Source of the DNA: an uncultured Acetatifactor sp.
GTDB lineage: Bacteria > Bacillota > Clostridia > Lachnospirales > Lachnospiraceae
Assembly: GCA_947594835.1 (NCBI GenBank)
Contig: CANQEH010000008.1
Span: 1 to 64,000, forward strand
Direction of reading: 5' to 3'
Length of the DNA: 64,000 nucleotides
Both the position numbers and the translations under genes were made by a program. Positions 1-64,000 of this stretch are shown piece after piece. Below the pieces are notes generated by a model that saw only the letters and a list, made by a program, of their open reading frames with translations, made no database searches and was not told where the DNA came from. Position 1 is the first letter of the stretch. Every line of letters begins with the position of its first letter.

Positions 1-18
1 ATTTGACGGAGACATTGT

Positions 19-507
19 ATGGAAATGTGGGATTTATACGATATAGACCGAACTGTTATCGGGGAACATATCAGAGGGAATGAGCTGCCTGCAAACAGTT
101 ATCATCTTGTTGTCCATGTATGGATAAAGAATAATCAAGGAAAATACCTTATATCGCAGCGAGCGAAAAATCGTCCTACTTTTCCGCTGATGTGGGAATG
201 TGTTGGCGGGTCTGTGCTAAAAGGGGAAACCAGTCTACAGGGGGCATTAAGGGAAACAGCGGAAGAAGTAGGGATAGAATTGCTCCCTCAAAATGGTAAG
301 CTTCTTTTTTCAAATATCAGAAAACAATTCAATGATATTGTGGATGTTTGGCTTTTCACTTATGACGGAATCGTATCTTTGAAAAATGCCACAACTGATG
401 AAGTTGAACAAACCGTCTGGCTTGATAGAAATGATATTATGAGACTAAAGCAGGGAAATAAACTGGTTGATACTTTGGATTATTTCTTTGATGAGGTTGA
501 CATCTAA
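19..507 (+). CDS. Nudix hydrolase
   Basis: 162-residue protein of the Nudix superfamily, which hydrolyses nucleoside diphosphates linked to another group. The Nudix box is complete at residues 64-86 (G64, E70, R78-E79, E82-E83, G85), so the Mg2+-binding site should be intact. The region around the box (SQRAKNRPTFPLMWE upstream) resembles the isopentenyl-diphosphate isomerase/YfcD-like branch, but the substrate cannot be read from sequence. A GGAG precedes the ATG by about 7 bases. The next codon ATG at position 25 is an alternative start. The gene lies at the window edge, so its upstream neighbours are unknown, and it is AT-richer than the genes after it. Confidence 0.85.
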   Translation: MEMWDLYDIDRTVIGEHIRGNELPANSYHLVVHVWIKNNQGKYLISQRAKNRPTFPLMWECVGGSVLKGETSLQGALRETAEEVGIELLPQNGKLLFSNIRKQFNDIVDVWLFTYDGIVSLKNATTDEVEQTVWLDRNDIMRLKQGNKLVDTLDYFFDEVDI

Positions 508-919
508 ATTCCCGTTTTGCGCTGAGAACAGTTCGCTTTTTCGATTGGTGCGCATTTTCGGATTTTTTCTCAAAATTTTGCCCGAAATCTGGGACAAAAA
601 ATTCAAAATGAACACCTGAAACGAATGTTTTATAAGCCGTGCTTTCACTCGGAAAAACTGCGTTTTTTCTCGTTTGCGGGCTTGCGTCCTATAAAAATGC
701 CGTCCCGCGAAATTGCCTGCAAGCAGGCATTCCCGCTCCGTCATTTTTGCACGGCTTATTACTTTCGTGTAGATTGTATCAAAGGTTGTCCAGGAATATG
801 GCAGCATTCTGGCAACAGAAAAACAATGCCTTATGCTGTCCGCGTGCGGAAAATCGGAAAACACAGCATGGTTTGAAATGCTGCCTGCATATACTTTAGA
901 AAAAATGCAGGGAACAACT
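508..919. repeat. Gene-free stretch with nested inverted repeats
   Basis: No convincing gene lies between the Nudix and TspO genes. The segment holds outer inverted arms ATAAGCCGTGC (632-642) and GCACGGCTTAT (749-759). Inside is a perfect palindrome TGCCTGC-AA-GCAGGCA (714-729), flanked by matching AAAAATG/CATTTTT stretches, so about 128 bases could form one imperfect cruciform. It resembles a small non-autonomous or REP-like element. Weak ORFs cross it in several frames but none has a ribosome binding site or a family match. Confidence 0.45.
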
Positions 920-1402
920 ATGGGACAGTTTTTCGGGAAAATCAATGTGAAGACGCTGGCGGTGAGCATTGCCATCAGCCTGGGGGCAGGCATTTTGAGC
1001 GCACTTTTGACGGGGGGCAATATGCGGCAGTATGCGGATCTGTATCACCCGCCCCTTGCGCCGCCTGGCTGGCTGTTCCCCATCGTCTGGACGGTGCTCT
1101 ACATACTGATGGGGATTGCCGCCTGGCTTGTCTACGAGACGCCAAGCGGGGATAAGCGGCTGGCGCTGTCTTTGTACGGGAACCAGTTGTTGGTGAACGT
1201 GGTCTGGCCGCTGATATTTTTTAATTTGCGGGCGTACTTTTTTGCCTTCGGCTGGCTGCTGCTTTTGTGGCTTCTCATCTATCTGACAATCAAGCAGTTT
1301 CTTCCAATCAACAGGACGGCAGCGCTTTTGCTGACGCCTTATCTGGCCTGGGTGACTTTCGCGGGCTATTTAAACCTGGCCATTGCCCTCCACTATACTT
1401 AA
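920..1402 (+). CDS. tspO: TspO/MBR family membrane protein
   Basis: 160-residue integral membrane protein of the TspO/peripheral benzodiazepine receptor family, whose members bind porphyrins and other hydrophobic ligands. Five hydrophobic helices are visible. The family core PPLAPPGWLFPIVWTVLY, rich in Pro and Trp, is present and is followed by a short loop and helix. I chose ATG at 920 because AGGGA lies 6 bases before it; the longer frame from 833 has no ribosome binding site and a non-conserved leader. Length is normal for the family. The role in this organism (tetrapyrrole handling or stress) is not evident from its neighbours. Confidence 0.88.
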   Translation: MGQFFGKINVKTLAVSIAISLGAGILSALLTGGNMRQYADLYHPPLAPPGWLFPIVWTVLYILMGIAAWLVYETPSGDKRLALSLYGNQLLVNVVWPLIFFNLRAYFFAFGWLLLLWLLIYLTIKQFLPINRTAALLLTPYLAWVTFAGYLNLAIALHYT

Positions 1403-1539
1403 GACGGCGAAAGCGCGCCTCAAGCCAAAATCCGGTAGATAGAATCTGGAATCTATGTTATACTGTAAAAGCGGGGTTTTTCGGAAGCTCCGTCCTGATT
1501 TTTGGCGATAGTTTCTATGGCGGAGGCAGAAAGGGCGAA

Positions 1540-2025
1540 ATGGCAAAACAGAAAGAAAACAAGACCAACGCCATGCGCATTTTAGAGGGCATGGGGATTG
1601 ATTTTGTACACATGACATATGAGTGCGATACCTTTGTGGACGGGATCCAGGTGGCGGATATGCTGGGCATACCCCATGACAAGGTCTACAAGACGCTGGT
1701 GACGGTGGGAAGCAGCAAAAATTATTTTGTGTTTGTGATCCCCATCGAGGAGGAGCTGGACTTGAAGGCCGCGGCCAGGAGCGTGGGGGAAAAGAGCGTG
1801 GAGATGCTGCCGGTCAAAGAGATCAACCGCGTCACTGGGTATGTCCGGGGCGGCTGTACGGCAGTGGGCATGAAGAAGCCCTATGTGACCAGAATCCACA
1901 GCGCAGCGGAAAAGCTGCCCTGTATCATTGTCAGCGGCGGGCGCATCGGCTCTCAGCTGGAGTTGTCCCCGATCGACCTGGCGAGAGCGGCGAATGCGGA
2001 ATTTGCAGATGTGGTGAAGCACTGA
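1540..2025 (+). CDS. ybaK: Cys-tRNA(Pro)/Cys-tRNA deacylase YbaK/EbsC
   Basis: 161-residue trans-editing enzyme of the YbaK family, which hydrolyses Cys-tRNA(Pro) made by mistake by prolyl-tRNA synthetase. Visible motifs are the KTLV strand after the first helices, the GYVRGGCTAVGMKK segment (the family's GGCSPxGxKK) and the C-terminal SGGRIGSQLELSP. ATG at 1540 follows AAAGGG by about 6 bases and begins a MAKQKENKTNAM leader typical of the family; the frame upstream to 1267 lies inside the TspO gene and is not coding. It is followed 82 bases later by mtnA. Confidence 0.92.
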   Translation: MAKQKENKTNAMRILEGMGIDFVHMTYECDTFVDGIQVADMLGIPHDKVYKTLVTVGSSKNYFVFVIPIEEELDLKAAARSVGEKSVEMLPVKEINRVTGYVRGGCTAVGMKKPYVTRIHSAAEKLPCIIVSGGRIGSQLELSPIDLARAANAEFADVVKH

Positions 2026-2107
2026 GGGACAGACCGGAAAAGGGAAACACTGCGTCCGCCTGGAGCGGGGAGAGCCTCCACAGGCAGGCGCGGGATGGAG
2101 GAAAACC

Positions 2108-3190
2108 ATGCAGAAAAAGTTAAAAGATTGCGACACGGTGGCGCTGGACGAGGGGCAGAATGCGGTGGTCATCCTTGACCAGACGCTTCTGCCGGGCAGG
2201 ACGGAGCTGATCGCTTTAAAGACGGCCCAGGAGATATGGGACGCCATCTATCTGTTAAAAGTGCGGGGGGCCCCGGCCATCGGCGTGGCGGCGGCGCTGG
2301 GCATCTATGTGCTGGCCAGGGACATTTCTGCGGAGGACTTTGAAGCGTTCTACGAAAAGTTTTGCGAATACAAGGAATATCTGAACTCTGCCCGGCCCAC
2401 TGCGGTCAACCTGTCCTGGGCGCTGAACCGCATGGATCGGGCGGCCCTTCAGGCGGGGAAAGAGGAGCGCCTTGCCGTGCCCCAGGTCAAGGAGCGGCTG
2501 CGCCGGGAAGCGCTGTGCATCCGCCAGGAGGATGTGGAGGTCTGCCGCAGGATCGGCGAGAACGGGCTTTCGCTGGTAAAGCCCGGGGACGGCATTTTGA
2601 CCCACTGCAACGCGGGCCGTCTTGCCACCGTCCAGTACGGGACGGCCACCGCCCCCATCTATCTGGGGCAGGAGCGGGGATATCATTTCAAGGTGTATGC
2701 GGATGAGACCAGGCCCCTGCTGCAGGGGGCCAGGCTTACCGCCTATGAGCTGCAGGAGGCGGGGGTGGACGTGACCCTGCTCTGCGATAATATGTCCGCC
2801 AGCCTGATGGCACAGGGGCTGGTGCAGGCGGTCTTTGTGGGCTGCGACAGGGTGGCGGCCAACGGGGATGCGGCCAACAAGATCGGCACCCTGATGGTGG
2901 CGCTGGCGGCAAAGCGGTATGGCGTGCCGTTCTACGTCTGTGCGCCTACCTCTACCATTGACTTCCACACGCCCACGGGGAAGGAGATCCCCATCGAAAT
3001 GCGCCCGGAGGATGAGGTCACCCAGATGTGGTATCGGGAGCGGATGGCCCCCCAGGGCGTCAAGGTGTACAACCCTGCCTTTGACGTGACGGATCACGAG
3101 CTGATTGCGGGGATCGTGACGGAGTACGGCGTCGCGCGGGCGCCCTACGAGGAAAACCTGCGGAAGCTGATGGAAGGGCATGGGAGATGA
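2108..3190 (+). CDS. mtnA: S-methyl-5-thioribose-1-phosphate isomerase
   Basis: 360-residue isomerase that converts methylthioribose-1-phosphate to methylthioribulose-1-phosphate in the methionine salvage pathway (eIF2B-like fold). Family signatures are RGAPAIG near residue 55, the catalytic cysteine in THCNAG, the catalytic aspartate in GCDRVAANGD, and NKIGT after it. The ribosome binding site GGAGG precedes ATG at 2108. The stop overlaps the start of the next gene as ATGA. No other methionine salvage genes are seen nearby, so it may act in detoxifying or recycling methylthio-sugars, or in the related deoxy-sugar shunt; this is inference. Confidence 0.93.
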   Translation: MQKKLKDCDTVALDEGQNAVVILDQTLLPGRTELIALKTAQEIWDAIYLLKVRGAPAIGVAAALGIYVLARDISAEDFEAFYEKFCEYKEYLNSARPTAVNLSWALNRMDRAALQAGKEERLAVPQVKERLRREALCIRQEDVEVCRRIGENGLSLVKPGDGILTHCNAGRLATVQYGTATAPIYLGQERGYHFKVYADETRPLLQGARLTAYELQEAGVDVTLLCDNMSASLMAQGLVQAVFVGCDRVAANGDAANKIGTLMVALAAKRYGVPFYVCAPTSTIDFHTPTGKEIPIEMRPEDEVTQMWYRERMAPQGVKVYNPAFDVTDHELIAGIVTEYGVARAPYEENLRKLMEGHGR

Positions 3191-3864
3191 AGCGGCAGGT
3201 CAGCCTGGCGGAGATTTCCGACGGACGTCTCTACGGGGAAAACGACATGGTGCGGGCGGACTGCCAGGGCTGCAAGGGGTGCTTCCAGTGCTGTACGGGC
3301 ATGGGCACGTCTGTGATCTTAGACCCTTACGATGTGTTCCGCTTAAAACAAGGCCTGGGGGAAGATCTGGCGCAGCTTTTGGCTAAGGGGCAGGCACAGC
3401 TCAATGTGGTGGACGGCATCATTCTGCCCAACCTGAGCATGGCGGGGCCCGGGGAGCGGTGCGCTTTTTTGACCGGGGAGGGCCGATGCGGCATTCATGG
3501 GAGCCGTCCCGGCATCTGCAGGCTGTTTCCGCTGGGCCGGTATTATGAAAACGGAGACTTCCGCTATTTCCTGCAGACCGGGGAGTGCCGGGAGAAAAAC
3601 CGCCTGAAGGTCAAGGTGGGGAAATGGCTGGACACGCCTGACACGGAAAGGTATCACGGCTTTGTGTGCAGCTGGCATTTTTTCTTAAACGGCCTGGAGG
3701 AACAGGTAAAGGGCGCAGAGGACAGTGAGCCTGCAAAGCGGCTGAACCTGCTTTTGTTACAGAATTTTTTCCTGACCCCTTATGACGGGGAGAGGGATTT
3801 TTACCAACAATATCAAGAACGGACAGAAAGATGGGAGCATCAGTGGGAACAGAAGAATGGGTAG
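3187..3864 (+). CDS. YkgJ-type cysteine cluster protein
   Basis: 225-residue protein with a zinc/iron-chelating cysteine cluster of the YkgJ (UPF0153) type: CQGCKGCFQCC near residue 29, then CGIHGSRPGICRLFPLG about 75 residues later. These cysteines suggest metal or Fe-S binding; the biochemical role of the family is not established. It begins inside the mtnA stop (ATGA), so the two are translationally coupled. Its 3' end overlaps the next gene by 34 bases, continuing the operon. Confidence 0.82.
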   Translation: MKRQVSLAEISDGRLYGENDMVRADCQGCKGCFQCCTGMGTSVILDPYDVFRLKQGLGEDLAQLLAKGQAQLNVVDGIILPNLSMAGPGERCAFLTGEGRCGIHGSRPGICRLFPLGRYYENGDFRYFLQTGECREKNRLKVKVGKWLDTPDTERYHGFVCSWHFFLNGLEEQVKGAEDSEPAKRLNLLLLQNFFLTPYDGERDFYQQYQERTERWEHQWEQKNG

Positions 3865-5042
3865 AGGACTTTGACGCCGCCGCGGAGCAGGAGCGGCGGG
3901 AGCGGCGCAGGAAGCGCATCGAGGAGATGAAACGGAAGAAGCGCAGGGCGCAGATACTGTATCGGTGTGTCCCGGCGGGAGCGGCAGTGCTTTTGCTCCT
4001 CCTTGGGGTCGGCGTCGGCATAGCGGTACACGGGAACAAGGGCCATGCGGCCTCGGAGGAACAGACAGAGCCGTCTGCGGCGCCCGTCCAGGCGAAGGGG
4101 CAGACGCCGGAAGAGGCCCAGAGGGAGGAGACGCTTCCGCAGGAGACACAAGAGCAGCCGCCGGAGGAACAGGCCCCGGTATTTGCAGTCTGCAGCACGG
4201 ATCAGACGGAAGGGTTTGGGGAGGAAATCGTCAGCCAATACGGCGTTTTAATCGACGCAGAGACGGGGGAGATCCTGACGGGCAGACAGGCGGACGTGCG
4301 GATGAACCCGGCGTCCATGACGAAGATCCTGACGGTGCTGACGGCGGCGGACGCCTTAAAAATCCAGGACGGAAGCGAGCCTGTGCTGGACGACGGATTT
4401 ACCATGACCATAGAGATCACGGATTACAGTTATGTAAACGACTGTTCCAATGTGGGCTTTGAGGTGGGGGAAGTGGCGACTGTGCGGGATCTGTTTTACG
4501 GGACGGTGCTGCCCTCCGGGGCGGATGCGGCCCTGGGGCTTGCCACCTATGTGTCGGGCTCCCAGGATGCCTTTATGGAGCTGATGAACCAGAAACTGGA
4601 GCAGCTGGGGCTTTCCGATACCAGCCACTTTACCAATTGCGTGGGGCTTTACGATGACGACCATTACACCACCGTGTGCGATCTGGCAGTCATGATGAAA
4701 GCGGCGGCGGACAATGCCTTCTGCCGCCAGGTGCTGTCGGCCCACACCTATAACACCTCCTTTACCCAGCAGCACCCGGAGGGGATGCTGCTCTCCAACT
4801 GGTTCCTGCGCCGGATCGAGGACAGGGACACCCATGGGGAGGTGCTGTGCGGAAAGACGGGCTTTGTCAACCAGTCCGGCAGCTGCGCCGCAAGCCTGGC
4901 GCTGGACGGAAACGGCAGGGAGTATCTGTGCGTCACCGCCGGTTCCACCAGCAGCTGGCAGTGCATTGACGATCAGACGGATCTGTTCCAGCATTACCTG
5001 CCGCAGCCGGAAACGGAAACTTTGCCGCCGTCTGCAGAATGA
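3831..5042 (+). CDS. Membrane-anchored D-alanyl-D-alanine carboxypeptidase (S11)
   Basis: 403-residue penicillin-binding protein of the DacA/S11 class, which trims the terminal D-Ala from peptidoglycan stem peptides. Order: charged, Arg/Lys-rich cytoplasmic tail (1-44), one membrane helix (about 45-67), Glu/Gln/Pro-rich linker to about 115, catalytic domain with S162-M-T-K165, and K342-T-G. The second motif reads S229-G-A rather than the usual S-G-N. The start overlaps the previous gene by 34 bases; GTG at 3843 is an alternative. It ends 30 bases before the GH5 lipoprotein, suggesting co-expression of two cell-surface enzymes. The long N-terminal cytoplasmic tail is unlike the cleavable signal peptide of classical DacA. 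Confidence 0.88.
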   Translation: MGASVGTEEWVEDFDAAAEQERRERRRKRIEEMKRKKRRAQILYRCVPAGAAVLLLLLGVGVGIAVHGNKGHAASEEQTEPSAAPVQAKGQTPEEAQREETLPQETQEQPPEEQAPVFAVCSTDQTEGFGEEIVSQYGVLIDAETGEILTGRQADVRMNPASMTKILTVLTAADALKIQDGSEPVLDDGFTMTIEITDYSYVNDCSNVGFEVGEVATVRDLFYGTVLPSGADAALGLATYVSGSQDAFMELMNQKLEQLGLSDTSHFTNCVGLYDDDHYTTVCDLAVMMKAAADNAFCRQVLSAHTYNTSFTQQHPEGMLLSNWFLRRIEDRDTHGEVLCGKTGFVNQSGSCAASLALDGNGREYLCVTAGSTSSWQCIDDQTDLFQHYLPQPETETLPPSAE

Positions 5043-5072
5043 CAAAAAATGAGAGGAAACAGGACAGGAAAT

Positions 5073-6665
5073 ATGGGAAAAACGAAAACCTCGGTTTGGA
5101 GACGGCTTGGGCTCTGGAGCGCCCTGGCGCTTCTTTTGTGCAGCCTGTCCGGCTGCGGACAGATAGATCAGGAGGAGATAGAGCAGGCGCAGGTAAGCGC
5201 CGGGCCGGATGAGGAGGCAAAGGGAGAGGAACCAAAGGAGCAGGAAACTCTACAGCCTGTTTCCAGCCCCAAGCCGCAGGATAGCGCGGCTGCTTCCGCT
5301 TCCCCCAAGGAGACAGAGGCAGTGGCAGAGACAGGCAGGAAAAGTGCAGTGACGGGGGCGCTCTCGGTGCAGGGGACACAGCTGGTAGACGCCCAGGGAA
5401 ACCCGGTACAGCTGAAAGGAATCAGCACCCACGGCCTGTCCTGGTTCCCGGAGTATGTCAATGAGGCGTGCTTCCGCCAGCTGAAGGAGGAGTGGCAGGC
5501 GGATGTGATCCGGCTTGCCATGTATACCGGGGAGGGCGGATACTGCACGGGGGCGGACAAAGAGAGCTTAAAATCGCTGGTCAAGAACGGGGTGGAATAT
5601 GCGACGTCCTGCGGCCTCTATGTAATCATCGACTGGCACATCCTCTCCGACGGAAACCCCAACACCTATCTGGAGGAATCCAAGGCATTTTTCTCGGAAA
5701 TGTCCCGGGAATACGCATCCTACACCAACGTGCTCTATGAGATCTGCAACGAGCCAAACGGCGGCACCAGCTGGCAGGATGTGAAGTCTTATGCGGAGCA
5801 GGTCATCCCCGTCATCCGGGAAAATGATGAAGACGGGATTATTCTGGTGGGGACGCCCAACTGGTGCCAGTTTGTAGACCAGGCGGCGGCAGACCCGCTG
5901 ACAGGTTATGAAAATGTGATGTACACGCTGCATTTCTATGCAGCCACCCATAAGGACTCCCTGCGCAACACGATGGTAAGCGCCATCCAGGCGGGGCTGC
6001 CCATCTTTGTGTCGGAGTACGGGATCTGCGACGCCAGCGGAAACGGCGCTTTGGACATCGAACAGGCGAACCGCTGGGTGAGCCTGATGGATCAGTATGG
6101 TGTCAGCTATGTGGCCTGGAACCTGGCCAACAAGGCGGAGAGCTCCTCTCTCTTAAAGAGCAGCTGTTCCAAGGTGAGCGGCTTTTCCCAGGAGGACTTA
6201 AGCGACTCCGGCAATTGGCTGTTTGAAATGCTGACAGGAAGCGCGGCAGGGCCTGTGGGGGCTGCCTACGGCGGGGGACAGGAGCAGACGGACAAGCAGG
6301 CTGTGGGAGGCGGCGCGGGAAGCGCCGCAGACAGCGGGGGCAATGCCTCCGCCCAGGTTGCAGGAGGCGCAGAGAACGTGACCGCATCCGCAGAGGTGAC
6401 AAACTCCTGGGAGCAGAACGGCGAAACCTGCCGCCAGTATGTGGTCACCCTGAAAAATACGGGCGCGGCGGATGCGAACGGATGGAAGGTGGAACTTCAT
6501 TTCAGCGCCGGGATCGCCCTGGAGAACGGGTGGAACGGCACATACCAGGTGGACGGCAGCACGCTGACCATCACCCCGGCGGAGTACAATGCCGTCATTG
6601 CCGCAGGAGGAAGCGTGGGAGACATTGGGTTTATCCTGCGGGGGGCTGGGGAACTGGCGGAGTGA
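5073..6665 (+). CDS. GH5 endoglucanase-like lipoprotein with C-terminal CBM2-like domain
   Basis: About 530 residues. A lipoprotein signal peptide ends in the lipobox LSGC, followed by an acidic/Pro-Ser linker. A glycoside hydrolase family 5 domain starts at LVDAQGNPVQLKGISTHG; the acid/base Glu is in YEICNEPNGG and the nucleophile Glu in FVSEYG. A Gly/Ala linker then leads to about 90 C-terminal residues resembling a family 2 cellulose-binding module (VTNSWEQNGETCRQYVVTLKNTG). It probably cleaves beta-1,4-glucans or mannans at the cell surface. I prefer ATG at 5073 (AGGA 8 bases upstream) over ATG at 5049, which has no ribosome binding site. Confidence 0.88.
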   Translation: MGKTKTSVWRRLGLWSALALLLCSLSGCGQIDQEEIEQAQVSAGPDEEAKGEEPKEQETLQPVSSPKPQDSAAASASPKETEAVAETGRKSAVTGALSVQGTQLVDAQGNPVQLKGISTHGLSWFPEYVNEACFRQLKEEWQADVIRLAMYTGEGGYCTGADKESLKSLVKNGVEYATSCGLYVIIDWHILSDGNPNTYLEESKAFFSEMSREYASYTNVLYEICNEPNGGTSWQDVKSYAEQVIPVIRENDEDGIILVGTPNWCQFVDQAAADPLTGYENVMYTLHFYAATHKDSLRNTMVSAIQAGLPIFVSEYGICDASGNGALDIEQANRWVSLMDQYGVSYVAWNLANKAESSSLLKSSCSKVSGFSQEDLSDSGNWLFEMLTGSAAGPVGAAYGGGQEQTDKQAVGGGAGSAADSGGNASAQVAGGAENVTASAEVTNSWEQNGETCRQYVVTLKNTGAADANGWKVELHFSAGIALENGWNGTYQVDGSTLTITPAEYNAVIAAGGSVGDIGFILRGAGELAE

Positions 6666-6681
6666 AAAGGGAAATACGCAT

Positions 6682-7428
6682 ATGAACATCGCATTGCTTC
6701 TGTCCGGGGGAACGGGAAGCCGCCTTGGGGCAGACATTCCAAAACAGTATATGAAGGTGAAGGGCTGGCCGGTGATCGCCTACAGCTTTGAACAGCTCGC
6801 GCTTCATGAGCAGATAGACGCGATCTGGATCGTGGCGGATGCCGCCTGGCAGGAAATGCTCTCCCATACTTTGAGCCGGCTGGACAGCGGCCAGAAGCTG
6901 CGGGGCTTTTCCAGGCCGGGGGAGAGCAGGCAGCTCTCGATCTGGCAGGGGCTTGAGGATGTGAGAAAATCTGCAAGGGACACGGACACGGTGCTGATCC
7001 ACGACGCGGCCAGGCCGTGCCTTACCGGGGAGATGATCTCCAAATGCCTGCAGGCGGCAAAGGGACATGACGGCGCCATCCCGGTGCTGCCCATGAAAGA
7101 CACGGTGTACGCCAGTATGGACAGCCGGAAGATCCATGCGCTGCTGGATCGCAGCACGATTTTTGCGGGACAGGCCCCGGAAGTGTTTACCCTGGGGAAA
7201 TATCTGGCTGCCAACAGGCGGCTTCTGCCGGAAAAGATACGGAAGATAAACGGTTCTACGGAGCCTGCGATCCTGGCGGGGCTGGATGTGGCCATGTTCC
7301 CGGGAGACGAGGAGAATTTTAAGATCACTACCCGGGCGGATCTGGCCCGGTTTGAGCGGATTGTGTGGGAGAGAAGCAGGCGGGAAGAGATGGGGGAGGG
7401 CCCGGAGGATGATCGGGAAAACATATGA
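6682..7428 (+). CDS. IspD/TarI-family cytidylyltransferase
   Basis: 248-residue nucleotidyltransferase that joins CMP to a sugar-alcohol phosphate. The nucleotide-binding loop SGGTGSRLGADIPKQY sits near the N-terminus, HDAARP in the middle and GDEENFKITTRADL near the end, all IspD family marks. It could be IspD (methylerythritol phosphate pathway) or a TarI-like ribitol/other polyol phosphate cytidylyltransferase for cell-wall polymers. The variant LLSGGTGSRLG and the neighbouring wall enzymes favour the second, but this is inference. ATG at 6682 follows AAAGGGA; the track frame upstream to 6589 lies within the GH5 gene. Confidence 0.82.
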   Translation: MNIALLLSGGTGSRLGADIPKQYMKVKGWPVIAYSFEQLALHEQIDAIWIVADAAWQEMLSHTLSRLDSGQKLRGFSRPGESRQLSIWQGLEDVRKSARDTDTVLIHDAARPCLTGEMISKCLQAAKGHDGAIPVLPMKDTVYASMDSRKIHALLDRSTIFAGQAPEVFTLGKYLAANRRLLPEKIRKINGSTEPAILAGLDVAMFPGDEENFKITTRADLARFERIVWERSRREEMGEGPEDDRENI

Positions 7429-8251
7429 AACGCCCTGCGGCGCGATCCATTACTGGATCGGGAAAGAGGCAGACGCCCTGGGCGTTTCCCTTGTGTTTCT
7501 GCCGGGGCTGACTGCCGACCACAGGTTATTTGACGGGCAGATCGCCTATTTTGAAAAGAAATGTCCCGTTTTTGTCTGGGATGCACCGGGACACGCCGCG
7601 TCATGGCCCTTTGCCCTGGATTTTTCCCTGGAAGACAAAGCGAGATGGCTGGATGAGATCCTGATGCGGGAAAATCTGCAGAATGTTGTCATTGCCGGGC
7701 AGTCCATGGGCGGCTATGTGGGGCAGATGTACGCGCAGATGTTCCCGGAAAAGCTGCGGGGATTTGTCTCCATCGACTCAGCCTCCCTGCAAAGAAAATA
7801 TATTACTGCCGCAGAGCTTTGGCTTTTGAAGCGCATGGAGCCGGTTTACCGCTATTATCCGTGGAAATGGCTGCTAAAGCAGGGGACGAACGGCGTTGCC
7901 GTCTCCGATGATGGGCGGGCGCTGATGCACAGCATGATGATGGCCTATGACGGGGACAAGGAGAGGTATGCGCGTCTGGCAGGGCATGGCTTCAGGATCC
8001 TGGCAGAGGCTATCGAAAAGGAGCTTCCCTATGAGATCAAGTGTCCGGCGCTGTTAATCTGCGGCGAAAAAGACCACGCCGGATCCTGCATCAGATACAA
8101 TAAGGCATGGCACAAAAAGACCGGGATCCCCATCGCATGGATCAAAAACGCAGGACATAATTCCAACACGGACGCGCCGGAGCAGGTCAATGCGCTGATA
8201 GAGGAATTGATCAGCCGGATTGCGCAGGAAAAAGGGAACTTGGGGCGGTGA
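7409..8251 (+). CDS. Alpha/beta hydrolase
   Basis: 280-residue alpha/beta-hydrolase fold protein. Visible are the oxyanion-hole strand VFLPGLTADHRLF, the nucleophile elbow GQSMGGYV (Ser in G-x-S-x-G), the acid-bearing strand LLICGEKDHAG, and the catalytic histidine in NAGHNSNTD. The overall pattern resembles esterases or lactonases of the MhpC type; substrate unknown. ATG at 7409 is preceded by GGAGG and overlaps the cytidylyltransferase gene by 20 bases, so it is probably coupled to it. It is the last gene of the 2-8 kb rightward run. Confidence 0.85.
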   Translation: MIGKTYETPCGAIHYWIGKEADALGVSLVFLPGLTADHRLFDGQIAYFEKKCPVFVWDAPGHAASWPFALDFSLEDKARWLDEILMRENLQNVVIAGQSMGGYVGQMYAQMFPEKLRGFVSIDSASLQRKYITAAELWLLKRMEPVYRYYPWKWLLKQGTNGVAVSDDGRALMHSMMMAYDGDKERYARLAGHGFRILAEAIEKELPYEIKCPALLICGEKDHAGSCIRYNKAWHKKTGIPIAWIKNAGHNSNTDAPEQVNALIEELISRIAQEKGNLGR

Positions 8252-8296
8252 TTTTTCGGATGATAATTTTAGAAAATAAGCCAGTTGTCGGGATGC

Positions 8297-8325
8297 TTGC
8301 TGGAGATAGCGGGAAATGTTATAAT
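8297..8325 (+). promoter_or_regulatory. Sigma-A type promoter for mntA-hepT
   Basis: TTGCTG (8297-8302) and a perfect TATAAT (8320-8325) are separated by 17 bases, directly upstream of the leader repeat and the toxin-antitoxin pair. Confidence 0.6.
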
Positions 8326-8343
8326 CAATGATGTGTCATAAGG

Positions 8344-8373
8344 TATGCGTGCTAAAGCGCACAAGGGGTATAA
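8344..8373 (+). repeat. Leader mini-repeat, copy A
   Basis: Contains the hairpin GTGC/GCAC around AAAG followed by AAGGGGTATAA. The 3' part AAAGCGCACAAGGGG-TATAA is nearly identical to the copy at 54735-54760. The AGGGG would serve an ATG at 8376 that is followed at once by TGA, a start-stop pair just before the real SD (AAGGAG) of mntA at 8396. The long AT palindrome seen in other copies is absent here. Confidence 0.6.
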
Positions 8374-8395
8374 ATATGTGAAAAGGAGTCTGGTG

Positions 8396-8701
8396 ATGGC
8401 AGCAATTCTTGAGCTTCGCGATATACGGCAGAAAGTTTCTGATCTCGCGTCACAGTACGGTGCGGAACGGATTTTTCTCTTTGGCTCTTATGCAAGAGGA
8501 GAAGCTACTGTTGACAGCGATATAGATCTGCGTATCGACCGCGGACATATCAAAGGTTGGGCGCTCGGTGGGCTGCTTATAGATTTGGAAGCAGCTTTGG
8601 ATAAAAAAGTTGATCTGCTCACGACAGGCAGCTTGGATATTACTTTTTTAGATACCATTAAAAACGAGGAGATTTTGCTGTATGAACGGAAATCGGGATA
8701 A
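8396..8701 (+). CDS. mntA: MntA-type minimal nucleotidyltransferase antitoxin
   Basis: 101-residue nucleotidyltransferase of the MNT group. The signature G30-S-Y-A-R-G ... S41-D42-x-D44 is intact. In characterised MntA-HepT systems the MNT protein neutralises the HEPN ribonuclease by adding AMP to a tyrosine. The start at 8396 follows AAGGAG with good spacing; the longer frame from 8345 only reads through the leader repeat. The gene overlaps hepT by 20 bases, the usual arrangement for this toxin-antitoxin type. Its AT-rich composition differs from the 2-8 kb block, consistent with acquisition. Confidence 0.9.
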   Translation: MAAILELRDIRQKVSDLASQYGAERIFLFGSYARGEATVDSDIDLRIDRGHIKGWALGGLLIDLEAALDKKVDLLTTGSLDITFLDTIKNEEILLYERKSG

Positions 8702-9032
8702 AAATGTTTTATCACATATCATTAAATATTGTGAACAGATTGAGGAAACAGTCGCTTTATTTGGTGCAGATTACAATATTTTTTGTGGAAATAACACTTT
8801 TCGGAATGCCTGTTGTATGTGTCTTTTACAGATTGGTGAGTTATCTAATTCTTTATCAGATGATTTTCGTGATGGTCATACGGCGATTCCATGGAAACAG
8901 ATTCGTGGTTTTCGGAATATAATTGCCCATGCCTACGGAACTGTTGAACCGTCTGTTGTGTGGGAGATTATTACAGCTGAATTGTCGGAATTAAAAGAAT
9001 ACTGTCACAAATGTATATCAGAGGAAAGATAG
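8682..9032 (+). CDS. hepT: HepT-like HEPN ribonuclease toxin (DUF86)
   Basis: 116-residue HEPN-domain protein. The catalytic RX4HXY motif is complete at R78-N-I-I-A-H83-A-Y85; the tyrosine is the residue AMPylated by MntA in studied pairs. The protein should cleave RNA or tRNA when free of its antitoxin. Translation is coupled to mntA through the 20-base overlap. Such pairs stabilise mobile DNA or act in phage defence; here it sits immediately before an ATPase/TOPRIM pair. Confidence 0.9.
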   Translation: MNGNRDKNVLSHIIKYCEQIEETVALFGADYNIFCGNNTFRNACCMCLLQIGELSNSLSDDFRDGHTAIPWKQIRGFRNIIAHAYGTVEPSVVWEIITAELSELKEYCHKCISEER

Positions 9033-9053
9033 AATAAATATACAAGAATTTTT

Positions 9054-9395
9054 ATGACTGCAATTTTGTGGCTTCCCAAACGGTCACGATGCTTCACTGC
9101 TTGGAAGATTGTTAAATCCAACGTGGATATTTTTTCTTTCAAATCTACACATGATGTTTCCTATGCTGCAAAGGCCAGCAGACTCACCGAAGAAGCGGAC
9201 GGTAAGCGGAGCGGGTATCAATGGGAAGAAATGCTGTTTACGCAGCTCTATGACCGCCTGGTTTATGGATTGCTGGAAGAAAGACTTAAAGGAAACGCTC
9301 AGGGCGAGGAAGAACGGCCAGAGCGTTTCTTTTTATTTCATTGCCGGAACCAGATATTTTTTATGAAAAAAAGTTGCATAAAAAATACTGAGTGA
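9054..9395 (+). other. Doubtful ORF or gene remnant
   Basis: A 113-codon frame without a ribosome binding site or recognised family. Its last third runs through a rho-independent terminator and a promoter -35, so the full frame is unlikely to be a functional gene. The middle part (SGYQWEEMLFTQLYDRLVYGLLEERLKG) reads like a piece of a real helical protein, which suggests a decayed fragment. Confidence 0.2.
9293..9337 (+). terminator. Rho-independent terminator after mntA-hepT
   Basis: AAACGCTC (9293-9300) pairs with GAGCGTTT (9321-9328), followed by CTTTTTATTT. Confidence 0.75.
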
Positions 9396-9401
9396 TATAA
9401 T
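9374..9401 (+). promoter_or_regulatory. Sigma-A type promoter of ATPase/TOPRIM pair
   Basis: TTGCAT (9374-9379) and TATAAT (9396-9401), 16-base spacer, 36 bases before the ATPase start. Confidence 0.6.
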
Positions 9402-9437
9402 AATGTTAGAGAGAAAAAAGACTTGGAGGAATGGGAT

Positions 9438-10715
9438 GTGATTATAGAGATTAGAGCAAAAAACTGTTATGCATTTGAGGATGACATTAGATTTTCAATG
9501 AAAGCAGATATGAGAAATAAAAAATTCGGATCCAATGTTCATAAAGAAAACAATTTTAATGTGCTTAAAACGGCAGGGATATATGGCCCAAACAATGCAG
9601 GAAAAACCTGTTTAATTAAGTGTATCAGGGCAATAAAAAATGTACTTTTAAATAAGAAAGATAGTTTAATGCCTAATATATTTACTGAGAGTGGTATATG
9701 TGAGTTAGGCGTAACCTTTATGTTATCTGGAAGAAAGTTTTCTTATGACTTTAAATATGACGCAGAAAAAGAAGAATATATATACGAAGCATTTTCTGAA
9801 ATATTTAAAGATCAGTATAATAATGAAAAAGAAGTCTGCTGGTTAAAAAAAGATACCATCAGGGAAAGATATGAATGCATTGATGAAACTGTGCAGACTA
9901 TGATTCCAGTTGTATCAAAAAATAATTTGCTATGTTATGTAATAGATACAAGTAAATTTGAACATATCAATGAAATGAAGCACATTCTTGTTGGATTTGC
10001 TGAGAAAGTTGATATTATCAATATGAATAACATACCTATGCAGCACACGATTGAACTTATGAAGAATAAGAATCAATTACAGCAAAAGGTTGTTGAATTC
10101 ATAAAAAATGCAGACTTGTATATGGATAACTATGAATATGTGGATATGGATAAAATACAATTGAAAACTGGTGAAGAGGATGAAAAGCCGGACGAAAAAG
10201 TACTTGATATTCCAGAAAATATTATGGATCAAATCAGACTGGTTTCCACATATAAAGGTATTCATGTGCCAAGCATGATATTTGATTCTACTGGGACAAA
10301 GAAAATTGCAGCAATGGCAGGTTATGTTATTGAGGCACTTGAACGGGGAAGGATTCTCGTCGTGGATGAGCTGGACAGCAGTATTCATTTTAAGCTTACC
10401 AGGGCCATTGTTGCGATGTTTAATAATGAATTGAATACCAGTGCGCAGTTGATATTTACCGTTCACGATATAAATCTTATGGATTGCAAGAGGCTGTTCC
10501 GAAAAGAGCAGATTTGGTTTGTCCACAAGGATGAAGAGGGCGTGTATGTATATTCACTTGCTGATTTTACTGCACAGCAGGGGGTACGGGACACGACAGA
10601 TGTAGCGGAAAAATATAGGAAGGGTGCTCTTGGAGCATTACCTGATCCAGAATTGATTTACTCGTTGCTTCGCATAAAAGGTGATGTAAAGGGGGATGCT
10701 GCCGATGCCGAATAA
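9438..10715 (+). CDS. AAA15-type ATPase of a predicted two-gene defence module
   Basis: 425-residue ATPase of the OLD/AAA15 (ABC-like) group. Walker A is G50-PNNAG-K56-T57; Walker B is ILVVD310-E311 followed by LDSSIH and a later TVHD histidine strand. A signature-like STGTKK precedes Walker B. A GTG start at 9438 is preferred because GGAGGA lies 7 bases upstream; the frame could also begin at TTG 9423. It overlaps the TOPRIM gene. An ATPase of this kind beside an RloB/TOPRIM protein is the layout of AbiL-type abortive infection and is related in concept to PARIS and OLD systems. The function is inferred from this pairing. Confidence 0.82.
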   Translation: MIIEIRAKNCYAFEDDIRFSMKADMRNKKFGSNVHKENNFNVLKTAGIYGPNNAGKTCLIKCIRAIKNVLLNKKDSLMPNIFTESGICELGVTFMLSGRKFSYDFKYDAEKEEYIYEAFSEIFKDQYNNEKEVCWLKKDTIRERYECIDETVQTMIPVVSKNNLLCYVIDTSKFEHINEMKHILVGFAEKVDIINMNNIPMQHTIELMKNKNQLQQKVVEFIKNADLYMDNYEYVDMDKIQLKTGEEDEKPDEKVLDIPENIMDQIRLVSTYKGIHVPSMIFDSTGTKKIAAMAGYVIEALERGRILVVDELDSSIHFKLTRAIVAMFNNELNTSAQLIFTVHDINLMDCKRLFRKEQIWFVHKDEEGVYVYSLADFTAQQGVRDTTDVAEKYRKGALGALPDPELIYSLLRIKGDVKGDAADAE

Positions 10716-11337
10716 GCTCCCTAAGTTTCTTGACAAGCATAAAATCTGTATTATCTGCGAAGGCAATGAGGAGTATGCGTATCTTAAACACTTGAAAGAT
10801 TTGAAAGTGTGGAACGAGCAATATGATATTTTATTAGTGAATGCCGGCGGCAATGGGAATATTCCGGCGAGGTATCAGGACAGATACCAGAATGGAGCAG
10901 ACGAACTGGTGCTTGTGTTCTGTGATACGGAAAAGAAGCCTTATGAGCAGTATGGGGATATTAAACGTAAGATCAACGAATTTCATGGCGTGGATCATGC
11001 TGCGGACAAGGTAATTATATTTGGCAATCCCTGTACGATGCAGATCATATCCAAACATTGGACAGATGAAAATTTGAAATCTCCAGCAAAGTCGGTGAAT
11101 GCTCCCTTAATTAGAGAACATACCGGGGTGGAGAATTATAAAGGCAGAGCAGATCAGATTGAACAGGTTATGAAATATGTGACGAAGGAGAATTATGTGG
11201 ATATGCGCCAGCGGGTGAGAAATCTGGAGAAGGATGATTCTGCTGCTGGAAGCAGTAATTTTGGAAAGTTTATACAGTTGTTTGAAAGTGATGACAGCAG
11301 ATGGATTGAGGAAATGAATGGATCATTAGAAAGGTAG
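10705..11337 (+). CDS. RloB/AbiLii-like TOPRIM nuclease partner
   Basis: 210-residue protein with a TOPRIM-like core: strand ICIICE19-G-N-E-E near the N-terminus and LVLVFCD74-T-E76, matching the Glu and DxD/E metal-binding positions of RloB/AbiLii proteins. I chose ATG at 10705 because a GGGGG tract lies 9 bases before it; ATG at 10696 has no spacing to that tract. It overlaps the ATPase gene by 11 bases, so the two are coupled. It likely acts as the effector nuclease controlled by the ATPase, by analogy with AbiL, Gabija and PARIS. A direct family assignment needs a profile search. Confidence 0.7.
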   Translation: MPNKLPKFLDKHKICIICEGNEEYAYLKHLKDLKVWNEQYDILLVNAGGNGNIPARYQDRYQNGADELVLVFCDTEKKPYEQYGDIKRKINEFHGVDHAADKVIIFGNPCTMQIISKHWTDENLKSPAKSVNAPLIREHTGVENYKGRADQIEQVMKYVTKENYVDMRQRVRNLEKDDSAAGSSNFGKFIQLFESDDSRWIEEMNGSLER

Positions 11338-11371
11338 ATTTTTTAGGCATCCGGAGCAGGGAATTTGAGGA

Positions 11372-11399
11372 TTGTAAAACATAAGAAATGTGTTAGAAT
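11372..11399 (+). promoter_or_regulatory. Likely promoter of the DUF1189 gene
   Basis: TTGTAA (11372-11377) and TAGAAT (11394-11399) with a 16-base spacer, 63 bases before the start codon. Confidence 0.45.
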
Positions 11400-11461
11400 A
11401 TCCCTAGGGGAACAAAGCGGGAACTGCTTTGGGATCCGGCAAAAAAAGGGAGGGGATTGCC

Positions 11462-12265
11462 ATGAATGTGTTCAAAGAGATGTCTTTATCCATTTACAGC
11501 TATGAAAGCTACCGGGAATTTTTGAAAAATAAGAAGGGCAAGGTGTTTGGCTACGCCCTGCTTCTCATGTTTTTGTATTTTCTTATCGCCTGGTTCCTTC
11601 CCGGAATGATCAGCCTGGGGCTGCCCTCGGAGATGGCCCGGGAGATCCGGGAAAACGTGCCGGATTTTGAGCTGGAAGACGGCAGGCTCTGGGTGGAGCG
11701 GCCTTTTGAAATCGATGCAGACACCACCTATATCTACGCAGACACCGGGGAAAGCCTGGGCGATGTTTCCCAGATTGCGCAGCAGCTTGCCCCTTATCAG
11801 ACTGCTTTGCTGATGGACTCCAGCCAGATGATCGTAAAAAGCCAGGGGTCGGTGCAGGCCCTGTCCTTTTCCGCTCTGGATCTGGAACTGGACAGAGAGG
11901 ATCTGGTGGAACTGATCCCGATGCTCTATGTGGGCGCACTGGTAGGGATGGTTTTTTTGTATGTGTGGATCACGGCATTGTTTTTCCTGGGCGTTTTGTT
12001 CGTAGCGCTGCTTGGGATGATTGTGGCGACCACCATGCATTATGAGCTGACCTTCGGGCAGCTGTATCTTCTGGCGATTTACAGCAGGACGCTGCCATTG
12101 CTCATCAAGGCGGTGCTCTCTTTCCTGCCCATCCATATCCCGGCTTTCTGGGTAATCAATTTTGGGCTGTCCCTGCTCCTCCTTGCCCTGGCTATCCGCA
12201 AGATGAAGGAACAGCCTGCGGAGGGGCCGTATAACGCGCCTCCCATGGAGGGGATGGGGCAATGA
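11462..12265 (+). CDS. DUF1189-like integral membrane protein
   Basis: 267-residue membrane protein. The N-terminal stretch SIYSYESYREFLKNKKGKVFGYALLL, one helix, a soluble extracytoplasmic segment of about 110 residues, then three or four helices match the layout of DUF1189 proteins. The function of the family is unknown; some are linked to envelope stress. ATG at 11462 follows GGGAGGGG. The stop overlaps the next start (ATGA), so it is coupled to the histidine phosphatase. Confidence 0.7.
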   Translation: MNVFKEMSLSIYSYESYREFLKNKKGKVFGYALLLMFLYFLIAWFLPGMISLGLPSEMAREIRENVPDFELEDGRLWVERPFEIDADTTYIYADTGESLGDVSQIAQQLAPYQTALLMDSSQMIVKSQGSVQALSFSALDLELDREDLVELIPMLYVGALVGMVFLYVWITALFFLGVLFVALLGMIVATTMHYELTFGQLYLLAIYSRTLPLLIKAVLSFLPIHIPAFWVINFGLSLLLLALAIRKMKEQPAEGPYNAPPMEGMGQ

Positions 12266-12993
12266 AATTGTTGTTTATCAGGCACGGCGACCCGGACTAC
12301 AGCGTGGATTCCCTGACGGAAAAGGGATGGAGGGAGGCGGCGTATCTTGCCGAGCGATTGGCCCGGATAGATGCCCGGGCATATTATGTCTCGCCCCTTG
12401 GCCGGGCGAAAGACACGGCTTCCCTCACCATGAAGGCTGTGGGAAAAACTGCGGTAGAGTGTGAGTGGCTGCGGGAGTTTGCCCCCCGTATCCACAGGCC
12501 GGATACCCCGGATGGGATGCAGATCGCCTGGGACTGGCTGCCGCAGGATTGGCTTGGGGAGGAGCGCTTTTTTGACCACAGGCGCTGGTATGAGCCTCAG
12601 GCCTTTGCAGAGGCTAAGGTACAGGCGGAGTATCAGTGGGTGACCTCTCAGCTGGATCTCCTTTTGGCCGGGTATGGCTATCGGCGGGAGGGAGACTTTT
12701 ACCGGGTGGAGCAGCCCAACAACGACACCATTTTGTTTTTCTGCCATTTCGGGGTGACCTGTGTGCTGTTGGGGCATCTCTTGCACGTCTCGCCCATGGT
12801 GCTCTGGCATGGGTTCTGCGCCGCGCCCACTTCCGTGACCACGGTGATCACGGAGGAGCGCCGCAAGGGCATCGCTTCTTTCCGGGTCAACGCGTTCGGC
12901 GATATCTCCCATCTGTACGCAAAGGGAGAGCCCCCCGCCTTTGCCGCCCGGTTCTGCGAGTGCTATGACAATGAGGGGGAGCGGCGGGACTGA
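12262..12993 (+). CDS. Histidine phosphatase family protein
   Basis: 243-residue member of the phosphoglycerate mutase/phosphatase superfamily. The RHG motif with the phospho-accepting histidine is at residues 7-9 (FIRHGDPDYS); the second catalytic region is FFCHFGVTCVLLGHL with its histidine. The long insert between them suggests a small-molecule phosphatase rather than a glycolytic mutase; the substrate cannot be named. Overlaps the DUF1189 gene by four bases. Confidence 0.85.
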   Translation: MKLLFIRHGDPDYSVDSLTEKGWREAAYLAERLARIDARAYYVSPLGRAKDTASLTMKAVGKTAVECEWLREFAPRIHRPDTPDGMQIAWDWLPQDWLGEERFFDHRRWYEPQAFAEAKVQAEYQWVTSQLDLLLAGYGYRREGDFYRVEQPNNDTILFFCHFGVTCVLLGHLLHVSPMVLWHGFCAAPTSVTTVITEERRKGIASFRVNAFGDISHLYAKGEPPAFAARFCECYDNEGERRD

Positions 12994-13258
12994 GAGGCTC
13001 TTTCGGCAGCAGTTCCGCGTGTTTCTTTCAGGCTTCCGCATTGCTTGTCGTCAACGGGGTTCAGCCATTGAAGGGAGCTGTTTTCTGTAGGCACTTCGGT
13101 TTGAAGTTTGTCTTTCTCTGTCAGATCCGGCTCTGGCTCGTTCTATACATTTTTTGCCAGACGGAACACCGCCCATGCTGGCCTCTGTTTTTCGGCAACG
13201 AATGGTAGGGATAGATACCAAACAGAAACGGGAAGAAGGGGAAAATAAAATCCTGTCT

Positions 13259-13280
13259 CCCGGACGCTGTCATGTCCGGG
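13259..13280. terminator. Hairpin at the end of the XRE gene
   Basis: CCCGGAC (13259-13265) pairs with GTCCGGG (13274-13280); the minus-strand XRE stop codon lies in its loop side. T-rich tracts follow on both strands, so it may end transcription in both directions between the two convergent genes. The 265 bases between 12994 and 13258 hold nothing else I can identify. Confidence 0.55.
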
Positions 13281-14094
13281 AAATCTTTTTCTTAGCGTAG
13301 TCACAAAGAAAAGAAACAAATGCCAATATCAGCAATATAAAGATAGACAACATATCCCATACGTCAAAAACAGGCACCTCTATCATTTTTGACAGCAGTA
13401 CATTGACAATCACCACGAATGGAATAGCGAACAAAAAAGTTGTTCCGAAAGCGATTAACTTTCTTGTTTTCCCAATGTGGTGAAAAATTGCAGCTATGAT
13501 CCATAAGAAAACGATGGAGGCCACTGCCACTACTGTCCCAACTGAAAATACTTCTTTTACTTTTATCAATTTGCTTAGCAAATACAAATAGGGAATGATA
13601 AAAACACTTAATGATATTAAACTTACCATAACACCCTTTTTCCCCAATATAATACTTGGAAAAGATATCACCCATGCAAAAACAATGGAACTGACCGGGA
13701 TGAGTGACCATGTTAAATTATGAGATATTGCAATATTGCAAATGAGACATACCATAATCCCTATGAAAAGGGTTACTGAAAACAAAATTGAAATAACCAC
13801 ATTTTTGGTCATGTTATTTTCATCTTTCCTTTTCAAAGCAATCAAATTTTCATCTGCCTTTTTTTCAAAACTTTCCATGTCAATTTTTTCCCCACTTAAC
13901 AACTCGTTTACTGTGATTCCCAATATTTCGCAAAGCTCTAACATGATAGATGAATCGGGCATACTTTTACCTGTCTCCCATTTGGATACCGCCCGATCTG
14001 TAATGTTCAATTTTTCTGCCAGCTGCGCCTGAGTCAGCTTTTTCTCTTTGCGACATTTGGCAATGAATTTTCCGATCTCTGTCTGATTCATCAT
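13270..14094 (-). CDS. Membrane-bound XRE-family regulator
   Basis: 274 residues. Residues about 5-60 form a Cro/CI-type helix-turn-helix (FIAKCRKEKKLTQAQLAEKL then DRAVSKWETGKSMPD), followed by a charged linker and five or six hydrophobic helices. This architecture is that of membrane-tethered regulators seen in Firmicutes that sense the envelope. AAGGA lies 5 bases before ATG at 14094; the ORF extension to 14184 is not supported. An inverted repeat 65 bases upstream (14159-14191) is a candidate own operator. Confidence 0.85.
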   Translation of the reverse strand: MMNQTEIGKFIAKCRKEKKLTQAQLAEKLNITDRAVSKWETGKSMPDSSIMLELCEILGITVNELLSGEKIDMESFEKKADENLIALKRKDENNMTKNVVISILFSVTLFIGIMVCLICNIAISHNLTWSLIPVSSIVFAWVISFPSIILGKKGVMVSLISLSVFIIPYLYLLSKLIKVKEVFSVGTVVAVASIVFLWIIAAIFHHIGKTRKLIAFGTTFLFAIPFVVIVNVLLSKMIEVPVFDVWDMLSIFILLILAFVSFLCDYAKKKISRT

Positions 14095-14158
14095 TTTTCC
14101 TTTCAAACTTTTTCTTTCACTTTGAACGATACGCCTAACTATGTGTTTTTCACACGAA

Positions 14159-14191
14159 CCAATGGTTGGATGGGGGAGATTCAACCACTGG
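14159..14191. promoter_or_regulatory. Inverted repeat upstream of XRE gene
   Basis: CCAATGGTTG (14159-14168) and CAACCACTGG (14182-14191) match at nine of ten positions with a 13-base spacer. The position upstream of the XRE start fits an operator for autoregulation. Confidence 0.5.
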
Positions 14192-14707
14192 TTGGGAAAT
14201 TTTTTGCCGTTTTCTGTATCATTTTAGCATACGGATGTGCATTTTTCTATCTTGGACTTTCGACAGTGTAGGATTTTCGACATATGAAAAATGAATGAGA
14301 GGGAGTCCGTAATGTTTGTCTTTGGGTCTTTCATTTCTGTGGTTCGGAATGGTGTGATGCTGGCGGTCTATCGCCTGTTTTTAGGTTATGCGTTTTGGGG
14401 TATGCGGCAGAATGGGTGCAGAAACGCCTGCCGAGGCGGCAGCAGGGATGCTGTGGGCTTCCCTGTCAAAATGATGCAAGAGGAACCATGCAGTTATATT
14501 AGAAAGTCTAAATCATTTCAAGAGTGTGAAGAAATGTCAAATAACAAAATACAATCCATCCGCCACGGCAGGATATTGAAGAGTTCCAGAAAAGCCTGTA
14601 AAATCAATAGTTTCATGTCGAACGAAGGCGTTTGCTGCACTACTATATCATTTGGGCAACAGGCTTGATATAGCAGCGTTTTAAAATTTGACAACTCAGA
14701 AACGGCC
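14192..14707. other. Intergenic stretch, no supported gene
   Basis: About 500 bases between the divergent XRE and AlbA_2 genes. A 125-codon frame at 14291-14668 has no ribosome binding site, odd composition and no family resemblance. I see nothing functional apart from the sites annotated separately. Confidence 0.4.
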
Positions 14708-14762
14708 AGAAAATCAATCGTAAAAAAATACGATTGATTTTCTACACGCTTTTGCGTATAAT
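14708..14762 (+). promoter_or_regulatory. Promoter overlapped by a perfect 15-bp inverted repeat
   Basis: Arms at 14708-14722 and 14729-14743 are exact complements (core AAAATCAATCGTA) separated by AAAAAA. The -35 TTGATT (14734-14739) lies inside the right arm; TATAAT is at 14757-14762 with a 17-base spacer. A protein bound to the repeat would block the -35, so it is probably an operator, perhaps for the AlbA_2 protein itself. Confidence 0.65.
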
Positions 14763-14795
14763 AAAAGCAATAAAATGAAAAAGGAAGTATGGTGT

Positions 14796-16067
14796 ATGCG
14801 TGAAACAAGGACAACAGAGTTTAAAGAAAAAATTACAAATACATTTTTAAAAACTGTAAGTGCCTTTTCAAATTACGACGGAGGAGAAATCTTTTTTGGC
14901 ATTGACGATAATGGTAATATCAAGGGATTGCCAGATGTCAGACAAGCGTGTCTGGATATTGAAAATAAAGTGAATGACAGTATTACTCCCCAGCCTGATT
15001 ACACATTGGAATTGCAGAATCATGACAGAACGATAAAGCTGACTGTAAAAAGTGGAACTCAAAAGCCATATTTATATAAATCCAAAGCATACAAACGCAA
15101 TGACACTGCGACAATAGAAGTTGATACACTGGAATTGTCAAGACTGATTTTGGAGGGGAAAAACATTAGGTTTGAAGAATTGCCGTGCGAAGATCAGGAA
15201 CTGACTTTTGATATTTTATGCCAAAAATTAAAGGAATGTATTCAGATTGAAACCTTTAATCAGGATACTTTAAAAACGCTGAATTTATATAACAGTGCCG
15301 TTGGATATAATAATGCTGCCGGTATTTTAGCGGATAAAAATCACTTTCCGGGAATTGATATTGTGAAGTTCGGTGAAAACATCAGTGTAATCCATAAGAG
15401 AGCGACATTTGACAAGATATCCATTCTGTCAGTATATGAAAAAACATTGGAGGTATTTAAAGACTATTATCAATACGAAGAAATACGAGGTTTTGATCGA
15501 AAGAAGGTAGAAAAAATACCTGAAGCTGCATTTAGAGAAGCAATCGCAAACGCATTGATCCACAGAGTATGGGATGTGGAGTCACAGATCAAGGTTTCGA
15601 TGTTCGATGACAGAATAGAAATTATTTCGCCGGGCGGGCTGCCCTCCGGGATCACGGAAAATGAGTATTTAGCGGGGAAGCTTTCCGTTCTGAGAAATAG
15701 AAATCTGGCCAATGTATTTTACAGACTGGGACTTGTTGAAATATTCGGTACGGGAATTACACGAATCAAACAACTCTATGAAAAGGGATTAAAACAGCCG
15801 GAATTTGAATTTTCGGAAAATGCAATTAAGATTGTACTTCCGGTTTTTGAGGAAGATTTGAATTTAACGGAAGACGAGAGAAAAATATATAAGATTTTAA
15901 GCAGGACAATGTTGAAATCAATCAGTGAAATTACTCCTTATGCTGGGTTTGGCAAATCAAAGACAATACAGCTTTTGAAAGAGATGAACAAAAAAGGTGT
16001 TGTGAAAATTGAAGGCAGGGGACGAGGTACAAAGTATGTGATAAAGGAATCAGTTAGGGGAAATTGA
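14796..16067 (+). CDS. AlbA_2-domain protein with ATP-binding-like and winged-helix regions
   Basis: 423-residue protein of the group often labelled putative DNA-binding or RecG-like. The N-terminal AlbA_2 domain shows TTEFKEK then YDGGEIFFGIDDNGNIKG. A GHKL-like core follows (FREAIANALIHR, then IEIISPGGLPSG, and FGTGITRIKQL), and the C-terminus looks like a winged helix (SKTIQLLKEMNKKGVVKIEGRGRG). These proteins are commonly found in accessory regions and are thought to be regulators; their biochemical role is unsettled. AAGGA precedes ATG at 14796 by about 10 bases; the ATG at 14775 lies before that signal. Confidence 0.82.
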   Translation: MRETRTTEFKEKITNTFLKTVSAFSNYDGGEIFFGIDDNGNIKGLPDVRQACLDIENKVNDSITPQPDYTLELQNHDRTIKLTVKSGTQKPYLYKSKAYKRNDTATIEVDTLELSRLILEGKNIRFEELPCEDQELTFDILCQKLKECIQIETFNQDTLKTLNLYNSAVGYNNAAGILADKNHFPGIDIVKFGENISVIHKRATFDKISILSVYEKTLEVFKDYYQYEEIRGFDRKKVEKIPEAAFREAIANALIHRVWDVESQIKVSMFDDRIEIISPGGLPSGITENEYLAGKLSVLRNRNLANVFYRLGLVEIFGTGITRIKQLYEKGLKQPEFEFSENAIKIVLPVFEEDLNLTEDERKIYKILSRTMLKSISEITPYAGFGKSKTIQLLKEMNKKGVVKIEGRGRGTKYVIKESVRGN

Positions 16068-16147
16068 ACGGGTAGAAGATTTGCGCAAAATATGACTAAA
16101 TGAGGCAAGGGATTTTACGGTATGGCTTGCTCAGGATGAGAATCTGT

Positions 16148-16545
16148 TTAGCCTATGGTACAAAGTTTTCCCCTGAGAACATAACCGATTTTCTCATAAC
16201 AGGCATTTGACGCAGCGTAATCAGCATCCGTATAAAGCATAGGCATATATCCTGTGTCCTTCGCTATTTTAGATACTTGATAAACAAGATTTTCCGCATA
16301 GTGCATTCTTCGGTATTCCTCATGCGTAAACACCAAACCGATGCCCGCCAGATCGCCATTTGGCCTGAGGCTGCAAACGGACACGCTTTTGCCCTCTTTA
16401 TTTCTCCAAATATAATTGTTGCCGCATCTTATGGCTTCCTCCGCTTTGCGGCGGTATGCTGCGGGACTATCCTGATCTATCCCGGTTTCTTTATGGAAAA
16501 AATCCATGTAAACGCATGGGGGCGGCGCCTGGTTTACAGTTGCTT
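16148..16545 (-). pseudogene. 5'-truncated GNAT acetyltransferase
   Basis: The intact frame (16507-16148) encodes 119 residues matching only the C-terminal half of a GNAT N-acetyltransferase: the acetyl-CoA loop region VFTHEEYRRMHYAENLV and the final YTDADYAASNACYEKIGY. The same frame stays open upstream to a stop near 16551, reading NQAPPPCVYMDFFHKETG, which looks like the remaining middle of the protein. The N-terminal domain is missing, and the CPBP gene begins its stop only a few bases away, so a deletion or recombination joined the two. Confidence 0.55.
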
Positions 16546-16554
16546 TTGGCTACG

Positions 16555-17382
16555 TCATTTGTGCTGTATCTTTTTTCGAGAAATAACCAAAACAAATAGC
16601 AACGATAAAATATTTGATAAGGTTATTCTGATTATCATCAATTCATCTGCGCCTGTTTCTGTCACCGTATGTAAGGCATTGCCAATGAAATTGTTAAATA
16701 AATGTTCTGATGCGCCTGTCCAGAGCGTTCCAGTCAATGCAGCACACATACCCCATTCATAGGCTAAAATTCCGGACAACAGTATATATCCTATGCCCAT
16801 AAAAACTGCCGCAGCGATATTCATGGAACCGTCAAGCACAGGATTTATTACGTTGGTAATATGCCATATTCCAAAAAGCAGAGCCTGGATGATATTAGCT
16901 GTCTTTTGAGAATAGCACTGCATACCAATTTTATAAAACAATCCTCTAAACAGCCCTTCTTCTGCCCAGACATTGACCATGTTGCCAATAATACACACTA
17001 TTACTGCCAGCAAGGAGCTGCCATTAGTGTGTGTCTGCGTCAGTGAAAAATTTGTAATGTAAAATTGTAAGGACGGGTGTTTTCCCATTCCAAACAGCAC
17101 AATAAATTCTGTAACATAAGAGAGAAAAAAGGTGCTTATTCCAAGAGCAAGACCATATTTCAAACCCGTAAAGAAACCTTCCCTTGAAAAGCCCAGATCA
17201 CGCCAATTCGACTTGAGCATATCCAATGCAATCCATATCAGCAAAATGCAGCAGATTTTATGTAATATATTTTCGCAAATCCATGTCTGGTCGGTTTTTA
17301 CAAAAATAATTTCTATTGTTCTGACTATCATTAACAAAAGAAATATTAAACTGATTACATTGATTGTTTTTCTTTTTCCCAT
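16555..17382 (-). CDS. CPBP family intramembrane metalloprotease
   Basis: 275 residues with about eight hydrophobic helices. The Abi/CAAX-protease motifs are present: EEGLFRGLFY (EExxxR) and FGIWHIT with its metal-binding histidine. Bacterial members of this family protect against self-made bacteriocins or process membrane peptides. The start at 17382 follows AGGGG supplied by leader repeat copy B; an extension to 17418 merely translates the repeat. It is divergent from the Bce-type resistance module, so both may deal with antimicrobial peptides; this link is inference. Confidence 0.85.
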   Translation of the reverse strand: MGKRKTINVISLIFLLLMIVRTIEIIFVKTDQTWICENILHKICCILLIWIALDMLKSNWRDLGFSREGFFTGLKYGLALGISTFFLSYVTEFIVLFGMGKHPSLQFYITNFSLTQTHTNGSSLLAVIVCIIGNMVNVWAEEGLFRGLFYKIGMQCYSQKTANIIQALLFGIWHITNVINPVLDGSMNIAAAVFMGIGYILLSGILAYEWGMCAALTGTLWTGASEHLFNNFIGNALHTVTETGADELMIIRITLSNILSLLFVLVISRKKIQHK

Positions 17383-17385
17383 TTT

Positions 17386-17472
17386 TACACCCCTAGCGTG
17401 CCTTAGCACGCACACCAAGAGGGTGTGTAAACACCCCTCTTTTTAGAATTTGACAGTTTACTTTCAAACTTT
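17386..17472 (-). repeat. Leader mini-repeat, copy B
   Basis: Read on the minus strand: palindrome TTTGAAAGT-AA-ACTGTCAAA, a middle hairpin (GAGGGGTGT/ACACCCTC), hairpin GCGTGC/GCACGC, then AGGGGTGTAA and the CPBP start codon. Shares its first palindrome and its 3' part with copy C at 36267, in the same order. Confidence 0.65.
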
Positions 17473-17636
17473 CCCTTCTGAATCATTTTGGCAGTTGCCT
17501 TTTTATTTGCAGACTTGATTTTTGTTTCAGGTTTTCAATATCAAATATGATATGCAGCCAAATAAACATCAACAATGATATTATCATAAAAAAGTATACG
17601 CAACAAGAGGAACCCATTATGATTCTCCAATATGGC

Positions 17637-17683
17637 TTGAAAAACCTCTCTGATACAGTATAATAAGGTATCAGGGAGGTTTT
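17637..17683 (+). promoter_or_regulatory. Promoter with inverted repeat centred on the -10
   Basis: TTGAAA (17637-17642) and TATAAT (17659-17664), 16-base spacer. Arms 17641-17656 (AAAACCTCTCTGATAC) and 17668-17683 (GTATCAGGGAGGTTTT) match at 15 of 16 positions and are centred on the -10. The right arm contains the SD GGGAGG of the regulator gene at 17685. The site could be an autoregulatory operator; for any transcript coming from further upstream it would also fold as a terminator-like hairpin ending in TTTTT. Confidence 0.6.
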
Positions 17684-17684
17684 T

Positions 17685-18353
17685 ATGAAGAAAAGAATAC
17701 TAATCATCGAAGATGATTCTACGATACGGACACAGCTTAAAACTCTTTTGGCCGGGAATGGATATGAGGTATTTGCAGTTACGGATTTTTCCCAGACAAT
17801 AGAGCAGTTAAAAGAAGCTGCGCCGCATCTGGTTATTCTGGACATAAAGCTTCCGGGGAATAATGGTTTTGAAATATGCGCTCAAATCCGCACGTTTTCA
17901 GATCTTCCGATTGTTTTCGTTACAGGCAGCAATACGGATATGGACGAACTGAACAGCATTATGCTGGGAGGGGATGCGTTTATCACAAAGCCTTATAATC
18001 CCGCGATTCTTCTTGCGAAAATTGCGGCATTGTTAAAGAAATCCTGCCCATCCCCTCAAACAGAAATCTTTATGTGGAAAGAAGCTGTCCTGCATTTGGA
18101 GAGCAGCACCATAGAGTACAAAGGACAGAAAGCAGAATTGACAAAGAATGAATTGAAAATCCTTTACTATCTTTTTAAGAACGCCGGAAAAATCTGTTCC
18201 AGAAATGATATCGTGGATTTTCTCTGGGACAATCAGCTTTATGTGGATGATAACGCCCTAAGCGTCAATATGACCCGTATTCGGGACAAACTGGAAGCAA
18301 TCGGACTGGCAGATTTCATTAAAACAAAACACAGGCAGGGCTATATATTATGA
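17685..18353 (+). CDS. OmpR/BceR-type response regulator
   Basis: 222 residues. Receiver domain with acidic pocket (IIEDD), phospho-acceptor Asp in LVILDIKLPG and the conserved Lys in FITKPY; then a winged-helix DNA-binding domain (ELTKNELKILYYLFKNAGKICSR ... VNMTRIRDKL, split here at its gap). First gene of a four-gene module with kinase, ABC ATPase and large permease, the arrangement of Bce/Bac peptide-antibiotic resistance. Its stop overlaps the kinase start (ATGA). Confidence 0.9.
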   Translation: MKKRILIIEDDSTIRTQLKTLLAGNGYEVFAVTDFSQTIEQLKEAAPHLVILDIKLPGNNGFEICAQIRTFSDLPIVFVTGSNTDMDELNSIMLGGDAFITKPYNPAILLAKIAALLKKSCPSPQTEIFMWKEAVLHLESSTIEYKGQKAELTKNELKILYYLFKNAGKICSRNDIVDFLWDNQLYVDDNALSVNMTRIRDKLEAIGLADFIKTKHRQGYIL

Positions 18354-19363
18354 GTGGAAAACAATATCTGAAAAATCAACTTCCCGTCGTTTTGATCAAT
18401 CTGCTGGGTATGCTTGCCCTTGCCCTGTTCCTGATTGCGGGCGATCAACCGATCCAGACAGTCTTGTTTATTCTTGTTGTCTGGTGGATTGTCCTTGCTT
18501 TATCTTTGTCTGCTTTTTATTTTTCCCGAAACAAATATTTAAAAAAATTGCTGGATATGGCGGAGCAATTAGAAGAGCGATATTTGCTGCCGGAAATCAT
18601 GCAGGCGCCGGAAAGGGCCGATGATCAGGTTTTTTACCGGATGATGAAAATGGCTGAAAAATCCATGTTGGAGCGGATTGGCGAAGTGCAGAGGGAGCGC
18701 AGGGAATATAAAGAATACATCGAACAATGGATACACGAGGTAAAAACGCCGATTACAGCTATGAAGCTGCTATGTGAGAATCATCGTTCGCTCTTTTTCA
18801 GAGAGGTATTGGCAGAGCTAGAGAAGATCAATCAATATACAGAACAGGCGCTTTACTATGCCCGGAGCGAACACGCTGAAAAAGATTATTCTGTCCGTGA
18901 AGTCAATTTATGCGATGTTGTGCACAGTGCGATCGCAGATCATAAGTATCTTCTGCGTCAGAGCAATATGACGGTTGAGATAGATGAAATAGAAACAAAA
19001 GTTTACACGGATGAAAAGTGGGTGCGGTTCATCTTAAATCAGATAATTGGGAATGCCATCAAATACTGTGCAGAGCAGCCTGTTTTACATTTTGAGGCGT
19101 CAAAAACAAATGGCAAAATTGTGTTATCTGTCAGTGACAACGGGATCGGTATTCCCCAAAGCGATCTGCCCCGTATTTTTGAAAAAGGATTTACAGGCCA
19201 GAATGGGCGAACCGGGAAAAATTCTACTGGAATTGGTCTATACCTCTGCAAACGTCTATGTGATAAGCTGGGAATAGGAATTACTGCTGATTCCGAAAAC
19301 AGAGGAACAACGATTTTCCTTTCCTTTCAAATGAATGATTTTATTATCGGGGTGCAGGGCTGA
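18350..19363 (+). CDS. BceS-type intramembrane-sensing histidine kinase
   Basis: 337 residues. Two helices at the N-terminus are separated by only about seven residues (AGDQPIQ), so there is no sensor domain outside the cell; this is typical of kinases that sense through their partner ABC transporter. The H-box is IHEVKTPITAMK, the N-box IGNAIKY and the G-boxes DNGIGIP and GRTGKNSTGIGLYL. Coupled to the response regulator by a four-base overlap. Confidence 0.9.
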   Translation: MSGKQYLKNQLPVVLINLLGMLALALFLIAGDQPIQTVLFILVVWWIVLALSLSAFYFSRNKYLKKLLDMAEQLEERYLLPEIMQAPERADDQVFYRMMKMAEKSMLERIGEVQRERREYKEYIEQWIHEVKTPITAMKLLCENHRSLFFREVLAELEKINQYTEQALYYARSEHAEKDYSVREVNLCDVVHSAIADHKYLLRQSNMTVEIDEIETKVYTDEKWVRFILNQIIGNAIKYCAEQPVLHFEASKTNGKIVLSVSDNGIGIPQSDLPRIFEKGFTGQNGRTGKNSTGIGLYLCKRLCDKLGIGITADSENRGTTIFLSFQMNDFIIGVQG

Positions 19364-19474
19364 CAGGTTTTGCACTTCTTACATTTTTGTAAGAACTGTG
19401 TAAGAAAATCTGATACAAAAAAAGATATGCTCCATTTACAATCAGGGTATGGAACAGGGAAGGAGGTTGATCGG

Positions 19475-20242
19475 ATGAATACAATTTTGAGGCTGGAGCA
19501 TATCCAGAAGTATTATGGAAACGAGGGGAATCTTACCAAAGCCATTCAAGACATCAGCTTTTCTGTGGAAGCAGGAGAATTTCTCGGAATTATGGGGGCG
19601 TCCGGCTCTGGAAAGACAACGCTGCTCAACTGTATTTCCACGATTGACACCGTAAGCGCAGGGCATATTTTTTTAGAGGGAACAGACATAACGGAAATCA
19701 GACAAAGCTCTCTTGCCCGCTTTCGCAGAGAGAATTTAGGTTTTGTATTTCAGGACTTCAATCTGCTGGATACCTTGACGATTTCAGAGAATATTGCACT
19801 GGCATTGGCGATCAATAAAGTCCCGGCCGGGAGCGTGGAATCCCGCGTCCTGGATATGGCCGGGAAGCTGAATATCAGCGATATCCTGGACAAATATCCG
19901 TATCAGGTATCAGGCGGCCAAAAACAGCGCTGTGCCTGTGCAAGAGCAATGATCAACAATCCAAAACTTTTATTGGCCGATGAGCCCACGGGAGCATTGG
20001 ACAGCCATTCCTCGCAAATGCTTTTGTCTACCATGCAAAGTATCAATGAACAGCTTGGGGCCACAATCCTTATGGTAACCCATGACGCATTCAGCGCCAG
20101 TTATGCCAGCCGTATCCTTTTTTTGCAAGACGGAGAAATCTTTATGGAACTGCGAAAGGGAGACGACAGCAGAAGCGCTTTTTTTGACAAGATTCTGAAC
20201 GTCCTTACCATGATCGGAGGGGGACAGAGCCATGTATGCTAA
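19475..20242 (+). CDS. BceA-like ABC transporter ATPase
   Basis: 255-residue ATPase. Walker A GASGSGKTT, signature VSGGQKQR, Walker B LLLADEPTGALD and the switch histidine in MVTHD are all present. AAGGAGG stands directly before ATG 19475; the frame upstream to 19370 has no such site. Works with the FtsX-like permease that overlaps its 3' end by 11 bases to free cell-wall precursors from peptide antibiotics such as bacitracin or lantibiotics. Confidence 0.92.
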   Translation: MNTILRLEHIQKYYGNEGNLTKAIQDISFSVEAGEFLGIMGASGSGKTTLLNCISTIDTVSAGHIFLEGTDITEIRQSSLARFRRENLGFVFQDFNLLDTLTISENIALALAINKVPAGSVESRVLDMAGKLNISDILDKYPYQVSGGQKQRCACARAMINNPKLLLADEPTGALDSHSSQMLLSTMQSINEQLGATILMVTHDAFSASYASRILFLQDGEIFMELRKGDDSRSAFFDKILNVLTMIGGGQSHVC

Positions 20243-22442
20243 ACTTGTTTTCAGAAACGCAAAACGGTCTGTAAAAGACTATCTGATCTACATTGTCACA
20301 ATGACGATCTGCGTTGCCTTATTTTATGCGTTTTTGTCTGTTTCCAGCAGTTATTATAACCCGGATATCGGCAGCGAGTATGATTTTACTCTGCTGAGTG
20401 ACGGAATGAAAGCTGCAATCTGCATGATCACATTGCTGTTGTTATTTTTGATACGGTTCGTCAATCATTATATGCTCCTGCGAAAGCAAAAAGAGTTTGC
20501 GATTCAGTCCATTATGGGAATGGAACAAAAAACCATTGGCCGGATTTTCTTTGCAGAAACGTTGATTATGGGGATGCTTTCCATATGGATTGGGATTTTT
20601 TCCGGCGTATTTTGCTCCCAGTTTATTACCGCAATGCTCCTTACCGCGTATGGAAAGCCTTATGAAATCTCATGGACATTATTCCCGGATACCGTTTTGC
20701 TGACAGTGGTATTTTTTGTGGCAAGTTTTTTTGTGGTAGGAATTTTCAATACCCGTACCATTCAGAAAACAAAAATCATTGATATGCTTTCCGCAGCGAA
20801 GGAGAATGAACCCGAATTAAAAAAGAGCCGCTTCATTTCTATTGCGGCAGTCCTCTTTGAATTATTTACCGCATGGGGATTGATGACAGGAATACAAAAG
20901 ATCTATTTTTATGATGACCCCCGGCTTGCGCTTTCGGTGCAGCTTATGTTTTGGGGGAATATTCTTTTTCCGCTGCTTGCTGTGCTGTGGCCGGTATTTT
21001 GCAGGATCAGAAAGAAAAAAAGGGAATACTGCCTTACGGGTCTGCTGCTATGTTCTGTATTCAACGCTTTTGCAGCAGCCAGCGTTGCGGCGTTAAAAAA
21101 TAAGTATTATCTGCCTTTAGGCAGCGGAACGCTCAACCAATATCTGCTATTTGTCCTGATTGACTTAATTTTCTTTCTTTGTGCCTTAATTTATCTTACC
21201 AGCGGTCTGATTGCGGCATGGAAGGAAAAGTCGCCGGAACACCGATACCATGAGGAAGCGCTGTTCTTTTTCGGACAGATTACCTCAAAGCTGAACACAA
21301 CCAGTAAGACGATGACGATTATCTGTATCACGTTGGTACTGGCAATTTTCATGTTTGTTGCAGCCCCTGTTCTGACGGGCTGGTCGTCCGGCTATCTGGA
21401 TATACGGTCTATGTATGATGTGCAGGCGTTTTCAAGATACAATCAAGTTTATGAAGAAGAAAACCTGCCGCAGGACAGCTATGAAATCATTGCGGATTTT
21501 CTGACAGAACATAAGATAGATACAGATTATGATTGCACGTTCAATCTATATCTCCCGGAGAAAGAGGATTTTCACAACAGACAGAAATATGATTTCCCGA
21601 TTGCAGCAATTGCTGTGAGCGATTACAACGCCATACGGGAAATGCTGGGTTACGGACAGATTTCTCTGGGGGAAGATGAATTTACAACACAGTGGAAAAC
21701 AATCGCCACCGGGGAAGAACGGGATAGTTTTTTGAAAGAGCATCCCAGTATTATGACAGACGCAGGGAAATTGACGCTCTCCGGGCAGTCATATTATGAG
21801 GACGCCATCGGAGAAACAGCGTACAATTCCTATACAGATGTGCTCTATGTACTTCCCGACAGGATTTGTGAGAAGCTGCTGCCGGTCATGAAAAACCGCT
21901 ATATCACAACGTCAGAAAACATCTCTTATGAAAATGCAATCGAACTGGAAAAACTTTTTACGGAAAGATTTCCAGAGCAGACAGAAAGCGGGGTTATGTA
22001 TGGAATACGGCTCTGCACCTTACAGACGAACAGTACCATAGCGAATAATTTTGTTTTGCAGGCCGCAATGCTTTACGGCGCTGTCGTATTGATGATCATA
22101 TGTCTTACCGTACTTTCCTTACAGCAGCTTTTAGACGCAGGGCAGTATCAATACCGCTTCTCCGTACTCCGAAAATTGGGTGTGGAAGAAAAGGCTGTTG
22201 GGAAACTGATTCTGGCGCAGCTGGGCGTCTGGTTCGGGCTGCCAATTATTGCGGCGATGATTGTATCCGCTGTTATCATAACTTATTTTATCCAGATCAT
22301 ATCGGCAGAAATTTCAGCCTATATCGGGTTTGGGGCGCTGATGTTACAGATTGGGGCGACAATCGGGATCTTGTCGATTTTGCTGATTTGTTATTTCATC
22401 AGTACATGGATTATTTTCAGGCGTTCTGTGAATCCATCTTGA
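20232..22442 (+). CDS. BceB-like FtsX-family permease
   Basis: 736-residue permease with about ten membrane helices: one at the N-terminus, a group of three around residues 55-180, two pairs to about 390, a large extracellular domain of roughly 200 residues (about 395-600), and three helices at the end. This is the BceB layout; the large outer domain is where peptide antibiotics are recognised. Somewhat longer than Bacillus BceB. With the three genes upstream it makes a complete sensing and resistance module. Confidence 0.88.
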   Translation: MYAKLVFRNAKRSVKDYLIYIVTMTICVALFYAFLSVSSSYYNPDIGSEYDFTLLSDGMKAAICMITLLLLFLIRFVNHYMLLRKQKEFAIQSIMGMEQKTIGRIFFAETLIMGMLSIWIGIFSGVFCSQFITAMLLTAYGKPYEISWTLFPDTVLLTVVFFVASFFVVGIFNTRTIQKTKIIDMLSAAKENEPELKKSRFISIAAVLFELFTAWGLMTGIQKIYFYDDPRLALSVQLMFWGNILFPLLAVLWPVFCRIRKKKREYCLTGLLLCSVFNAFAAASVAALKNKYYLPLGSGTLNQYLLFVLIDLIFFLCALIYLTSGLIAAWKEKSPEHRYHEEALFFFGQITSKLNTTSKTMTIICITLVLAIFMFVAAPVLTGWSSGYLDIRSMYDVQAFSRYNQVYEEENLPQDSYEIIADFLTEHKIDTDYDCTFNLYLPEKEDFHNRQKYDFPIAAIAVSDYNAIREMLGYGQISLGEDEFTTQWKTIATGEERDSFLKEHPSIMTDAGKLTLSGQSYYEDAIGETAYNSYTDVLYVLPDRICEKLLPVMKNRYITTSENISYENAIELEKLFTERFPEQTESGVMYGIRLCTLQTNSTIANNFVLQAAMLYGAVVLMIICLTVLSLQQLLDAGQYQYRFSVLRKLGVEEKAVGKLILAQLGVWFGLPIIAAMIVSAVIITYFIQIISAEISAYIGFGALMLQIGATIGILSILLICYFISTWIIFRRSVNPS

Positions 22443-22483
22443 TTCGGGCCTGGGCTTACGGTATAATGTCCGCAAAGGGCAGA

Positions 22484-22546
22484 GTCAAACATCCGTAAAG
22501 ACATTTGACGAGCTCGTTTAGGCAAATGCCTTTACGGATGCTTGAC
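22484..22546. repeat. Long inverted repeat after the Bce module
   Basis: Arms 22484-22507 and 22523-22546 match at 22 of 24 positions (core CATCCGTAAAG/CTTTACGGATG) around a loop holding the palindrome ACGAGCTCGT. No T-tract follows, so it is REP-like rather than a classical terminator. Confidence 0.65.
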
Positions 22547-22558
22547 GAGCGAAGCGAA

Positions 22559-22583
22559 CTCGAAAAACCCATGGTTTTTCGAG
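22559..22583. repeat. Perfect hairpin with three-base loop
   Basis: CTCGAAAAACC (22559-22569) and GGTTTTTCGAG (22573-22583) are exact complements with loop CAT. Part of a run of four hairpins between 22484 and 22734. Confidence 0.65.
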
Positions 22584-22624
22584 TCTCTGACCGTAACTTG
22601 CCACAAACCAGCGGCGGCAGAATC

Positions 22625-22644
22625 CAGGCTGATAAATCAGCCTG
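22625..22644. repeat. Perfect palindrome with AA centre
   Basis: CAGGCTGAT-AA-ATCAGCCTG. The AA centre is shared with the palindromes at 714, 36267, 54760 and 56022. Confidence 0.6.
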
Positions 22645-22675
22645 CCGCAGCTTGCGCGGCGCATGATACGACAAT

Positions 22676-22734
22676 CTGCCGCTTGCCCGGTAAATGCCGC
22701 TTCCCGGGCAAATCCCTTGCGGCAGGCGATTTTT
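22676..22734 (+). terminator. Two-part nested hairpin with T-tract
   Basis: CTGCCGC (22676-22682) pairs with GCGGCAG (22719-22725); inside, TTGCCCGG (22683-22690) pairs with CCGGGCAA (22704-22711). TTTTT follows at 22730. It could stop readthrough into the flavoprotein gene, or be part of its leader. Confidence 0.45.
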
Positions 22735-22781
22735 GCAATTTCGGATCGCTGGTCTGATAAAAGTGATAGGAGGACACAGAC

Positions 22782-23411
22782 ATGGCACAGCCACTCAAAG
22801 TATTGTTGTTAAATGGAAGTCCCAGGGCAAACGGGAATACGGCCATCGCCCTTGGGGAGATGGAGAAGGTTTTCGCTGCAAGCGGCGTGGAGGCGGAGAC
22901 AGTCCTGGTGGGACACAAGGACATACGGGGGTGTATCGCCTGCGGGAGCTGCTACGGGCAAGGCAAATGTGTGTTTGACGATATCGTCAATGAGCTTGCG
23001 CCGAAGTTTGAGGCCGCAGACGGCCTTGTGGTGGCAAGCCCCGTTTACTATGCGTCGGCCAACGCCACGCTGATCGCCTGCCTTGACCGGCTGTTTTACA
23101 GCACCCACTTTGACAAGACCATGAAGGTGGGGGCCAGCGTCGTGTGCGCCAGACGGGGCGGCTGCTCCGCAACCTTTGACGAACTGAACAAGTACTTTAC
23201 CATCTCCAATATGCCCATCGCTTCCAGCCAGTATTGGAACAGCATCCACGGGATGCTCCCCGGGGAGGCGCAGATGGACGAAGAGGGCAGGCAGACCATG
23301 CGCACGCTGGCCAGAAACATGGTATTTTTGATGAAAAGCATCGCGCTGGGGAAAGAACAGTTTGGCCTGCCGGAGACGGAAAGCCGGGTGTCCACACATT
23401 TCATCAGGTGA
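22782..23411 (+). CDS. Flavodoxin-like NADPH-dependent FMN reductase
   Basis: 209-residue flavoprotein of the NADPH-dependent FMN reductase/iron-sulfur flavoprotein type. FMN loop LLLNGSPRANGNT at the N-terminus; a Cys motif CIACGSCYGQGKC near residue 50; second flavin loop ASPVYYASANA. The C-x2-C-x2-C-like cysteines suggest a Fe-S cluster or redox-active thiols. AGGAGG lies 8 bases before the ATG. It is followed by a small Cys-rich protein, so the two may share electron-transfer or metal-related work. Confidence 0.87.
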   Translation: MAQPLKVLLLNGSPRANGNTAIALGEMEKVFAASGVEAETVLVGHKDIRGCIACGSCYGQGKCVFDDIVNELAPKFEAADGLVVASPVYYASANATLIACLDRLFYSTHFDKTMKVGASVVCARRGGCSATFDELNKYFTISNMPIASSQYWNSIHGMLPGEAQMDEEGRQTMRTLARNMVFLMKSIALGKEQFGLPETESRVSTHFIR

Positions 23412-23462
23412 CAGGCCCTGGGGGCAAATGGCCTGATGCACGATCCGATTGGGGGAAAGCGT

Positions 23463-23669
23463 ATGAGTTTATTGATTCAGGACACGACCAGAGAGGAAAG
23501 GGAGCAGATCATCCGGCAGTCGCTGGACTGCGGAGGCGGATGTGAGAACTGCTCCTCCTGCTGGCTGGGCGGCGGGAGCCCGTTTGACATCTATCAGGAC
23601 TACATAGACGGGAAAAAAGAGATCGCGGAGATCAACGCCCAGTACCGGGCGCGGTTTGTGCGGGGGTAG
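23463..23669 (+). CDS. Small cysteine-rich protein
   Basis: 68 residues with CGGGCENCSSC (C-x3-C-x2-C-x2-C) around residue 23 and a helical C-terminal half. GGGGG lies about 10 bases before ATG 23463. No named family recognised. The cysteine spacing suggests metal or Fe-S binding. Its position 51 bases after the flavoprotein suggests a joint operon. Confidence 0.65.
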   Translation: MSLLIQDTTREEREQIIRQSLDCGGGCENCSSCWLGGGSPFDIYQDYIDGKKEIAEINAQYRARFVRG

Positions 23670-23980
23670 CGCGGGACCGCCGTCCCCGGCATCCTGAAAA
23701 CCCTGGTTTGCCGGGACAGGTTTCGCCGCTATGATGGAGCGGCCAGAGGCCCGGCGCAGGGAGACAATCCGCCCATCCATACCTCATACAGCATGACAGA
23801 CAGTGCATTTCAGATAAAAAATCCAACGCCCGCTTCAACGGCTGAAGACAGCCTGGGAAGCTTTATTTATAAGATTTGATGATCCGATGCGCTGGTCTGT
23901 CCTGGAGCTGATCCGGCTTGCGGCAGGAAAGAGCCCCTGGACAGGCCGGGTGCACCAGGGGGCAGAAAGAGAGGAAACGC
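23670..23980. other. Intergenic stretch
   Basis: Contains CCCGGCA (about 23678-23684) that can pair with TGCCGGG near 23709, without a following T-tract. No gene, promoter or known RNA recognised. Confidence 0.35.
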
Positions 23981-25477
23981 ATGGCGACGGGAAGAAAGAA
24001 ATGGCTGCCGGTCTTTGGGATCCTGGCAGCCTTGCTTTTGGCGGCTGCAGGAGGAATGTGGTATTGGGAGAGGAACCGCTGCAGCGTGGTGGACGAAGCG
24101 GTGTCGCCGGATGGAAGGTGCCAGGTCATCTTCCAGGAGAAGGGGACGCCGGGTCAGGCATACGGCGGCACTGAGGGGAGGATTTTGATCCGCTATGACG
24201 GAAAGACGGTGCAGGAGAGTGACGTCACCATAAGGAACGGCGGCACTGCGCTGCGGCCGGAGAACTGGAGCGTGCTATGGGGAAAGGCGGGCCCGGAGAT
24301 CACGCTGACGGGAAGCGGCCAGGAGGACGTGGTGCTGTCTTTTCTCTACGGCGGCGGGATGTTTGCGGGATATACGCAGGAGGAGTTAAAGGAGGAGATG
24401 GCGGCGCGGTATGAGGGCGCCAGGCTTGTGGAAGCCGGGGAAGGATATGATGTTTTTGAAGCGGACGGATTGCGCTTTATGGTGCAGAATGATCTCTTGA
24501 TGCGGGACAACTATCGGATGGAACTGTTCCGATATCTGGCAGATTCCTATTTTGCGGGAAGAAACCGCAGCCTGACGTATGAGGAGCAGGGAGAGGGGAT
24601 CGGACGCAGCTATATCCCTGTGGTCGCGCTGAGTTCCTCCCAGAGCCCCGAGAAGGAGTGGTTCTGCGAGGATGTGGTAAACTGTCTGTTGGCCTGTCTG
24701 GAAAAGCTCCCCTATGCCGGGAACGAAGACCTTTATGCGACGATCCAGATCGCCTACGGCGGCGCACGGTATACTTATGCGCCAAAGGGGCTGGATACGC
24801 TCACCAAGGAGGATACCGCCGGGGCATATAACGCGCTCTATGCCTTTGTGGAGGAACTGTCAAATACAGCATACTTTCAGGAGAAGGAACAGGAGAAGGC
24901 ACAGGATGGCAGCACGGACGGCGACGCCCAGGAGGATCAGCTGACGGAGGAACAGATGCAGTATGCCATGGCGCTGACGCCGGAATGTACCTGGACGGAT
25001 GAAAACGGCGTGGAGTATCGTATGGTGGGGATCGACCGTGCGCTGGGCAGCAGTTTTTATGTGATGGTGGCTGTGGCGCAAGAGGGGGATTGTCTGTTCA
25101 TCAATGCAGATCCCTATCTGGGGGACGGGGGCACCGCGCGATGGCTCTCGTTTCTTAAGGACGGCAGGACAGGGTTTTCCTGTCTGGCGCACAGCGGCGG
25201 AAGCTACGGGGAATTATATCGGACGGAGGACGGCGGGCACAGTTTTGCGAGAGTGGAATACCCTTCTGCCATGGCCAAACTGCCGGACGGCTCCTATTAC
25301 AATCCCTTTGTGATGCCGGAGAGCGTGTATGAGGAGGACGGAAAACTCTACCTGGTGGCAGGCCAGGGGGCAGATGGGGATTACTACGGGGAGGAGGGCT
25401 TCTGCGACGGCCTGTACGAATCGGCGGACGGGGGAGTGACCTGGAGCTATGTCGGGGAGAGGCCCCGCACCCGGTAG
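23981..25477 (+). CDS. Membrane-anchored protein with C-terminal Asp-box repeats
   Basis: 498 residues. One N-terminal membrane helix or uncleaved signal (about 8-25), then a predicted extracytoplasmic part. Residues around 35-110 (VSPDGRCQVIFQEKG onward) look like a small beta domain found in Lachnospiraceae surface proteins. The C-terminal third has two Asp-box motifs (TEDGGHSF and SADGGVTW), the turn signature of sialidase/BNR propellers, but catalytic sialidase residues are not evident. ATG 23981 follows GAGG. Function unknown; ligand binding at the surface is the most likely role. Confidence 0.68.
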   Translation: MATGRKKWLPVFGILAALLLAAAGGMWYWERNRCSVVDEAVSPDGRCQVIFQEKGTPGQAYGGTEGRILIRYDGKTVQESDVTIRNGGTALRPENWSVLWGKAGPEITLTGSGQEDVVLSFLYGGGMFAGYTQEELKEEMAARYEGARLVEAGEGYDVFEADGLRFMVQNDLLMRDNYRMELFRYLADSYFAGRNRSLTYEEQGEGIGRSYIPVVALSSSQSPEKEWFCEDVVNCLLACLEKLPYAGNEDLYATIQIAYGGARYTYAPKGLDTLTKEDTAGAYNALYAFVEELSNTAYFQEKEQEKAQDGSTDGDAQEDQLTEEQMQYAMALTPECTWTDENGVEYRMVGIDRALGSSFYVMVAVAQEGDCLFINADPYLGDGGTARWLSFLKDGRTGFSCLAHSGGSYGELYRTEDGGHSFARVEYPSAMAKLPDGSYYNPFVMPESVYEEDGKLYLVAGQGADGDYYGEEGFCDGLYESADGGVTWSYVGERPRTR

Positions 25478-25490
25478 CCAAATATATGCC

Positions 25491-25678
25491 CTATTGCCGA
25501 CCGAGGAAGCATGGAAGCGGGAATTGAGGCTCGATGCATTTGAAAAGCTGACAAGATATCCATCTAAAACTGACAGAGGCCGCGGACGCCGCCATATGTG
25601 AGGCGCGAAAACAGCAGGCTGTTTTTGCGGACATCATCACAGACGGTATTGACGAAGAGGAACGGCGGCAGTTAAAAT
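25491..25678 (+). pseudogene. MarR-family regulator remnant
   Basis: The last 38 codons or so before the TGA at 25678 read KLTEAADAAICEARKQQAVF and then ADIITDGIDEEERRQLK, the typical C-terminal wing-helix end of a MarR regulator. The preceding sequence is in another frame and lacks the DNA-binding helices. It appears to be a decayed 3' fragment; loss of the regulator next to the TauE exporter is notable. Confidence 0.45.
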
Positions 25679-25699
25679 GATCTGGGGGGAACACGCAAG

Positions 25700-26479
25700 A
25701 TGAATTTATGGGTAAAAGTTTTAGTATGTTTTATAGCTGGCATCGGAGCGGGTCTTGGAACTGGTTTTGCCGGAATGAGCGCCGCCGCTGTCATCAGCCC
25801 TATGCTGATCACATTTTTGGGTATGCCGGCTTATGAAGCGGTAGGCATTGCTCTGGCAAGCGACGTGCTGGCAAGCGCGGTCAGTGCCTACACCTATGGA
25901 AAAAATAAAAATCTCGACATCAAAAACGGTCTTGTTATGATGGCGACCGTCCTGCTTTTCACCTTAGCAGGCAGCTGGGCGGCCAGTCGGGTGCCCAACA
26001 CTACGATGGGCGGCTTCTCAGTCTTTATGACGATGCTTCTGGGCATCAGATTTATTGTAAAACCTGTTATGACCACAAAAGAAGCGATGGCAGACGTAAG
26101 CGCGAAAAAGCGGGTGATTCAGTCGATTGTCTGCGGCACGGTAGTCGGTTTTATCTGTGGTTTTATCGGCGCGGGCGGTGGAATGATGATGTTGCTCCTG
26201 CTGACCAGCATTTTGGGATATGAGTTGAAGACCGCTGTCGGCACAAGTGTCTTTATTATGACCTTTACAGCATTGACCGGTGCCGTCAGCCATTTTGTCA
26301 TCGGCGGCGCACCCGATTTATGGTGTCTCATCCTTTGCGTGGCATTTACCCTGCTGTGGGCAAGAATCGCCGCATTGTTCGCAAACAGGGCCAGCGCCAA
26401 AACGCTCAACAGGGCCGTGGGCGTTGTCCTGACGGTCCTGGGCGCGGCTATTCTTTCCGTTAATTTTCTCAGAGGGTGA
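25700..26479 (+). CDS. TauE/SafE family membrane exporter
   Basis: 259 residues with about eight helices arranged as two halves, each with a glycine-rich motif (GIGAGLGTGFAGMSAAAVISP and GFICGFIGAGGGMMMLLLL, positions about 15-35 and 153-171). Family members export organosulfonates, sulfite or sulfoacetate. GGGGGGA lies upstream of the ATG. It is followed by a TetR regulator that probably belongs to the same unit or to the oleate hydratase gene. Confidence 0.85.
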   Translation: MNLWVKVLVCFIAGIGAGLGTGFAGMSAAAVISPMLITFLGMPAYEAVGIALASDVLASAVSAYTYGKNKNLDIKNGLVMMATVLLFTLAGSWAASRVPNTTMGGFSVFMTMLLGIRFIVKPVMTTKEAMADVSAKKRVIQSIVCGTVVGFICGFIGAGGGMMMLLLLTSILGYELKTAVGTSVFIMTFTALTGAVSHFVIGGAPDLWCLILCVAFTLLWARIAALFANRASAKTLNRAVGVVLTVLGAAILSVNFLRG

Positions 26480-26530
26480 GTCTATGGAGAATGATATGGA
26501 AACCGATAACCTTTGGGAGGTGTGGCTATT

Positions 26531-27085
26531 ATGTCGCAGGTAACAAAACGCGCGCTGGAGCAATCACTAAAGAATCTGCTGCTGAAAAAACCGCTGAATA
26601 AAATCACCATCAATGACATTGCCAACGACTGCGGCATTAACCGCATGACCTTCTATTATCATTTCAAGGACATCTACGATCTTGTGGAATGGGCTTGTCT
26701 GGAGGATGCACGAAAGGCGCTTGAGGACAAGAAGACCTACGACACCTGGCAGCAGGGCTTTTTGCAGATTTTTGAAGCAGTTCGGGACAACAAACCTTTT
26801 ATCATGAATGTGTATCGCTGCGTCCATAAAGAGCAGGTTGAGAAATATCTGAATCCGCTGGTTGACGACCTGATTCTTGGTGTGATCGAGGAAGAGTGCG
26901 TTGGCATGACCGTTCGGGATGAGGATAAGAACTTTATTGCCCGGGTCTATTCTTATATTTTTATTGGGTTAATGATGGATTGGATCAAGGAAGATATGCA
27001 GGAAGATCCGCAGAAGATCGTTGACCATCTGGCTAAGCTGATACAAGGCTCCATATCTGCTTCTCTTTTGCGATTTCAGATCTGA
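26531..27085 (+). CDS. TetR/AcrR family regulator
   Basis: 184 residues. N-terminal TetR helix-turn-helix with KITINDIANDCGINRMTFYYHF; the C-terminal ligand domain resembles the DhaS-like TetR group. GGAGG stands about 9 bases before ATG 26531. It ends at a strong terminator and lies 155 bases before the oleate hydratase gene in the same orientation, so it is a good candidate for a fatty-acid-responsive regulator of that gene; this is inference. Confidence 0.88.
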   Translation: MSQVTKRALEQSLKNLLLKKPLNKITINDIANDCGINRMTFYYHFKDIYDLVEWACLEDARKALEDKKTYDTWQQGFLQIFEAVRDNKPFIMNVYRCVHKEQVEKYLNPLVDDLILGVIEEECVGMTVRDEDKNFIARVYSYIFIGLMMDWIKEDMQEDPQKIVDHLAKLIQGSISASLLRFQI

Positions 27086-27127
27086 TTTATCATTTTCTGG
27101 TTTTTGATCAGATTTTTTACAGGTTCG

Positions 27128-27161
27128 GTTCCGTGATAAAACTTTTATCACGGAACTTTTT
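27128..27161 (+). terminator. Rho-independent terminator of the TetR gene
   Basis: Perfect 14-bp arms GTTCCGTGATAAAA (27128-27141) and TTTTATCACGGAAC (27143-27156), then TTTTT. Confidence 0.8.
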
Positions 27162-27168
27162 CTGTTTA

Positions 27169-27198
27169 TTGCAAGTCCCGATTGAAAAAATGTATACT
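27169..27198 (+). promoter_or_regulatory. Likely promoter of oleate hydratase gene
   Basis: TTGCAA (27169-27174) and TATACT (27193-27198) with an 18-base spacer, 41 bases before the ATG. Confidence 0.45.
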
Positions 27199-27239
27199 GA
27201 GGCCAAGAAAAACAAAAACACAGATAGGAGGTTTTCAGT

Positions 27240-29033
27240 ATGTATTACTCTGCAGGAACTTATGAATCGTTTGCCCATCCCGAAAAGCCGAAGGATGTAG
27301 ATAAAAAATCGGCTTACATCATCGGTACAGGACTGGCCGGGCTGACCGCTGCCTTCTATCTTGTCCGCGACGGCCAGATGAAGGGCGAACACATCCATCT
27401 GCTTGAAAAGCTTGAGCTTGCCGGCGGCAGCTGCGATGGACGCAAAGATATCACCAAGGGCTTCTTTATGAGAGGCGGCCGCGAGATGGATAACCATTTT
27501 GAGGTCATGTGGGACACCTTCCGGGATGTTCCCTCCATCGAGACGCCCGGTATTTCCGTTCTGGACGAGTATTACTGGCTCAACAAGCACGATCCCAACT
27601 ATTCGCTGTGCCGTGCTTCTGTCAACTGCGGCGAAGATGCCCATACCGACAAACAGTTCAAGCTGGATAAGGACTCTGCCATGGCGCTGTCTAAGCTGTT
27701 CCTGACGCCGGAAAAGGATCTGGAGGACAAGAAGATCTCCGATATTCTGCCGGAGTCCTTCTGGAGCACGAATTTCTGGCTCTACTGGCAGACGATGTTC
27801 GCATTCCAACGCTGGTCCAGCGCACTGGAAATGAAGCGTTATCTGTGCCGCTATGTCCATCATATCGACGGCCTGCCCGATTTCAGCGCGCTGCGCTTCA
27901 CCAAGTATAACCAGTATGAGAGCATGATCCTGCCGCTCGTGAAGTATCTGGAATCCCATGGCGTGCACATTGAGTACGGTATGGATGTGAAGAATGTCAT
28001 AATCGAAACCGAGGGTGACAAGAAGGCTGCCAAGCAGATTATCTATGTTAAGGACGGTCAGGAGCAGACCATTGACCTGATTGAGGATGATCTGGTGTTC
28101 ATCACCAACGGCTGCTGCACCGACACCTCCTGCTACGGCGACCAGACCCATGCTCCCGACCTATCCGGGGTAAAGAACGGCTGCGGCGAGTCCTGGGATA
28201 TGTGGAAAGCCATTGCCGCACAGGCGAAACACGGCGAATTCGGCAACCCGGATAAATTCTGCTCCGATGTAGACGCCACCAACTGGATGAGCGCTACGGT
28301 GGCGACCTCCAACGAGGAAATCATCCAGCATATTATGAACATCTGCAAGCGCGATCCCCGCGCCGGAAAGGTAACCACCGGAGGCATCGTCACCGTCAAG
28401 GACAGCACCGAGAACTGGTATCTCTCCTGGACCATCAACCGCCAGCCACAGTTTAAGGCGCAGGACAAGAACATGGTGCTCGTGTGGCTGTATTCGCTGA
28501 ACACCAACAAGGAAGGCAACTATGTGAAGAAGGCCATGCGGGACTGCACCGGTGAGGAGGTCTGCCGTGAGTGGCTGTATCACATCGGCGTACCGACAGA
28601 AGAAATCGACACTCTGGCACATGATGCCTGCAATACGACCACCTGTTTCATGCCTTATATCAACGCCTTCTTTCAGCCTCGCAAGGAATCTGACCGTCCG
28701 AAGGTTGTGCCCGACGGCGCTGTGAATTTTGCCTTCATCGGCCAGTTTGCCGAGACCCCGCGGGACACCATTTTCACCACTGAGTATTCCATGCGCACCG
28801 GCATGGAGTCGGTCTACACGCTGTTAGACATCGACCGCGGCGTGCCGGAGGTCTGGGGCAGCAAGTACGATGTGCGCGAGATTCTGCGTGCCTGCTACTA
28901 TGCCATTGATAAAAAGCCAATCAGCAAGGCGCCTCTGTCCTTCGCGGAGAAGGAACTGCTCAAGCTGGTTCTGAAAAAAGTTAAGGGAACAGACATTGAA
29001 ATCCTGCTGAAGGAAAGCGGTCTGATCGAGTAA
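27240..29033 (+). CDS. ohyA: Oleate hydratase
   Basis: 597-residue FAD-dependent hydratase (MCRA family) that adds water to the cis-9 double bond of oleic acid to give 10-hydroxystearate. The dinucleotide loop IIGTGLAGLTAAFYL is near residue 23; GGREMDNHFEVMWD and the later RWSSALEMKRY match the family's conserved active-site and substrate regions. Full length. AGGAGG precedes the ATG. Such enzymes detoxify unsaturated fatty acids in gut bacteria. Codon use favours CTG and GCC more evenly than the flanking genes, and the gene sits as a self-contained unit with its own promoter and terminator. Confidence 0.95.
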   Translation: MYYSAGTYESFAHPEKPKDVDKKSAYIIGTGLAGLTAAFYLVRDGQMKGEHIHLLEKLELAGGSCDGRKDITKGFFMRGGREMDNHFEVMWDTFRDVPSIETPGISVLDEYYWLNKHDPNYSLCRASVNCGEDAHTDKQFKLDKDSAMALSKLFLTPEKDLEDKKISDILPESFWSTNFWLYWQTMFAFQRWSSALEMKRYLCRYVHHIDGLPDFSALRFTKYNQYESMILPLVKYLESHGVHIEYGMDVKNVIIETEGDKKAAKQIIYVKDGQEQTIDLIEDDLVFITNGCCTDTSCYGDQTHAPDLSGVKNGCGESWDMWKAIAAQAKHGEFGNPDKFCSDVDATNWMSATVATSNEEIIQHIMNICKRDPRAGKVTTGGIVTVKDSTENWYLSWTINRQPQFKAQDKNMVLVWLYSLNTNKEGNYVKKAMRDCTGEEVCREWLYHIGVPTEEIDTLAHDACNTTTCFMPYINAFFQPRKESDRPKVVPDGAVNFAFIGQFAETPRDTIFTTEYSMRTGMESVYTLLDIDRGVPEVWGSKYDVREILRACYYAIDKKPISKAPLSFAEKELLKLVLKKVKGTDIEILLKESGLIE

Positions 29034-29051
29034 GAAGCAAAAATTCCATGG

Positions 29052-29095
29052 GCGGCTGTCGATGCAAAATAGCATTGGCAGCCGCAGGCGTTTTT
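29052..29095 (+). terminator. Rho-independent terminator after ohyA
   Basis: GCGGCTGTCGATGC (29052-29065) pairs with GCATTGGCAGCCGC (29072-29085) with one G-U and one mismatch; TTTTT at 29091. Confidence 0.8.
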
Positions 29096-29129
29096 ATGAG
29101 TGTAACACAGATATCATCTTGCAGACGCT

Positions 29130-29206
29130 TTTAACGTGTGCGATTTTGACAAAAAGTCAAAAACGCACACGTTAAACTTGAAAACGACCTCAATATCTGT
29201 TAAGAT
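29130..29206 (+). promoter_or_regulatory. Promoter with 21-bp inverted repeat upstream
   Basis: Arms 29130-29150 and 29156-29176 match at 20 of 21 positions (TTTAACGTGTGCG then TTTTGAC) around AAAAA. One base later comes the -35 TTGAAA (29178-29183), then TAAGAT (29201-29206) with a 17-base spacer. The placement against the -35 fits an operator for the ATPase gene; the repeat could also stop readthrough from upstream. Confidence 0.62.
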
Positions 29207-29239
29207 ATACCCTATAAAATGGATTGGCAGGTGAAAAGG

Positions 29240-30469
29240 ATGGAGTGGTTTCCAAGAGAAAATTATTTAAAGAAGATTCGTGATTTTTATCATGCGGCGG
29301 ATATTATCAAGGTGATAACTGGCGTCAGAAGATGTGGTAAGTCCTGTCTGATGGAGACAATTGTGGATGAACTGAAAAAGGAAGGTATTCCTGAAGAAAA
29401 TATTTATTTTTATGACCTTGACAGTAAAGGCCATAACAAAATCGTAAAAGCTGATCAGCTGGAACGGCTGCTCGAAAGCATTCCGAATGTGCAGGGGATC
29501 AAATATCTCTTTATTGATGAAGTACAAAATGTAGAAGGATTTGAGACGGTTCTGAATGGTTTCCGCGGAACAGGTGAATGGTCAATCTTTATTACGGGGT
29601 CCAATTCTTATCTTATGAGCGGTGAACTGATGACGAAGCTTACCGGCCGCTATATTGAATTTGAAATGTTTCCGCTTTCCTTTGAGGAGTATGAGGAGAT
29701 GAAAAGGTTTTACAATAAGGAAATTGCGGCTGATCGTCAGGAGGAATTACAAAACTATATTCTTGAAGGCGGATTTCCAAGAACAATTTTTCTCGATACC
29801 ATGGCCGCAAAGCGCAGATATGTTCAGAGCGTTATTGCTGAGATTTTCGAAAAGGATATACGGGCGAGGCTGAAGATCCGAAACAAAAACACCTTCGAAA
29901 CGGTTCAGAAATATATTGTCAATAATTTTGGCGCAACTACAAGTTTGAAAAGTCTCAGAAAAGCAATCGAAAAGACGGGAACCCCGATCAGTGAAGCAAC
30001 ACTCGCCAGATATATCAAGGCTTTACTCGACGCAAAGATTCTTTATGAGTGCCCTCGTTTTGACATGAAGACAAAGAAATCATTAAGCGGGGAGAAGAAA
30101 TATTATCTTGCGGATCTGAGCTTTTATTTTGTCCAAAATACGGATAACAGGATCAACTATGGGCCGGTTTTGGAAAACATCATATATGTGTATGCAAAGT
30201 CCCACGATTATTCTGTCAGCATAGGAAGAATCGGAAAGCTTGAGTGTGATTTTATCCTCAGGGATAATGAGATGCAGTATGCTTATGTTCAGGTTTCTTA
30301 TACGACAGCGTTGTCGAAGGAAACGGAGGACCGGGAGTATAGGCCGTTGGAGTCGATAAAAGATAACTATCCTAAATATGTTGCCACGATGGATACGCTT
30401 CTTCAGCGGCGTAATGGCATAGCGCATATCAATCTTGTGGATTTTATGAAAAATGGCAAAGAGTTCTAA
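29240..30469 (+). CDS. AAA_14/DUF4143 ATP-binding protein
   Basis: 409-residue protein of the widespread AAA_14-DUF4143 group. Walker A is GVRRCGKS, Walker B YLFIDEVQNV, sensor ITGSNSYLMS; the C-terminal DUF4143 region resembles a nuclease-like fold (ECDFILRDNE near residue 340 contains the E-x-D pattern). Biological role unresolved; often in accessory regions and thought to be linked to mobile elements or defence. AGGTG lies 8 bases before ATG 29240; ATG 29219 lacks a site. An inverted repeat guards its promoter. Confidence 0.85.
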   Translation: MEWFPRENYLKKIRDFYHAADIIKVITGVRRCGKSCLMETIVDELKKEGIPEENIYFYDLDSKGHNKIVKADQLERLLESIPNVQGIKYLFIDEVQNVEGFETVLNGFRGTGEWSIFITGSNSYLMSGELMTKLTGRYIEFEMFPLSFEEYEEMKRFYNKEIAADRQEELQNYILEGGFPRTIFLDTMAAKRRYVQSVIAEIFEKDIRARLKIRNKNTFETVQKYIVNNFGATTSLKSLRKAIEKTGTPISEATLARYIKALLDAKILYECPRFDMKTKKSLSGEKKYYLADLSFYFVQNTDNRINYGPVLENIIYVYAKSHDYSVSIGRIGKLECDFILRDNEMQYAYVQVSYTTALSKETEDREYRPLESIKDNYPKYVATMDTLLQRRNGIAHINLVDFMKNGKEF

Positions 30470-30719
30470 TCATTCAGCGCGAGTGATACAGATCAAATAT
30501 CGTCGAAAAGGAATCATTCGGGCCGGAAGCGTTTACTTGAAGTTGTTGGATAATGCGCGTATGTTGGAATTATCTCGTGTTTTGCAGGATATGCTCCGTT
30601 TGGAAAAAATCCTATCGAACGAGGAAAAGCATTCTGCCTGCAGCAAAATCAAAAGGTTGAAAGCAGAGGATGTTTTGATAAATTCAAAGAAAAATCGGAA
30701 TTCAATAAAGGAGATGTTT
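30470..30719 (+). other. Open frame leading into the carbamoyltransferase gene
   Basis: The frame of the next gene is open back to 30453, giving up to 89 extra residues (Lys/Arg-rich, helical). A strong AAAGGAG just before 30720 argues that translation starts there. The upstream stretch may be a gene remnant; no family recognised. Confidence 0.3.
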
Positions 30720-31553
30720 ATGAAAGATTTTATTTGTTTGACAGATTATGAAGCAAAGGATATTTTTGATTTTTTTGAATTGGCCGATGAAGTCAAAAAT
30801 GGCAGATATCAAAATATACTGAAAGGGAAAAGCGTTATTTTGTTTTTTCCTGAGTCCAGTATTAGGACGAGAGTGACATTCGAGAAGGGTATTCATTTAT
30901 TAGGCGGGCAGGCAATCCTCTTTCCGTCAGAGGCGTTAGATAAAAAAGAGGATATTCGGGATGTATGTGGATATTTAAACAATTGGGCTGATTTGGTAAT
31001 TGTCCGGCACAGGGATATCCGGCTGTTGGAGAAAATGGCTGCCTGCCTGGAGGCGCCTGTGATCAATGCTATGACGGATGAGAATCATCCGTGTGAGATT
31101 TTGTCGGATATGTATGCCTTATCTAAGATACGGAAAAATTTTGTGAAGGATCGTTTTCTGTTTGTTGGAGAGAAGGGGAATATTGGTTTGGCATGGAAAG
31201 AAGCGGCTCAAGTCATGGGATTTGACCTGGCACAATGTTGTGGGAAAGGTTACGAAATGGAGGGCCTGGTAACTTATAACAATATTTATGATGCAGTGGA
31301 AGGCATAGACATTGTATGTACGGATTCTGTGCCTGCAAATATTCTTGACGATTTTAAGGCGTGTCAGGTTACGATTGCCGCATTGGAAAAAGCGAACCAT
31401 GGTGCATTGCTAAACCCTTGCCCGCCTTTTTATCGGGGGCAGGAAGTCTCTGAAGATGTGGTGGAATCAAAATACTTTGTGGGCTATGAATTCAAGAAGC
31501 ATCTTTTGGAAGTCCAGCAGGCAATTATGATATCCTGCTTTTGTTCTGCCTGA
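30720..31553 (+). CDS. Divergent aspartate/ornithine carbamoyltransferase family protein
   Basis: 277 residues, short for an ornithine carbamoyltransferase (about 310-330). The carbamoyl-phosphate loop reads SSIRTRVTFEKG (family S-x-R-T-R), the second loop DENHPCEILSDM in place of the usual HPxQ, and the late loop NPCPPF where OTCases have HCLP. So the carbamoyl-phosphate site is mostly kept but the amino-acid site is altered, suggesting a different acceptor. AAAGGAG lies 6 bases before ATG 30720. No arginine genes are nearby. AT-rich like the accessory genes around it. Confidence 0.78.
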   Translation: MKDFICLTDYEAKDIFDFFELADEVKNGRYQNILKGKSVILFFPESSIRTRVTFEKGIHLLGGQAILFPSEALDKKEDIRDVCGYLNNWADLVIVRHRDIRLLEKMAACLEAPVINAMTDENHPCEILSDMYALSKIRKNFVKDRFLFVGEKGNIGLAWKEAAQVMGFDLAQCCGKGYEMEGLVTYNNIYDAVEGIDIVCTDSVPANILDDFKACQVTIAALEKANHGALLNPCPPFYRGQEVSEDVVESKYFVGYEFKKHLLEVQQAIMISCFCSA

Positions 31554-31803
31554 AGAAGCGGCTCCAGTGCTGTGATCGGATGGCGAAGCGCGCAGCAAAG
31601 ATACTGACGAACAGTGGGTCAAGTTTTCTCTGTGGGCGATGCAGTTCTCGGCAGAGGACGCGTCGGGGCCCATTCGGGAGAGATTTGCTGTTTTAGTGGA
31701 AAGGGAAAGAAGAAAGTACTTTGCAAAATGCCATCATGTGATATAATAAAGGAAGACAGCAATCGGGAAGCTGTGGACAAAGGCCAAAGGAGAACAGAAA
31801 GAA
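31554..31803 (+). promoter_or_regulatory. Intergenic stretch with probable promoter
   Basis: A perfect TATAAT at 31742-31747 with TTGCAA about 15 bases earlier may drive the NERD gene. The first half keeps a short open frame (VKFSLWAMQFSAEDASGPIR) that looks like a gene remnant of unknown kind. Confidence 0.35.
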
Positions 31804-32849
31804 ATGGCGTTATTTCAAAAGAAGATCGGCTGTGTCTTTTTAAAAGAGACGAGCGATGCAGAGGCGTACATAGAAAAGCTGGAAGCCTTGCTGCAGACAG
31901 CAGACGAAGACAGCAGGAAAAAATCCAAAAGCAGATCAAGCTGGCGCAGTATGGCCTGGAGGGAGAGAATAAGGTCGCCTATGAGTTGAAAACCAGCGGT
32001 ATGGATATGTATGTTCTCCATGATATCTGTCTGGAAACGGGGGATCTTTCCGCACAGATAGATTATATTGTGGTGACCAGAAAACTCGTCTATGTCATTG
32101 AGTGCAAGAATCTCTACGGCAATATCGAAATAGACAATGGGGGTAATTTTGTGCGGCAAATCGGCCCGTCCAGCCCCAAAGAAGGTATCTATTCCCCGAT
32201 TACCCAGAATCAGCGCCATCTGCGGGTGTTGAAGGAAATCCGAAAAGAGAGCAAGGGAAATTTCCTGCTCAAGATGGTCTTTGAAAAATTTTTTGAGGAA
32301 AACCATAAATCTGTTGTGGTGCTGGCAAATCCCAAGACATATCTGAATGCGAAATATGCCCCAAAAGAAGTAAAGCAGCAGGTAATCCGCGCTGACCAGT
32401 TAGTCGATTATATCAAGAAGACAGACGGGGGTGCCAAAACGGATCCAAAGAGCGAGAAAGCGATGCTTGAGGTTGCCAATTTCTATTTGGAAAGACATAT
32501 ACAGGGGCATTCCGATTATGCGAAGCAATATGAAGAGATGGTGGCCCGGCACAAAATGACGGCGGCAGACGAGACGGAAGGGAAGACCATCAGGCAGGAT
32601 ACGGCGGAACATGAAACCGCATTGCAAAGTCAAGAAGCCGAATTGGTGCAAAAGCTGAAAGAGTTTCGCCTAAAGCAGAGCAGGAAGGAAAACATAAAAG
32701 CTTATTATATTTTCAACGATGCGCAGATGCAGGAACTGATCGCCAAAAGACCTCAGAACCGGGAGGATCTTTATGCAGTTGCCGGTTTTGGAAAAGTAAA
32801 GATTGAAAAATACGGAGACGCTATTCTGGCGATTTTAAAAGGGAACTGA
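31804..32849 (+). pseudogene. NERD-HRDC protein gene with a -1 frameshift in an A6 tract
   Basis: Two frames together make one normal protein. The start ATG 31804 gives MALFQKKIGCVFLKETSDAE and a helical segment up to DSRKK; at the A6 run (31918-31923) the frame must move by -1 to continue as IQKQIKLAQYGLEGENKVAYEL, the NERD nuclease-related domain (DYIVVTRKLVYVIECKNLYG with its E-x-K). A C-terminal HRDC-like domain follows (NDAQMQELIAKRPQNREDLYAV). As written, the product would stop after about 60 residues. The cause may be a real one-base loss, a sequencing error in the homopolymer, or slippage on the A run. Confidence 0.75.
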
Positions 32850-33027
32850 TCTGGATCTGTCTCCTGAATCACCGCCTGCCCCAATGATATCAAAACGATA
32901 CAGGAATGTGTCAAAGATGATACAGGGCCGCGTTAAGGTCGATGCGTAAACTTTCACACATTGCATGGGGAGCGTGCCATTTTAGAAAGCTGCACATCCA
33001 TGGTACGCAAGGGGCAGGAGGACAGAC

Positions 33028-35316
33028 ATGAAGACGAAAAAAGAGAAGGGCGATCGGAAGGGGAGACGCCGCTGCGGCAGCAGGCTTCTGTTGTGGTGGA
33101 TGCTGTTGGCCGCGCTATGCCTGACGGCGTGCGGCAGGGACAGCATACCTGACCAGGGTTCGCTGCCCGGTGATCCTGTGGTTCTGGCGGACAGGGAGTG
33201 GGTCTATGTGCCGGAAGTAATCACTGTGGCGGATGAAGCTGCGGATTATGAACGGATGCAGCCGGTGGGGAATGTGTTCTTTTATGTGCCGCTGCAGGAA
33301 GAGGAGCAGGGCGGCGAAAAGCAGATCTGCAGATATTCGCTGGAAGAGGGAAACGTAACCCGTGTTTCCCTCCACTGGCCGGAGGGCGGGGAGACCTGGG
33401 ATGTGGGCAAACGTTTTTTTGCGAAGGATCAGAGCGCCTATCTGACTGCAAATGTATATCCGGCAGATTACAGTTCCATGAAGCGCTTTCTGTGCAGATT
33501 CGATCCGGCGGGGAACTGCCTGTTTTCCAGGGATATCACAGAGCAGGCCGGAAGGGATGTCTCCCTCCGGGGGCTGATCGCGGACAGCCAGGGGAGGATC
33601 TGCCTTTTTCTCGACAATGGGGAAATCTGCCTGTTTACCGGAGAAGGAGAGTATCAGTCTTCCGTCCGTTACGGCTCCGAGGAGGATATGACGCCGGCGC
33701 AGATCAATGGGTTTTGTGAGGGCGCTGACGGCAGGATTTATGTCTGCATCGGCCGGGAGAGCGCCAGCTTTCCCGGGGAGAGTTCGGAAGAGGCGCGCCT
33801 TTGCTGTACTTTGGCGCAGGTTGATTTTGAGAATGCCAGGCTGTGCGAGGTCGCCGACGGGCTTTCGGACGTCAGGGGCATCTGCGCGGCGGGATATGCG
33901 GATGAATCCTCCGCCGGGGAAAGCGGTATTGCGGATGCGGCCTATGACCTTTTGCTCTACGACGATACGGCGGTCTACGGATACCGTTTCGACTCGCAGA
34001 ATACCAAGCCTGGGTCTGCCGGGGAAGCGCTGTTTGCCTGGATGGACTGCGACGTCAACGGATATTCCGTGTCCGGGCTGTATCCGCTTAAGGACGGGCG
34101 GCTCTGCGCTGTGGTGTCGGACTGGACAAACGATGACAGGGCGATTGTGGCGCTGCGAAGGACGAGAGGGGAGGAAGCGCCGGAGCGGGAAAACCTTGTG
34201 CTGGCCACGGTGAACGCAGACAGCGGCCTGGCGTCTACGGCGGTAAAGTTTAACCGGGGCAGCAGCCGCTATCATCTCTCCGTGAAAGCCTATGGATCGC
34301 TGACGGAGCTGTACACTGCCATCCTGGCGAAGGAGCCGGTGGATCTGATCGACCTGTCGGGTCTTAACGTGCGGGAACTGGCGGCGAAAGGTTTTTTTGA
34401 GGATCTGACGCCCTATTTGGAGCAGTCGGAGCGTCTCTTGGCCTCGGATTTCGTGGAGGGGATCCTGGATGTCTATACGTTTGGGGATATCCTGACAGGC
34501 ATCCCGCGGGAGTTTTCGATCCAGACGGTAGTGGGGGATGCGTCAATGCTGGAAAACAGCGCAGGGCTTACGCTGGACGAACTGCTTGCAGCCGGGAGCC
34601 GTTATCCCGGGACAGAGACCTTTGAGGGCATGACAAGAGAGCAGATGATGCAGTATCTCATGATGTTCAATGAGGACAGCTTTATTGACCGGGCTGCCGG
34701 AGTCTGCCATTTTGACTCTGAGCGCTTTCGGAAGGTGCTGGAATATGTGGGCCTTTTTGCAGAAGAACCCAAAGACGCGGCACAAGGAGACGAAGACACC
34801 AGGCTCCGGGAGGGAAAAGTACTGTTTGCCGTGACGGAGCTGTATCCCGGGGCCTTCCGCAGGTACCAGAAAGTATTTGGGGAGGATACCGCCTGCATCG
34901 GCTTTCCCACGGAGGATGGACGGGGAGGCCATATCCTGTCTGGAAGCGGCGCATTTGCCATCGCGGCTGTGTCGGAGCACAAAGAGAGCGCCTGGAGCTT
35001 TGTGGAAGATTCTCTGACGCAGGAGAGAAGTGAACTGTATGAAAGCATCCTGATCCAGTATCCCACCGTGAAAAAGCGTCTGGACAGATCCGTGGATGCG
35101 GCGGTGGAAAGGAATGAACTGACCCGGGAGGAACTCCAGACAGTACTGGAACTTGTCCCGGATGCGACGCCGCTCTTTTCCCTGGAAAATGAGGAAGTGG
35201 TCAGGATCATAAACGAAGAGGCCCCAGCCTATTACAGCGGGCAGAAAGGGTTAGAAGATGTGAGCCATACCATACAGAACCGCGTCCAGCTCTATGTGAA
35301 TGAATCCAGCCGATGA
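33028..35316 (+). CDS. Lipoprotein: propeller-like domain joined to family 1 solute-binding domain
   Basis: 762 residues. Lipoprotein signal with lipobox LTAC at about residue 35. Residues about 50-390 contain repeating WD/propeller-like strands (for example DSQGRICLFLDNGEICLF, EGADGRIYVCIGRES). Residues about 400-740 look like an extracellular solute-binding protein of the sugar type (LYTAILAKEPVDLIDLSG, FEDLTPYLEQS, GIPREFSIQTVVG, and the final ESAWSFVEDSLTQE). No ABC permeases adjoin, so it may be an orphan binding protein or sensor. AGGAGG precedes the ATG. Confidence 0.75.
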   Translation: MKTKKEKGDRKGRRRCGSRLLLWWMLLAALCLTACGRDSIPDQGSLPGDPVVLADREWVYVPEVITVADEAADYERMQPVGNVFFYVPLQEEEQGGEKQICRYSLEEGNVTRVSLHWPEGGETWDVGKRFFAKDQSAYLTANVYPADYSSMKRFLCRFDPAGNCLFSRDITEQAGRDVSLRGLIADSQGRICLFLDNGEICLFTGEGEYQSSVRYGSEEDMTPAQINGFCEGADGRIYVCIGRESASFPGESSEEARLCCTLAQVDFENARLCEVADGLSDVRGICAAGYADESSAGESGIADAAYDLLLYDDTAVYGYRFDSQNTKPGSAGEALFAWMDCDVNGYSVSGLYPLKDGRLCAVVSDWTNDDRAIVALRRTRGEEAPERENLVLATVNADSGLASTAVKFNRGSSRYHLSVKAYGSLTELYTAILAKEPVDLIDLSGLNVRELAAKGFFEDLTPYLEQSERLLASDFVEGILDVYTFGDILTGIPREFSIQTVVGDASMLENSAGLTLDELLAAGSRYPGTETFEGMTREQMMQYLMMFNEDSFIDRAAGVCHFDSERFRKVLEYVGLFAEEPKDAAQGDEDTRLREGKVLFAVTELYPGAFRRYQKVFGEDTACIGFPTEDGRGGHILSGSGAFAIAAVSEHKESAWSFVEDSLTQERSELYESILIQYPTVKKRLDRSVDAAVERNELTREELQTVLELVPDATPLFSLENEEVVRIINEEAPAYYSGQKGLEDVSHTIQNRVQLYVNESSR

Positions 35317-35576
35317 AGGACGGATGTTCCGCCAAGGCAGAGCGCCTGTCATCGGTTTTTCCTCCTAAATAGACAGGCCCTGGGCCATACGCGCTAAAAA
35401 GAGCCGCACGCAGCCGGAAGGCATTTTACTCTCCGTTTCAGAGTTTTTTTGCGGCGGGACGACACGGATTTAACATTCACGTCTTCCATGGCGAAATGGC
35501 TCCTTGATGGAAGCTGATCTCAGGTGTATGATGGTAGGGAAAGCGTTATACCAGAATACAATGCGGAAGGGGTGGG
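35317..35576. other. Intergenic stretch
   Basis: Holds a weak hairpin ACTCT/AGAGT (about 35429-35445) with seven T residues after it, a possible terminator of the lipoprotein gene. Nothing else recognised. Confidence 0.35.
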
Positions 35577-36911
35577 ATGATGGGCAGTCATGAAATCTTA
35601 GCGCCTGCTTTGCAGAAATTTTACAGTGCATTGAAGTCGCTGGACGAATTTGGCCGGAAGGGTGATTTCTTTGACGATGTTTCCAATTTAGACAAGTTTT
35701 TTTCTGAGTTTAGAAACATTACCTTTGTGATACAGAAGAGCCTGCATACAGAGGAAAACAAAAGAATATACGCGGAATTGCGGGATCGCCTGCTGACGGG
35801 CGACACATTGAAATGGTTTATCAATACGCGCAACAGGACGACGAAAGAGAGACCTTTTGAATTGAAAAAGGAGCTTGTCCTTGACCTGTACCTGCCGGGC
35901 GGCCCGTACACGTTAAAAGACCCTGACCTTGTGGTTGACGTGGAGGCATCGTTTCACGAGGCGCTGCAGGGTATCCGGTCGGTTTGTTTTGAAAAACTGG
36001 GATTGGCAGAGGTGTTTTTTACGGCAAGGATTCTCTTTCGGGAGGCGGACGATCCCGTTGACATTTATCCCAAAATCAAAGAGGGCATTGCCCAGATGGA
36101 GCGTTTTTTGAGAGAAATCGGGGAACATTTTCCCTGTGGCTGCGGACAATGCCTTGCCCTGAAAGAAAAAATTGACACGCTGCTTGGCAGGCTACAGTGG
36201 AAAGAACTGCATTTTGTCAATGATTACACTTTGGAGCTTGGGAAGGAAGTCCGAAGAGGGGAAAAGTTTGAAAGTAAACTTTCAAATTCTGATTTGTATG
36301 CGTGCTGAAGCACGCTAGGGGTATAAGAAAGAAATCTGCCTTCCGACAGAAGGGGCGGCGTCTGTTTCTTCTCGGAACAGAGAGTCCCGCTGGATGACCC
36401 GGTCTATGGAAGCGCAAAAGGCTGCCTGCAGGAACTGTTTCTGCGCTTTGCCTCGATGCACACGAAAATATTTCAAAAACAGGAGCACCACATCACGCCT
36501 GTTTTTATGGTGATCTATCAGGATCAGACGTATCGTCTGGCGCCCTTTTTTGCTGACATAAAAGCGACATTTTACCGCAAGGCATTGGAAATTGCAAATC
36601 TGCCGGATTTTGATGAGGTCAGCGCTGTGTTTTACTGCGGCGAGTATTACCTGTACGATGCGACGCAGTTTCAGGAAATAAACCGCAAGCCCTATTCGGA
36701 GCGCATCCATCGCGCACAGAAGGAAGTCTTATCTTTTGTCATGCTCGCAAAAGGCGGCGCAGAGATGAGTATCTATTTAGAGGAAAGCCGCATGGAAGAC
36801 GCGCAATATATCTCGGAACAATTGAAGTGTCCGCAATGGTGCAGGCCGGGCGATCCTGTGTCATTTGGCTGGCTTGGCCCCATCCGCCAGAAATTATCCC
36901 CTGAAAAATAA
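35577..36911 (+). pseudogene. DUF-type gene interrupted in frame by a leader mini-repeat
   Basis: Two pieces in the same reading frame. Piece one (35577-36266) encodes about 230 residues with no family I can name, including a CGCGQC motif. Piece two (from about 36327 to 36911) continues as LPSDRRGGVCFFSEQRVPLDD into a globular domain of about 190 residues (FYCGEYYLYDATQFQEIN). Between them lies repeat copy C, about 60 bases, adding stops TGA 36306 and TAA 36324. Removing it restores one open frame of roughly 425 codons. The ATG at 36456 could only restart translation internally. Start at 35577 follows GAAGGGGTGGG. Confidence 0.62.
36267..36327 (+). repeat. Leader mini-repeat, copy C (gene-interrupting)
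   Basis: TTTGAAAGT-AA-ACTTTCAAA (36267-36286), TTCTGATTTGTAT, perfect hairpin GCGTGCT-GA-AGCACGC (36300-36315), then TAGGGGTATAAG. Same order and orientation relative to the downstream sequence as copy B. About 60 bases, a multiple of three. Confidence 0.7.
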
Positions 36912-37369
36912 TGTCCTTTTGGCTAAACAGTATGTCCGTATCTTCCTGCACACTCCCGCATCTTTCATGCTTTTTCAACTGCATACCGCAGGGGGCCTCA
37001 ACATCCTCTTTTCAGGATGTCATCATGCAAAGAAGCAAAACCACAACCGGCAAAGCATATTTTTTCATCTATTGTGTCCCCTATTCCGTTGAAATACCAG
37101 TTTGCCGCTTCATAAAGTCCTGCTGAAATGATAGCGCACAAAGGAAACCGTATCAAGGTCTCAAGGATTCAAGATAACAAAAGGAGCAGGGGTTGGGACA
37201 AGGCTTTAAAATGACAGATAAGGTGCGCAGTCCTCTGCGGTGCGGCCCTTGACACATACGGGAAATCGTGGTTTAATTAAAAATAGTAATATGGACTACG
37301 ATTCCAGGTCTTGCGCTGCGCCAAAACCGGGCGATCGATCAACAGAAACGCAGCAGGGAGGGATTTTTG
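36912..37369. other. Gene-free stretch with promoter of the envelope operon
   Basis: A good sigma-A type promoter lies at TTGACA 37249-37254 and TTTAAT 37272-37277 (17-base spacer), 93 bases before the zinc-ribbon gene. The first 300 bases show no gene or known RNA. Confidence 0.55.
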
Positions 37370-39163
37370 ATGAATTGTCCAAGATGTCATGCCGTCATTG
37401 CAGACGGCGCTAAATTCTGCACCAAGTGCGGTGCAAAGATAGAAGGGGCGGCAGCCAGTGCGCCCATGCCGCAGATGGCGCCTATGACGCTCTGTAAAAC
37501 CTGCGGCGCTTTGTTGAAATCGGGCGCCAGATTCTGCACCAAGTGTGGTACGCCCACAGGTGTGCCGGAGACGGCGGTGCCTGAGGCATCGGTCCCTGTA
37601 CAGCCCGCGCCTGCGGCATCAGTTCCTGTACAGCCCGCGCCTGCGGCATCGGTTCCCGTACAGCCCGCGCCTGCGGTATCGGTTCCCGTACAGCCCGCGC
37701 CCACGGCATCGGCCCCGGTACAGTCCGCGCCTGCGGCATCAGTTCCTGTACAGCCCGCGCCCGCGGCATCGGCCCCGGTACAGTCCGCGCCTGCGGTATC
37801 GGCCCCGGTACAGCCCGCGCCTGCGGCATCAGCTCCTGTACAGCCAGCCCCTGCGGCTCCAAAGCCCGTGCAGCCAGCCCCTGCGGCACAAGAGGTTCCG
37901 CCGCAGCCGGCGCCCGAAAAGGCCAAGAAGAAAAAGAGCAGGCTTCCCTTGATCCTGCTTATCATCTTCCTGCTGCTGGTACTATGCGCAGGGGGATATG
38001 TGGGATATCGGTACTGGCAGTATCAGAAGGAAGTGGAGGATAGCGGCGGAGAAAGCGAAGAGATCGGCAGCTTCTGGGATTATCTGCTCAACCGCAAGGC
38101 AGAGGATACGGATTCAGACGATGATTCGGACGATGCAGACGATTCGGACACTGTGTCTGATTCGGACGATGCAGACAATCCAGATGCCACGTCCGATGCA
38201 GAGGGTGAGGATACGGCGCCCGATAATGCAGCGATTCTGGCTCCCGTGGACGAGCAGCTGGAAGCGGTAAAGACGGAGTATGAGGCAGCCTCCTACACCA
38301 ATGCGTTAAATGACAGCATTGGAGTATTGGAGCAGTATATGAGCGTAGGAGAGGGCAGGCATCCCATGGAGGAGGCCCAGGATCACATTGCGGAAGCCTT
38401 TTCCATCGCCTCCCGGTCGGCCATCGAAAGCAGCAGGATCTTGGAGAGCCAGCAGCCCGGCAGCGCCATCTACGAACAGATCTGCATTTATGTGGATCCC
38501 GTTGTGGAAATGGCGGACACCCTGACCCAGGCCGGGTATACGGTGGACAGCCAGGAGATCACCGATTACAGTGATGGTATCGTCCCCATGTTCCGGGAGA
38601 AATACATCCAGATTATCAACTCCTTTACGGAGCGGGATCAATGGTCCAGGGACGAGGCATGGACTTACGCGGAGCAGGCGTACAAAACGCAGAAGGACGG
38701 CAAAACGGTGCTCTTTGACGTAACGGATCTGGACGACCCGCTGCGGCTTCGGTATGTGTACTGCTTTGCCTGGATTACTGCCAAGCGGTGCGAATCCATG
38801 ACCCCGGAGGACGCTTTTGAGAATCTGACGGCTGTGTTAGAGGAGACGGATTACAATCCGCTGCTTCTGCAGGATATCATTACCTACGGAACCACCGCGA
38901 AAAAGGATGTGTCCAGATATCAGGCGGCCTATGACGCCATTGTCAAAAAGATCAAAGAGGAACAGAAGTTTTCCATCGTGAAGGAATCCGGCGGCGTGAG
39001 CTCCGCCAGCAGTGCAGAACTGCGCAAATTCTGGTACTTCAATGATTTAAGCGGCGATGCTGCATACATTGTGGATTCAAACAACGGGACAACCCAGGCC
39101 ACAAGAGACTGGATCCGGGCCAATGTGCCGGGCATCATTGACCCCGATGCGGTGGCGCAATGA
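37370..39163 (+). CDS. Zinc-ribbon membrane protein with Pro-Ala-Val-Gln repeat linker
   Basis: 597 residues. Two N-terminal zinc ribbons (CPRCHAVIADGAKFCTKCG and CKTCGALLKSGARFCTKCG), ten units of a 10-residue repeat ASVPVQPAPA (residues 73-172), a Lys cluster, one membrane helix (about 187-208), an Asp/Ser-rich stretch, and an extracytoplasmic domain of about 330 residues of unknown type. Zinc ribbons inside and a helical domain outside suggest a membrane scaffold or sensor. ATG 37370 is preferred to TTG 37367; AGGGAGGG lies upstream. Its stop overlaps the next start (ATGA), heading a coupled envelope operon. Confidence 0.78.
   Translation: MNCPRCHAVIADGAKFCTKCGAKIEGAAASAPMPQMAPMTLCKTCGALLKSGARFCTKCGTPTGVPETAVPEASVPVQPAPAASVPVQPAPAASVPVQPAPAVSVPVQPAPTASAPVQSAPAASVPVQPAPAASAPVQSAPAVSAPVQPAPAASAPVQPAPAAPKPVQPAPAAQEVPPQPAPEKAKKKKSRLPLILLIIFLLLVLCAGGYVGYRYWQYQKEVEDSGGESEEIGSFWDYLLNRKAEDTDSDDDSDDADDSDTVSDSDDADNPDATSDAEGEDTAPDNAAILAPVDEQLEAVKTEYEAASYTNALNDSIGVLEQYMSVGEGRHPMEEAQDHIAEAFSIASRSAIESSRILESQQPGSAIYEQICIYVDPVVEMADTLTQAGYTVDSQEITDYSDGIVPMFREKYIQIINSFTERDQWSRDEAWTYAEQAYKTQKDGKTVLFDVTDLDDPLRLRYVYCFAWITAKRCESMTPEDAFENLTAVLEETDYNPLLLQDIITYGTTAKKDVSRYQAAYDAIVKKIKEEQKFSIVKESGGVSSASSAELRKFWYFNDLSGDAAYIVDSNNGTTQATRDWIRANVPGIIDPDAVAQ
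37586..37885 (+). repeat. Ten tandem 30-bp units inside the zinc-ribbon gene
   Basis: Each unit encodes ten residues (consensus A-S-V/A-P-V-Q-P/S-A-P-A). Units differ by a few bases, some exactly alike, so the array can gain or lose units in frame and change the linker length. Confidence 0.85.
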
Positions 39164-40284
39164 GACACAGGAGAAGGATTTCTGGCAAAACCCTGATCTG
39201 CCTTGGCGTCCTGGCAGCCGCGTCCCTCCTGCTGCTTCTCTGGTGTCTCTTTGGATCGGACAGACAGCGGGAGGGGACGCGGGAAAAGGAAAAACAGGAG
39301 GAAGCCAGCCGCCGGGAGGAAGAGGAGGACAGGGGGAAGGACAGCCCGCAGGAGGAAACAGAACCGACCCCGGAAAAGCAGCCAGAGGAGCCGGTCGTTT
39401 ACCCGGCGCCGGACTACCCGTTCCAGACCGACGAGATCACGGTGGAGGTGGACGGCCTCCAGAGCGAATATACCATTGCCTTTGTCAACGATATCCACAT
39501 GATTACCGACCACACCTCGGGGGATGTGCTGGAGGATTATCTGCCCACGGTAAACGAGCGGTATGAGACCCTTTCCGTGACGGCGGACGGGGTTCACGGC
39601 GAGGAGTTGTGGCCGGAGGTCGTCAAATTTCTCAACTACAATGCGTTTGATGCTGTGATCTTTGGCGGGGACATTCTGGATTATTGCAGCAATTCCAATA
39701 TTCTGGCTTTGAAAGAGGGCCTGGACGGGCTGAAATATTCTGCGGATCAGATCCTTTACCTGCGCTCTGACCACGACTATGGCGGCTGGTACGGGGGTTC
39801 CGGGTTTACAGACACCACAGGCTTTCTGCTGCAGAGTCTGGTTCTGGACGGCGACCAGACGTCAAAAGTGATTGAGTTTGAAGACTTTATGATTCTGGGC
39901 ATCAACCAGTCGTATCGGAACTTTTCGGAGCAGGCCTGCCAGATTTTAAATGAAAACTTAGACAAGGGAAAGCCTGTGCTTCTGGCCACCCACGTCCCGT
40001 TTTATTCGGAGGTGGACGGCTCGCTGGCGGAATTGTCCATGGCGGTGCGGAATAAGATTTATTACTGGAGCCCGGACAGTCCCAACTATGTGCCAAACGG
40101 GGAGACCCAGGCGGTGATCGACAGGGTGTATGCGCCGGATTCCAATGTGGTACAGATCGTGGCGGCCCATCTGCACGCCTCCTGGGACGGCTATGTGACA
40201 GACCGTCTCAAGGAGCATATTTTCGCCCCCACGTTCCAGGGAAAGATTGGCATCATCCATGTGAGAGGAGCAGAAAAGCAATGA
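39160..40284 (+). CDS. Membrane-anchored metallophosphoesterase
   Basis: 374 residues. N-terminal membrane helix (about 12-30), a Glu/Lys/Arg-rich linker to about 75, then a calcineurin-like phosphoesterase: VNDIHM (D-x-H), GGDILDY (GDxxD), SDHD in place of the usual GNHD, ATHVPF and AAHLHA (for GHxH). The metal site seems mostly complete, with Ser for Gly and Ala for Gly changes. Predicted to act outside the membrane on a phosphodiester or phosphomonoester, perhaps of a cell-wall polymer. Coupled to both neighbours by ATGA overlaps. Confidence 0.8.
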   Translation: MRHRRRISGKTLICLGVLAAASLLLLLWCLFGSDRQREGTREKEKQEEASRREEEEDRGKDSPQEETEPTPEKQPEEPVVYPAPDYPFQTDEITVEVDGLQSEYTIAFVNDIHMITDHTSGDVLEDYLPTVNERYETLSVTADGVHGEELWPEVVKFLNYNAFDAVIFGGDILDYCSNSNILALKEGLDGLKYSADQILYLRSDHDYGGWYGGSGFTDTTGFLLQSLVLDGDQTSKVIEFEDFMILGINQSYRNFSEQACQILNENLDKGKPVLLATHVPFYSEVDGSLAELSMAVRNKIYYWSPDSPNYVPNGETQAVIDRVYAPDSNVVQIVAAHLHASWDGYVTDRLKEHIFAPTFQGKIGIIHVRGAEKQ

Positions 40285-41294
40285 GAGGAATCAGAAGACC
40301 AAAAACCAGAATAGGGGCCGCGTTTTTGCTGGCTGCAATGCTGATGATTGGCGCTTTCGCGTCCGCCGCGACAGTCTCTGCCGCAGAAGGAGAAATCAGG
40401 GTGACGGCAAAGCCGGGAGATCTGTGCGGCTTCGGAAGCAGCAACCCATACACGACGTTTCATGTGCCCACCCAGGTGTACAGCGTCAACGGGGATTTCT
40501 TTCTGGCAGACGCCTACCACAATCAGATGCTCTTTACGGACAATTACCGCAACGCCCCGGAGTATTGGGGCGTCATGGGCGGCAATATGTTCCGGCCCCA
40601 CGCCATTGCGTCCGACGGCACGATCTATATGGTGGTGGACACGGACAACAACCGGGTGAATACTTACGTCAAGACGGAAACGGGATTTCTGGTGGTGCAG
40701 TGCTTTGACCAGGTGGGGATCCGCCCCCATTATGTAGAGTACGATGCAGCCACGGGGCAGTTCTATGTGTGGAGTTCCATGACGGGCACCATGTATATTT
40801 ATCGGAGGGAAGCGGACAGCCTGAACGTCACGCTGGCCCAGACCGCGTACATCAAAGATCTGGACGGATGCTACACCCGTTCTTTTACCATCGACGGGGA
40901 TAAGATCTATCTGCCCAGTATGGGGCGCAGCGCGATTTATGTGGTGGACAAGGGAAGCTTTAAGGTGTCCGCTGTGTATCCCGTCTGTGCAGACCTGGGA
41001 GGAATGGTACAGGTGCGGCATGAGCAGAACTACTATTACCTGGTGACCTCTACTGACGTGTATGGGGATGCCAGCAAGGCTACCATCGTCAGAAGCACCT
41101 CTCTGGCCGGGTTTACAGCAGGAGGTTATGAGGATATCCGCGGGAAATTTCCGGAGCTGGAGGGGGTTCCCTATTATATCAGCCACCTGGAAGACGGCCA
41201 CTACTATACGCCGGTGATGGCTGGCAAACCCTACATTGTGCGCTTCGACATCGTGGAAGATGAGATTACCAATGTGGTAAGCTTCAAGTATTGA
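40281..41294 (+). CDS. Secreted beta-propeller (NHL-like) protein
   Basis: 337 residues with a cleavable signal peptide (AAATVSA-A region, about residue 35) and repeated four-stranded blades, such as VNGDFFLADAYHNQMLFTD, SDGTIYMVVDTDNNRVNTY and IDGDKIYLPSMGRSAIYVVD. Such propellers bind ligands or carbohydrates; no catalytic residues stand out. It begins within the stop of the phosphoesterase gene, so the two are made together. Confidence 0.72.
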   Translation: MRGIRRPKTRIGAAFLLAAMLMIGAFASAATVSAAEGEIRVTAKPGDLCGFGSSNPYTTFHVPTQVYSVNGDFFLADAYHNQMLFTDNYRNAPEYWGVMGGNMFRPHAIASDGTIYMVVDTDNNRVNTYVKTETGFLVVQCFDQVGIRPHYVEYDAATGQFYVWSSMTGTMYIYRREADSLNVTLAQTAYIKDLDGCYTRSFTIDGDKIYLPSMGRSAIYVVDKGSFKVSAVYPVCADLGGMVQVRHEQNYYYLVTSTDVYGDASKATIVRSTSLAGFTAGGYEDIRGKFPELEGVPYYISHLEDGHYYTPVMAGKPYIVRFDIVEDEITNVVSFKY

Positions 41295-41322
41295 GCAGAA
41301 TCAGAAGAAGTGAGGTCGAACC

Positions 41323-42528
41323 ATGACGGAAATCCTGTCGTCCAGTTCACATGACAATTCCTCCAAGCCCGCCCGCCAGGCGGGCTTGGATCTTTTACGG
41401 TGTGTTTCCATGCTGATGGTGGTGGTACTGCACTATCTGGACAAGGGCCGGCTTTTACCCTCTCTGGAAACGCCGGGATTTTCTGCCGCAGAGGTCACAG
41501 CCTGGCTGCTGGAGTGCTGCTGCATCGTGGCGGTAAACGTGTATATGTTTCTCAGCGGCTATTTTTTGTGTACTGCTTCCTTCCGGCCAAGCCGCCTGAT
41601 CCGTCTTGTGCTTCAGGTGTGGATGTACTCGGTTTGTTTCGGCCTGCTGGGGGCGCTCACCGGAATCATGCAGGAGACTGAGCTTGACACCCATTTTCTC
41701 CTGACGCTGTTTTTCCCCATTTCCATGGATCACTATTGGTTTTTGTCTGCCTATGTGTTCTTGTATGTGCTGCTGCCTTTTGTGGGGACGGCGGTGCAGA
41801 AGATGGGGAAAAAGCAGCTCCAGACGGCGGCGCTCCTGCTCCTTTTCGTGTTCAGCCTGGAAAAGAGCGTGCTGCCGGTGCGGCTGGAGCTGGACGGGAA
41901 GGGGTATGACTGCCTGTGGTATCTGTGTGTATTTGTGGCGGCGGCTTATGTGCGGCGCTTCGGCGTGCCCTTTCTGGAGAAAAAAGGGCGGGGTATCGCG
42001 CTGTACCTTTTGTGCGTGGCGGCAATCTTCGCCGCTACCTTTGGCTTGCGGCAGGTGTATCTGGCCACCGGCAGCCTGGGGCGGATGCTGGGGATGTGCC
42101 TGGAATACAACCACATCCTGCCCTTCCTGGGGGCGGCGGGGCTGTTTGCCGCGTTCCGGCGGCTGAAGCTTCCAAAGGGATGCGAAACTTTTGTCTGCCG
42201 GATAGCGCCCCATACCCTGGGCGTTTATCTGCTGCATGAAAATCTGGGACTGCGCTATACCTGGCAGAAGTGGCTGGGGGCGGGGCTTTTGCTGGGAACG
42301 GGGAGAGGGGCCGGGCAGGACATTTCTGCGCTGCGGCTGGAAGCCTCCCCTGTGCTGCTTGTGGGCATGGTTCTGGCGGCGGCGCTTGTGGTGTTTGCCG
42401 CGGGGATTCTGGTGGAGATGCTGCGCACAGGCCTTGTGCGGCGGGCGGACAGGGCGCTTTGCCGGACGGCGCCTTATCGGAAGCTGCGGGGCTGGGTGGA
42501 CGGCCTGGATCAGCGCTTCCAGGGATGA
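41323..42528 (+). CDS. Acyltransferase 3 family membrane protein
   Basis: 401 residues with about ten helices, of the OafA/YrhL acyltransferase type. The N-terminal GLDLLRCVSMLMVVVLHYLD holds the family histidine and Arg; SMDHYWFLSAYVFLYVLLP is the second conserved loop. These enzymes acetylate or otherwise acylate exopolysaccharides or wall glycans. GAGG precedes the ATG by 8 bases. Together with the following membrane protein and the upstream phosphoesterase it points to surface-glycan modification. Confidence 0.87.
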   Translation: MTEILSSSSHDNSSKPARQAGLDLLRCVSMLMVVVLHYLDKGRLLPSLETPGFSAAEVTAWLLECCCIVAVNVYMFLSGYFLCTASFRPSRLIRLVLQVWMYSVCFGLLGALTGIMQETELDTHFLLTLFFPISMDHYWFLSAYVFLYVLLPFVGTAVQKMGKKQLQTAALLLLFVFSLEKSVLPVRLELDGKGYDCLWYLCVFVAAAYVRRFGVPFLEKKGRGIALYLLCVAAIFAATFGLRQVYLATGSLGRMLGMCLEYNHILPFLGAAGLFAAFRRLKLPKGCETFVCRIAPHTLGVYLLHENLGLRYTWQKWLGAGLLLGTGRGAGQDISALRLEASPVLLVGMVLAAALVVFAAGILVEMLRTGLVRRADRALCRTAPYRKLRGWVDGLDQRFQG

Positions 42529-42586
42529 GCGCAAGACCCGCCGCGGGCAGGCAGGGGACGGACGGGCATGGAAAGGAAGGGCCTGT

Positions 42587-44488
42587 ATGATCGGGAAAAT
42601 GCAAAAAGGAAGACAGACGACGGCTCAGGCGAAGGCTTCCTGGAAGGTACTTCTGGAGAATCTCTTTGTGGTGGCGCTTGCCTTTTACCCTCTGCGGCAC
42701 GTCGGCTGGGGACTGGATCTGAACGATACCGGCTACAATTACGCCAATTTTGAATATATGGGCACGGAGCACATGGATCCCATGTGGCTGTTTTCTACCT
42801 ACCTTTCCAACGCGGTGGGTCATTTTCTCACCGGCCTGCCGGGAGGGGACACCCTGCGGGGAATGAACCTGTACACGGGGCTGTTTGTGAGCCTGTTGGC
42901 GCTGACAGGCTTCTTTTTCTGCACCCGGGTGCTGAAGATGCCCTCCTGGCTGGGTTTTGTGGGCGAGATGCTGGCGCTCAGCCTCTGCTGGTGCCCCACG
43001 GCGAAGCTGTACGACTATCTGACCTATGTGCTTTTGACCTTCTGCGCCATCTTATTGTACCTGGGGCTGGTGCGGGAAAAAAAGTGGTATCTTTTCGGCG
43101 CCGGCGTCTGTCTGGGCCTCAATGTGCTGGTGCGGTTTTCCAATCTGCCCCAGGCCGCCCTCATCCTGGCGGTGTGGGGATATGACGGGGCGCTGGAGCG
43201 GGAGATGAAGCGTCTGGGGATCCAGAAAAAGCCGGAGCCTTTTTTTGCCCGCCTGGGGAGGCACACGCTCTGGTGCCTGTATGGATATGGGGCGGCGCTT
43301 GGCGCATTGCTTTTCTATCTTCATCTCACTTACGGTATCGGCGCATACATCCAGGGGATTCTCCGGCTGTTTGCCATGACGGATACCGCCACGGATTACA
43401 AGGCGGCCTCCATGGCGCTGGGGATGGTGCGCATCTATTGGGAAAATCTCTACTGGGTGGTGCGCATCGGCGTTCTCCTGGCGGGGGGCACAGCGCTCTT
43501 TGCCCTGCTTTCCTGGCTGTGGGGACGGCGGGACGGGGGAAAAACCGCGCCTTGGGAGAAGGCGCTGGCTGTTCTTTTGGGCGCGGCCATGCTGGTATGG
43601 CTGTACGGGAGAAAATTCTGTTCTCTGCTGTTTTTCAGCTATGACCCCATCTTAAGGCCCGGCATCCTGTTTTTGATGCTGGCCATGCTCTGTGCGCTGA
43701 TCGCCATCCTGCACCCCTGGGCGCCAAGGGAAGAAAAGCTGATCGCCGGGATCGTGTTCCTTCTGGTGCTTCTCACTTCCATCGGGAGCAACAACGGCAT
43801 CTATCCCAGCCTGAACAACCTGTTTCTGGCAGGCCCTTATACCCTGTGGCAGTGCCAGCGTTTCTTAAAGGGCGCAAGGGAGCGGACGTTTTGGAGCGTC
43901 CGTATTTCCCCCCTTCCGGCCAAAGCCCTTTTGAGCGCCTTTCTGCTCATGTGCCTGTTCCAGTTTGGCGCATTCGGCGCGGTGTTTGTCTTTGCGGAGT
44001 CTACCGGGGTGCAGCAGGCGGACAGCTATGTGGAGAACAATGCCGTCTTGCAAGGCGTCCGCATGAGCGCGGACAAAGCCGGGTGGATGACCCAGCTGAG
44101 CGCCTATGTGGAGGAGCAGGACTTAAAGGGGCGGGAAGTGATCTTGTACGGGGACATCCCATCCCTCTCCTTCTATCTGCAGATGCCCTCCGCCTTTAAC
44201 CCCTGGAGCAGCCTGCCCTCTTACAGCGCAGGGCAGATGGAGGAGGAACTAAGGAAAACGGCGTCCTCCATGGCGGCGGATCAGACGGCCAGGCCGGTGG
44301 TCATCGTGGAGCAGGTTTATATGGCCTATCGGACAGGGGGCAGGGAAGCCCTGGAGAGGCAGGGCCTGGGAGAGGGCCAGATCCAAAAGATCGAGGGGGA
44401 TGCCAAGTGGGTCATGCTGGATGAATTTTTGCGGGAAAACGGCTACCGGCAGGAACTGGCCAACGGGAAATGCACGGTGTTTCGATGA
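42587..44488 (+). CDS. Polytopic membrane protein, possible GT-C glycosyltransferase
   Basis: 633 residues with 12 or more hydrophobic helices and a C-terminal soluble part of about 160 residues. The first outer loop reads LDLNDTGYNYANFEY with an acidic/aromatic pattern as in GT-C glycosyltransferases that use lipid-linked sugars, but no exact family is recognised. I chose ATG 42587 (AAGGAAGGG upstream); the open frame back to 42236 overlaps the acyltransferase gene and has an unlikely Trp/Cys/Arg-rich composition. It closes the envelope operon. Confidence 0.68.
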   Translation: MIGKMQKGRQTTAQAKASWKVLLENLFVVALAFYPLRHVGWGLDLNDTGYNYANFEYMGTEHMDPMWLFSTYLSNAVGHFLTGLPGGDTLRGMNLYTGLFVSLLALTGFFFCTRVLKMPSWLGFVGEMLALSLCWCPTAKLYDYLTYVLLTFCAILLYLGLVREKKWYLFGAGVCLGLNVLVRFSNLPQAALILAVWGYDGALEREMKRLGIQKKPEPFFARLGRHTLWCLYGYGAALGALLFYLHLTYGIGAYIQGILRLFAMTDTATDYKAASMALGMVRIYWENLYWVVRIGVLLAGGTALFALLSWLWGRRDGGKTAPWEKALAVLLGAAMLVWLYGRKFCSLLFFSYDPILRPGILFLMLAMLCALIAILHPWAPREEKLIAGIVFLLVLLTSIGSNNGIYPSLNNLFLAGPYTLWQCQRFLKGARERTFWSVRISPLPAKALLSAFLLMCLFQFGAFGAVFVFAESTGVQQADSYVENNAVLQGVRMSADKAGWMTQLSAYVEEQDLKGREVILYGDIPSLSFYLQMPSAFNPWSSLPSYSAGQMEEELRKTASSMAADQTARPVVIVEQVYMAYRTGGREALERQGLGEGQIQKIEGDAKWVMLDEFLRENGYRQELANGKCTVFR

Positions 44489-44530
44489 CGGGCCTAAGGC
44501 GGCCCTGCTTCTGACTCTACGCAGCGTTTG

Positions 44531-44559
44531 TTGCGCCCTTTTGCGGGCTGTGCTAAACT
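44531..44559 (+). promoter_or_regulatory. Promoter of the XRE gene
   Basis: TTGCGC (44531-44536) and TAAACT (44554-44559), 17-base spacer, then AGGAGG and the ATG at 44579. Confidence 0.5.
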
Positions 44560-44578
44560 GAGGCAGGAGGTAAAGCCT

Positions 44579-45346
44579 ATGGATAGAGTGCAGATAGGAA
44601 AACTGCTGGCCCAGGTGCGGCTGGAAAAGGGGCTGACCCAGAAGCAGCTTGCAGAAAGGCTGCACATTTCAGACCGGACGGTCTCCAAGTGGGAGCGCGG
44701 CGCGGGACTGCCGGATATCAGCCTGTTGGAGCCCCTGGCGGAAAGCCTGGATCTGACGGTGGAGGAGCTTTTGCAGGGCAGGCGGCAGGAGAGCCGGGAA
44801 TTTTCGGCCCGGGAGTGGAAAAAGTGGCTGGAGGAAAGCGACCGGGACTTACGGGAAAAAAACGCCCTGGAAAAGCCCAGGAGAAAAAGGCGGGCGCTGT
44901 TTTATGCCGCAGAAGTGATCGTGACGGCGGCAGAGACGTTTGCGCTGGCGTTTTGCAGCGGAAGGCTGGGGGTGACGGGGCAGGATCTGGTGCAGGATCT
45001 GGTCTGCATCCTGATCCCGCTGATTTTCGGCCTCTGGGCCTTTGTGCTCTGGCCGGAGTATCTGCCCGCCTATTACGACGTCATGGAGCTGGGAGATTAT
45101 TACTGCGCAGGGATGAGGCTTCGGATAGGCGGGGTGCGTTTCAACAACCGCAACTGGCCCCATATCCTGCGGGCGTTTCGCTGGTACTGTTTTCTGGTGC
45201 CGGTGTGCTGGCCCCTGTGCTGTGCGGTTCTGTATCTGACGGTGCCGGATGCGGCATGGATGGCTTTGCGGCTGCCGGTGACACTGGCAGTGATCCTGGG
45301 CGGCCTGTTTGTCCCCATTGTGTGGGCAGCCAGAAAATATGCGTGA
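44579..45346 (+). CDS. XRE regulator with C-terminal membrane domain
   Basis: 255 residues. Helix-turn-helix of the Cro/CI type at residues about 7-60 (QKQLAERLHISDRTVSKWERG), a charged linker, then four hydrophobic segments from about residue 105. This matches a common Firmicute layout for a repressor tethered to the membrane. AGGAGG precedes ATG 44579. Converges with asnA and shares a terminator with it. Confidence 0.85.
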   Translation: MDRVQIGKLLAQVRLEKGLTQKQLAERLHISDRTVSKWERGAGLPDISLLEPLAESLDLTVEELLQGRRQESREFSAREWKKWLEESDRDLREKNALEKPRRKRRALFYAAEVIVTAAETFALAFCSGRLGVTGQDLVQDLVCILIPLIFGLWAFVLWPEYLPAYYDVMELGDYYCAGMRLRIGGVRFNNRNWPHILRAFRWYCFLVPVCWPLCCAVLYLTVPDAAWMALRLPVTLAVILGGLFVPIVWAARKYA

Positions 45347-45348
45347 AG

Positions 45349-45386
45349 AAAGGCCTGCGCTTATAAAAGCTGCAGGCCTTTCTTTT
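45349..45386. terminator. Bidirectional terminator between XRE gene and asnA
   Basis: AAAGGCCTGC (45349-45358) and GCAGGCCTTT (45372-45381), with T-rich tracts on both outer sides. The asnA stop codon lies in the loop. Confidence 0.75.
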
Positions 45387-46371
45387 CTGCCTCCGCCATG
45401 ACTTCCTTGGGCCAGAGGGAGCTTTGCACTTCCCCGATGTGGGCTTTCCGCAGGAAGAACATACAGATGCGGGACTGGCCGATGCCGCCCCCGATGGTGT
45501 AGGGCAGTTCCTCCGCCAGCACCGCCCGGTGGAAGGGGAGATCGGCCCTTTCCGGGCAGCCCGCTTTCTGCAGCTGCTCCAACAGCGCTTTTTTGTCCAC
45601 CCGGATCCCCATGCTGGAGAGCTCCAGGGCAATGTCCAATACGGGGTAATAGACGAGGATGTCCGCATTCAGGGACCAGTCGTCATAGTCCGGCGCCCTG
45701 CCGTCGTGGGGCTTGCCGTTTTCCAGCACATCGCCGATCTGCATCACGCAGACCGCGCCCTTTGCCTTGGCAATGTAGTACTCCCGCTCCTTTGGCGTGT
45801 AATCGGGGAACATTTCCTCCAATTCCCTGGTGGTGATGAAGAAGATATCGTGGGGCAGGATTTCCTCGATGTAATCGTACTGGATGGCCAGATATTTTTC
45901 CGTCTTGCGCAGCACCTGATAGACCGTGCGCACGGTATCCTTCAGGGTGTCCAGGCAGCGTTCCTCTTTCGTGATGATTTTTTCCCAGTCCCACTGATCC
46001 ACATAGATGGAGTGGATGTTGTCCGCCACCTCGTCCCGGCGGATGGCGCTCATGTCCGTATAGAGGCCTTCTCCTGCGCTGAAACCGTATTTTTTCAGCG
46101 CGTAGCGCTTCCACTTTGCCAGAGACTGGACGATTTCGCCCTCCCTGCCGTCCTGATACTTGATGTCGAAGGACACGGGGCGTTCCACGCCGTTTAAGTT
46201 GTCGTTCAAGCCCGACGCAGGATCCACAAAAAGCGGGGCGGAAACCCGCAAAAGATGCAGGCGTTCGGCCAGAAGATCCTGGAAGAAGTCTTTTACCGTC
46301 TTAATGGCCACCTGGGTCTCGTAGAGATTCAGACAAGATTTGTAATCCACGGGCAAGATAAAGTTTGACAT
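45361..46371 (-). CDS. asnA: Aspartate--ammonia ligase
   Basis: 336-residue asparagine synthetase A, which makes asparagine from aspartate, ammonia and ATP. It has a class II aminoacyl-tRNA synthetase-like fold. Family segments: LRVSAPLFVDPASGLNDNLNG, SLAKWKRYAL, DMSAIRRDE, HSIYVDQWDWEK and GGGIGQSRICMFFLRKAHIGEVQ. The start at 46371 follows GAAAGGG on the minus strand; the extension to 46416 is not conserved. It is divergent from the SOS-controlled radical SAM gene. Confidence 0.95.
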   Translation of the reverse strand: MSNFILPVDYKSCLNLYETQVAIKTVKDFFQDLLAERLHLLRVSAPLFVDPASGLNDNLNGVERPVSFDIKYQDGREGEIVQSLAKWKRYALKKYGFSAGEGLYTDMSAIRRDEVADNIHSIYVDQWDWEKIITKEERCLDTLKDTVRTVYQVLRKTEKYLAIQYDYIEEILPHDIFFITTRELEEMFPDYTPKEREYYIAKAKGAVCVMQIGDVLENGKPHDGRAPDYDDWSLNADILVYYPVLDIALELSSMGIRVDKKALLEQLQKAGCPERADLPFHRAVLAEELPYTIGGGIGQSRICMFFLRKAHIGEVQSSLWPKEVMAEAEKKGLQLL

Positions 46372-46482
46372 AGTGTTTACCCTTTCCTGGCGCCGTCTAC
46401 ACAGCTTATGCGGCATCCTATATCATTTAACCCTTTTTTTGCTCATTTGGCAACAGGTTTTTCAAAATTTTACCCTTCCTTC

Positions 46483-46533
46483 TTGCCAAAAAAGGACAGA
46501 TGTGCTATCCTTAAATAGAACATATGTTCTATT
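46483..46533 (+). promoter_or_regulatory. Promoter with LexA (SOS) box
   Basis: TTGCCA (46483-46488) and TATCCT (46506-46511) with a 17-base spacer. Starting 3 bases after the -10 is a perfect palindrome TAGAACATATGTTCTA (46516-46531; symmetric over 46514-46533), which matches the Gram-positive LexA consensus GAACn4GTTC. LexA bound here would block transcription start of the DNA-repair gene at 46554. Confidence 0.85.
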
Positions 46534-46553
46534 ATCCAAAGGGGAGGAAAAGC

Positions 46554-47909
46554 ATGATGGAATATCTGGCGCTGGGCGGAGGGCAGTCCCTGACGGAAAA
46601 GCTGCAGATCCTGACGGATGCGGCCAAGTACGACGTGGCCTGCACCTCCAGCGGCGTGGAGAGGAAGGGCAATGGGCGGGACATGGGAAACAGCATCGCC
46701 GCGGGCATCTGCCACAGTTTTTCCAGCGACGGCAGATGTATCTCCCTCTTGAAGATCCTGCTCACCAACGAGTGCATTTACGATTGCAGATACTGCCAGA
46801 ACCGCTGTTCCAATGACCTTCCCCGGGCGACCTTCACCCCGGAGGAGGTCTGTACCCTGACCATGGAATTTTATCGGCGCAATTATATCGAAGGGTTGTT
46901 TTTGAGCTCCGGCATCTTAAGGGATCCCACGTTTACCATGGAATTGCTCTATCGAACCCTGTGGCTGCTTCGGAACAGATACCGCTTCCGCGGGTATGTC
47001 CATGTCAAGGCCATCCCCGGCGCAGAGCCTGAGCTGATCCGGCGCACCGGCTTTCTGGCGGACCGGATGAGCGTGAACCTGGAGCTTCCCACGGCGGCGG
47101 GGCTGAAAGCGCTGGCGCCGAACAAACACCGGAAGAGCATCCTGACGCCCATGCGGCAGATCCAGTCCGGGATTCTGGCCAACCGAAACGAACTGGCCCT
47201 CTATCGGAGCGCGCCCCATTTTGTGAGCGGAGGACAGTCCACCCAGGTGATCGTGGGCGCTACCCCGGAGAGCGACTGGCAGATTCTGAATGTGGCGGAG
47301 AGCCTGTATCAGAAATTTGACTTAAAGCGGGTGTTTTACTCTGCCTTTGTGAATGTGACGGGGGACAAGGCCCTGCCTGCCCTGCCCGGCGGGCCGCCCC
47401 TCCTGCGGGAGCACAGGCTGTATCAGGCGGACTGGCTGCTGCGCTTTTACGGGTTTCGGGCCTCGGAGCTTTTGGACGAGGAAAGGCCCTATTTCAACGT
47501 GCTGCTGGATCCCAAGGAGGACTGGGCCGTGCGCCATCTGGAGTGCTTCCCGGTGGAGGTAAACCGCGCTCCACTTGAGCAGCTTCTCCGGGTGCCGGGG
47601 ATCGGCGTAAAGAGCGCCAGGCGGATCGTAGCGGCCAGACGCAGCGCAGCCCTGGGCTTTCACGACCTGAAAAAGATCGGGGTGGTGTTAAAGCGGGCAG
47701 TCTATTTCATTACCTGCAGCGGCAGGCTGATGTACCCGGTGAAGCTGGAGGAGGACGCCATCGTGCGGGGGCTCACCGACGGGAAAGACCGGGTGCAGTT
47801 TGGAAGCGACGGTATGACTTACAGACAGCTGTCCTTATTTGACGATGGCAGCTTTTCCAGGCCGGTCAGCGCTTTGGAGCGGCAGGCGGGCGCCCTGGGA
47901 GAATTATAG
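46554..47909 (+). CDS. Putative DNA modification/repair radical SAM protein (TIGR03916-like)
   Basis: 451 residues. Radical SAM cluster CIYDCRYC (C-x3-C-x2-C) near residue 81, SAM-domain strands to about 330, then a helix-hairpin-helix VPGIGVKSARRIVAARR that would bind DNA. This matches the radical SAM protein usually paired with a TIGR03915-like protein, both with predicted but unproven DNA-repair roles. ATG 46554 follows GGGGAGG. The LexA box above it adds direct evidence for a DNA-damage role. The next gene is its usual partner, 58 bases on. Confidence 0.9.
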   Translation: MMEYLALGGGQSLTEKLQILTDAAKYDVACTSSGVERKGNGRDMGNSIAAGICHSFSSDGRCISLLKILLTNECIYDCRYCQNRCSNDLPRATFTPEEVCTLTMEFYRRNYIEGLFLSSGILRDPTFTMELLYRTLWLLRNRYRFRGYVHVKAIPGAEPELIRRTGFLADRMSVNLELPTAAGLKALAPNKHRKSILTPMRQIQSGILANRNELALYRSAPHFVSGGQSTQVIVGATPESDWQILNVAESLYQKFDLKRVFYSAFVNVTGDKALPALPGGPPLLREHRLYQADWLLRFYGFRASELLDEERPYFNVLLDPKEDWAVRHLECFPVEVNRAPLEQLLRVPGIGVKSARRIVAARRSAALGFHDLKKIGVVLKRAVYFITCSGRLMYPVKLEEDAIVRGLTDGKDRVQFGSDGMTYRQLSLFDDGSFSRPVSALERQAGALGEL

Positions 47910-47967
47910 GGGAGAGAGTCGCTTCTGCCGGGGACGGATGTCTGCCGGGGCGGGAGGGAGAAAAACG

Positions 47968-48750
47968 ATGTTGATTTATCTGTGCGAGGATTCCCTGGAA
48001 GGAGTGTTCAGCGGGATCTACAAGGCATTTGAGGAGAAAAGGGACAAAAATGACACTGCCCTCGCCCTGCAGGAGGAGCCGCTTTTGTTTGCGGAATACC
48101 AATCGGTGGAGCCGGATGCAGACAGGACAAGAAGGGTGATGAATACCCTGCTTCGCCGTTTTGGGGAGGAGGACGCCCTTTCCCTGTGCCTTGCCCTTTC
48201 CTCGGAGGATCCGGGGAAGGCCCAGGCAGTGTATGGGACGGTGGCGGACGGCCTGCGGAGAAACTGCAGGCCGGGGCATCTCTTTGACAACCTGGCGGAA
48301 AGCACGGTGCACAAGGCCTTTTCTCTGGCCCGGGCAGCCGGAAGGGAACTCCATCATCTGCAGGGTTTTGTGCGGTTTGAAGAGCTGGAGCAGAAGGTGC
48401 TCTACGGGGTCATCGGGCCAAAACACAACCTGGTGACCTTTCTGATGCCTCATTTTGCGGACAGGCTGCCCATGGAGCACTTTCTCCTCTACGACGCGGT
48501 CCGGGATATCTGCGGCGTTCATCCGGCAGGGGCGGCGTGGTATCTGCAAAAGGGCAGCGGGGAGCGCTTCGCGCTGCCGGGCGCGGGCGGCACACTCCGG
48601 CTGTCGGAGGAAGAAAAGCAGTATCAGACGCTGTTTCGGCATTTCTGCCAGGCCATTGCCATTCGGGAAAGATATTGTCCTGAGCTTCAAAAAAAGATGC
48701 TGCCGCTCAGATACCGGGAGTATATGACGGAATGGAAAAAACAATCATAA
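47968..48750 (+). CDS. TIGR03915/DUF4130-like DNA metabolism protein
   Basis: 260 residues. N-terminal YLCEDSLEGVFSGIYKAFEE, the middle HHLQGFVRFEELEQKVLYGVIGPKHNL (seen in pieces), then FADRLP and a C-terminal AIAIRERYCPELQKKMLPLRYREYMTEW: features of the DUF4130 family, distantly related to uracil-DNA glycosylase folds. Partner of the radical SAM protein upstream and probably in the same SOS operon. GGGAGGGAG precedes ATG 47968; the frame upstream to 47839 overlaps the radical SAM gene and is not conserved. Confidence 0.87.
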   Translation: MLIYLCEDSLEGVFSGIYKAFEEKRDKNDTALALQEEPLLFAEYQSVEPDADRTRRVMNTLLRRFGEEDALSLCLALSSEDPGKAQAVYGTVADGLRRNCRPGHLFDNLAESTVHKAFSLARAAGRELHHLQGFVRFEELEQKVLYGVIGPKHNLVTFLMPHFADRLPMEHFLLYDAVRDICGVHPAGAAWYLQKGSGERFALPGAGGTLRLSEEEKQYQTLFRHFCQAIAIRERYCPELQKKMLPLRYREYMTEWKKQS

Positions 48751-48801
48751 AATTGACCAAAAACAGTAGGAAAGAATGAAAATTTTTGTCTAGGAAAACG
48801 A

Positions 48802-48830
48802 TTTACATTTCGCATAATTTTGAATATAAT
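48802..48830 (+). promoter_or_regulatory. Promoter of HPr-like gene
   Basis: TTTACA (48802-48807) and TATAAT (48825-48830) with a 17-base spacer. Confidence 0.6.
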
Positions 48831-48883
48831 GGTTAATCATAAAAAGGAAGGTGTCAGGTGGCACTAAGAAAGGACGGTTGGAA

Positions 48884-49108
48884 ATGGTAAGAACAATACT
48901 CTTGACTCCCGACGAGGTTCAGCACTTTGTGGACGTGACGTCCCGGTGCAATTTTGACATTGACATTTCCTATAACAGGTATGTAGTGGATGCCAAGTCA
49001 TTTTTAGGCGTTTACGGGCTGGATTTCAGAAGCCCGTTGACAGTGTCATATGAGGGGTATAACGCAGAACTGGAGGATCTTTTGAAGAAGCTTTCCAAGG
49101 CGAGCTGA
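48884..49108 (+). CDS. HPr-like protein without the phospho-histidine motif
   Basis: 74 residues. The segment VDAKSFLGVYGLDFRSPLTV matches helix 2 and strands of the HPr phosphocarrier fold. The N-terminal half (TPDEVQHFVDVTSRC) lacks the GLHARPA site, so the usual phosphoryl transfer from Enzyme I is unlikely. Similar single-domain HPr-like proteins occur in clostridia with unknown roles. ATG 48884 follows AAGGA; it has its own promoter and terminator. Confidence 0.72.
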   Translation: MVRTILLTPDEVQHFVDVTSRCNFDIDISYNRYVVDAKSFLGVYGLDFRSPLTVSYEGYNAELEDLLKKLSKAS

Positions 49109-49138
49109 CAGAGGACATACGGCTGCAAACATTTGACT

Positions 49139-49180
49139 CCCTATGTGAGATAGTGTACTATCTTACATAGGGATTTTTTT
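49139..49180 (+). terminator. Rho-independent terminator after HPr-like gene
   Basis: CCCTATGTGAGATAG (49139-49153) and CTATCTTACATAGGG (49158-49172), one G-U pair, then seven T. Confidence 0.85.
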
Positions 49181-49240
49181 GTCAAAAAACGGTTCCGGAC
49201 CGTGGGGCGGGACGGGATCGCGAAAGAGGGTGAAAGACAG

Positions 49241-51919
49241 ATGGCAGGGTTAGAGACACCGCCTGTGCCCGGAGAAAACCCGGAGAAAAGTCAATACGGC
49301 GCTTATGCTGCGCCCTGTCTGCCGGCGCGTAAGCAGGCGGACAACCAGGGGGCGAGCGTCATCCTGCCTCCTGGCGAGATCCGGATCTCTGTCCGGGGGC
49401 TGGTGGAGTTTGTGCTGCGCCATGGGGACATCGACAACCGCAGGCAGGCCGCCCCGGACAATGCCATGCAGGAGGGCGGCAGGATCCACCGCATGATCCA
49501 GCGGCGGATGGGCGCGGACTACAAAGCGGAAGTCCCCTTAAAATATACGCTGCACACCGGGGAGTATGTGCTGGTGGTGGAAGGCAGGGCGGACGGCGTC
49601 ATCCGCCGGGAGGAAACTGCGGTCATCGACGAGATTAAGGGCACCTACCGGGAGCTGTCCCGCCTGAAAGCGCCCCTGCCGCTGCATCTTGCCCAGGCAA
49701 AATGCTATGCATATCTCTATGGCCGGGATCAGGGGCTGGATCAGGTACAGGTGCGGCTCACCTACTGCCACATCCCCACGGAGGAGCTGCGCTATTTTTA
49801 CCAGACCGATACGATGGCGGATCTGGAGGAGTGGTTTCTGGCGCTGATCGCCTCCTATCGGAAGTGGGCGGACTATGCCTGGGAGTGGAGAAAAACCAGG
49901 CAGGCTTCCATCCAGGGGCTCCCCTTTCCCTTTCCCTACCGGGAGGGCCAGAGAGAGCTGGCGGCCCAGGTCTATCGCACCATTTATCACGGAAGGAAGC
50001 TGTACCTGGAGGCGCCCACCGGGGTGGGCAAAACCATGGCCGCCATCTATCCCGCGGTGCAGGCCGTGGGGAAGGGTATGGGAGACCGGATCTTTTACCT
50101 GACCGCTAAGACCATCACCAGAACGGTGGCGGAAGACGCCTTCGCCCTCCTGCGCAGGAAGGGGCTCTGCTTCAAAAGCGTGATCCTTACCGCAAAGGAA
50201 AAGATCTGCTTTATGGAGGAAGCCCGCTGCAACCCGGAGGAATGCCCCTATGCCAAGGGCCATTTTGACCGCGTCAACGACGCCATGTATGATCTGCTCA
50301 CCGGGCAGGAGAGCTTTGGGCGGGAGCAGATTGAGAGCTGTGCGAAAAAACATCGGGTCTGCCCCTTTGAACTGAATCTGGATATGAGCCTGCTGGCGGA
50401 TGCGGTGATCTGCGATTACAACTATCTGTTCGACCCCCATGTGTATTTAAAGCGCTTTTTTGCGGAGAGCGTATCGGGAAACTATCTGTTTCTCATCGAC
50501 GAGGCCCATAATCTGTTAGAGCGGGGGAGGGAGATGTACAGTGCCTCCTTGTGGAAAGAACAGTTTCTGGAAATGCGCCGGGAAATAAAACAGACGCAAG
50601 TGTCAGAAATAGGAAAAGGCAGTATTATTGGGCAGATTTCCATGGATATGTCATCCCTTTCGACGGAAATGTCACAAGATCTGGAGGCGGTTGACCAGAC
50701 GGGTACTGCCCTCGGGAAGGGGCGGGGGACTTCCGGCAGAGGCTTGTGGGAGAAGATCCTCTATCATCTGGAGCGGTGCAACCGGGAGCTGTTAGCCCTG
50801 AAGCGGGAGTGCGGCGAAAGCCGGGTGGCAGAGGGGATCGATCCCTTTGTACAGGCGCTGATGCGGCTGCACGCGGCCATGGACGAATACCTCTCCGAGC
50901 CGGAGGAGAGGCCGCTTCCGATACGGGAACAGCTTTTGGAGTTCTTTTTTGACATCAGCCATTTCCTGGCCATCTATGAGCTGGTGGATGAAAATTACAT
51001 CACATACACCCAGATGGAGGAGGACGGGAGGTTCCTTTTAAAGCTTTTCTGCGTCAATCCCCGGGAGAATCTGAAAAGCTGTATGGGGAAGGGGCGCAGC
51101 GCCATCCTCTTTTCCGCCACTTTCCTGCCCATCCAGTATTACAAACGGCTGCTGGGCGGGGAGCCGCAGGACTATGAGGTGTACGCCACATCGGTGTTCG
51201 ACCCGGGAAAGCGGGGGCTGTTTGTGGCAAGCGACGTGACCAGCAAGTACACCCGGCGATCGGAGGAGGAATACCAAAACATCGCCCGGTATATCGAGGA
51301 AATCGTCAAAAACCGCCACGGCAACTATATGGTCTTCTGCCCCTCCTACGCCTTCTTGCGGGAAATCTATACGCGCTATCTGGAGCGCTACGGCGGGGAG
51401 GAGCGGGTCTGCCTCCTGCAGGGCGAGTCCATGCGGGAGGAGGAGCGGGAGGCGTTTCTGGCTCAGTTTAGGGCAGACAATCAGCTGGAGGCCCTGCAGG
51501 AGAAGGTGGCCTTTGAGATTCAGGTGCAGGATCGGGTGCTCATCGGCTTCTGCGTGCTGGGAGGGATTTTCGGAGAGGGGATCGACTTAAAGAACGATTC
51601 CCTGATCGGCGCAATCATCGTGGGGACGGGGCTGCCCCAGGTCTGTTTTGAGCGGGAGCTGATCAAGGGGTATTTTGACGGCGCGGGGGAGGACGGGTTC
51701 GACTATGCCTACCGCTACCCGGGTATGAACAAGGTGCTCCAGGCCGCGGGGCGGGTGATCCGCACAGTGGAGGACGTGGGCATTGTGGCGCTGTTGGATC
51801 AGCGTTTTCTGCAGCCCGCTTATCGGAAGCTGTTTCCCCGGGAATGGGAGGGGTATGAGACGGTGACGGCGGACACGGTGGCCAAACGGGTGAAACGCTT
51901 CTGGGACGCCTGGCTGTGA
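49241..51919 (+). CDS. RecB-type nuclease fused to DinG/XPD-like DNA helicase
   Basis: 892 residues. Residues about 50-200 form a PD-(D/E)xK nuclease of the RecB/Cas4 type: H83, D118 (GRADGV), E131-I-K133 and Q152-x3-Y156 are all present. The rest is an Fe-S superfamily 2 helicase: Walker A APTGVGKT with K264, cysteines in CFMEEARCNPEEC and CAKKHRVC, DEAH at 420-423 (LIDEAHNL) and motif VI QAAGRVIRTVED. Predicted to unwind and cut DNA during repair. ATG 49241 follows GAGGGTG; GTG 49202 is less likely. Stands alone between two terminator-bounded regions. Confidence 0.88.
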   Translation: MAGLETPPVPGENPEKSQYGAYAAPCLPARKQADNQGASVILPPGEIRISVRGLVEFVLRHGDIDNRRQAAPDNAMQEGGRIHRMIQRRMGADYKAEVPLKYTLHTGEYVLVVEGRADGVIRREETAVIDEIKGTYRELSRLKAPLPLHLAQAKCYAYLYGRDQGLDQVQVRLTYCHIPTEELRYFYQTDTMADLEEWFLALIASYRKWADYAWEWRKTRQASIQGLPFPFPYREGQRELAAQVYRTIYHGRKLYLEAPTGVGKTMAAIYPAVQAVGKGMGDRIFYLTAKTITRTVAEDAFALLRRKGLCFKSVILTAKEKICFMEEARCNPEECPYAKGHFDRVNDAMYDLLTGQESFGREQIESCAKKHRVCPFELNLDMSLLADAVICDYNYLFDPHVYLKRFFAESVSGNYLFLIDEAHNLLERGREMYSASLWKEQFLEMRREIKQTQVSEIGKGSIIGQISMDMSSLSTEMSQDLEAVDQTGTALGKGRGTSGRGLWEKILYHLERCNRELLALKRECGESRVAEGIDPFVQALMRLHAAMDEYLSEPEERPLPIREQLLEFFFDISHFLAIYELVDENYITYTQMEEDGRFLLKLFCVNPRENLKSCMGKGRSAILFSATFLPIQYYKRLLGGEPQDYEVYATSVFDPGKRGLFVASDVTSKYTRRSEEEYQNIARYIEEIVKNRHGNYMVFCPSYAFLREIYTRYLERYGGEERVCLLQGESMREEEREAFLAQFRADNQLEALQEKVAFEIQVQDRVLIGFCVLGGIFGEGIDLKNDSLIGAIIVGTGLPQVCFERELIKGYFDGAGEDGFDYAYRYPGMNKVLQAAGRVIRTVEDVGIVALLDQRFLQPAYRKLFPREWEGYETVTADTVAKRVKRFWDAWL

Positions 51920-52171
51920 CAGGGGAAAACCCAAAGACAGCGGAAATGACAGAGTGGAAATGCCAAAATGACATATGTGTAAATGTGGATAACTTTGTGG
52001 ATTTGTCAGCTTTTCGGGGAATTGACACGGGAAAATGACAGCCGGATTCCTTTTCCCACGAAAAGGCTTCCCGGGGAGAGCAGAAAACGGTACTGAGTTG
52101 GTCAATGGACTTTTTATACTGAAAACTGAAAAGGTAAGGAAAGAAACATGGGAAAGAAATGAAAGAAAGAA
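51920..52171. other. Gene-free stretch upstream of GH13 gene
   Basis: Contains one perfect 9-base match to the DnaA box on the minus strand (TTATCCACA, 51984-51992) and a near match a few bases on (TTGTGGATT). No promoter I can defend and no gene. A single box is not evidence of an origin. Confidence 0.35.
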
Positions 52172-52262
52172 GTGAAACAAAGCAGTGAAATAAAGAAACG
52201 AAACAAAGAAACGAAATGAAGAAGCGCAATAAAGAAGTGAAATAAATACACGAAATAAAGGA
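52172..52262 (+). repeat. Seven tandem 13-bp purine-rich units
   Basis: Units of the type AGTGAAATAAAGA follow each other without a gap from 52172 to 52262, ending 8 bases before the GH13 start codon. Almost no pyrimidines apart from T and a periodic C/T at position 3-4. The array forms the 5' untranslated leader of the next gene. Confidence 0.75.
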
Positions 52263-52270
52263 AAGAGAGG

Positions 52271-53593
52271 ATGAAAAAGATGTGGGCTTATGAAAGTGTG
52301 TTTTATCAGATTTATCCACTGGGGTTCTGCGGGGCGCCCTTTGAGAACGACGGGGTGCTGGAGCATCGGATCTTGAAAGTGCTGGACTGGATCCCTCATA
52401 TGAAAAAGCTGGGGATAAACGCCATCTATTTTTCCCCGCTGTTTGAATCGGATACCCACGGTTACAATACCCGGGACTACCGGAAAGTGGACGTGCGCCT
52501 GGGAACCAATGAGGATTTCAAAAAGGTCTGCAATACCCTTCACGAGAACGGCATCAGGGTGGTGTTAGACGGGGTGTTCAACCATGTGGGCAGAGGGTTC
52601 GGCCCTTTTCTGGATGTGCTGGAAAAAAGGGAGGGGTCTTCCTATGTGAACTGGTTCCACCGCATTGATTTCGGAGGAAATTCCAACTACAACGACGGGC
52701 TCTGGTACGAGGGCTGGGAGGGCAACTATGACCTGGTGAAGCTGAACCTGCGCAATGAGGATGTGGTGCGGTATCTGCTGGAGAGCGTGGGCTTCTGGGT
52801 GGAGGAGTTTGGGATCGACGGGCTCAGGCTGGACGTGGCATACTGCCTGGATGAGAATTTTGTGCGCAGGCTCAGAAGCTACACCCAGGGGCTGAAAGAG
52901 GATTTCTTCCTGGTGGGCGAGATGCTGCACGGGGACTACAACCGCCTGATGGGGGACGGGATGCTGCACTCCGTCACCAACTATGAATGTTACAAGGGGC
53001 TTTACAGCAGCTTAAACAGCAGGAACCTGTTTGAGATCGTCCATTCCTTAAACCGGCAGTTCGGCCCGGAGAACTGGACGCTGTACAAAGGGAAGCATCT
53101 TTTGTCCTTTGCGGACAATCACGACGTGACCAGGGCGGCCAGCATCCTGTCCAACGAAAGGCACCTGCCCCTGATCTATGCGCTCGCCTTCGGGATGCCC
53201 GGGATCCCCTGCGTCTATTACGGGAGCGAGTGGGGCGCGAAGGGGGAAAAGAGCCAGGGGGATCCCGCCCTGCGGCCCTGCTTTGAAGCGCCCCAGTGGA
53301 ATGACTTAAGCAGCTGGATCAGCCTTCTGGCCCGGGCAAAGAGGGAGTCCGAGGCGTTAAACTACGGCGGTTTCCGGTCGGTTCTTCTGACCAACAGCCA
53401 GTGCATCTTTGAGCGGAAGACGGAAAACGAGCGGGTGCTGGTGGCCGTCAATGCGGACGGGGAAGACTATACAGCCCATTTTGACGCGGGATGCGGCCAG
53501 GCGGTGGATCTGATCACGGGGAAGCCCCATGATTTTGGAGGCGGTTCCGTGCTGCCGCCTTACAGCGCGGCCTTTTGGAAGATGGAGCGGTAA
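52271..53593 (+). CDS. GH13 alpha-amylase family glycosidase
   Basis: 440-residue intracellular enzyme (no signal peptide). TIM-barrel motifs: VVLDGVFNHVG (region I), GLRLDVA with the nucleophile Asp (II), LVGEMLHGDY with the acid Glu (III) and FADNHDVTR with the third carboxylate (IV). The short N-terminus and size resemble cyclomaltodextrinase or neopullulanase-like small GH13 members. Probably cleaves maltodextrins. AGGA lies 8 bases before the ATG, at the end of the tandem purine repeat. Confidence 0.9.
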   Translation: MKKMWAYESVFYQIYPLGFCGAPFENDGVLEHRILKVLDWIPHMKKLGINAIYFSPLFESDTHGYNTRDYRKVDVRLGTNEDFKKVCNTLHENGIRVVLDGVFNHVGRGFGPFLDVLEKREGSSYVNWFHRIDFGGNSNYNDGLWYEGWEGNYDLVKLNLRNEDVVRYLLESVGFWVEEFGIDGLRLDVAYCLDENFVRRLRSYTQGLKEDFFLVGEMLHGDYNRLMGDGMLHSVTNYECYKGLYSSLNSRNLFEIVHSLNRQFGPENWTLYKGKHLLSFADNHDVTRAASILSNERHLPLIYALAFGMPGIPCVYYGSEWGAKGEKSQGDPALRPCFEAPQWNDLSSWISLLARAKRESEALNYGGFRSVLLTNSQCIFERKTENERVLVAVNADGEDYTAHFDAGCGQAVDLITGKPHDFGGGSVLPPYSAAFWKMER

Positions 53594-53609
53594 TTTTTTT
53601 CATATGGTG

Positions 53610-53673
53610 TTGACATATAATATTATATGGTGTATAGTATGTGCAACAAGCAATATTATATGCCATATAATAT
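53610..53673 (+). promoter_or_regulatory. Promoter and PadR-type operators of the padR operon
   Basis: TTGACA (53610-53615), 17-base spacer, TATAGT (53633-53638). The spacer holds the palindrome ATATAATATTATAT (53615-53628). A second site ATATTATATG-C-CATATAATAT (53653-53673) lies just downstream. ATATGGTGT occurs twice across the -35 and -10. Positioned for autorepression by the PadR protein encoded next. Confidence 0.7.
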
Positions 53674-53694
53674 CTTGGACAGGAGGAGTGCAGT

Positions 53695-54066
53695 ATGACC
53701 TTTAATACAGGCGCAGCCCTTCTGGACGCCATTGTGCTTGCCGTTGTGTCCCAGACCCCCGACGGCACCTATGGGTACAAGATCACCCAGGAGGTCCGGC
53801 AGGTCATCGAGCTGTCGGAGTCAACGCTCTACCCGGTGCTGCGGAGACTGCAGAAAGACGAGTGCCTGGAAGTGTACGACATGGAGTGTGCGGGCAGGAA
53901 CAGACGGTATTACAAGGTGACCAGCAGAGGATGGGCACAGCTGAAGCTCTACGAGAGCGAGTGGCGGCAGTACGCCGAGAAGATCACGGGGCTGTTTGAG
54001 GGACGGATGCAGTTTTCCGCAGACGCAGATGAGAGAAAGGACAGCACAGAGTGCAGGGAGCGGTGA
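53695..54066 (+). CDS. PadR family transcriptional regulator
   Basis: 123 residues. PadR winged helix: LLDAIVLAVVSQTPDGTYGYKI, then LSESTLYPVLRRLQKDECLEVYD, RRYYKVTSRG, then a dimerisation helix. AGGAGG precedes the ATG. Next to a DUF1700 membrane protein and a DUF4097 protein, the common envelope-response trio in Firmicutes. The palindromes over its promoter suggest it controls its own operon. Confidence 0.92.
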   Translation: MTFNTGAALLDAIVLAVVSQTPDGTYGYKITQEVRQVIELSESTLYPVLRRLQKDECLEVYDMECAGRNRRYYKVTSRGWAQLKLYESEWRQYAEKITGLFEGRMQFSADADERKDSTECRER

Positions 54067-54067
54067 A

Positions 54068-54760
54068 ATGGGCAGAGATGAATTTATGAAGCAATTGGAG
54101 CGCTTGCTGCAGAATCTTCCTTCCGCGGAGCGGGAGGCGGCGCTGCAGTACTACAACGATTATTTTGACGACGCCGGGGCGGAGAATGAAAAAGAGGTGA
54201 TCGAGGCGCTGGGGAATCCGGCCCGAGTGGCGGAAAACATCAAGCGGGACTTAAACGGAACAGCCGAGGGAGACCGGGCAAAGGGCGGCAGCCGGGCGCT
54301 GGTGGAATACGGGAAAGATGTGCCGGAGGGCGGCGGGGAAGGCGGCCAGGGCACGGCGGAAAAAAAGAGCGGTTCCACGCTGCCCACCTGGGCCATTGTG
54401 CTTCTTGTGGTGCTTCTGGTTCTGGCTTCCCCGGTTCTTCTGGCCATAGGGGCCAGCGCCCTGGCGATGCTCATCGGCATTGTGGTCACCTGGGCGGCCT
54501 TGATCTTTGCATTTGGCGTGACGGCGCTTGCCCTGCTGGCAGCGTTTGGAGTGCTGGCGGTGGTGGGGATCTGGTGTATAGCGGCTGATCCTTTGATCGG
54601 CGCAGGCGTGATCGGATGCGGTCTGATCTGCGGGGGCGTGGGGCTTTTGTTCTTTCTGCTCACCACAGCCATGGGCGGCATGGCGACCCCTGCCATCTGG
54701 AAGGCGGTCATGGGACTTTTTCGCAAAAAAACACCTGCGAAAGCGCACAAGGGGGTATAA
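54068..54760 (+). CDS. DUF1700 (HAAS-type) membrane protein
   Basis: 230 residues. The N-terminal domain MGRDEFMKQLERLLQNLPSA onward with YYNDYFDDAG and VIEALGNPARVAENI is the HAAS signalling domain of DUF1700. Four hydrophobic helices follow from about residue 115. Predicted to work with PadR and DUF4097 in sensing the envelope. The final residues AKAHKGV are encoded by leader repeat copy D, so the 3' end has been rewritten by the repeat. Starts one base after padR ends. Confidence 0.87.
   Translation: MGRDEFMKQLERLLQNLPSAEREAALQYYNDYFDDAGAENEKEVIEALGNPARVAENIKRDLNGTAEGDRAKGGSRALVEYGKDVPEGGGEGGQGTAEKKSGSTLPTWAIVLLVVLLVLASPVLLAIGASALAMLIGIVVTWAALIFAFGVTALALLAAFGVLAVVGIWCIAADPLIGAGVIGCGLICGGVGLLFFLLTTAMGGMATPAIWKAVMGLFRKKTPAKAHKGV
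54735..54760 (+). repeat. Leader mini-repeat, copy D (3' part)
   Basis: Hairpin TGCG-AAAG-CGCA (54736-54747) then CAAGGGGGTATAAG, almost the same as copy A. It runs directly into the full repeat R1, so two elements stand in tandem and the first forms the end of the DUF1700 gene. Confidence 0.6.
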
Positions 54761-54856
54761 GATTGAAAATTAAAATTTTCAATCGCGAGATTTGTGTCCG
54801 CGCGCTGCTTGACACAAACTCGTTATGCGCAAAGAGCAGCGCGGAAATGAGGTATA
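54759..54856 (+). repeat. 98-bp leader repeat R1
   Basis: Identical over 98 bases to 56020-56117. Parts: palindrome GATTGAAAATT-AA-AATTTTCAATC; TTTGTGTC that can pair with GACACAAA; CGCGCTGCT that can pair with AGCAGCGCG. The last two pairings interleave, so the RNA could switch between them or form a pseudoknot. Ends in GAGGTATA, which serves the DUF4097 start 8 bases later. Confidence 0.85.
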
Positions 54857-54859
54857 GAG

Positions 54860-55858
54860 ATGAAAAAAATGATGAAAATATGCGCCGTGACCGCGGTGGC
54901 GCTGATTGCGCTGGGGATGGTGCTGGCCCAGACGGCAAAAGCGGCGCGGGGCAGCGCCCGGATTTCCCAGGTGGTAGCCCAGGCCACAGACGGGCGTCTG
55001 GACTTGCAGCTGGGAAACGGGCAGAACGGGATCTGGGGCATTTACTGGAACGGCCCGGCAGACTGGGATGGGGCGGAAAGCCATGAGACGGACGTCACCC
55101 ATGAGACGGACAGCCAGCAGCACGGGGAACTGCATCACGGCGAAAGCGCAGGGCAGGCTCCGGCGGGAAGCGAGTCCTTCGACCCGGAGCAGGTGAGAGA
55201 TCTCGCCGTTCAGGCGGGGGGCTGCATCTTTGAAATGGAAACTTCCCCGGACGGGCTCTTTTATGTGACGGCGGAGGGGGTCCGGAAATTCCGGTGCTAT
55301 CTGGAGGAGGGAACTCTGCACATCGAAGCGGAGGACGCCCGGGTGGGCATCGGCATCGACACAAGCGCCATCGGAACCGTCACCCTGTATGCGCCGGAGG
55401 GGCACAGCTATGGGGAGGTGGAGATGGAAGCGGGGGCCGGCACGGTGTATGTAAACGGCCTGAAGGCTGGGGAAGTCTCCCTGGAGGCAGGGGCGGGCGT
55501 CATCGAGGCTAAGGATATCCAGGCCCGGGAGATGGAGCTCTCCGTAGGCGCGGGGCAGATCTCGCTCTACGGGATGGATGTAGAGTCCCTGGATGCGGAG
55601 ACCGGCCTGGGCGAGCTGACCGCCCGGGGCAGGATCGGCGCAGACGCCAGCCTGGCGTGTTCTATGGGAAATATAGAGCTGGAGCTGGAGGGCAGCCAGC
55701 AGGACTTTAACTATCGGCTGGAAGCCGCCGCCGGGGAGATCGAACTGGGGACGGAGCACTGCAGCGGCCTGGCCAGCGAGCGGTGGATCGACAACGGGGC
55801 GGGGAAGACGCTGGAGGCGGAGTGCGCCATGGGCAGCATCCAGATCCTCTTTCAATGA
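54860..55858 (+). CDS. DUF4097 beta-helix protein
   Basis: 332 residues with an N-terminal signal or membrane helix (about 5-30) and a linker rich in His, Glu and Gly. The C-terminal 200 residues repeat the pattern GTVTLYAPEG, GAGTVYVNGLKAGEVSLEAGAGVIEAKDI (shown in shorter segments) and similar strands typical of the DUF4097 parallel beta-solenoid. Partner of DUF1700/PadR in cell-envelope responses. The GAGG of repeat R1 lies 7 bases before the ATG, so its translation signal comes from the repeat. Confidence 0.82.
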   Translation: MKKMMKICAVTAVALIALGMVLAQTAKAARGSARISQVVAQATDGRLDLQLGNGQNGIWGIYWNGPADWDGAESHETDVTHETDSQQHGELHHGESAGQAPAGSESFDPEQVRDLAVQAGGCIFEMETSPDGLFYVTAEGVRKFRCYLEEGTLHIEAEDARVGIGIDTSAIGTVTLYAPEGHSYGEVEMEAGAGTVYVNGLKAGEVSLEAGAGVIEAKDIQAREMELSVGAGQISLYGMDVESLDAETGLGELTARGRIGADASLACSMGNIELELEGSQQDFNYRLEAAAGEIELGTEHCSGLASERWIDNGAGKTLEAECAMGSIQILFQ

Positions 55859-55949
55859 TCCTGCCGCTGGCCCGGTAAAAAAGATGTATTCTGGCACTTT
55901 TCACCATGCCATACTTACCTTATACTGGCGTAAGACAATACAGCCATCC

Positions 55950-56016
55950 CGGAGGGAACGCCGGCGTCAGTACACAAGCCCTCCGCTGATGCGGGAGCCG
56001 CTTCAGGCGGCAGAAG
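55950..56016 (+). promoter_or_regulatory. Alternative hairpins upstream of the ECF S-component gene
   Basis: CGGAGGG (55950-55956) can pair with CCCTCCG (55979-55985), and GCGTCAG (55964-55970) with CTGATGC (55986-55992). The two pairings interleave and the 3' halves touch, so they are probably mutually exclusive. A small hairpin GCCGC/GCGGC follows. It does not match any riboswitch class I know. Confidence 0.35.
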
Positions 56017-56019
56017 GAG

Positions 56020-56117
56020 AAGATTGAAAATTAAAATTTTCAATCGCGAGATTTGTGTCCGCGCGCTGCTTGACACAAACTCGTTATGCGCAAAGAGCAG
56101 CGCGGAAATGAGGTATA
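56020..56117 (+). repeat. 98-bp leader repeat R2
   Basis: Exact copy of R1 (54759-54856), same orientation, 1261 bases apart. Ends in GAGGTATA 3 bases before the ATG of the ECF transporter gene and supplies its ribosome binding site. Confidence 0.85.
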
Positions 56118-56120
56118 AGC

Positions 56121-57086
56121 ATGGGAAAAGGAAAGAACCAGGAAAAAGAAAAGGATCAGGATAAGAAGCAGGACAGAAAGCAGGAAAAGAAAAAGAGCTA
56201 CGGGTTATTGGTGATCGGCGCGGTGCTTTTGCTGGCAGGGCTTTTGGCCGCGGTGCTCACCTATCACAGCAGCTACCGCGCCTCCCTGGAGACGGGAAGC
56301 GCCTTAAGCGACGTAAAGGAGAAGATAAGCGCCGTCAAGGAGGGCGGGGCGGAAGGAGACTTAAACGCCCTGCAGGAGCAGGCGGATCAGCTGTCCACCG
56401 AAAAACTGGCGCAGGAGCGGCCCTACTCTTACAGCCTGATCGCGGTGTTTTTTGCGGTGCTGCTCACCGGGAAGGGCATTGTCAATGCGGTGTTTGGAAG
56501 AACCGCCGTCTCCTTCGACGTGAAGCGGCTGGCCATGGCAGGCCTTCTGGCGGCCTTGTGCTACATCGGGTTTGCGGTCTTTAAGATTGACATCCCTGTG
56601 GGGACGGAGAAGACCTCCTTCCACTTCGGGAATGTGTTCTGTGTGCTGGCGGCGCTTTTGCTGGGCGGTTACTGGGGAGGGCTTGCCGGTGCGGTGGGCA
56701 TGACCATCGGGGATCTGACCACTTCCTATGTGACCAGCGCCCCCAAAACCTTTCTGTTAAAGCTCTGCATCGGCCTGATCGTGGGGCTGGTGGCGCACAG
56801 GGTCTTCAAGCTCTCCAAGGACCACTCCGGCCGGTATGTGACCGGCGCCGTCATCGTTTCCTGCGTATGCGGCATGGCCTTCAACGTGGTGGCAGATCCG
56901 GTGGTGGGATATTTTTACAAGACCTATCTGCTGGGCGTGCCCCAGAGCGTGGCCTCCGCCCTGGCAAAGATCGCCACGGTGACCACTGCCGTCAACGCGG
57001 TGGTGGCGGTGGTGGCGGCCTCCGTCTTTTATCTGGCCCTGCGCCCCGCCCTGCGCAAAGCCGGGCTGTTTCCCGACGCCGTGTAA
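56121..57086 (+). CDS. ECF transporter S component
   Basis: 321 residues. A Lys/Glu/Gln/Asp-rich N-terminus (about 1-27), one helix, a coiled stretch to about 90, then six helices forming the substrate-binding S unit (FDVKRLAMAGLLAALCYIGFAVF, FHFGNVFCVLAALLLGGYWGGLAGAVGMTIGDL in pieces). ECF S units bind vitamins or trace metals and use a shared EcfAA'T motor, not seen in this window. The N-terminal extra helix and charged tail are unusual additions. Substrate unknown; similarity to FmnP/folate-type S units is general. Confidence 0.83.
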   Translation: MGKGKNQEKEKDQDKKQDRKQEKKKSYGLLVIGAVLLLAGLLAAVLTYHSSYRASLETGSALSDVKEKISAVKEGGAEGDLNALQEQADQLSTEKLAQERPYSYSLIAVFFAVLLTGKGIVNAVFGRTAVSFDVKRLAMAGLLAALCYIGFAVFKIDIPVGTEKTSFHFGNVFCVLAALLLGGYWGGLAGAVGMTIGDLTTSYVTSAPKTFLLKLCIGLIVGLVAHRVFKLSKDHSGRYVTGAVIVSCVCGMAFNVVADPVVGYFYKTYLLGVPQSVASALAKIATVTTAVNAVVAVVAASVFYLALRPALRKAGLFPDAV

Positions 57087-57093
57087 ATTTTGC

Positions 57094-57123
57094 TTGACAA
57101 AGAGGGCTCCGATGGACTATATT
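57094..57123 (+). promoter_or_regulatory. Promoter of the valS operon
   Basis: Consensus TTGACA (57094-57099) and TATATT (57118-57123), 18-base spacer, just upstream of the T-box leader. Confidence 0.7.
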
Positions 57124-57189
57124 CAAACTGTCCAGAGCCCGCCGCTGTAAGGAGCGACGATTTCAGGCGGTTTTTCTATCACACCGCAT

Positions 57190-57521
57190 GGATCTGGACG
57201 AAAAAGAGAAAAAGGCCAGGACGGAGAGGAGTACGTTTTACCGCCTGTCAGAGAGAGCGGCTGCCTGCGGGCGCTGAGAGGCCGCTTCAGGAAAGGGATG
57301 CGGAAGGTAGCTCCCGAGCCGGAGGATCCAGACCCGGCCCTTTGCCGGACAGCCCAGGAGGCTGCGAAAGGGGCGTGTGTAAGTCTTCACGGTCTATCCC
57401 CGTTATCGGATAGGACTTTGTAAGAAGTCGCAGAAGGCGGCTTGCCGTGAGGCAGGCTGCGAACAAAGGTGGTACCGCGTTTCTGACGCCCTTTGCCGGG
57501 ATGCCCGGCAGAGGGCTTTTT
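57190..57521 (+). promoter_or_regulatory. T-box leader of valS
   Basis: Stem I marks AGTACG (from 57230) and GAGAGAGC (57251-57258) are present, and the T-box core AAAGGTGGTACCGCG lies at 57465-57479. A terminator follows: GCCCTTTGCCGGG (57488-57500) pairs with CCCGGCAGAGGGC (57504-57516), then TTTTT. Uncharged tRNA-Val should favour the antiterminator. I could not fix the specifier codon by eye with certainty. A smaller terminator-like hairpin (about 57139-57177) precedes it. Confidence 0.88.
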
Positions 57522-57586
57522 GCTGTGCCGGAAGGAAGGGCCAGCCCGCGGGCGCAGAGAAGGAAAAGAAAGAGAGGAACAGGGAA

Positions 57587-60247
<2,661 letters not shown>

Positions 60248-60260
60248 AGGGCGGCAGACA

Positions 60261-61595
60261 TTGGAAAAGCGGAGCATTACAACCTTTGAGGAGGCGGCGG
60301 CGTACTTAAACGAGACGCCCCGCTTCACCACAAAACATGATCTGGGTCAGACCAGGGCATTTTTGGAGGGCCTGGGCTGTCATCAGGGAAAAATGCAGGT
60401 GATCCATGTGGCGGGCACAAACGGGAAGGGTTCCGTTTGTGCCTATCTGCGCTGTATCCTGGAGGCGGCGGGGTATCGGACGGCCCTGTTTACTTCCCCC
60501 CATCTGGTGGATATCCGGGAGCGGTTTGTGGTGGATGGGGAGGCAATTTCCCGGGAGGATTTTCTCAGGATCTTTCTGGCCATCTACGAAAGGCTTCCCT
60601 GGCAGGCGCTGCAGGCGGGGGATAAAGACGCTTACCACCCGTCCTTTTTTGAGTACCTGTTTCTGATGGCCATGGTGTATTTTGGCGAAAAGCAGCCGGA
60701 TTACTGCATTTTGGAGACGGGTCTGGGCGGCAGGCTGGATGCCACCAACGCCCTGCCCCGTAAGGCTCTCTGCGTGGTCACCCGCATCGGCCTGGATCAC
60801 ACGGCGTACCTGGGGGACACCCCGGAACAGATCGCGGCGGAGAAAGCGGGGATCTTCCGGGAGGGCGTACCGGCGGTGTGCTGGGACACAAGCCCCGGCA
60901 CCAGGGAGGTGTTTTGCCGGGCGGCGGCAGATCTTGGAAGTCCCTTGGTATTTGTGTCGAAAGAGGACTATACATTTGGAAAATTTATAAATAAAACCAT
61001 TGATTTTTCCCTGGGCACTGGGTATTATGGTTATATTAGCCTTACCTTGCACACCGAGGCCCTCTATCAGATGGAAAACGCGGCGCTGGCGGTGCGGGCC
61101 ATCGAGGTTCTGGACGGCGGCAGGCATATCGCCAGACAGCAGATTCAGGACGGCGTTTCTGCCTGCTTCTGGGCGGGGCGGATGGAGGAAGTGCTGCCCG
61201 GGGTGTATGTGGACGGCGCCCACAACGCAGACGGCATCCGCGCCTTTTTGGAGTCTGTGGCCATGGACGGCCTTGGGGACGGGGGAGGAAAGAGAAGCCT
61301 CCTGTTCGGCGCGGCAAAGGACAAAGATTACGAGAGCATGATAAAAGCCCTGGCGGAGTCGGGGCTGTTTGGCAGGATCGCCGCCGCGCCCCTGCGGACG
61401 GAGCGGGGATTGGACGAGGGGACGTTAAAAGGGCTGTTTACCCGGTATGCGGGGGACTGCGCCGCCTATCCCGACGTGCCGTCGGCTTTCAAAAGCCTGC
61501 TTGCGGCGCGGCAGCCGGGGGAGCGCCTCTATGTGGCGGGGAGCCTGTATCTGGCGGGCGAAATAAAGGAGTTGACCGGAAATGATAAATTTTGA
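60261..61595 (+). CDS. folC: Folylpolyglutamate synthase/dihydrofolate synthase
   Basis: 444-residue Mur ligase-like enzyme that adds glutamate to folates. ATP loop VAGTNGKGSVCAYL, the folate-binding FTSPHLVDIRERF, ETGLGGRLDATN, the HTAYLGDT segment and VDGAHNADGIRAF are all present. It starts with TTG at 60261, preceded by GGGCGG; no ATG gives a complete N-terminus. The valS-folC order is common in Firmicutes. Its end overlaps a small ORF by 14 bases. Confidence 0.95.
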   Translation: MEKRSITTFEEAAAYLNETPRFTTKHDLGQTRAFLEGLGCHQGKMQVIHVAGTNGKGSVCAYLRCILEAAGYRTALFTSPHLVDIRERFVVDGEAISREDFLRIFLAIYERLPWQALQAGDKDAYHPSFFEYLFLMAMVYFGEKQPDYCILETGLGGRLDATNALPRKALCVVTRIGLDHTAYLGDTPEQIAAEKAGIFREGVPAVCWDTSPGTREVFCRAAADLGSPLVFVSKEDYTFGKFINKTIDFSLGTGYYGYISLTLHTEALYQMENAALAVRAIEVLDGGRHIARQQIQDGVSACFWAGRMEEVLPGVYVDGAHNADGIRAFLESVAMDGLGDGGGKRSLLFGAAKDKDYESMIKALAESGLFGRIAAAPLRTERGLDEGTLKGLFTRYAGDCAAYPDVPSAFKSLLAARQPGERLYVAGSLYLAGEIKELTGNDKF

Positions 61596-61737
61596 GGAAG
61601 AATTGAAGAAATTCCATCCCAGCCTGGAGGTGGAGGATGCAGAGGACGCCATCTATAACCAGGACCTGACCGATATGGCAGACCTGTTAGTCAAGATGCT
61701 GAAGGAGTCAGAGGAAAAATCAAATGAGGTGTCATAA
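61582..61737 (+). CDS. Small acidic protein between folC and the TPR gene
   Basis: 51 residues, MINFEEELKKFHPSLEVEDA onward, ending EESEEKSNEVS-like (acidic, helical; sequence paraphrased at the end). Starts within folC (GACCGGAA upstream) and its stop overlaps the start of the TPR gene (TAATG). The tight coupling on both sides and the clean coding pattern support it as a real gene. No known family; it might be an adaptor for the TPR protein. Confidence 0.62.
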   Translation: MINFEEELKKFHPSLEVEDAEDAIYNQDLTDMADLLVKMLKESEEKSNEVS

Positions 61738-63146
61738 TGTTTTGTTATAACTGCGGATGCCATTTATCGGAGCATGATTTCTGCACGGCCTGCGGGGCGG
61801 ACGTCTCCCTGTATAAAAAAATCCTCCGCGTCTCCAATCTGTTTTACAACGAAGGGCTGGAAAAGGCGGGGGTGAGGGATCTGTCGGGCGCCATCACCAG
61901 CCTGCGGCAGAGCTTAAAATTCAACAAGAACAATATCGACGCCCGCAACCTTCTGGGGCTTTTGTATTTCGAGACGGGGGAAGTGGTGGCGGCCTTGAGC
62001 GAGTGGGTCATCAGCAAGAACCTGCGCCCGGAGAAAAACATTGCGGACGATTACATCAACCGCCTGCAGTCCAACGCCTCCCGGCTGGAGTCCATCAACC
62101 AGACCATCAAGAAATACAATCAGGCGCTGGTGTACTGTATGCAGGACAGCAAGGATCTGGCTGTCATCCAGCTAAAGAAAGTGCTCTCGCTAAATCCCAG
62201 GTTCATCCGGGCCCATCAGCTTCTGGCCCTCTTGTATATGGACAGCGAGGAGTGGGAGCGGGCGGAGCGGGAACTGAAAAAGTGTGTGGACATCGACCGG
62301 AACAACACCCAGACCCTCCGCTACTTAAGGGAAGTAGAGCTGATGCTGGCGCCGGACGAGGCGGTGAAACAGCCTGCCCGGAAGAAAAAGGACGAGGCCG
62401 TCCGCTACCAGAGCGACAACGAGGTCATCATCCAGCCGCTGAACATGAAGGAGCCCAAGAGAAGCGGCGCGTCTACCCTGGTAAACTTAGGTTTGGGCAT
62501 TTTGATCGGCCTGGCCGCCACCTATTTCCTGCTGGTGCCTTCCGCCGCCTCCAACGCCAGGAATGAGGCCCAGGAGACGATCACCCAGATCAGCAACGAG
62601 TCGGACGCCAAGACCATCACCATCCAGGAGCTGGAGGCGGAGGTGGAGAAGCTGACGCGGGAGACGGAAGGCTTAAACCAGCAGCTGGACGGCTATGTGG
62701 GGGAAGACGGCACCCTGGCCGTGATCGACAGCCTGTTAGATACGGCGGCCTCCTATCTGGAAACCCAGGATGTGGGCGCTGCTGCGGCCAGCCTGGAGAG
62801 CCTTGCCCAGTCCGTGGACATCGAGGAGGCCTCCCAGAGCTTCCAGGATCTCTACCATATGCTGCTTACCACCATCGGGCCGGAGGTGTCCAAGACCTAT
62901 TATGACGAGGGAAGCAGCGCGTTCCAGGCAAACGACTTTGCCGCCGCCATCGAGAGCTTTTCCAGGGCGGTGTACTACGACGCGGCCAATATCAACGCGC
63001 AGTTTTACCTGGCCCGGGCCTATGACCGGAACGGTGATACGAAGGAGGCCATTGCGGCTTACGGGAAAGTGATAGAGCTGTTCCCGGGCACCACCAGCGC
63101 CAGGAGCGCAAAACAGTATCAGGACGCTTTACAGGCCCAGCAATAG
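61737..63146 (+). CDS. Zinc-ribbon TPR membrane protein
   Basis: 469 residues. N-terminal zinc ribbon CYNCGCHLSEHDFCTACG, four or so TPR units to about residue 205, one membrane helix (about 245-263), a coiled coil (EAQETITQISNESDAKTI and following), and a second TPR set at the C-terminus (FQANDFAAAIESFSRAVYYD). It thus has protein-binding repeats on both sides of the membrane. Placed between folC and the spoIIA operon, a position suggesting a general envelope or sporulation scaffold; role not known. Confidence 0.8.
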   Translation: MFCYNCGCHLSEHDFCTACGADVSLYKKILRVSNLFYNEGLEKAGVRDLSGAITSLRQSLKFNKNNIDARNLLGLLYFETGEVVAALSEWVISKNLRPEKNIADDYINRLQSNASRLESINQTIKKYNQALVYCMQDSKDLAVIQLKKVLSLNPRFIRAHQLLALLYMDSEEWERAERELKKCVDIDRNNTQTLRYLREVELMLAPDEAVKQPARKKKDEAVRYQSDNEVIIQPLNMKEPKRSGASTLVNLGLGILIGLAATYFLLVPSAASNARNEAQETITQISNESDAKTITIQELEAEVEKLTRETEGLNQQLDGYVGEDGTLAVIDSLLDTAASYLETQDVGAAAASLESLAQSVDIEEASQSFQDLYHMLLTTIGPEVSKTYYDEGSSAFQANDFAAAIESFSRAVYYDAANINAQFYLARAYDRNGDTKEAIAAYGKVIELFPGTTSARSAKQYQDALQAQQ

Positions 63147-63180
63147 CGAAAACAACAAAAGAAACCAGATGTACGAAAGA

Positions 63181-63217
63181 AAAGAACCTGTCAGAAGTGA
63201 TGGGTTCTTTCTTAATT
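63181..63217 (+). terminator. Rho-independent terminator before spoIIA
   Basis: AAAGAACC (63181-63188) pairs with GGTTCTTT (63203-63210), followed by CTTAATTTT. Right after it a 10-bp unit TTTGTACATA occurs twice in tandem (63217-63236). Confidence 0.65.
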
Positions 63218-63289
63218 TTGTACATATTTGTACATATTATTTTTTTCAAGCCATCGCGCTGTCTTCTGTCAGGAAAAGGAGGGTGTCAT

Positions 63290-63607
63290 ATGGATCAGAT
63301 CATGGAGGAGGACTTCCGGGTGATCGACAATTGCCTGATCATCCGGCTGCCGGAGGAGGTAGACCACCATCAGGCGGGTTACATCAGCGAAAATGCGGAC
63401 AAGCATCTTCTGCGGAAGGAGGTGCGCCATGTGGTGTTTGACTTTGAGAACACCCGGTTTATGGATTCGTCGGGAATCGGGATTATCATGGGGCGCTACC
63501 GCAAGATATCCTGCTTTGGCGGGCGGGTTTACGCCATTCACGCAGACAGCCAGATACAGCGGATCTTCAAGGTGTCGGGGCTGCACAAGATCGTAGAAAT
63601 CATGTGA
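63290..63607 (+). CDS. spoIIAA: Anti-sigma F factor antagonist
   Basis: 105-residue STAS-domain protein. The phosphorylation site is in FMDSSGIGIIMGRY, matching SpoIIAA. In sporulating Firmicutes, unphosphorylated SpoIIAA releases sigma F from SpoIIAB in the forespore. AAGGAGG precedes ATG 63290; the open frame upstream crosses the terminator and is not coding. First gene of the spoIIA operon. Confidence 0.95.
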   Translation: MDQIMEEDFRVIDNCLIIRLPEEVDHHQAGYISENADKHLLRKEVRHVVFDFENTRFMDSSGIGIIMGRYRKISCFGGRVYAIHADSQIQRIFKVSGLHKIVEIM

Positions 63608-63662
63608 AGAATCAAATTTGGAAGGGACGCCTGCGGAAGCGGGCAGGAGGGAAAGATTGAAA

Positions 63663-64000
63663 ATGAGAAACGAAATGGAGATCCTGTTTGACGCCATCTC
63701 TGACAACGAAGGATTTGCCCGGGTGGCGGTGGCGGCTTTTGTGTCCCACTTGAATCCCACCCTGGAGGAGCTTTCGGATATCAAGACCGCCGTGTCGGAG
63801 GCTGTGACCAACTCCATCATCCACGGCTATGAAAACCTGTACGGCTATGGGAGGCCGGGGAGGGGCCCGGCGGCCGCCCAGGAGGTGCATCCGGGGAAAG
63901 TGCAGATTTTGTGCGCTCTGGAAGGAGATATGCTGCAGATCCAGATCAAGGATCAGGGAAAGGGAATGGAGAACGTGGAGCAGGCCATGGAGCCCCTCTT
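63663..64000 (+). CDS. spoIIAB: Anti-sigma F factor (partial, cut by window end)
   Basis: First 112 residues of a GHKL serine kinase and anti-sigma factor. Family segments: DAISDNEGFARVAVAAFVSHL, KTAVSEAVTNSIIHGYE with the N-box, and LQIQIKDQGKGMENVEQAMEP with the G1 box. After the N-box it carries about 20 residues (YGYGRPGRGPAAAQEVHPG) not found in the Bacillus protein. It phosphorylates SpoIIAA and holds sigma F. The gene continues beyond the window; sigF is expected next. Confidence 0.95.
   Translation, partial: MRNEMEILFDAISDNEGFARVAVAAFVSHLNPTLEELSDIKTAVSEAVTNSIIHGYENLYGYGRPGRGPAAAQEVHPGKVQILCALEGDMLQIQIKDQGKGMENVEQAMEPL

Follow-up and report, generated by a model that had tools for sequence, protein, structure and literature searches.

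What are the short structured repeats, several of them lying directly before a gene, that recur along a 64,000-nt stretch (the window) of contig CANQEH010000008.1 from an uncultured Acetatifactor sp., and how did they come to be there? A first-pass annotation had taken them for copies of a mobile or copied leader that brings a ribosome binding site to the gene behind it. We find that the repeats are genuine members of a large family that appears not to have been described before. Probably they are non-autonomous mobile elements that insert into the gap between the SD sequence and the start codon of a gene and supply an SD themselves.

Two related repeat types in the window

Related copies were present at the places named in the first-pass annotation, as judged by sequence patterns and a covariance model, but they form two subfamilies rather than one (Table 1). 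The A-type repeat is about 63 nt long and consists of an AT hairpin (AAGTTTGAAAGTAAACTTTCAAATT), a linker (TTGATTGGTAT), a GC hairpin (for example, GCGTGCT/AGCACGC), and the 3' end AGGGGTATAA. The R-type repeat is about 97 nt long and comprises a 5' AT hairpin (GATTGAAAATTAAAATTTTCAATC), an H-type pseudoknot (potential pairing of CGAGATTTGTGTC with GACACAAACTCG, and of the intervening loop with the downstream AGCAGCGCG), and the 3' end GAAATGAGGTATAA. Each type carries an SD at its 3' end, AGGGG in the A-type and GAGG in the R-type. A single order of parts had been proposed for all copies. The two types do share an architecture, since an A-type covariance model with no R sequences in its training detects both R1 and R2 (E 6.2e-5 and 2.5e-5, respectively); the GC-rich part of R1 and R2, however, is mainly one strand of the pseudoknot and not a simple hairpin.

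The pattern of a GC hairpin followed by AGGGG matched three times in the window vs none in 100 shuffles, and the R palindrome pattern twice vs none, both patterns having been written from the window copies themselves. The A-type covariance model was trained on 11 copies from the source genome, of which only the one at 36264 lies in the window; among non-training sequences, it recovered the minus-strand copy at 17385-17471 (E 1.9e-7) and the copy at 8315-8373 (E 1.8e-4). The latter, listed in the first-pass annotation at 8344, is a degenerate member, and the next real gene beyond it starts at 8396 with its own SD. Similarly, the copy reported at 54735 survives as an A-type tail that was seen by eye and gave no match with the model. 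The R model gave one further, weak match at 36734 (E 0.009), which falls within an open frame and appears to be a chance hit.

Table 1. Repeat copies and associated features in the window.
Feature	Position	Strand	Description	Basis
A-type copy, degenerate	8315..8373	+	canonical ATG at 8376, then TGA	pattern and covariance model
A-type copy with extra hairpin	17385..17471	-	extra hairpin (AAGAGGGGTGTTTACACACCCTCTT, minus strand) between the two conserved hairpins	
A-type copy, full length	36264..36326	+	two hairpins and AGGGGTATAA	pattern and covariance model
A-type tail, degenerate	54732..54760	+	GC hairpin remnant and AGGGGGTATAA; R1 directly 3'	by eye
R-type copy R1	54761..54857	+	AT hairpin 54761-54784, pseudoknot, GAGG SD	
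Native SD region	56012..56021	+	AGAAGGAGAA, SD region of the gene at 56121; R2 lies between SD and start	
R-type copy R2	56022..56118	+	AT hairpin 56022-56045, pseudoknot, GAGG SD	

A purine tail at SD distance from a start codon had been noted for three copies, and this was borne out in each case. The minus-strand copy places AGGGG 7 nt upstream of the ATG of a CAAX-protease-like gene, R1 precedes a DUF4097 gene (ATG at 54860), and R2 precedes an ECF-transporter S-component-like gene (ATG at 56121). The full-length copy at 36264 has AAG, not ATG, at the canonical place. Searches against Rfam 15 returned nothing relevant at gathering score in the window; across 18 copy loci, the sole gathering-score match was a tRNA, and one R locus searched at E <= 10 gave four matches, all far below their gathering scores.

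Copy number and distribution

The source genome, a 2.76-Mb draft in 47 contigs, holds near-identical R copies at dispersed sites. A DNA similarity search with an R query found 19 copies, 96-104 nt long and 97-100% identical to it, at 17 sites, with three copies in tandem, and the R covariance model gave 30 matches at E <= 1.4e-4 and 48 at E <= 1. With an A query, 26 rows at E <= 0.0012 were read as about 24 copies, two of which are split into two pieces.

Using the R model at E <= 0.001, the R-type was detected in 68 of 397 sampled Lachnospiraceae genomes, covering 60 of 334 genera, while a plain DNA search detected it in 22 of the 397. A class-wide draw yielded nine R-positive genomes out of 391, four within Lachnospiraceae and five outside; the latter are all single weak matches (E 2e-6 to 8e-4) and are possibly chance. 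Among 101 genomes of the genus, 54 have the A-type, and in one genome (G408) 51 of 52 scored A candidates match. A copies also form head-to-tail arrays of up to four, in which neighbouring copies overlap by a shared AA. Plasmids, searched with R only, gave no match, and IMG/VR contained no exact pattern match. The R-type matches 17 human faecal records labelled 'Bacteriophage sp.'; those inspected were unannotated and unverified, so we make no claim that phages carry R.

Covariation in the predicted structures

Covariation between copies is present, and compensatory changes support the predicted A and R structures. Across 33 sequences, 98.5% of cells in the A helices are standard pairs, with 36 doubly changed cells vs a shuffled mean of 11.2, and pairing falls to 19-54% when the partner is slid by 1 to 3 columns. 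In the R-type, helix S2 has 18 doubly changed cells vs a shuffled mean of 7.8 (maximum 13), counted after a scripted register shift of short-loop rows; an alignment-free test of S2 agrees, with a mean stem of 8.73 vs a partner-swapped maximum of 8.37. The same test applied to the whole of S1 was negative (mean 8.07; partner-swapped mean 7.85, maximum 8.27) because upper S1 is nearly invariant. In lower S1, pairing within sequences reaches 3.0 vs a between-sequence maximum of 2.7, with a few rows mis-parsed. The covariation thus lies in S2, lower S1, and both A hairpins. Moreover, the arms of the R 5' hairpin differ between genomes while the hairpin is kept (GATTG, GAGTG, GTGTG, or GGTTG), and some R copies in genome G196 have AGAACCAAC/GTTGGTTCT in place of this hairpin. 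A crude folding estimate, made by a method without pseudoknots, gave no sign of better SD accessibility with the element: the predicted unpaired value of the SD was 0.40 with it vs 0.55 when the leader was reconstructed without it (n=12).

Placement at start codons

A position before genes, unlike that of REP or BIME elements, had been claimed from the window copies, and the model scans upheld it: placement is non-random, sense, and adjacent to the start. R copies were scored for an ATG that opens a frame of at least 20 codons and falls within a 6-nt window at the 3' end of the model. This applied to 106 of 118 R-model copies, a total that includes four copies twice because two sets share them. 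By set, the counts were 27/30 in the source genome, 25/29 for the best copies of other genomes (the 29 with loci returned, out of 67 other R-positive genomes), and 54/59 in four copy-rich genomes, the last drawn mostly from the top of the match lists (copies taken: 23 of 36 from G196, 11 of 40 from G164, 16 of 16 from G391, and 9 among the matches listed for G273). Random positions in the same loci satisfied the criterion in 485 of 5900 cases (8%), and other SD-like motifs there had an ATG in 399 of 5291. An earlier control was too loose, with random positions scoring 45-47%, and is superseded by the 6-nt window. Because the copies used to train the R model adjoin start codons and the final columns of the model extend into the ATG, the placement counts carry a mild bias. 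Among the 19 copies found in the source genome by plain DNA similarity, all are followed by ATG except the two upstream members of the triple; in two of those followed by ATG, the frame is short.

The A-type behaves in the same way. In a set of 30 loci (the best copy from each of 30 of the 54 A-positive genomes, those with loci returned), 28 copies lie directly before a start codon in the sense direction, as judged partly by eye. The script measured 24 of them: the ATG is at an identical offset in 18 and within 1 nt of it in two, one is followed by another A copy and one by an R copy, and in two the ATG opens a short frame. The other six, read by eye, have the ATG about 2 nt past a TATAA-like end. 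Of the 24 A copies in the source genome, two are followed by another copy and 22 were scored for a start, several by eye. The distance to ATG or TTG is exactly 2 nt in 15, 1 nt in two, and 3 nt in one; one more, the window copy at 8344, has its ATG followed by TGA, and three have no start at the expected place (36264, with AAG; one with ATA; and one with an ATG 16 nt away).

Such placement could also arise if insertion were untargeted and only those copies survived that restore an SD at the right spacing. Copies failing to do so would damage genes, and the spacing is indeed tight: the gap from GAGG to ATG is exactly 7 nt in 13 of the 15 R copies of the source genome whose open frame spans 40 codons or more, a narrower distribution than a rough tally of 104 ordinary genes gave (mean 7.4, sd 2.3). 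Untargeted insertion should, however, also have left many copies at neutral places, behind genes or antisense in leaders, whereas merely 12 of the 118 R copies are without a 3' ATG and only five have an ATG at their antisense end. We therefore regard selection among untargeted insertions as very unlikely.

Insertion between the SD sequence and the start codon

Comparison with orthologous loci, which the first-pass annotation had proposed as a check, revealed insertion. In the source genome, dapA is preceded by GGATGGAGGAGAAAA, then R, then AGATG. None of 80 dapA orthologues has the element at this site, and all 80 have an SD directly before the ATG (at one of these loci, only 18 nt upstream are visible); the only words picked up there by a word scan were three short ones due to chance, all away from the junction. 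For the gene behind R2, 20 same-genus loci were inspected by eye: 13 have a plain SD and start, one (in G493) has an internally deleted R, and in six the start could not be placed, a word scan of these six giving no R or A word.

The left flanks of the R copies in the source genome end in AA at 17 of 17 sites and contain GGAG, GAGG, or AGGA within 14 nt at 14 of 17, vs 444 of 2286 background 14-mers ending in AA (19%). One of these flanks is certainly, and up to three more are possibly, not a native SD but the end of an earlier element. The A copies of the source genome have an SD core in 11 of 14 left flanks, by a slightly wider pattern. Taken with the SD-only dapA orthologues, these flanks show that an existing SD is left stranded upstream, its former position being occupied by the SD of the element. 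The reading as a mobile leader that carries a ribosome binding site is thus well supported, with one change to the original idea of a leader that installs translation signals: the element displaces an existing SD and is not added to a gene that has none.

Stacks and the genes behind the copies

Copies also occur one behind another. At the R1 site, a degenerate A copy is followed by R, and another stack in the source genome consists of an A-like tail and three R copies. At three further sites there, a more degenerate A copy lies upstream and a more intact A copy next to it, as seen by eye. At several sites, an intact copy adjoins the ATG with an older-looking copy upstream. Bit scores of tandem A copies in other genomes follow no consistent decay order, so an older copy upstream is not claimed as a general rule.

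The proteins encoded behind the copies match Pfam families in 32 of 33 cases, with unrelated functions. They include GatC, homoserine O-succinyltransferase, dihydrodipicolinate synthase, aminotransferases, an ECF transporter, solute-binding proteins, a cellulase, ABC transporters, glycosyltransferases, HTH regulators, Clp protease, a HAD hydrolase, and PSP1. In other genomes, frames behind copies resemble gyrB, pheS, aspS, secG, and others, by eye only.

A structured, covarying element directly at the SD might instead be a cis-regulatory RNA (a leader of the riboswitch, thermometer, or protein-binding kind) governing a regulon, with copies recruited before many genes because such control is useful. 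Several R genes do act in amino-acid metabolism or tRNA charging, namely those for homoserine O-succinyltransferase, dihydrodipicolinate synthase, GatC, and aminotransferases. The remaining genes are of scattered kinds (transporters, glycosyltransferases, ABC, Clp, HTH, PSP1, and solute-binding proteins), and the set as a whole is not coherent. Absence of the element from every other dapA locus compared and the near identity of R copies within the source genome likewise speak against a recruited regulator, which we judge quite unlikely.

Transposases and insertion junctions

The draft source genome and the complete genome G391 each hold many element copies. A Y1 transposase (PF01797), which occurs in 5 of 12 copy-rich genomes, was found in neither, and IS110 transposases (PF02371), present in 3 of 7 genomes tested, were not found in the source genome, G391, G196, or G273. 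At 14 Y1 or IS110 transposase loci in other genomes, R or A ends were matched only at E 0.3 or worse, which is chance level, and no mobilising gene or autonomous copy was found.

In the source genome, AA is common to both junctions, consistent with recombination across a 2-nt core. In G391, the 4-nt left spacer equals the right-end spacer in 7 of 11 copies with definable junctions (permutation mean 1.9, p 0.0003). A scripted spacer-match test agreed for G391 (p<0.0005) and was also positive for 13 human faecal contigs (p 0.006). No match was detected in the source genome (p 0.97), where the right ends are nearly constant and the test has low power, or in G196 (0.69), G164 (0.82), G273 (0.57), and the single-copy set (0.30). 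A general target-site duplication in the source genome accordingly finds no support; in G391 and the human faecal contigs, such a duplication may have occurred. By eye, six of the seven matching left flanks in G391 resemble the termini of earlier copies, and tandem duplication could then account for the spacer match. The SD adjoining the ATG is often a copy of the left flank in G391 and the human faecal contigs, which counts against a simple model in which the element carries its SD.

These junctions bear on another route, in which the repeats would spread between SD regions by short-homology copying (gene conversion, slippage, template switching, or an RNA-templated process) with no transposase. 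The spacer matches in G391 and the faecal contigs, together with the failure to find Y1 and IS110 transposases in the source genome or G391, would suit it. It is unlikely in our estimation: spacers do not match in the other sets (the source genome being a low-power case), and the resemblance of most matching G391 flanks to older copies leaves tandem duplication as an explanation.

A model for insertion and spread

Under the mobile-element reading that we favour, the A-type and R-type would be two subfamilies of one non-autonomous element of Lachnospiraceae, which would insert in the sense direction downstream of a gene's SD, within the spacer that leads to the start codon, usually with 2 nt remaining ahead of the ATG (AA^NN-ATG in the source genome). 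The native SD would be stranded upstream of the element, whose own AGGGG or GAGG would lie at the right distance from the start; the gene is expected to remain translatable, presumably from this new SD in vivo. Later insertions would enter the same gap and could produce tandem and mixed stacks, the order of insertion being read from the arrangement of copies. Selection probably maintains the hairpins and pseudoknot, whose most likely function is recognition by a putative recombinase that would transpose the element in trans, and/or separation of the new SD from the old leader in folding. They may act as RNA, perhaps with the switching suggested in the first-pass annotation, or as folded DNA.

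Comparison with described repeats

REP and BIME elements, mobilised by RAYT (Y1) transposases, are short non-autonomous hairpin units that spread in trans, and REPs usually lie behind genes. The repeats described here resemble them in their short hairpin units, non-autonomy, and probable spread in trans; they differ in that most R copies end at an ATG and in that a Y1 transposase was not found in the source genome or G391. MITEs of the IS200/IS605 or IS110 type would fit through their folded ends and a target resembling the element end (AA / TATAA), but neither transposase was found in the source genome. Some elements integrate into the ends of tRNA genes and rebuild them. The use of a universal site and the restoration of its function are shared features, whereas the A-type and R-type are about 63-97 nt long, have no integrase, face thousands of possible sites, and rebuild an SD and not a tRNA.

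The closest described relatives found are BOX, RUP, and SPRITE of pneumococcus, which the available part of their description presents as short, multi-copy interspersed repeats that are clustered and inserted into one another, are judged parasitic by the authors, and are over-represented between convergent genes (PMC3049150, Table 1 of that paper). To the extent of that text, the likeness lies in many short, dispersed, structured copies and in presence or absence at orthologous sites, and the difference in that nearly all A and R copies end at a sense start codon and carry an SD. A full-text literature search, with most subscription papers outside its reach, gave no title on SD-targeted repeats among the records listed, and 'Lachnospir' does not occur in the available text of two structured-RNA surveys (PMC8632094; PMC6429828).

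Implications

If the mobile-element reading is right, the parasite achieves harmless insertion by way of the genome's most repeated signal, which it rebuilds. The ribosome binding sites of some dozens of genes in one genome, housekeeping genes included, would then be acquired copies of a few structured leaders. The translation of unrelated genes would be linked, and the copies would amount to natural portable ribosome binding site parts. Tentatively, the repeats may represent a class of mobile element that integrates at the translation-initiation regions of arbitrary genes, reading the SD and start codon as a DNA motif or in the mRNA and substituting its own ribosome binding site. The question raised would be which enzyme recognises an SD plus a start codon, and, were such targeting true, whole sets of genes would be translated from a few mobile leaders.

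Modular variation of R copies

Several R copies, the longer (~97-nt) repeats with an AT hairpin and an H-type pseudoknot ahead of the ribosome binding site, depart from this layout in other genomes. At four loci of genome G196 (L215, L216, L285 and L291), their 5' hairpin modules are swapped or multiplied, and L285 carries both 5' hairpins one after another. In the complete genome G391, a local GCCC/GGGC hairpin apparently takes the place of the second pseudoknot helix in four copies (L276, L278, L281 and L282), which appear to form a bridge between the R design and the shorter (~63-nt) A design. Two loci of a further genome, G493 (L128 and L384), are also of note: at one, an R copy with an internal deletion precedes the orthologue of the ECF-transporter S-component-like gene at 56121 in the window; at the other, an R copy begins immediately after an A copy.

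R copies were also found, at 82-89% identity, in 17 unverified human faecal records labelled 'Bacteriophage sp.'. An ATG triplet, scored regardless of frame, lies shortly after the 3' end of the R copy in all 13 of these records that were read (L428-L440).

Neighboring features and possibly shared insertions

The gene pair that follows the degenerate A copy near 8344 resembles MntA/HepT toxin-antitoxin pairs.

Additional features of the window
Feature	Position	Remark
Nucleotidyltransferase (Polbeta, PF18765) and HepT-like (PF01934) gene pair	8396-9032	behind degenerate A copy at 8344
Array of 30-nt tandem repeats	37519-37938	within zinc-ribbon protein frame
Zinc-ribbon protein frame	37367-39160	

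In three species (L392, L407 and L410), an A copy precedes what seems to be the same gene, whose protein begins with MNDDIFDK or MKDDIFDK; thus, some insertions may be old and retained.
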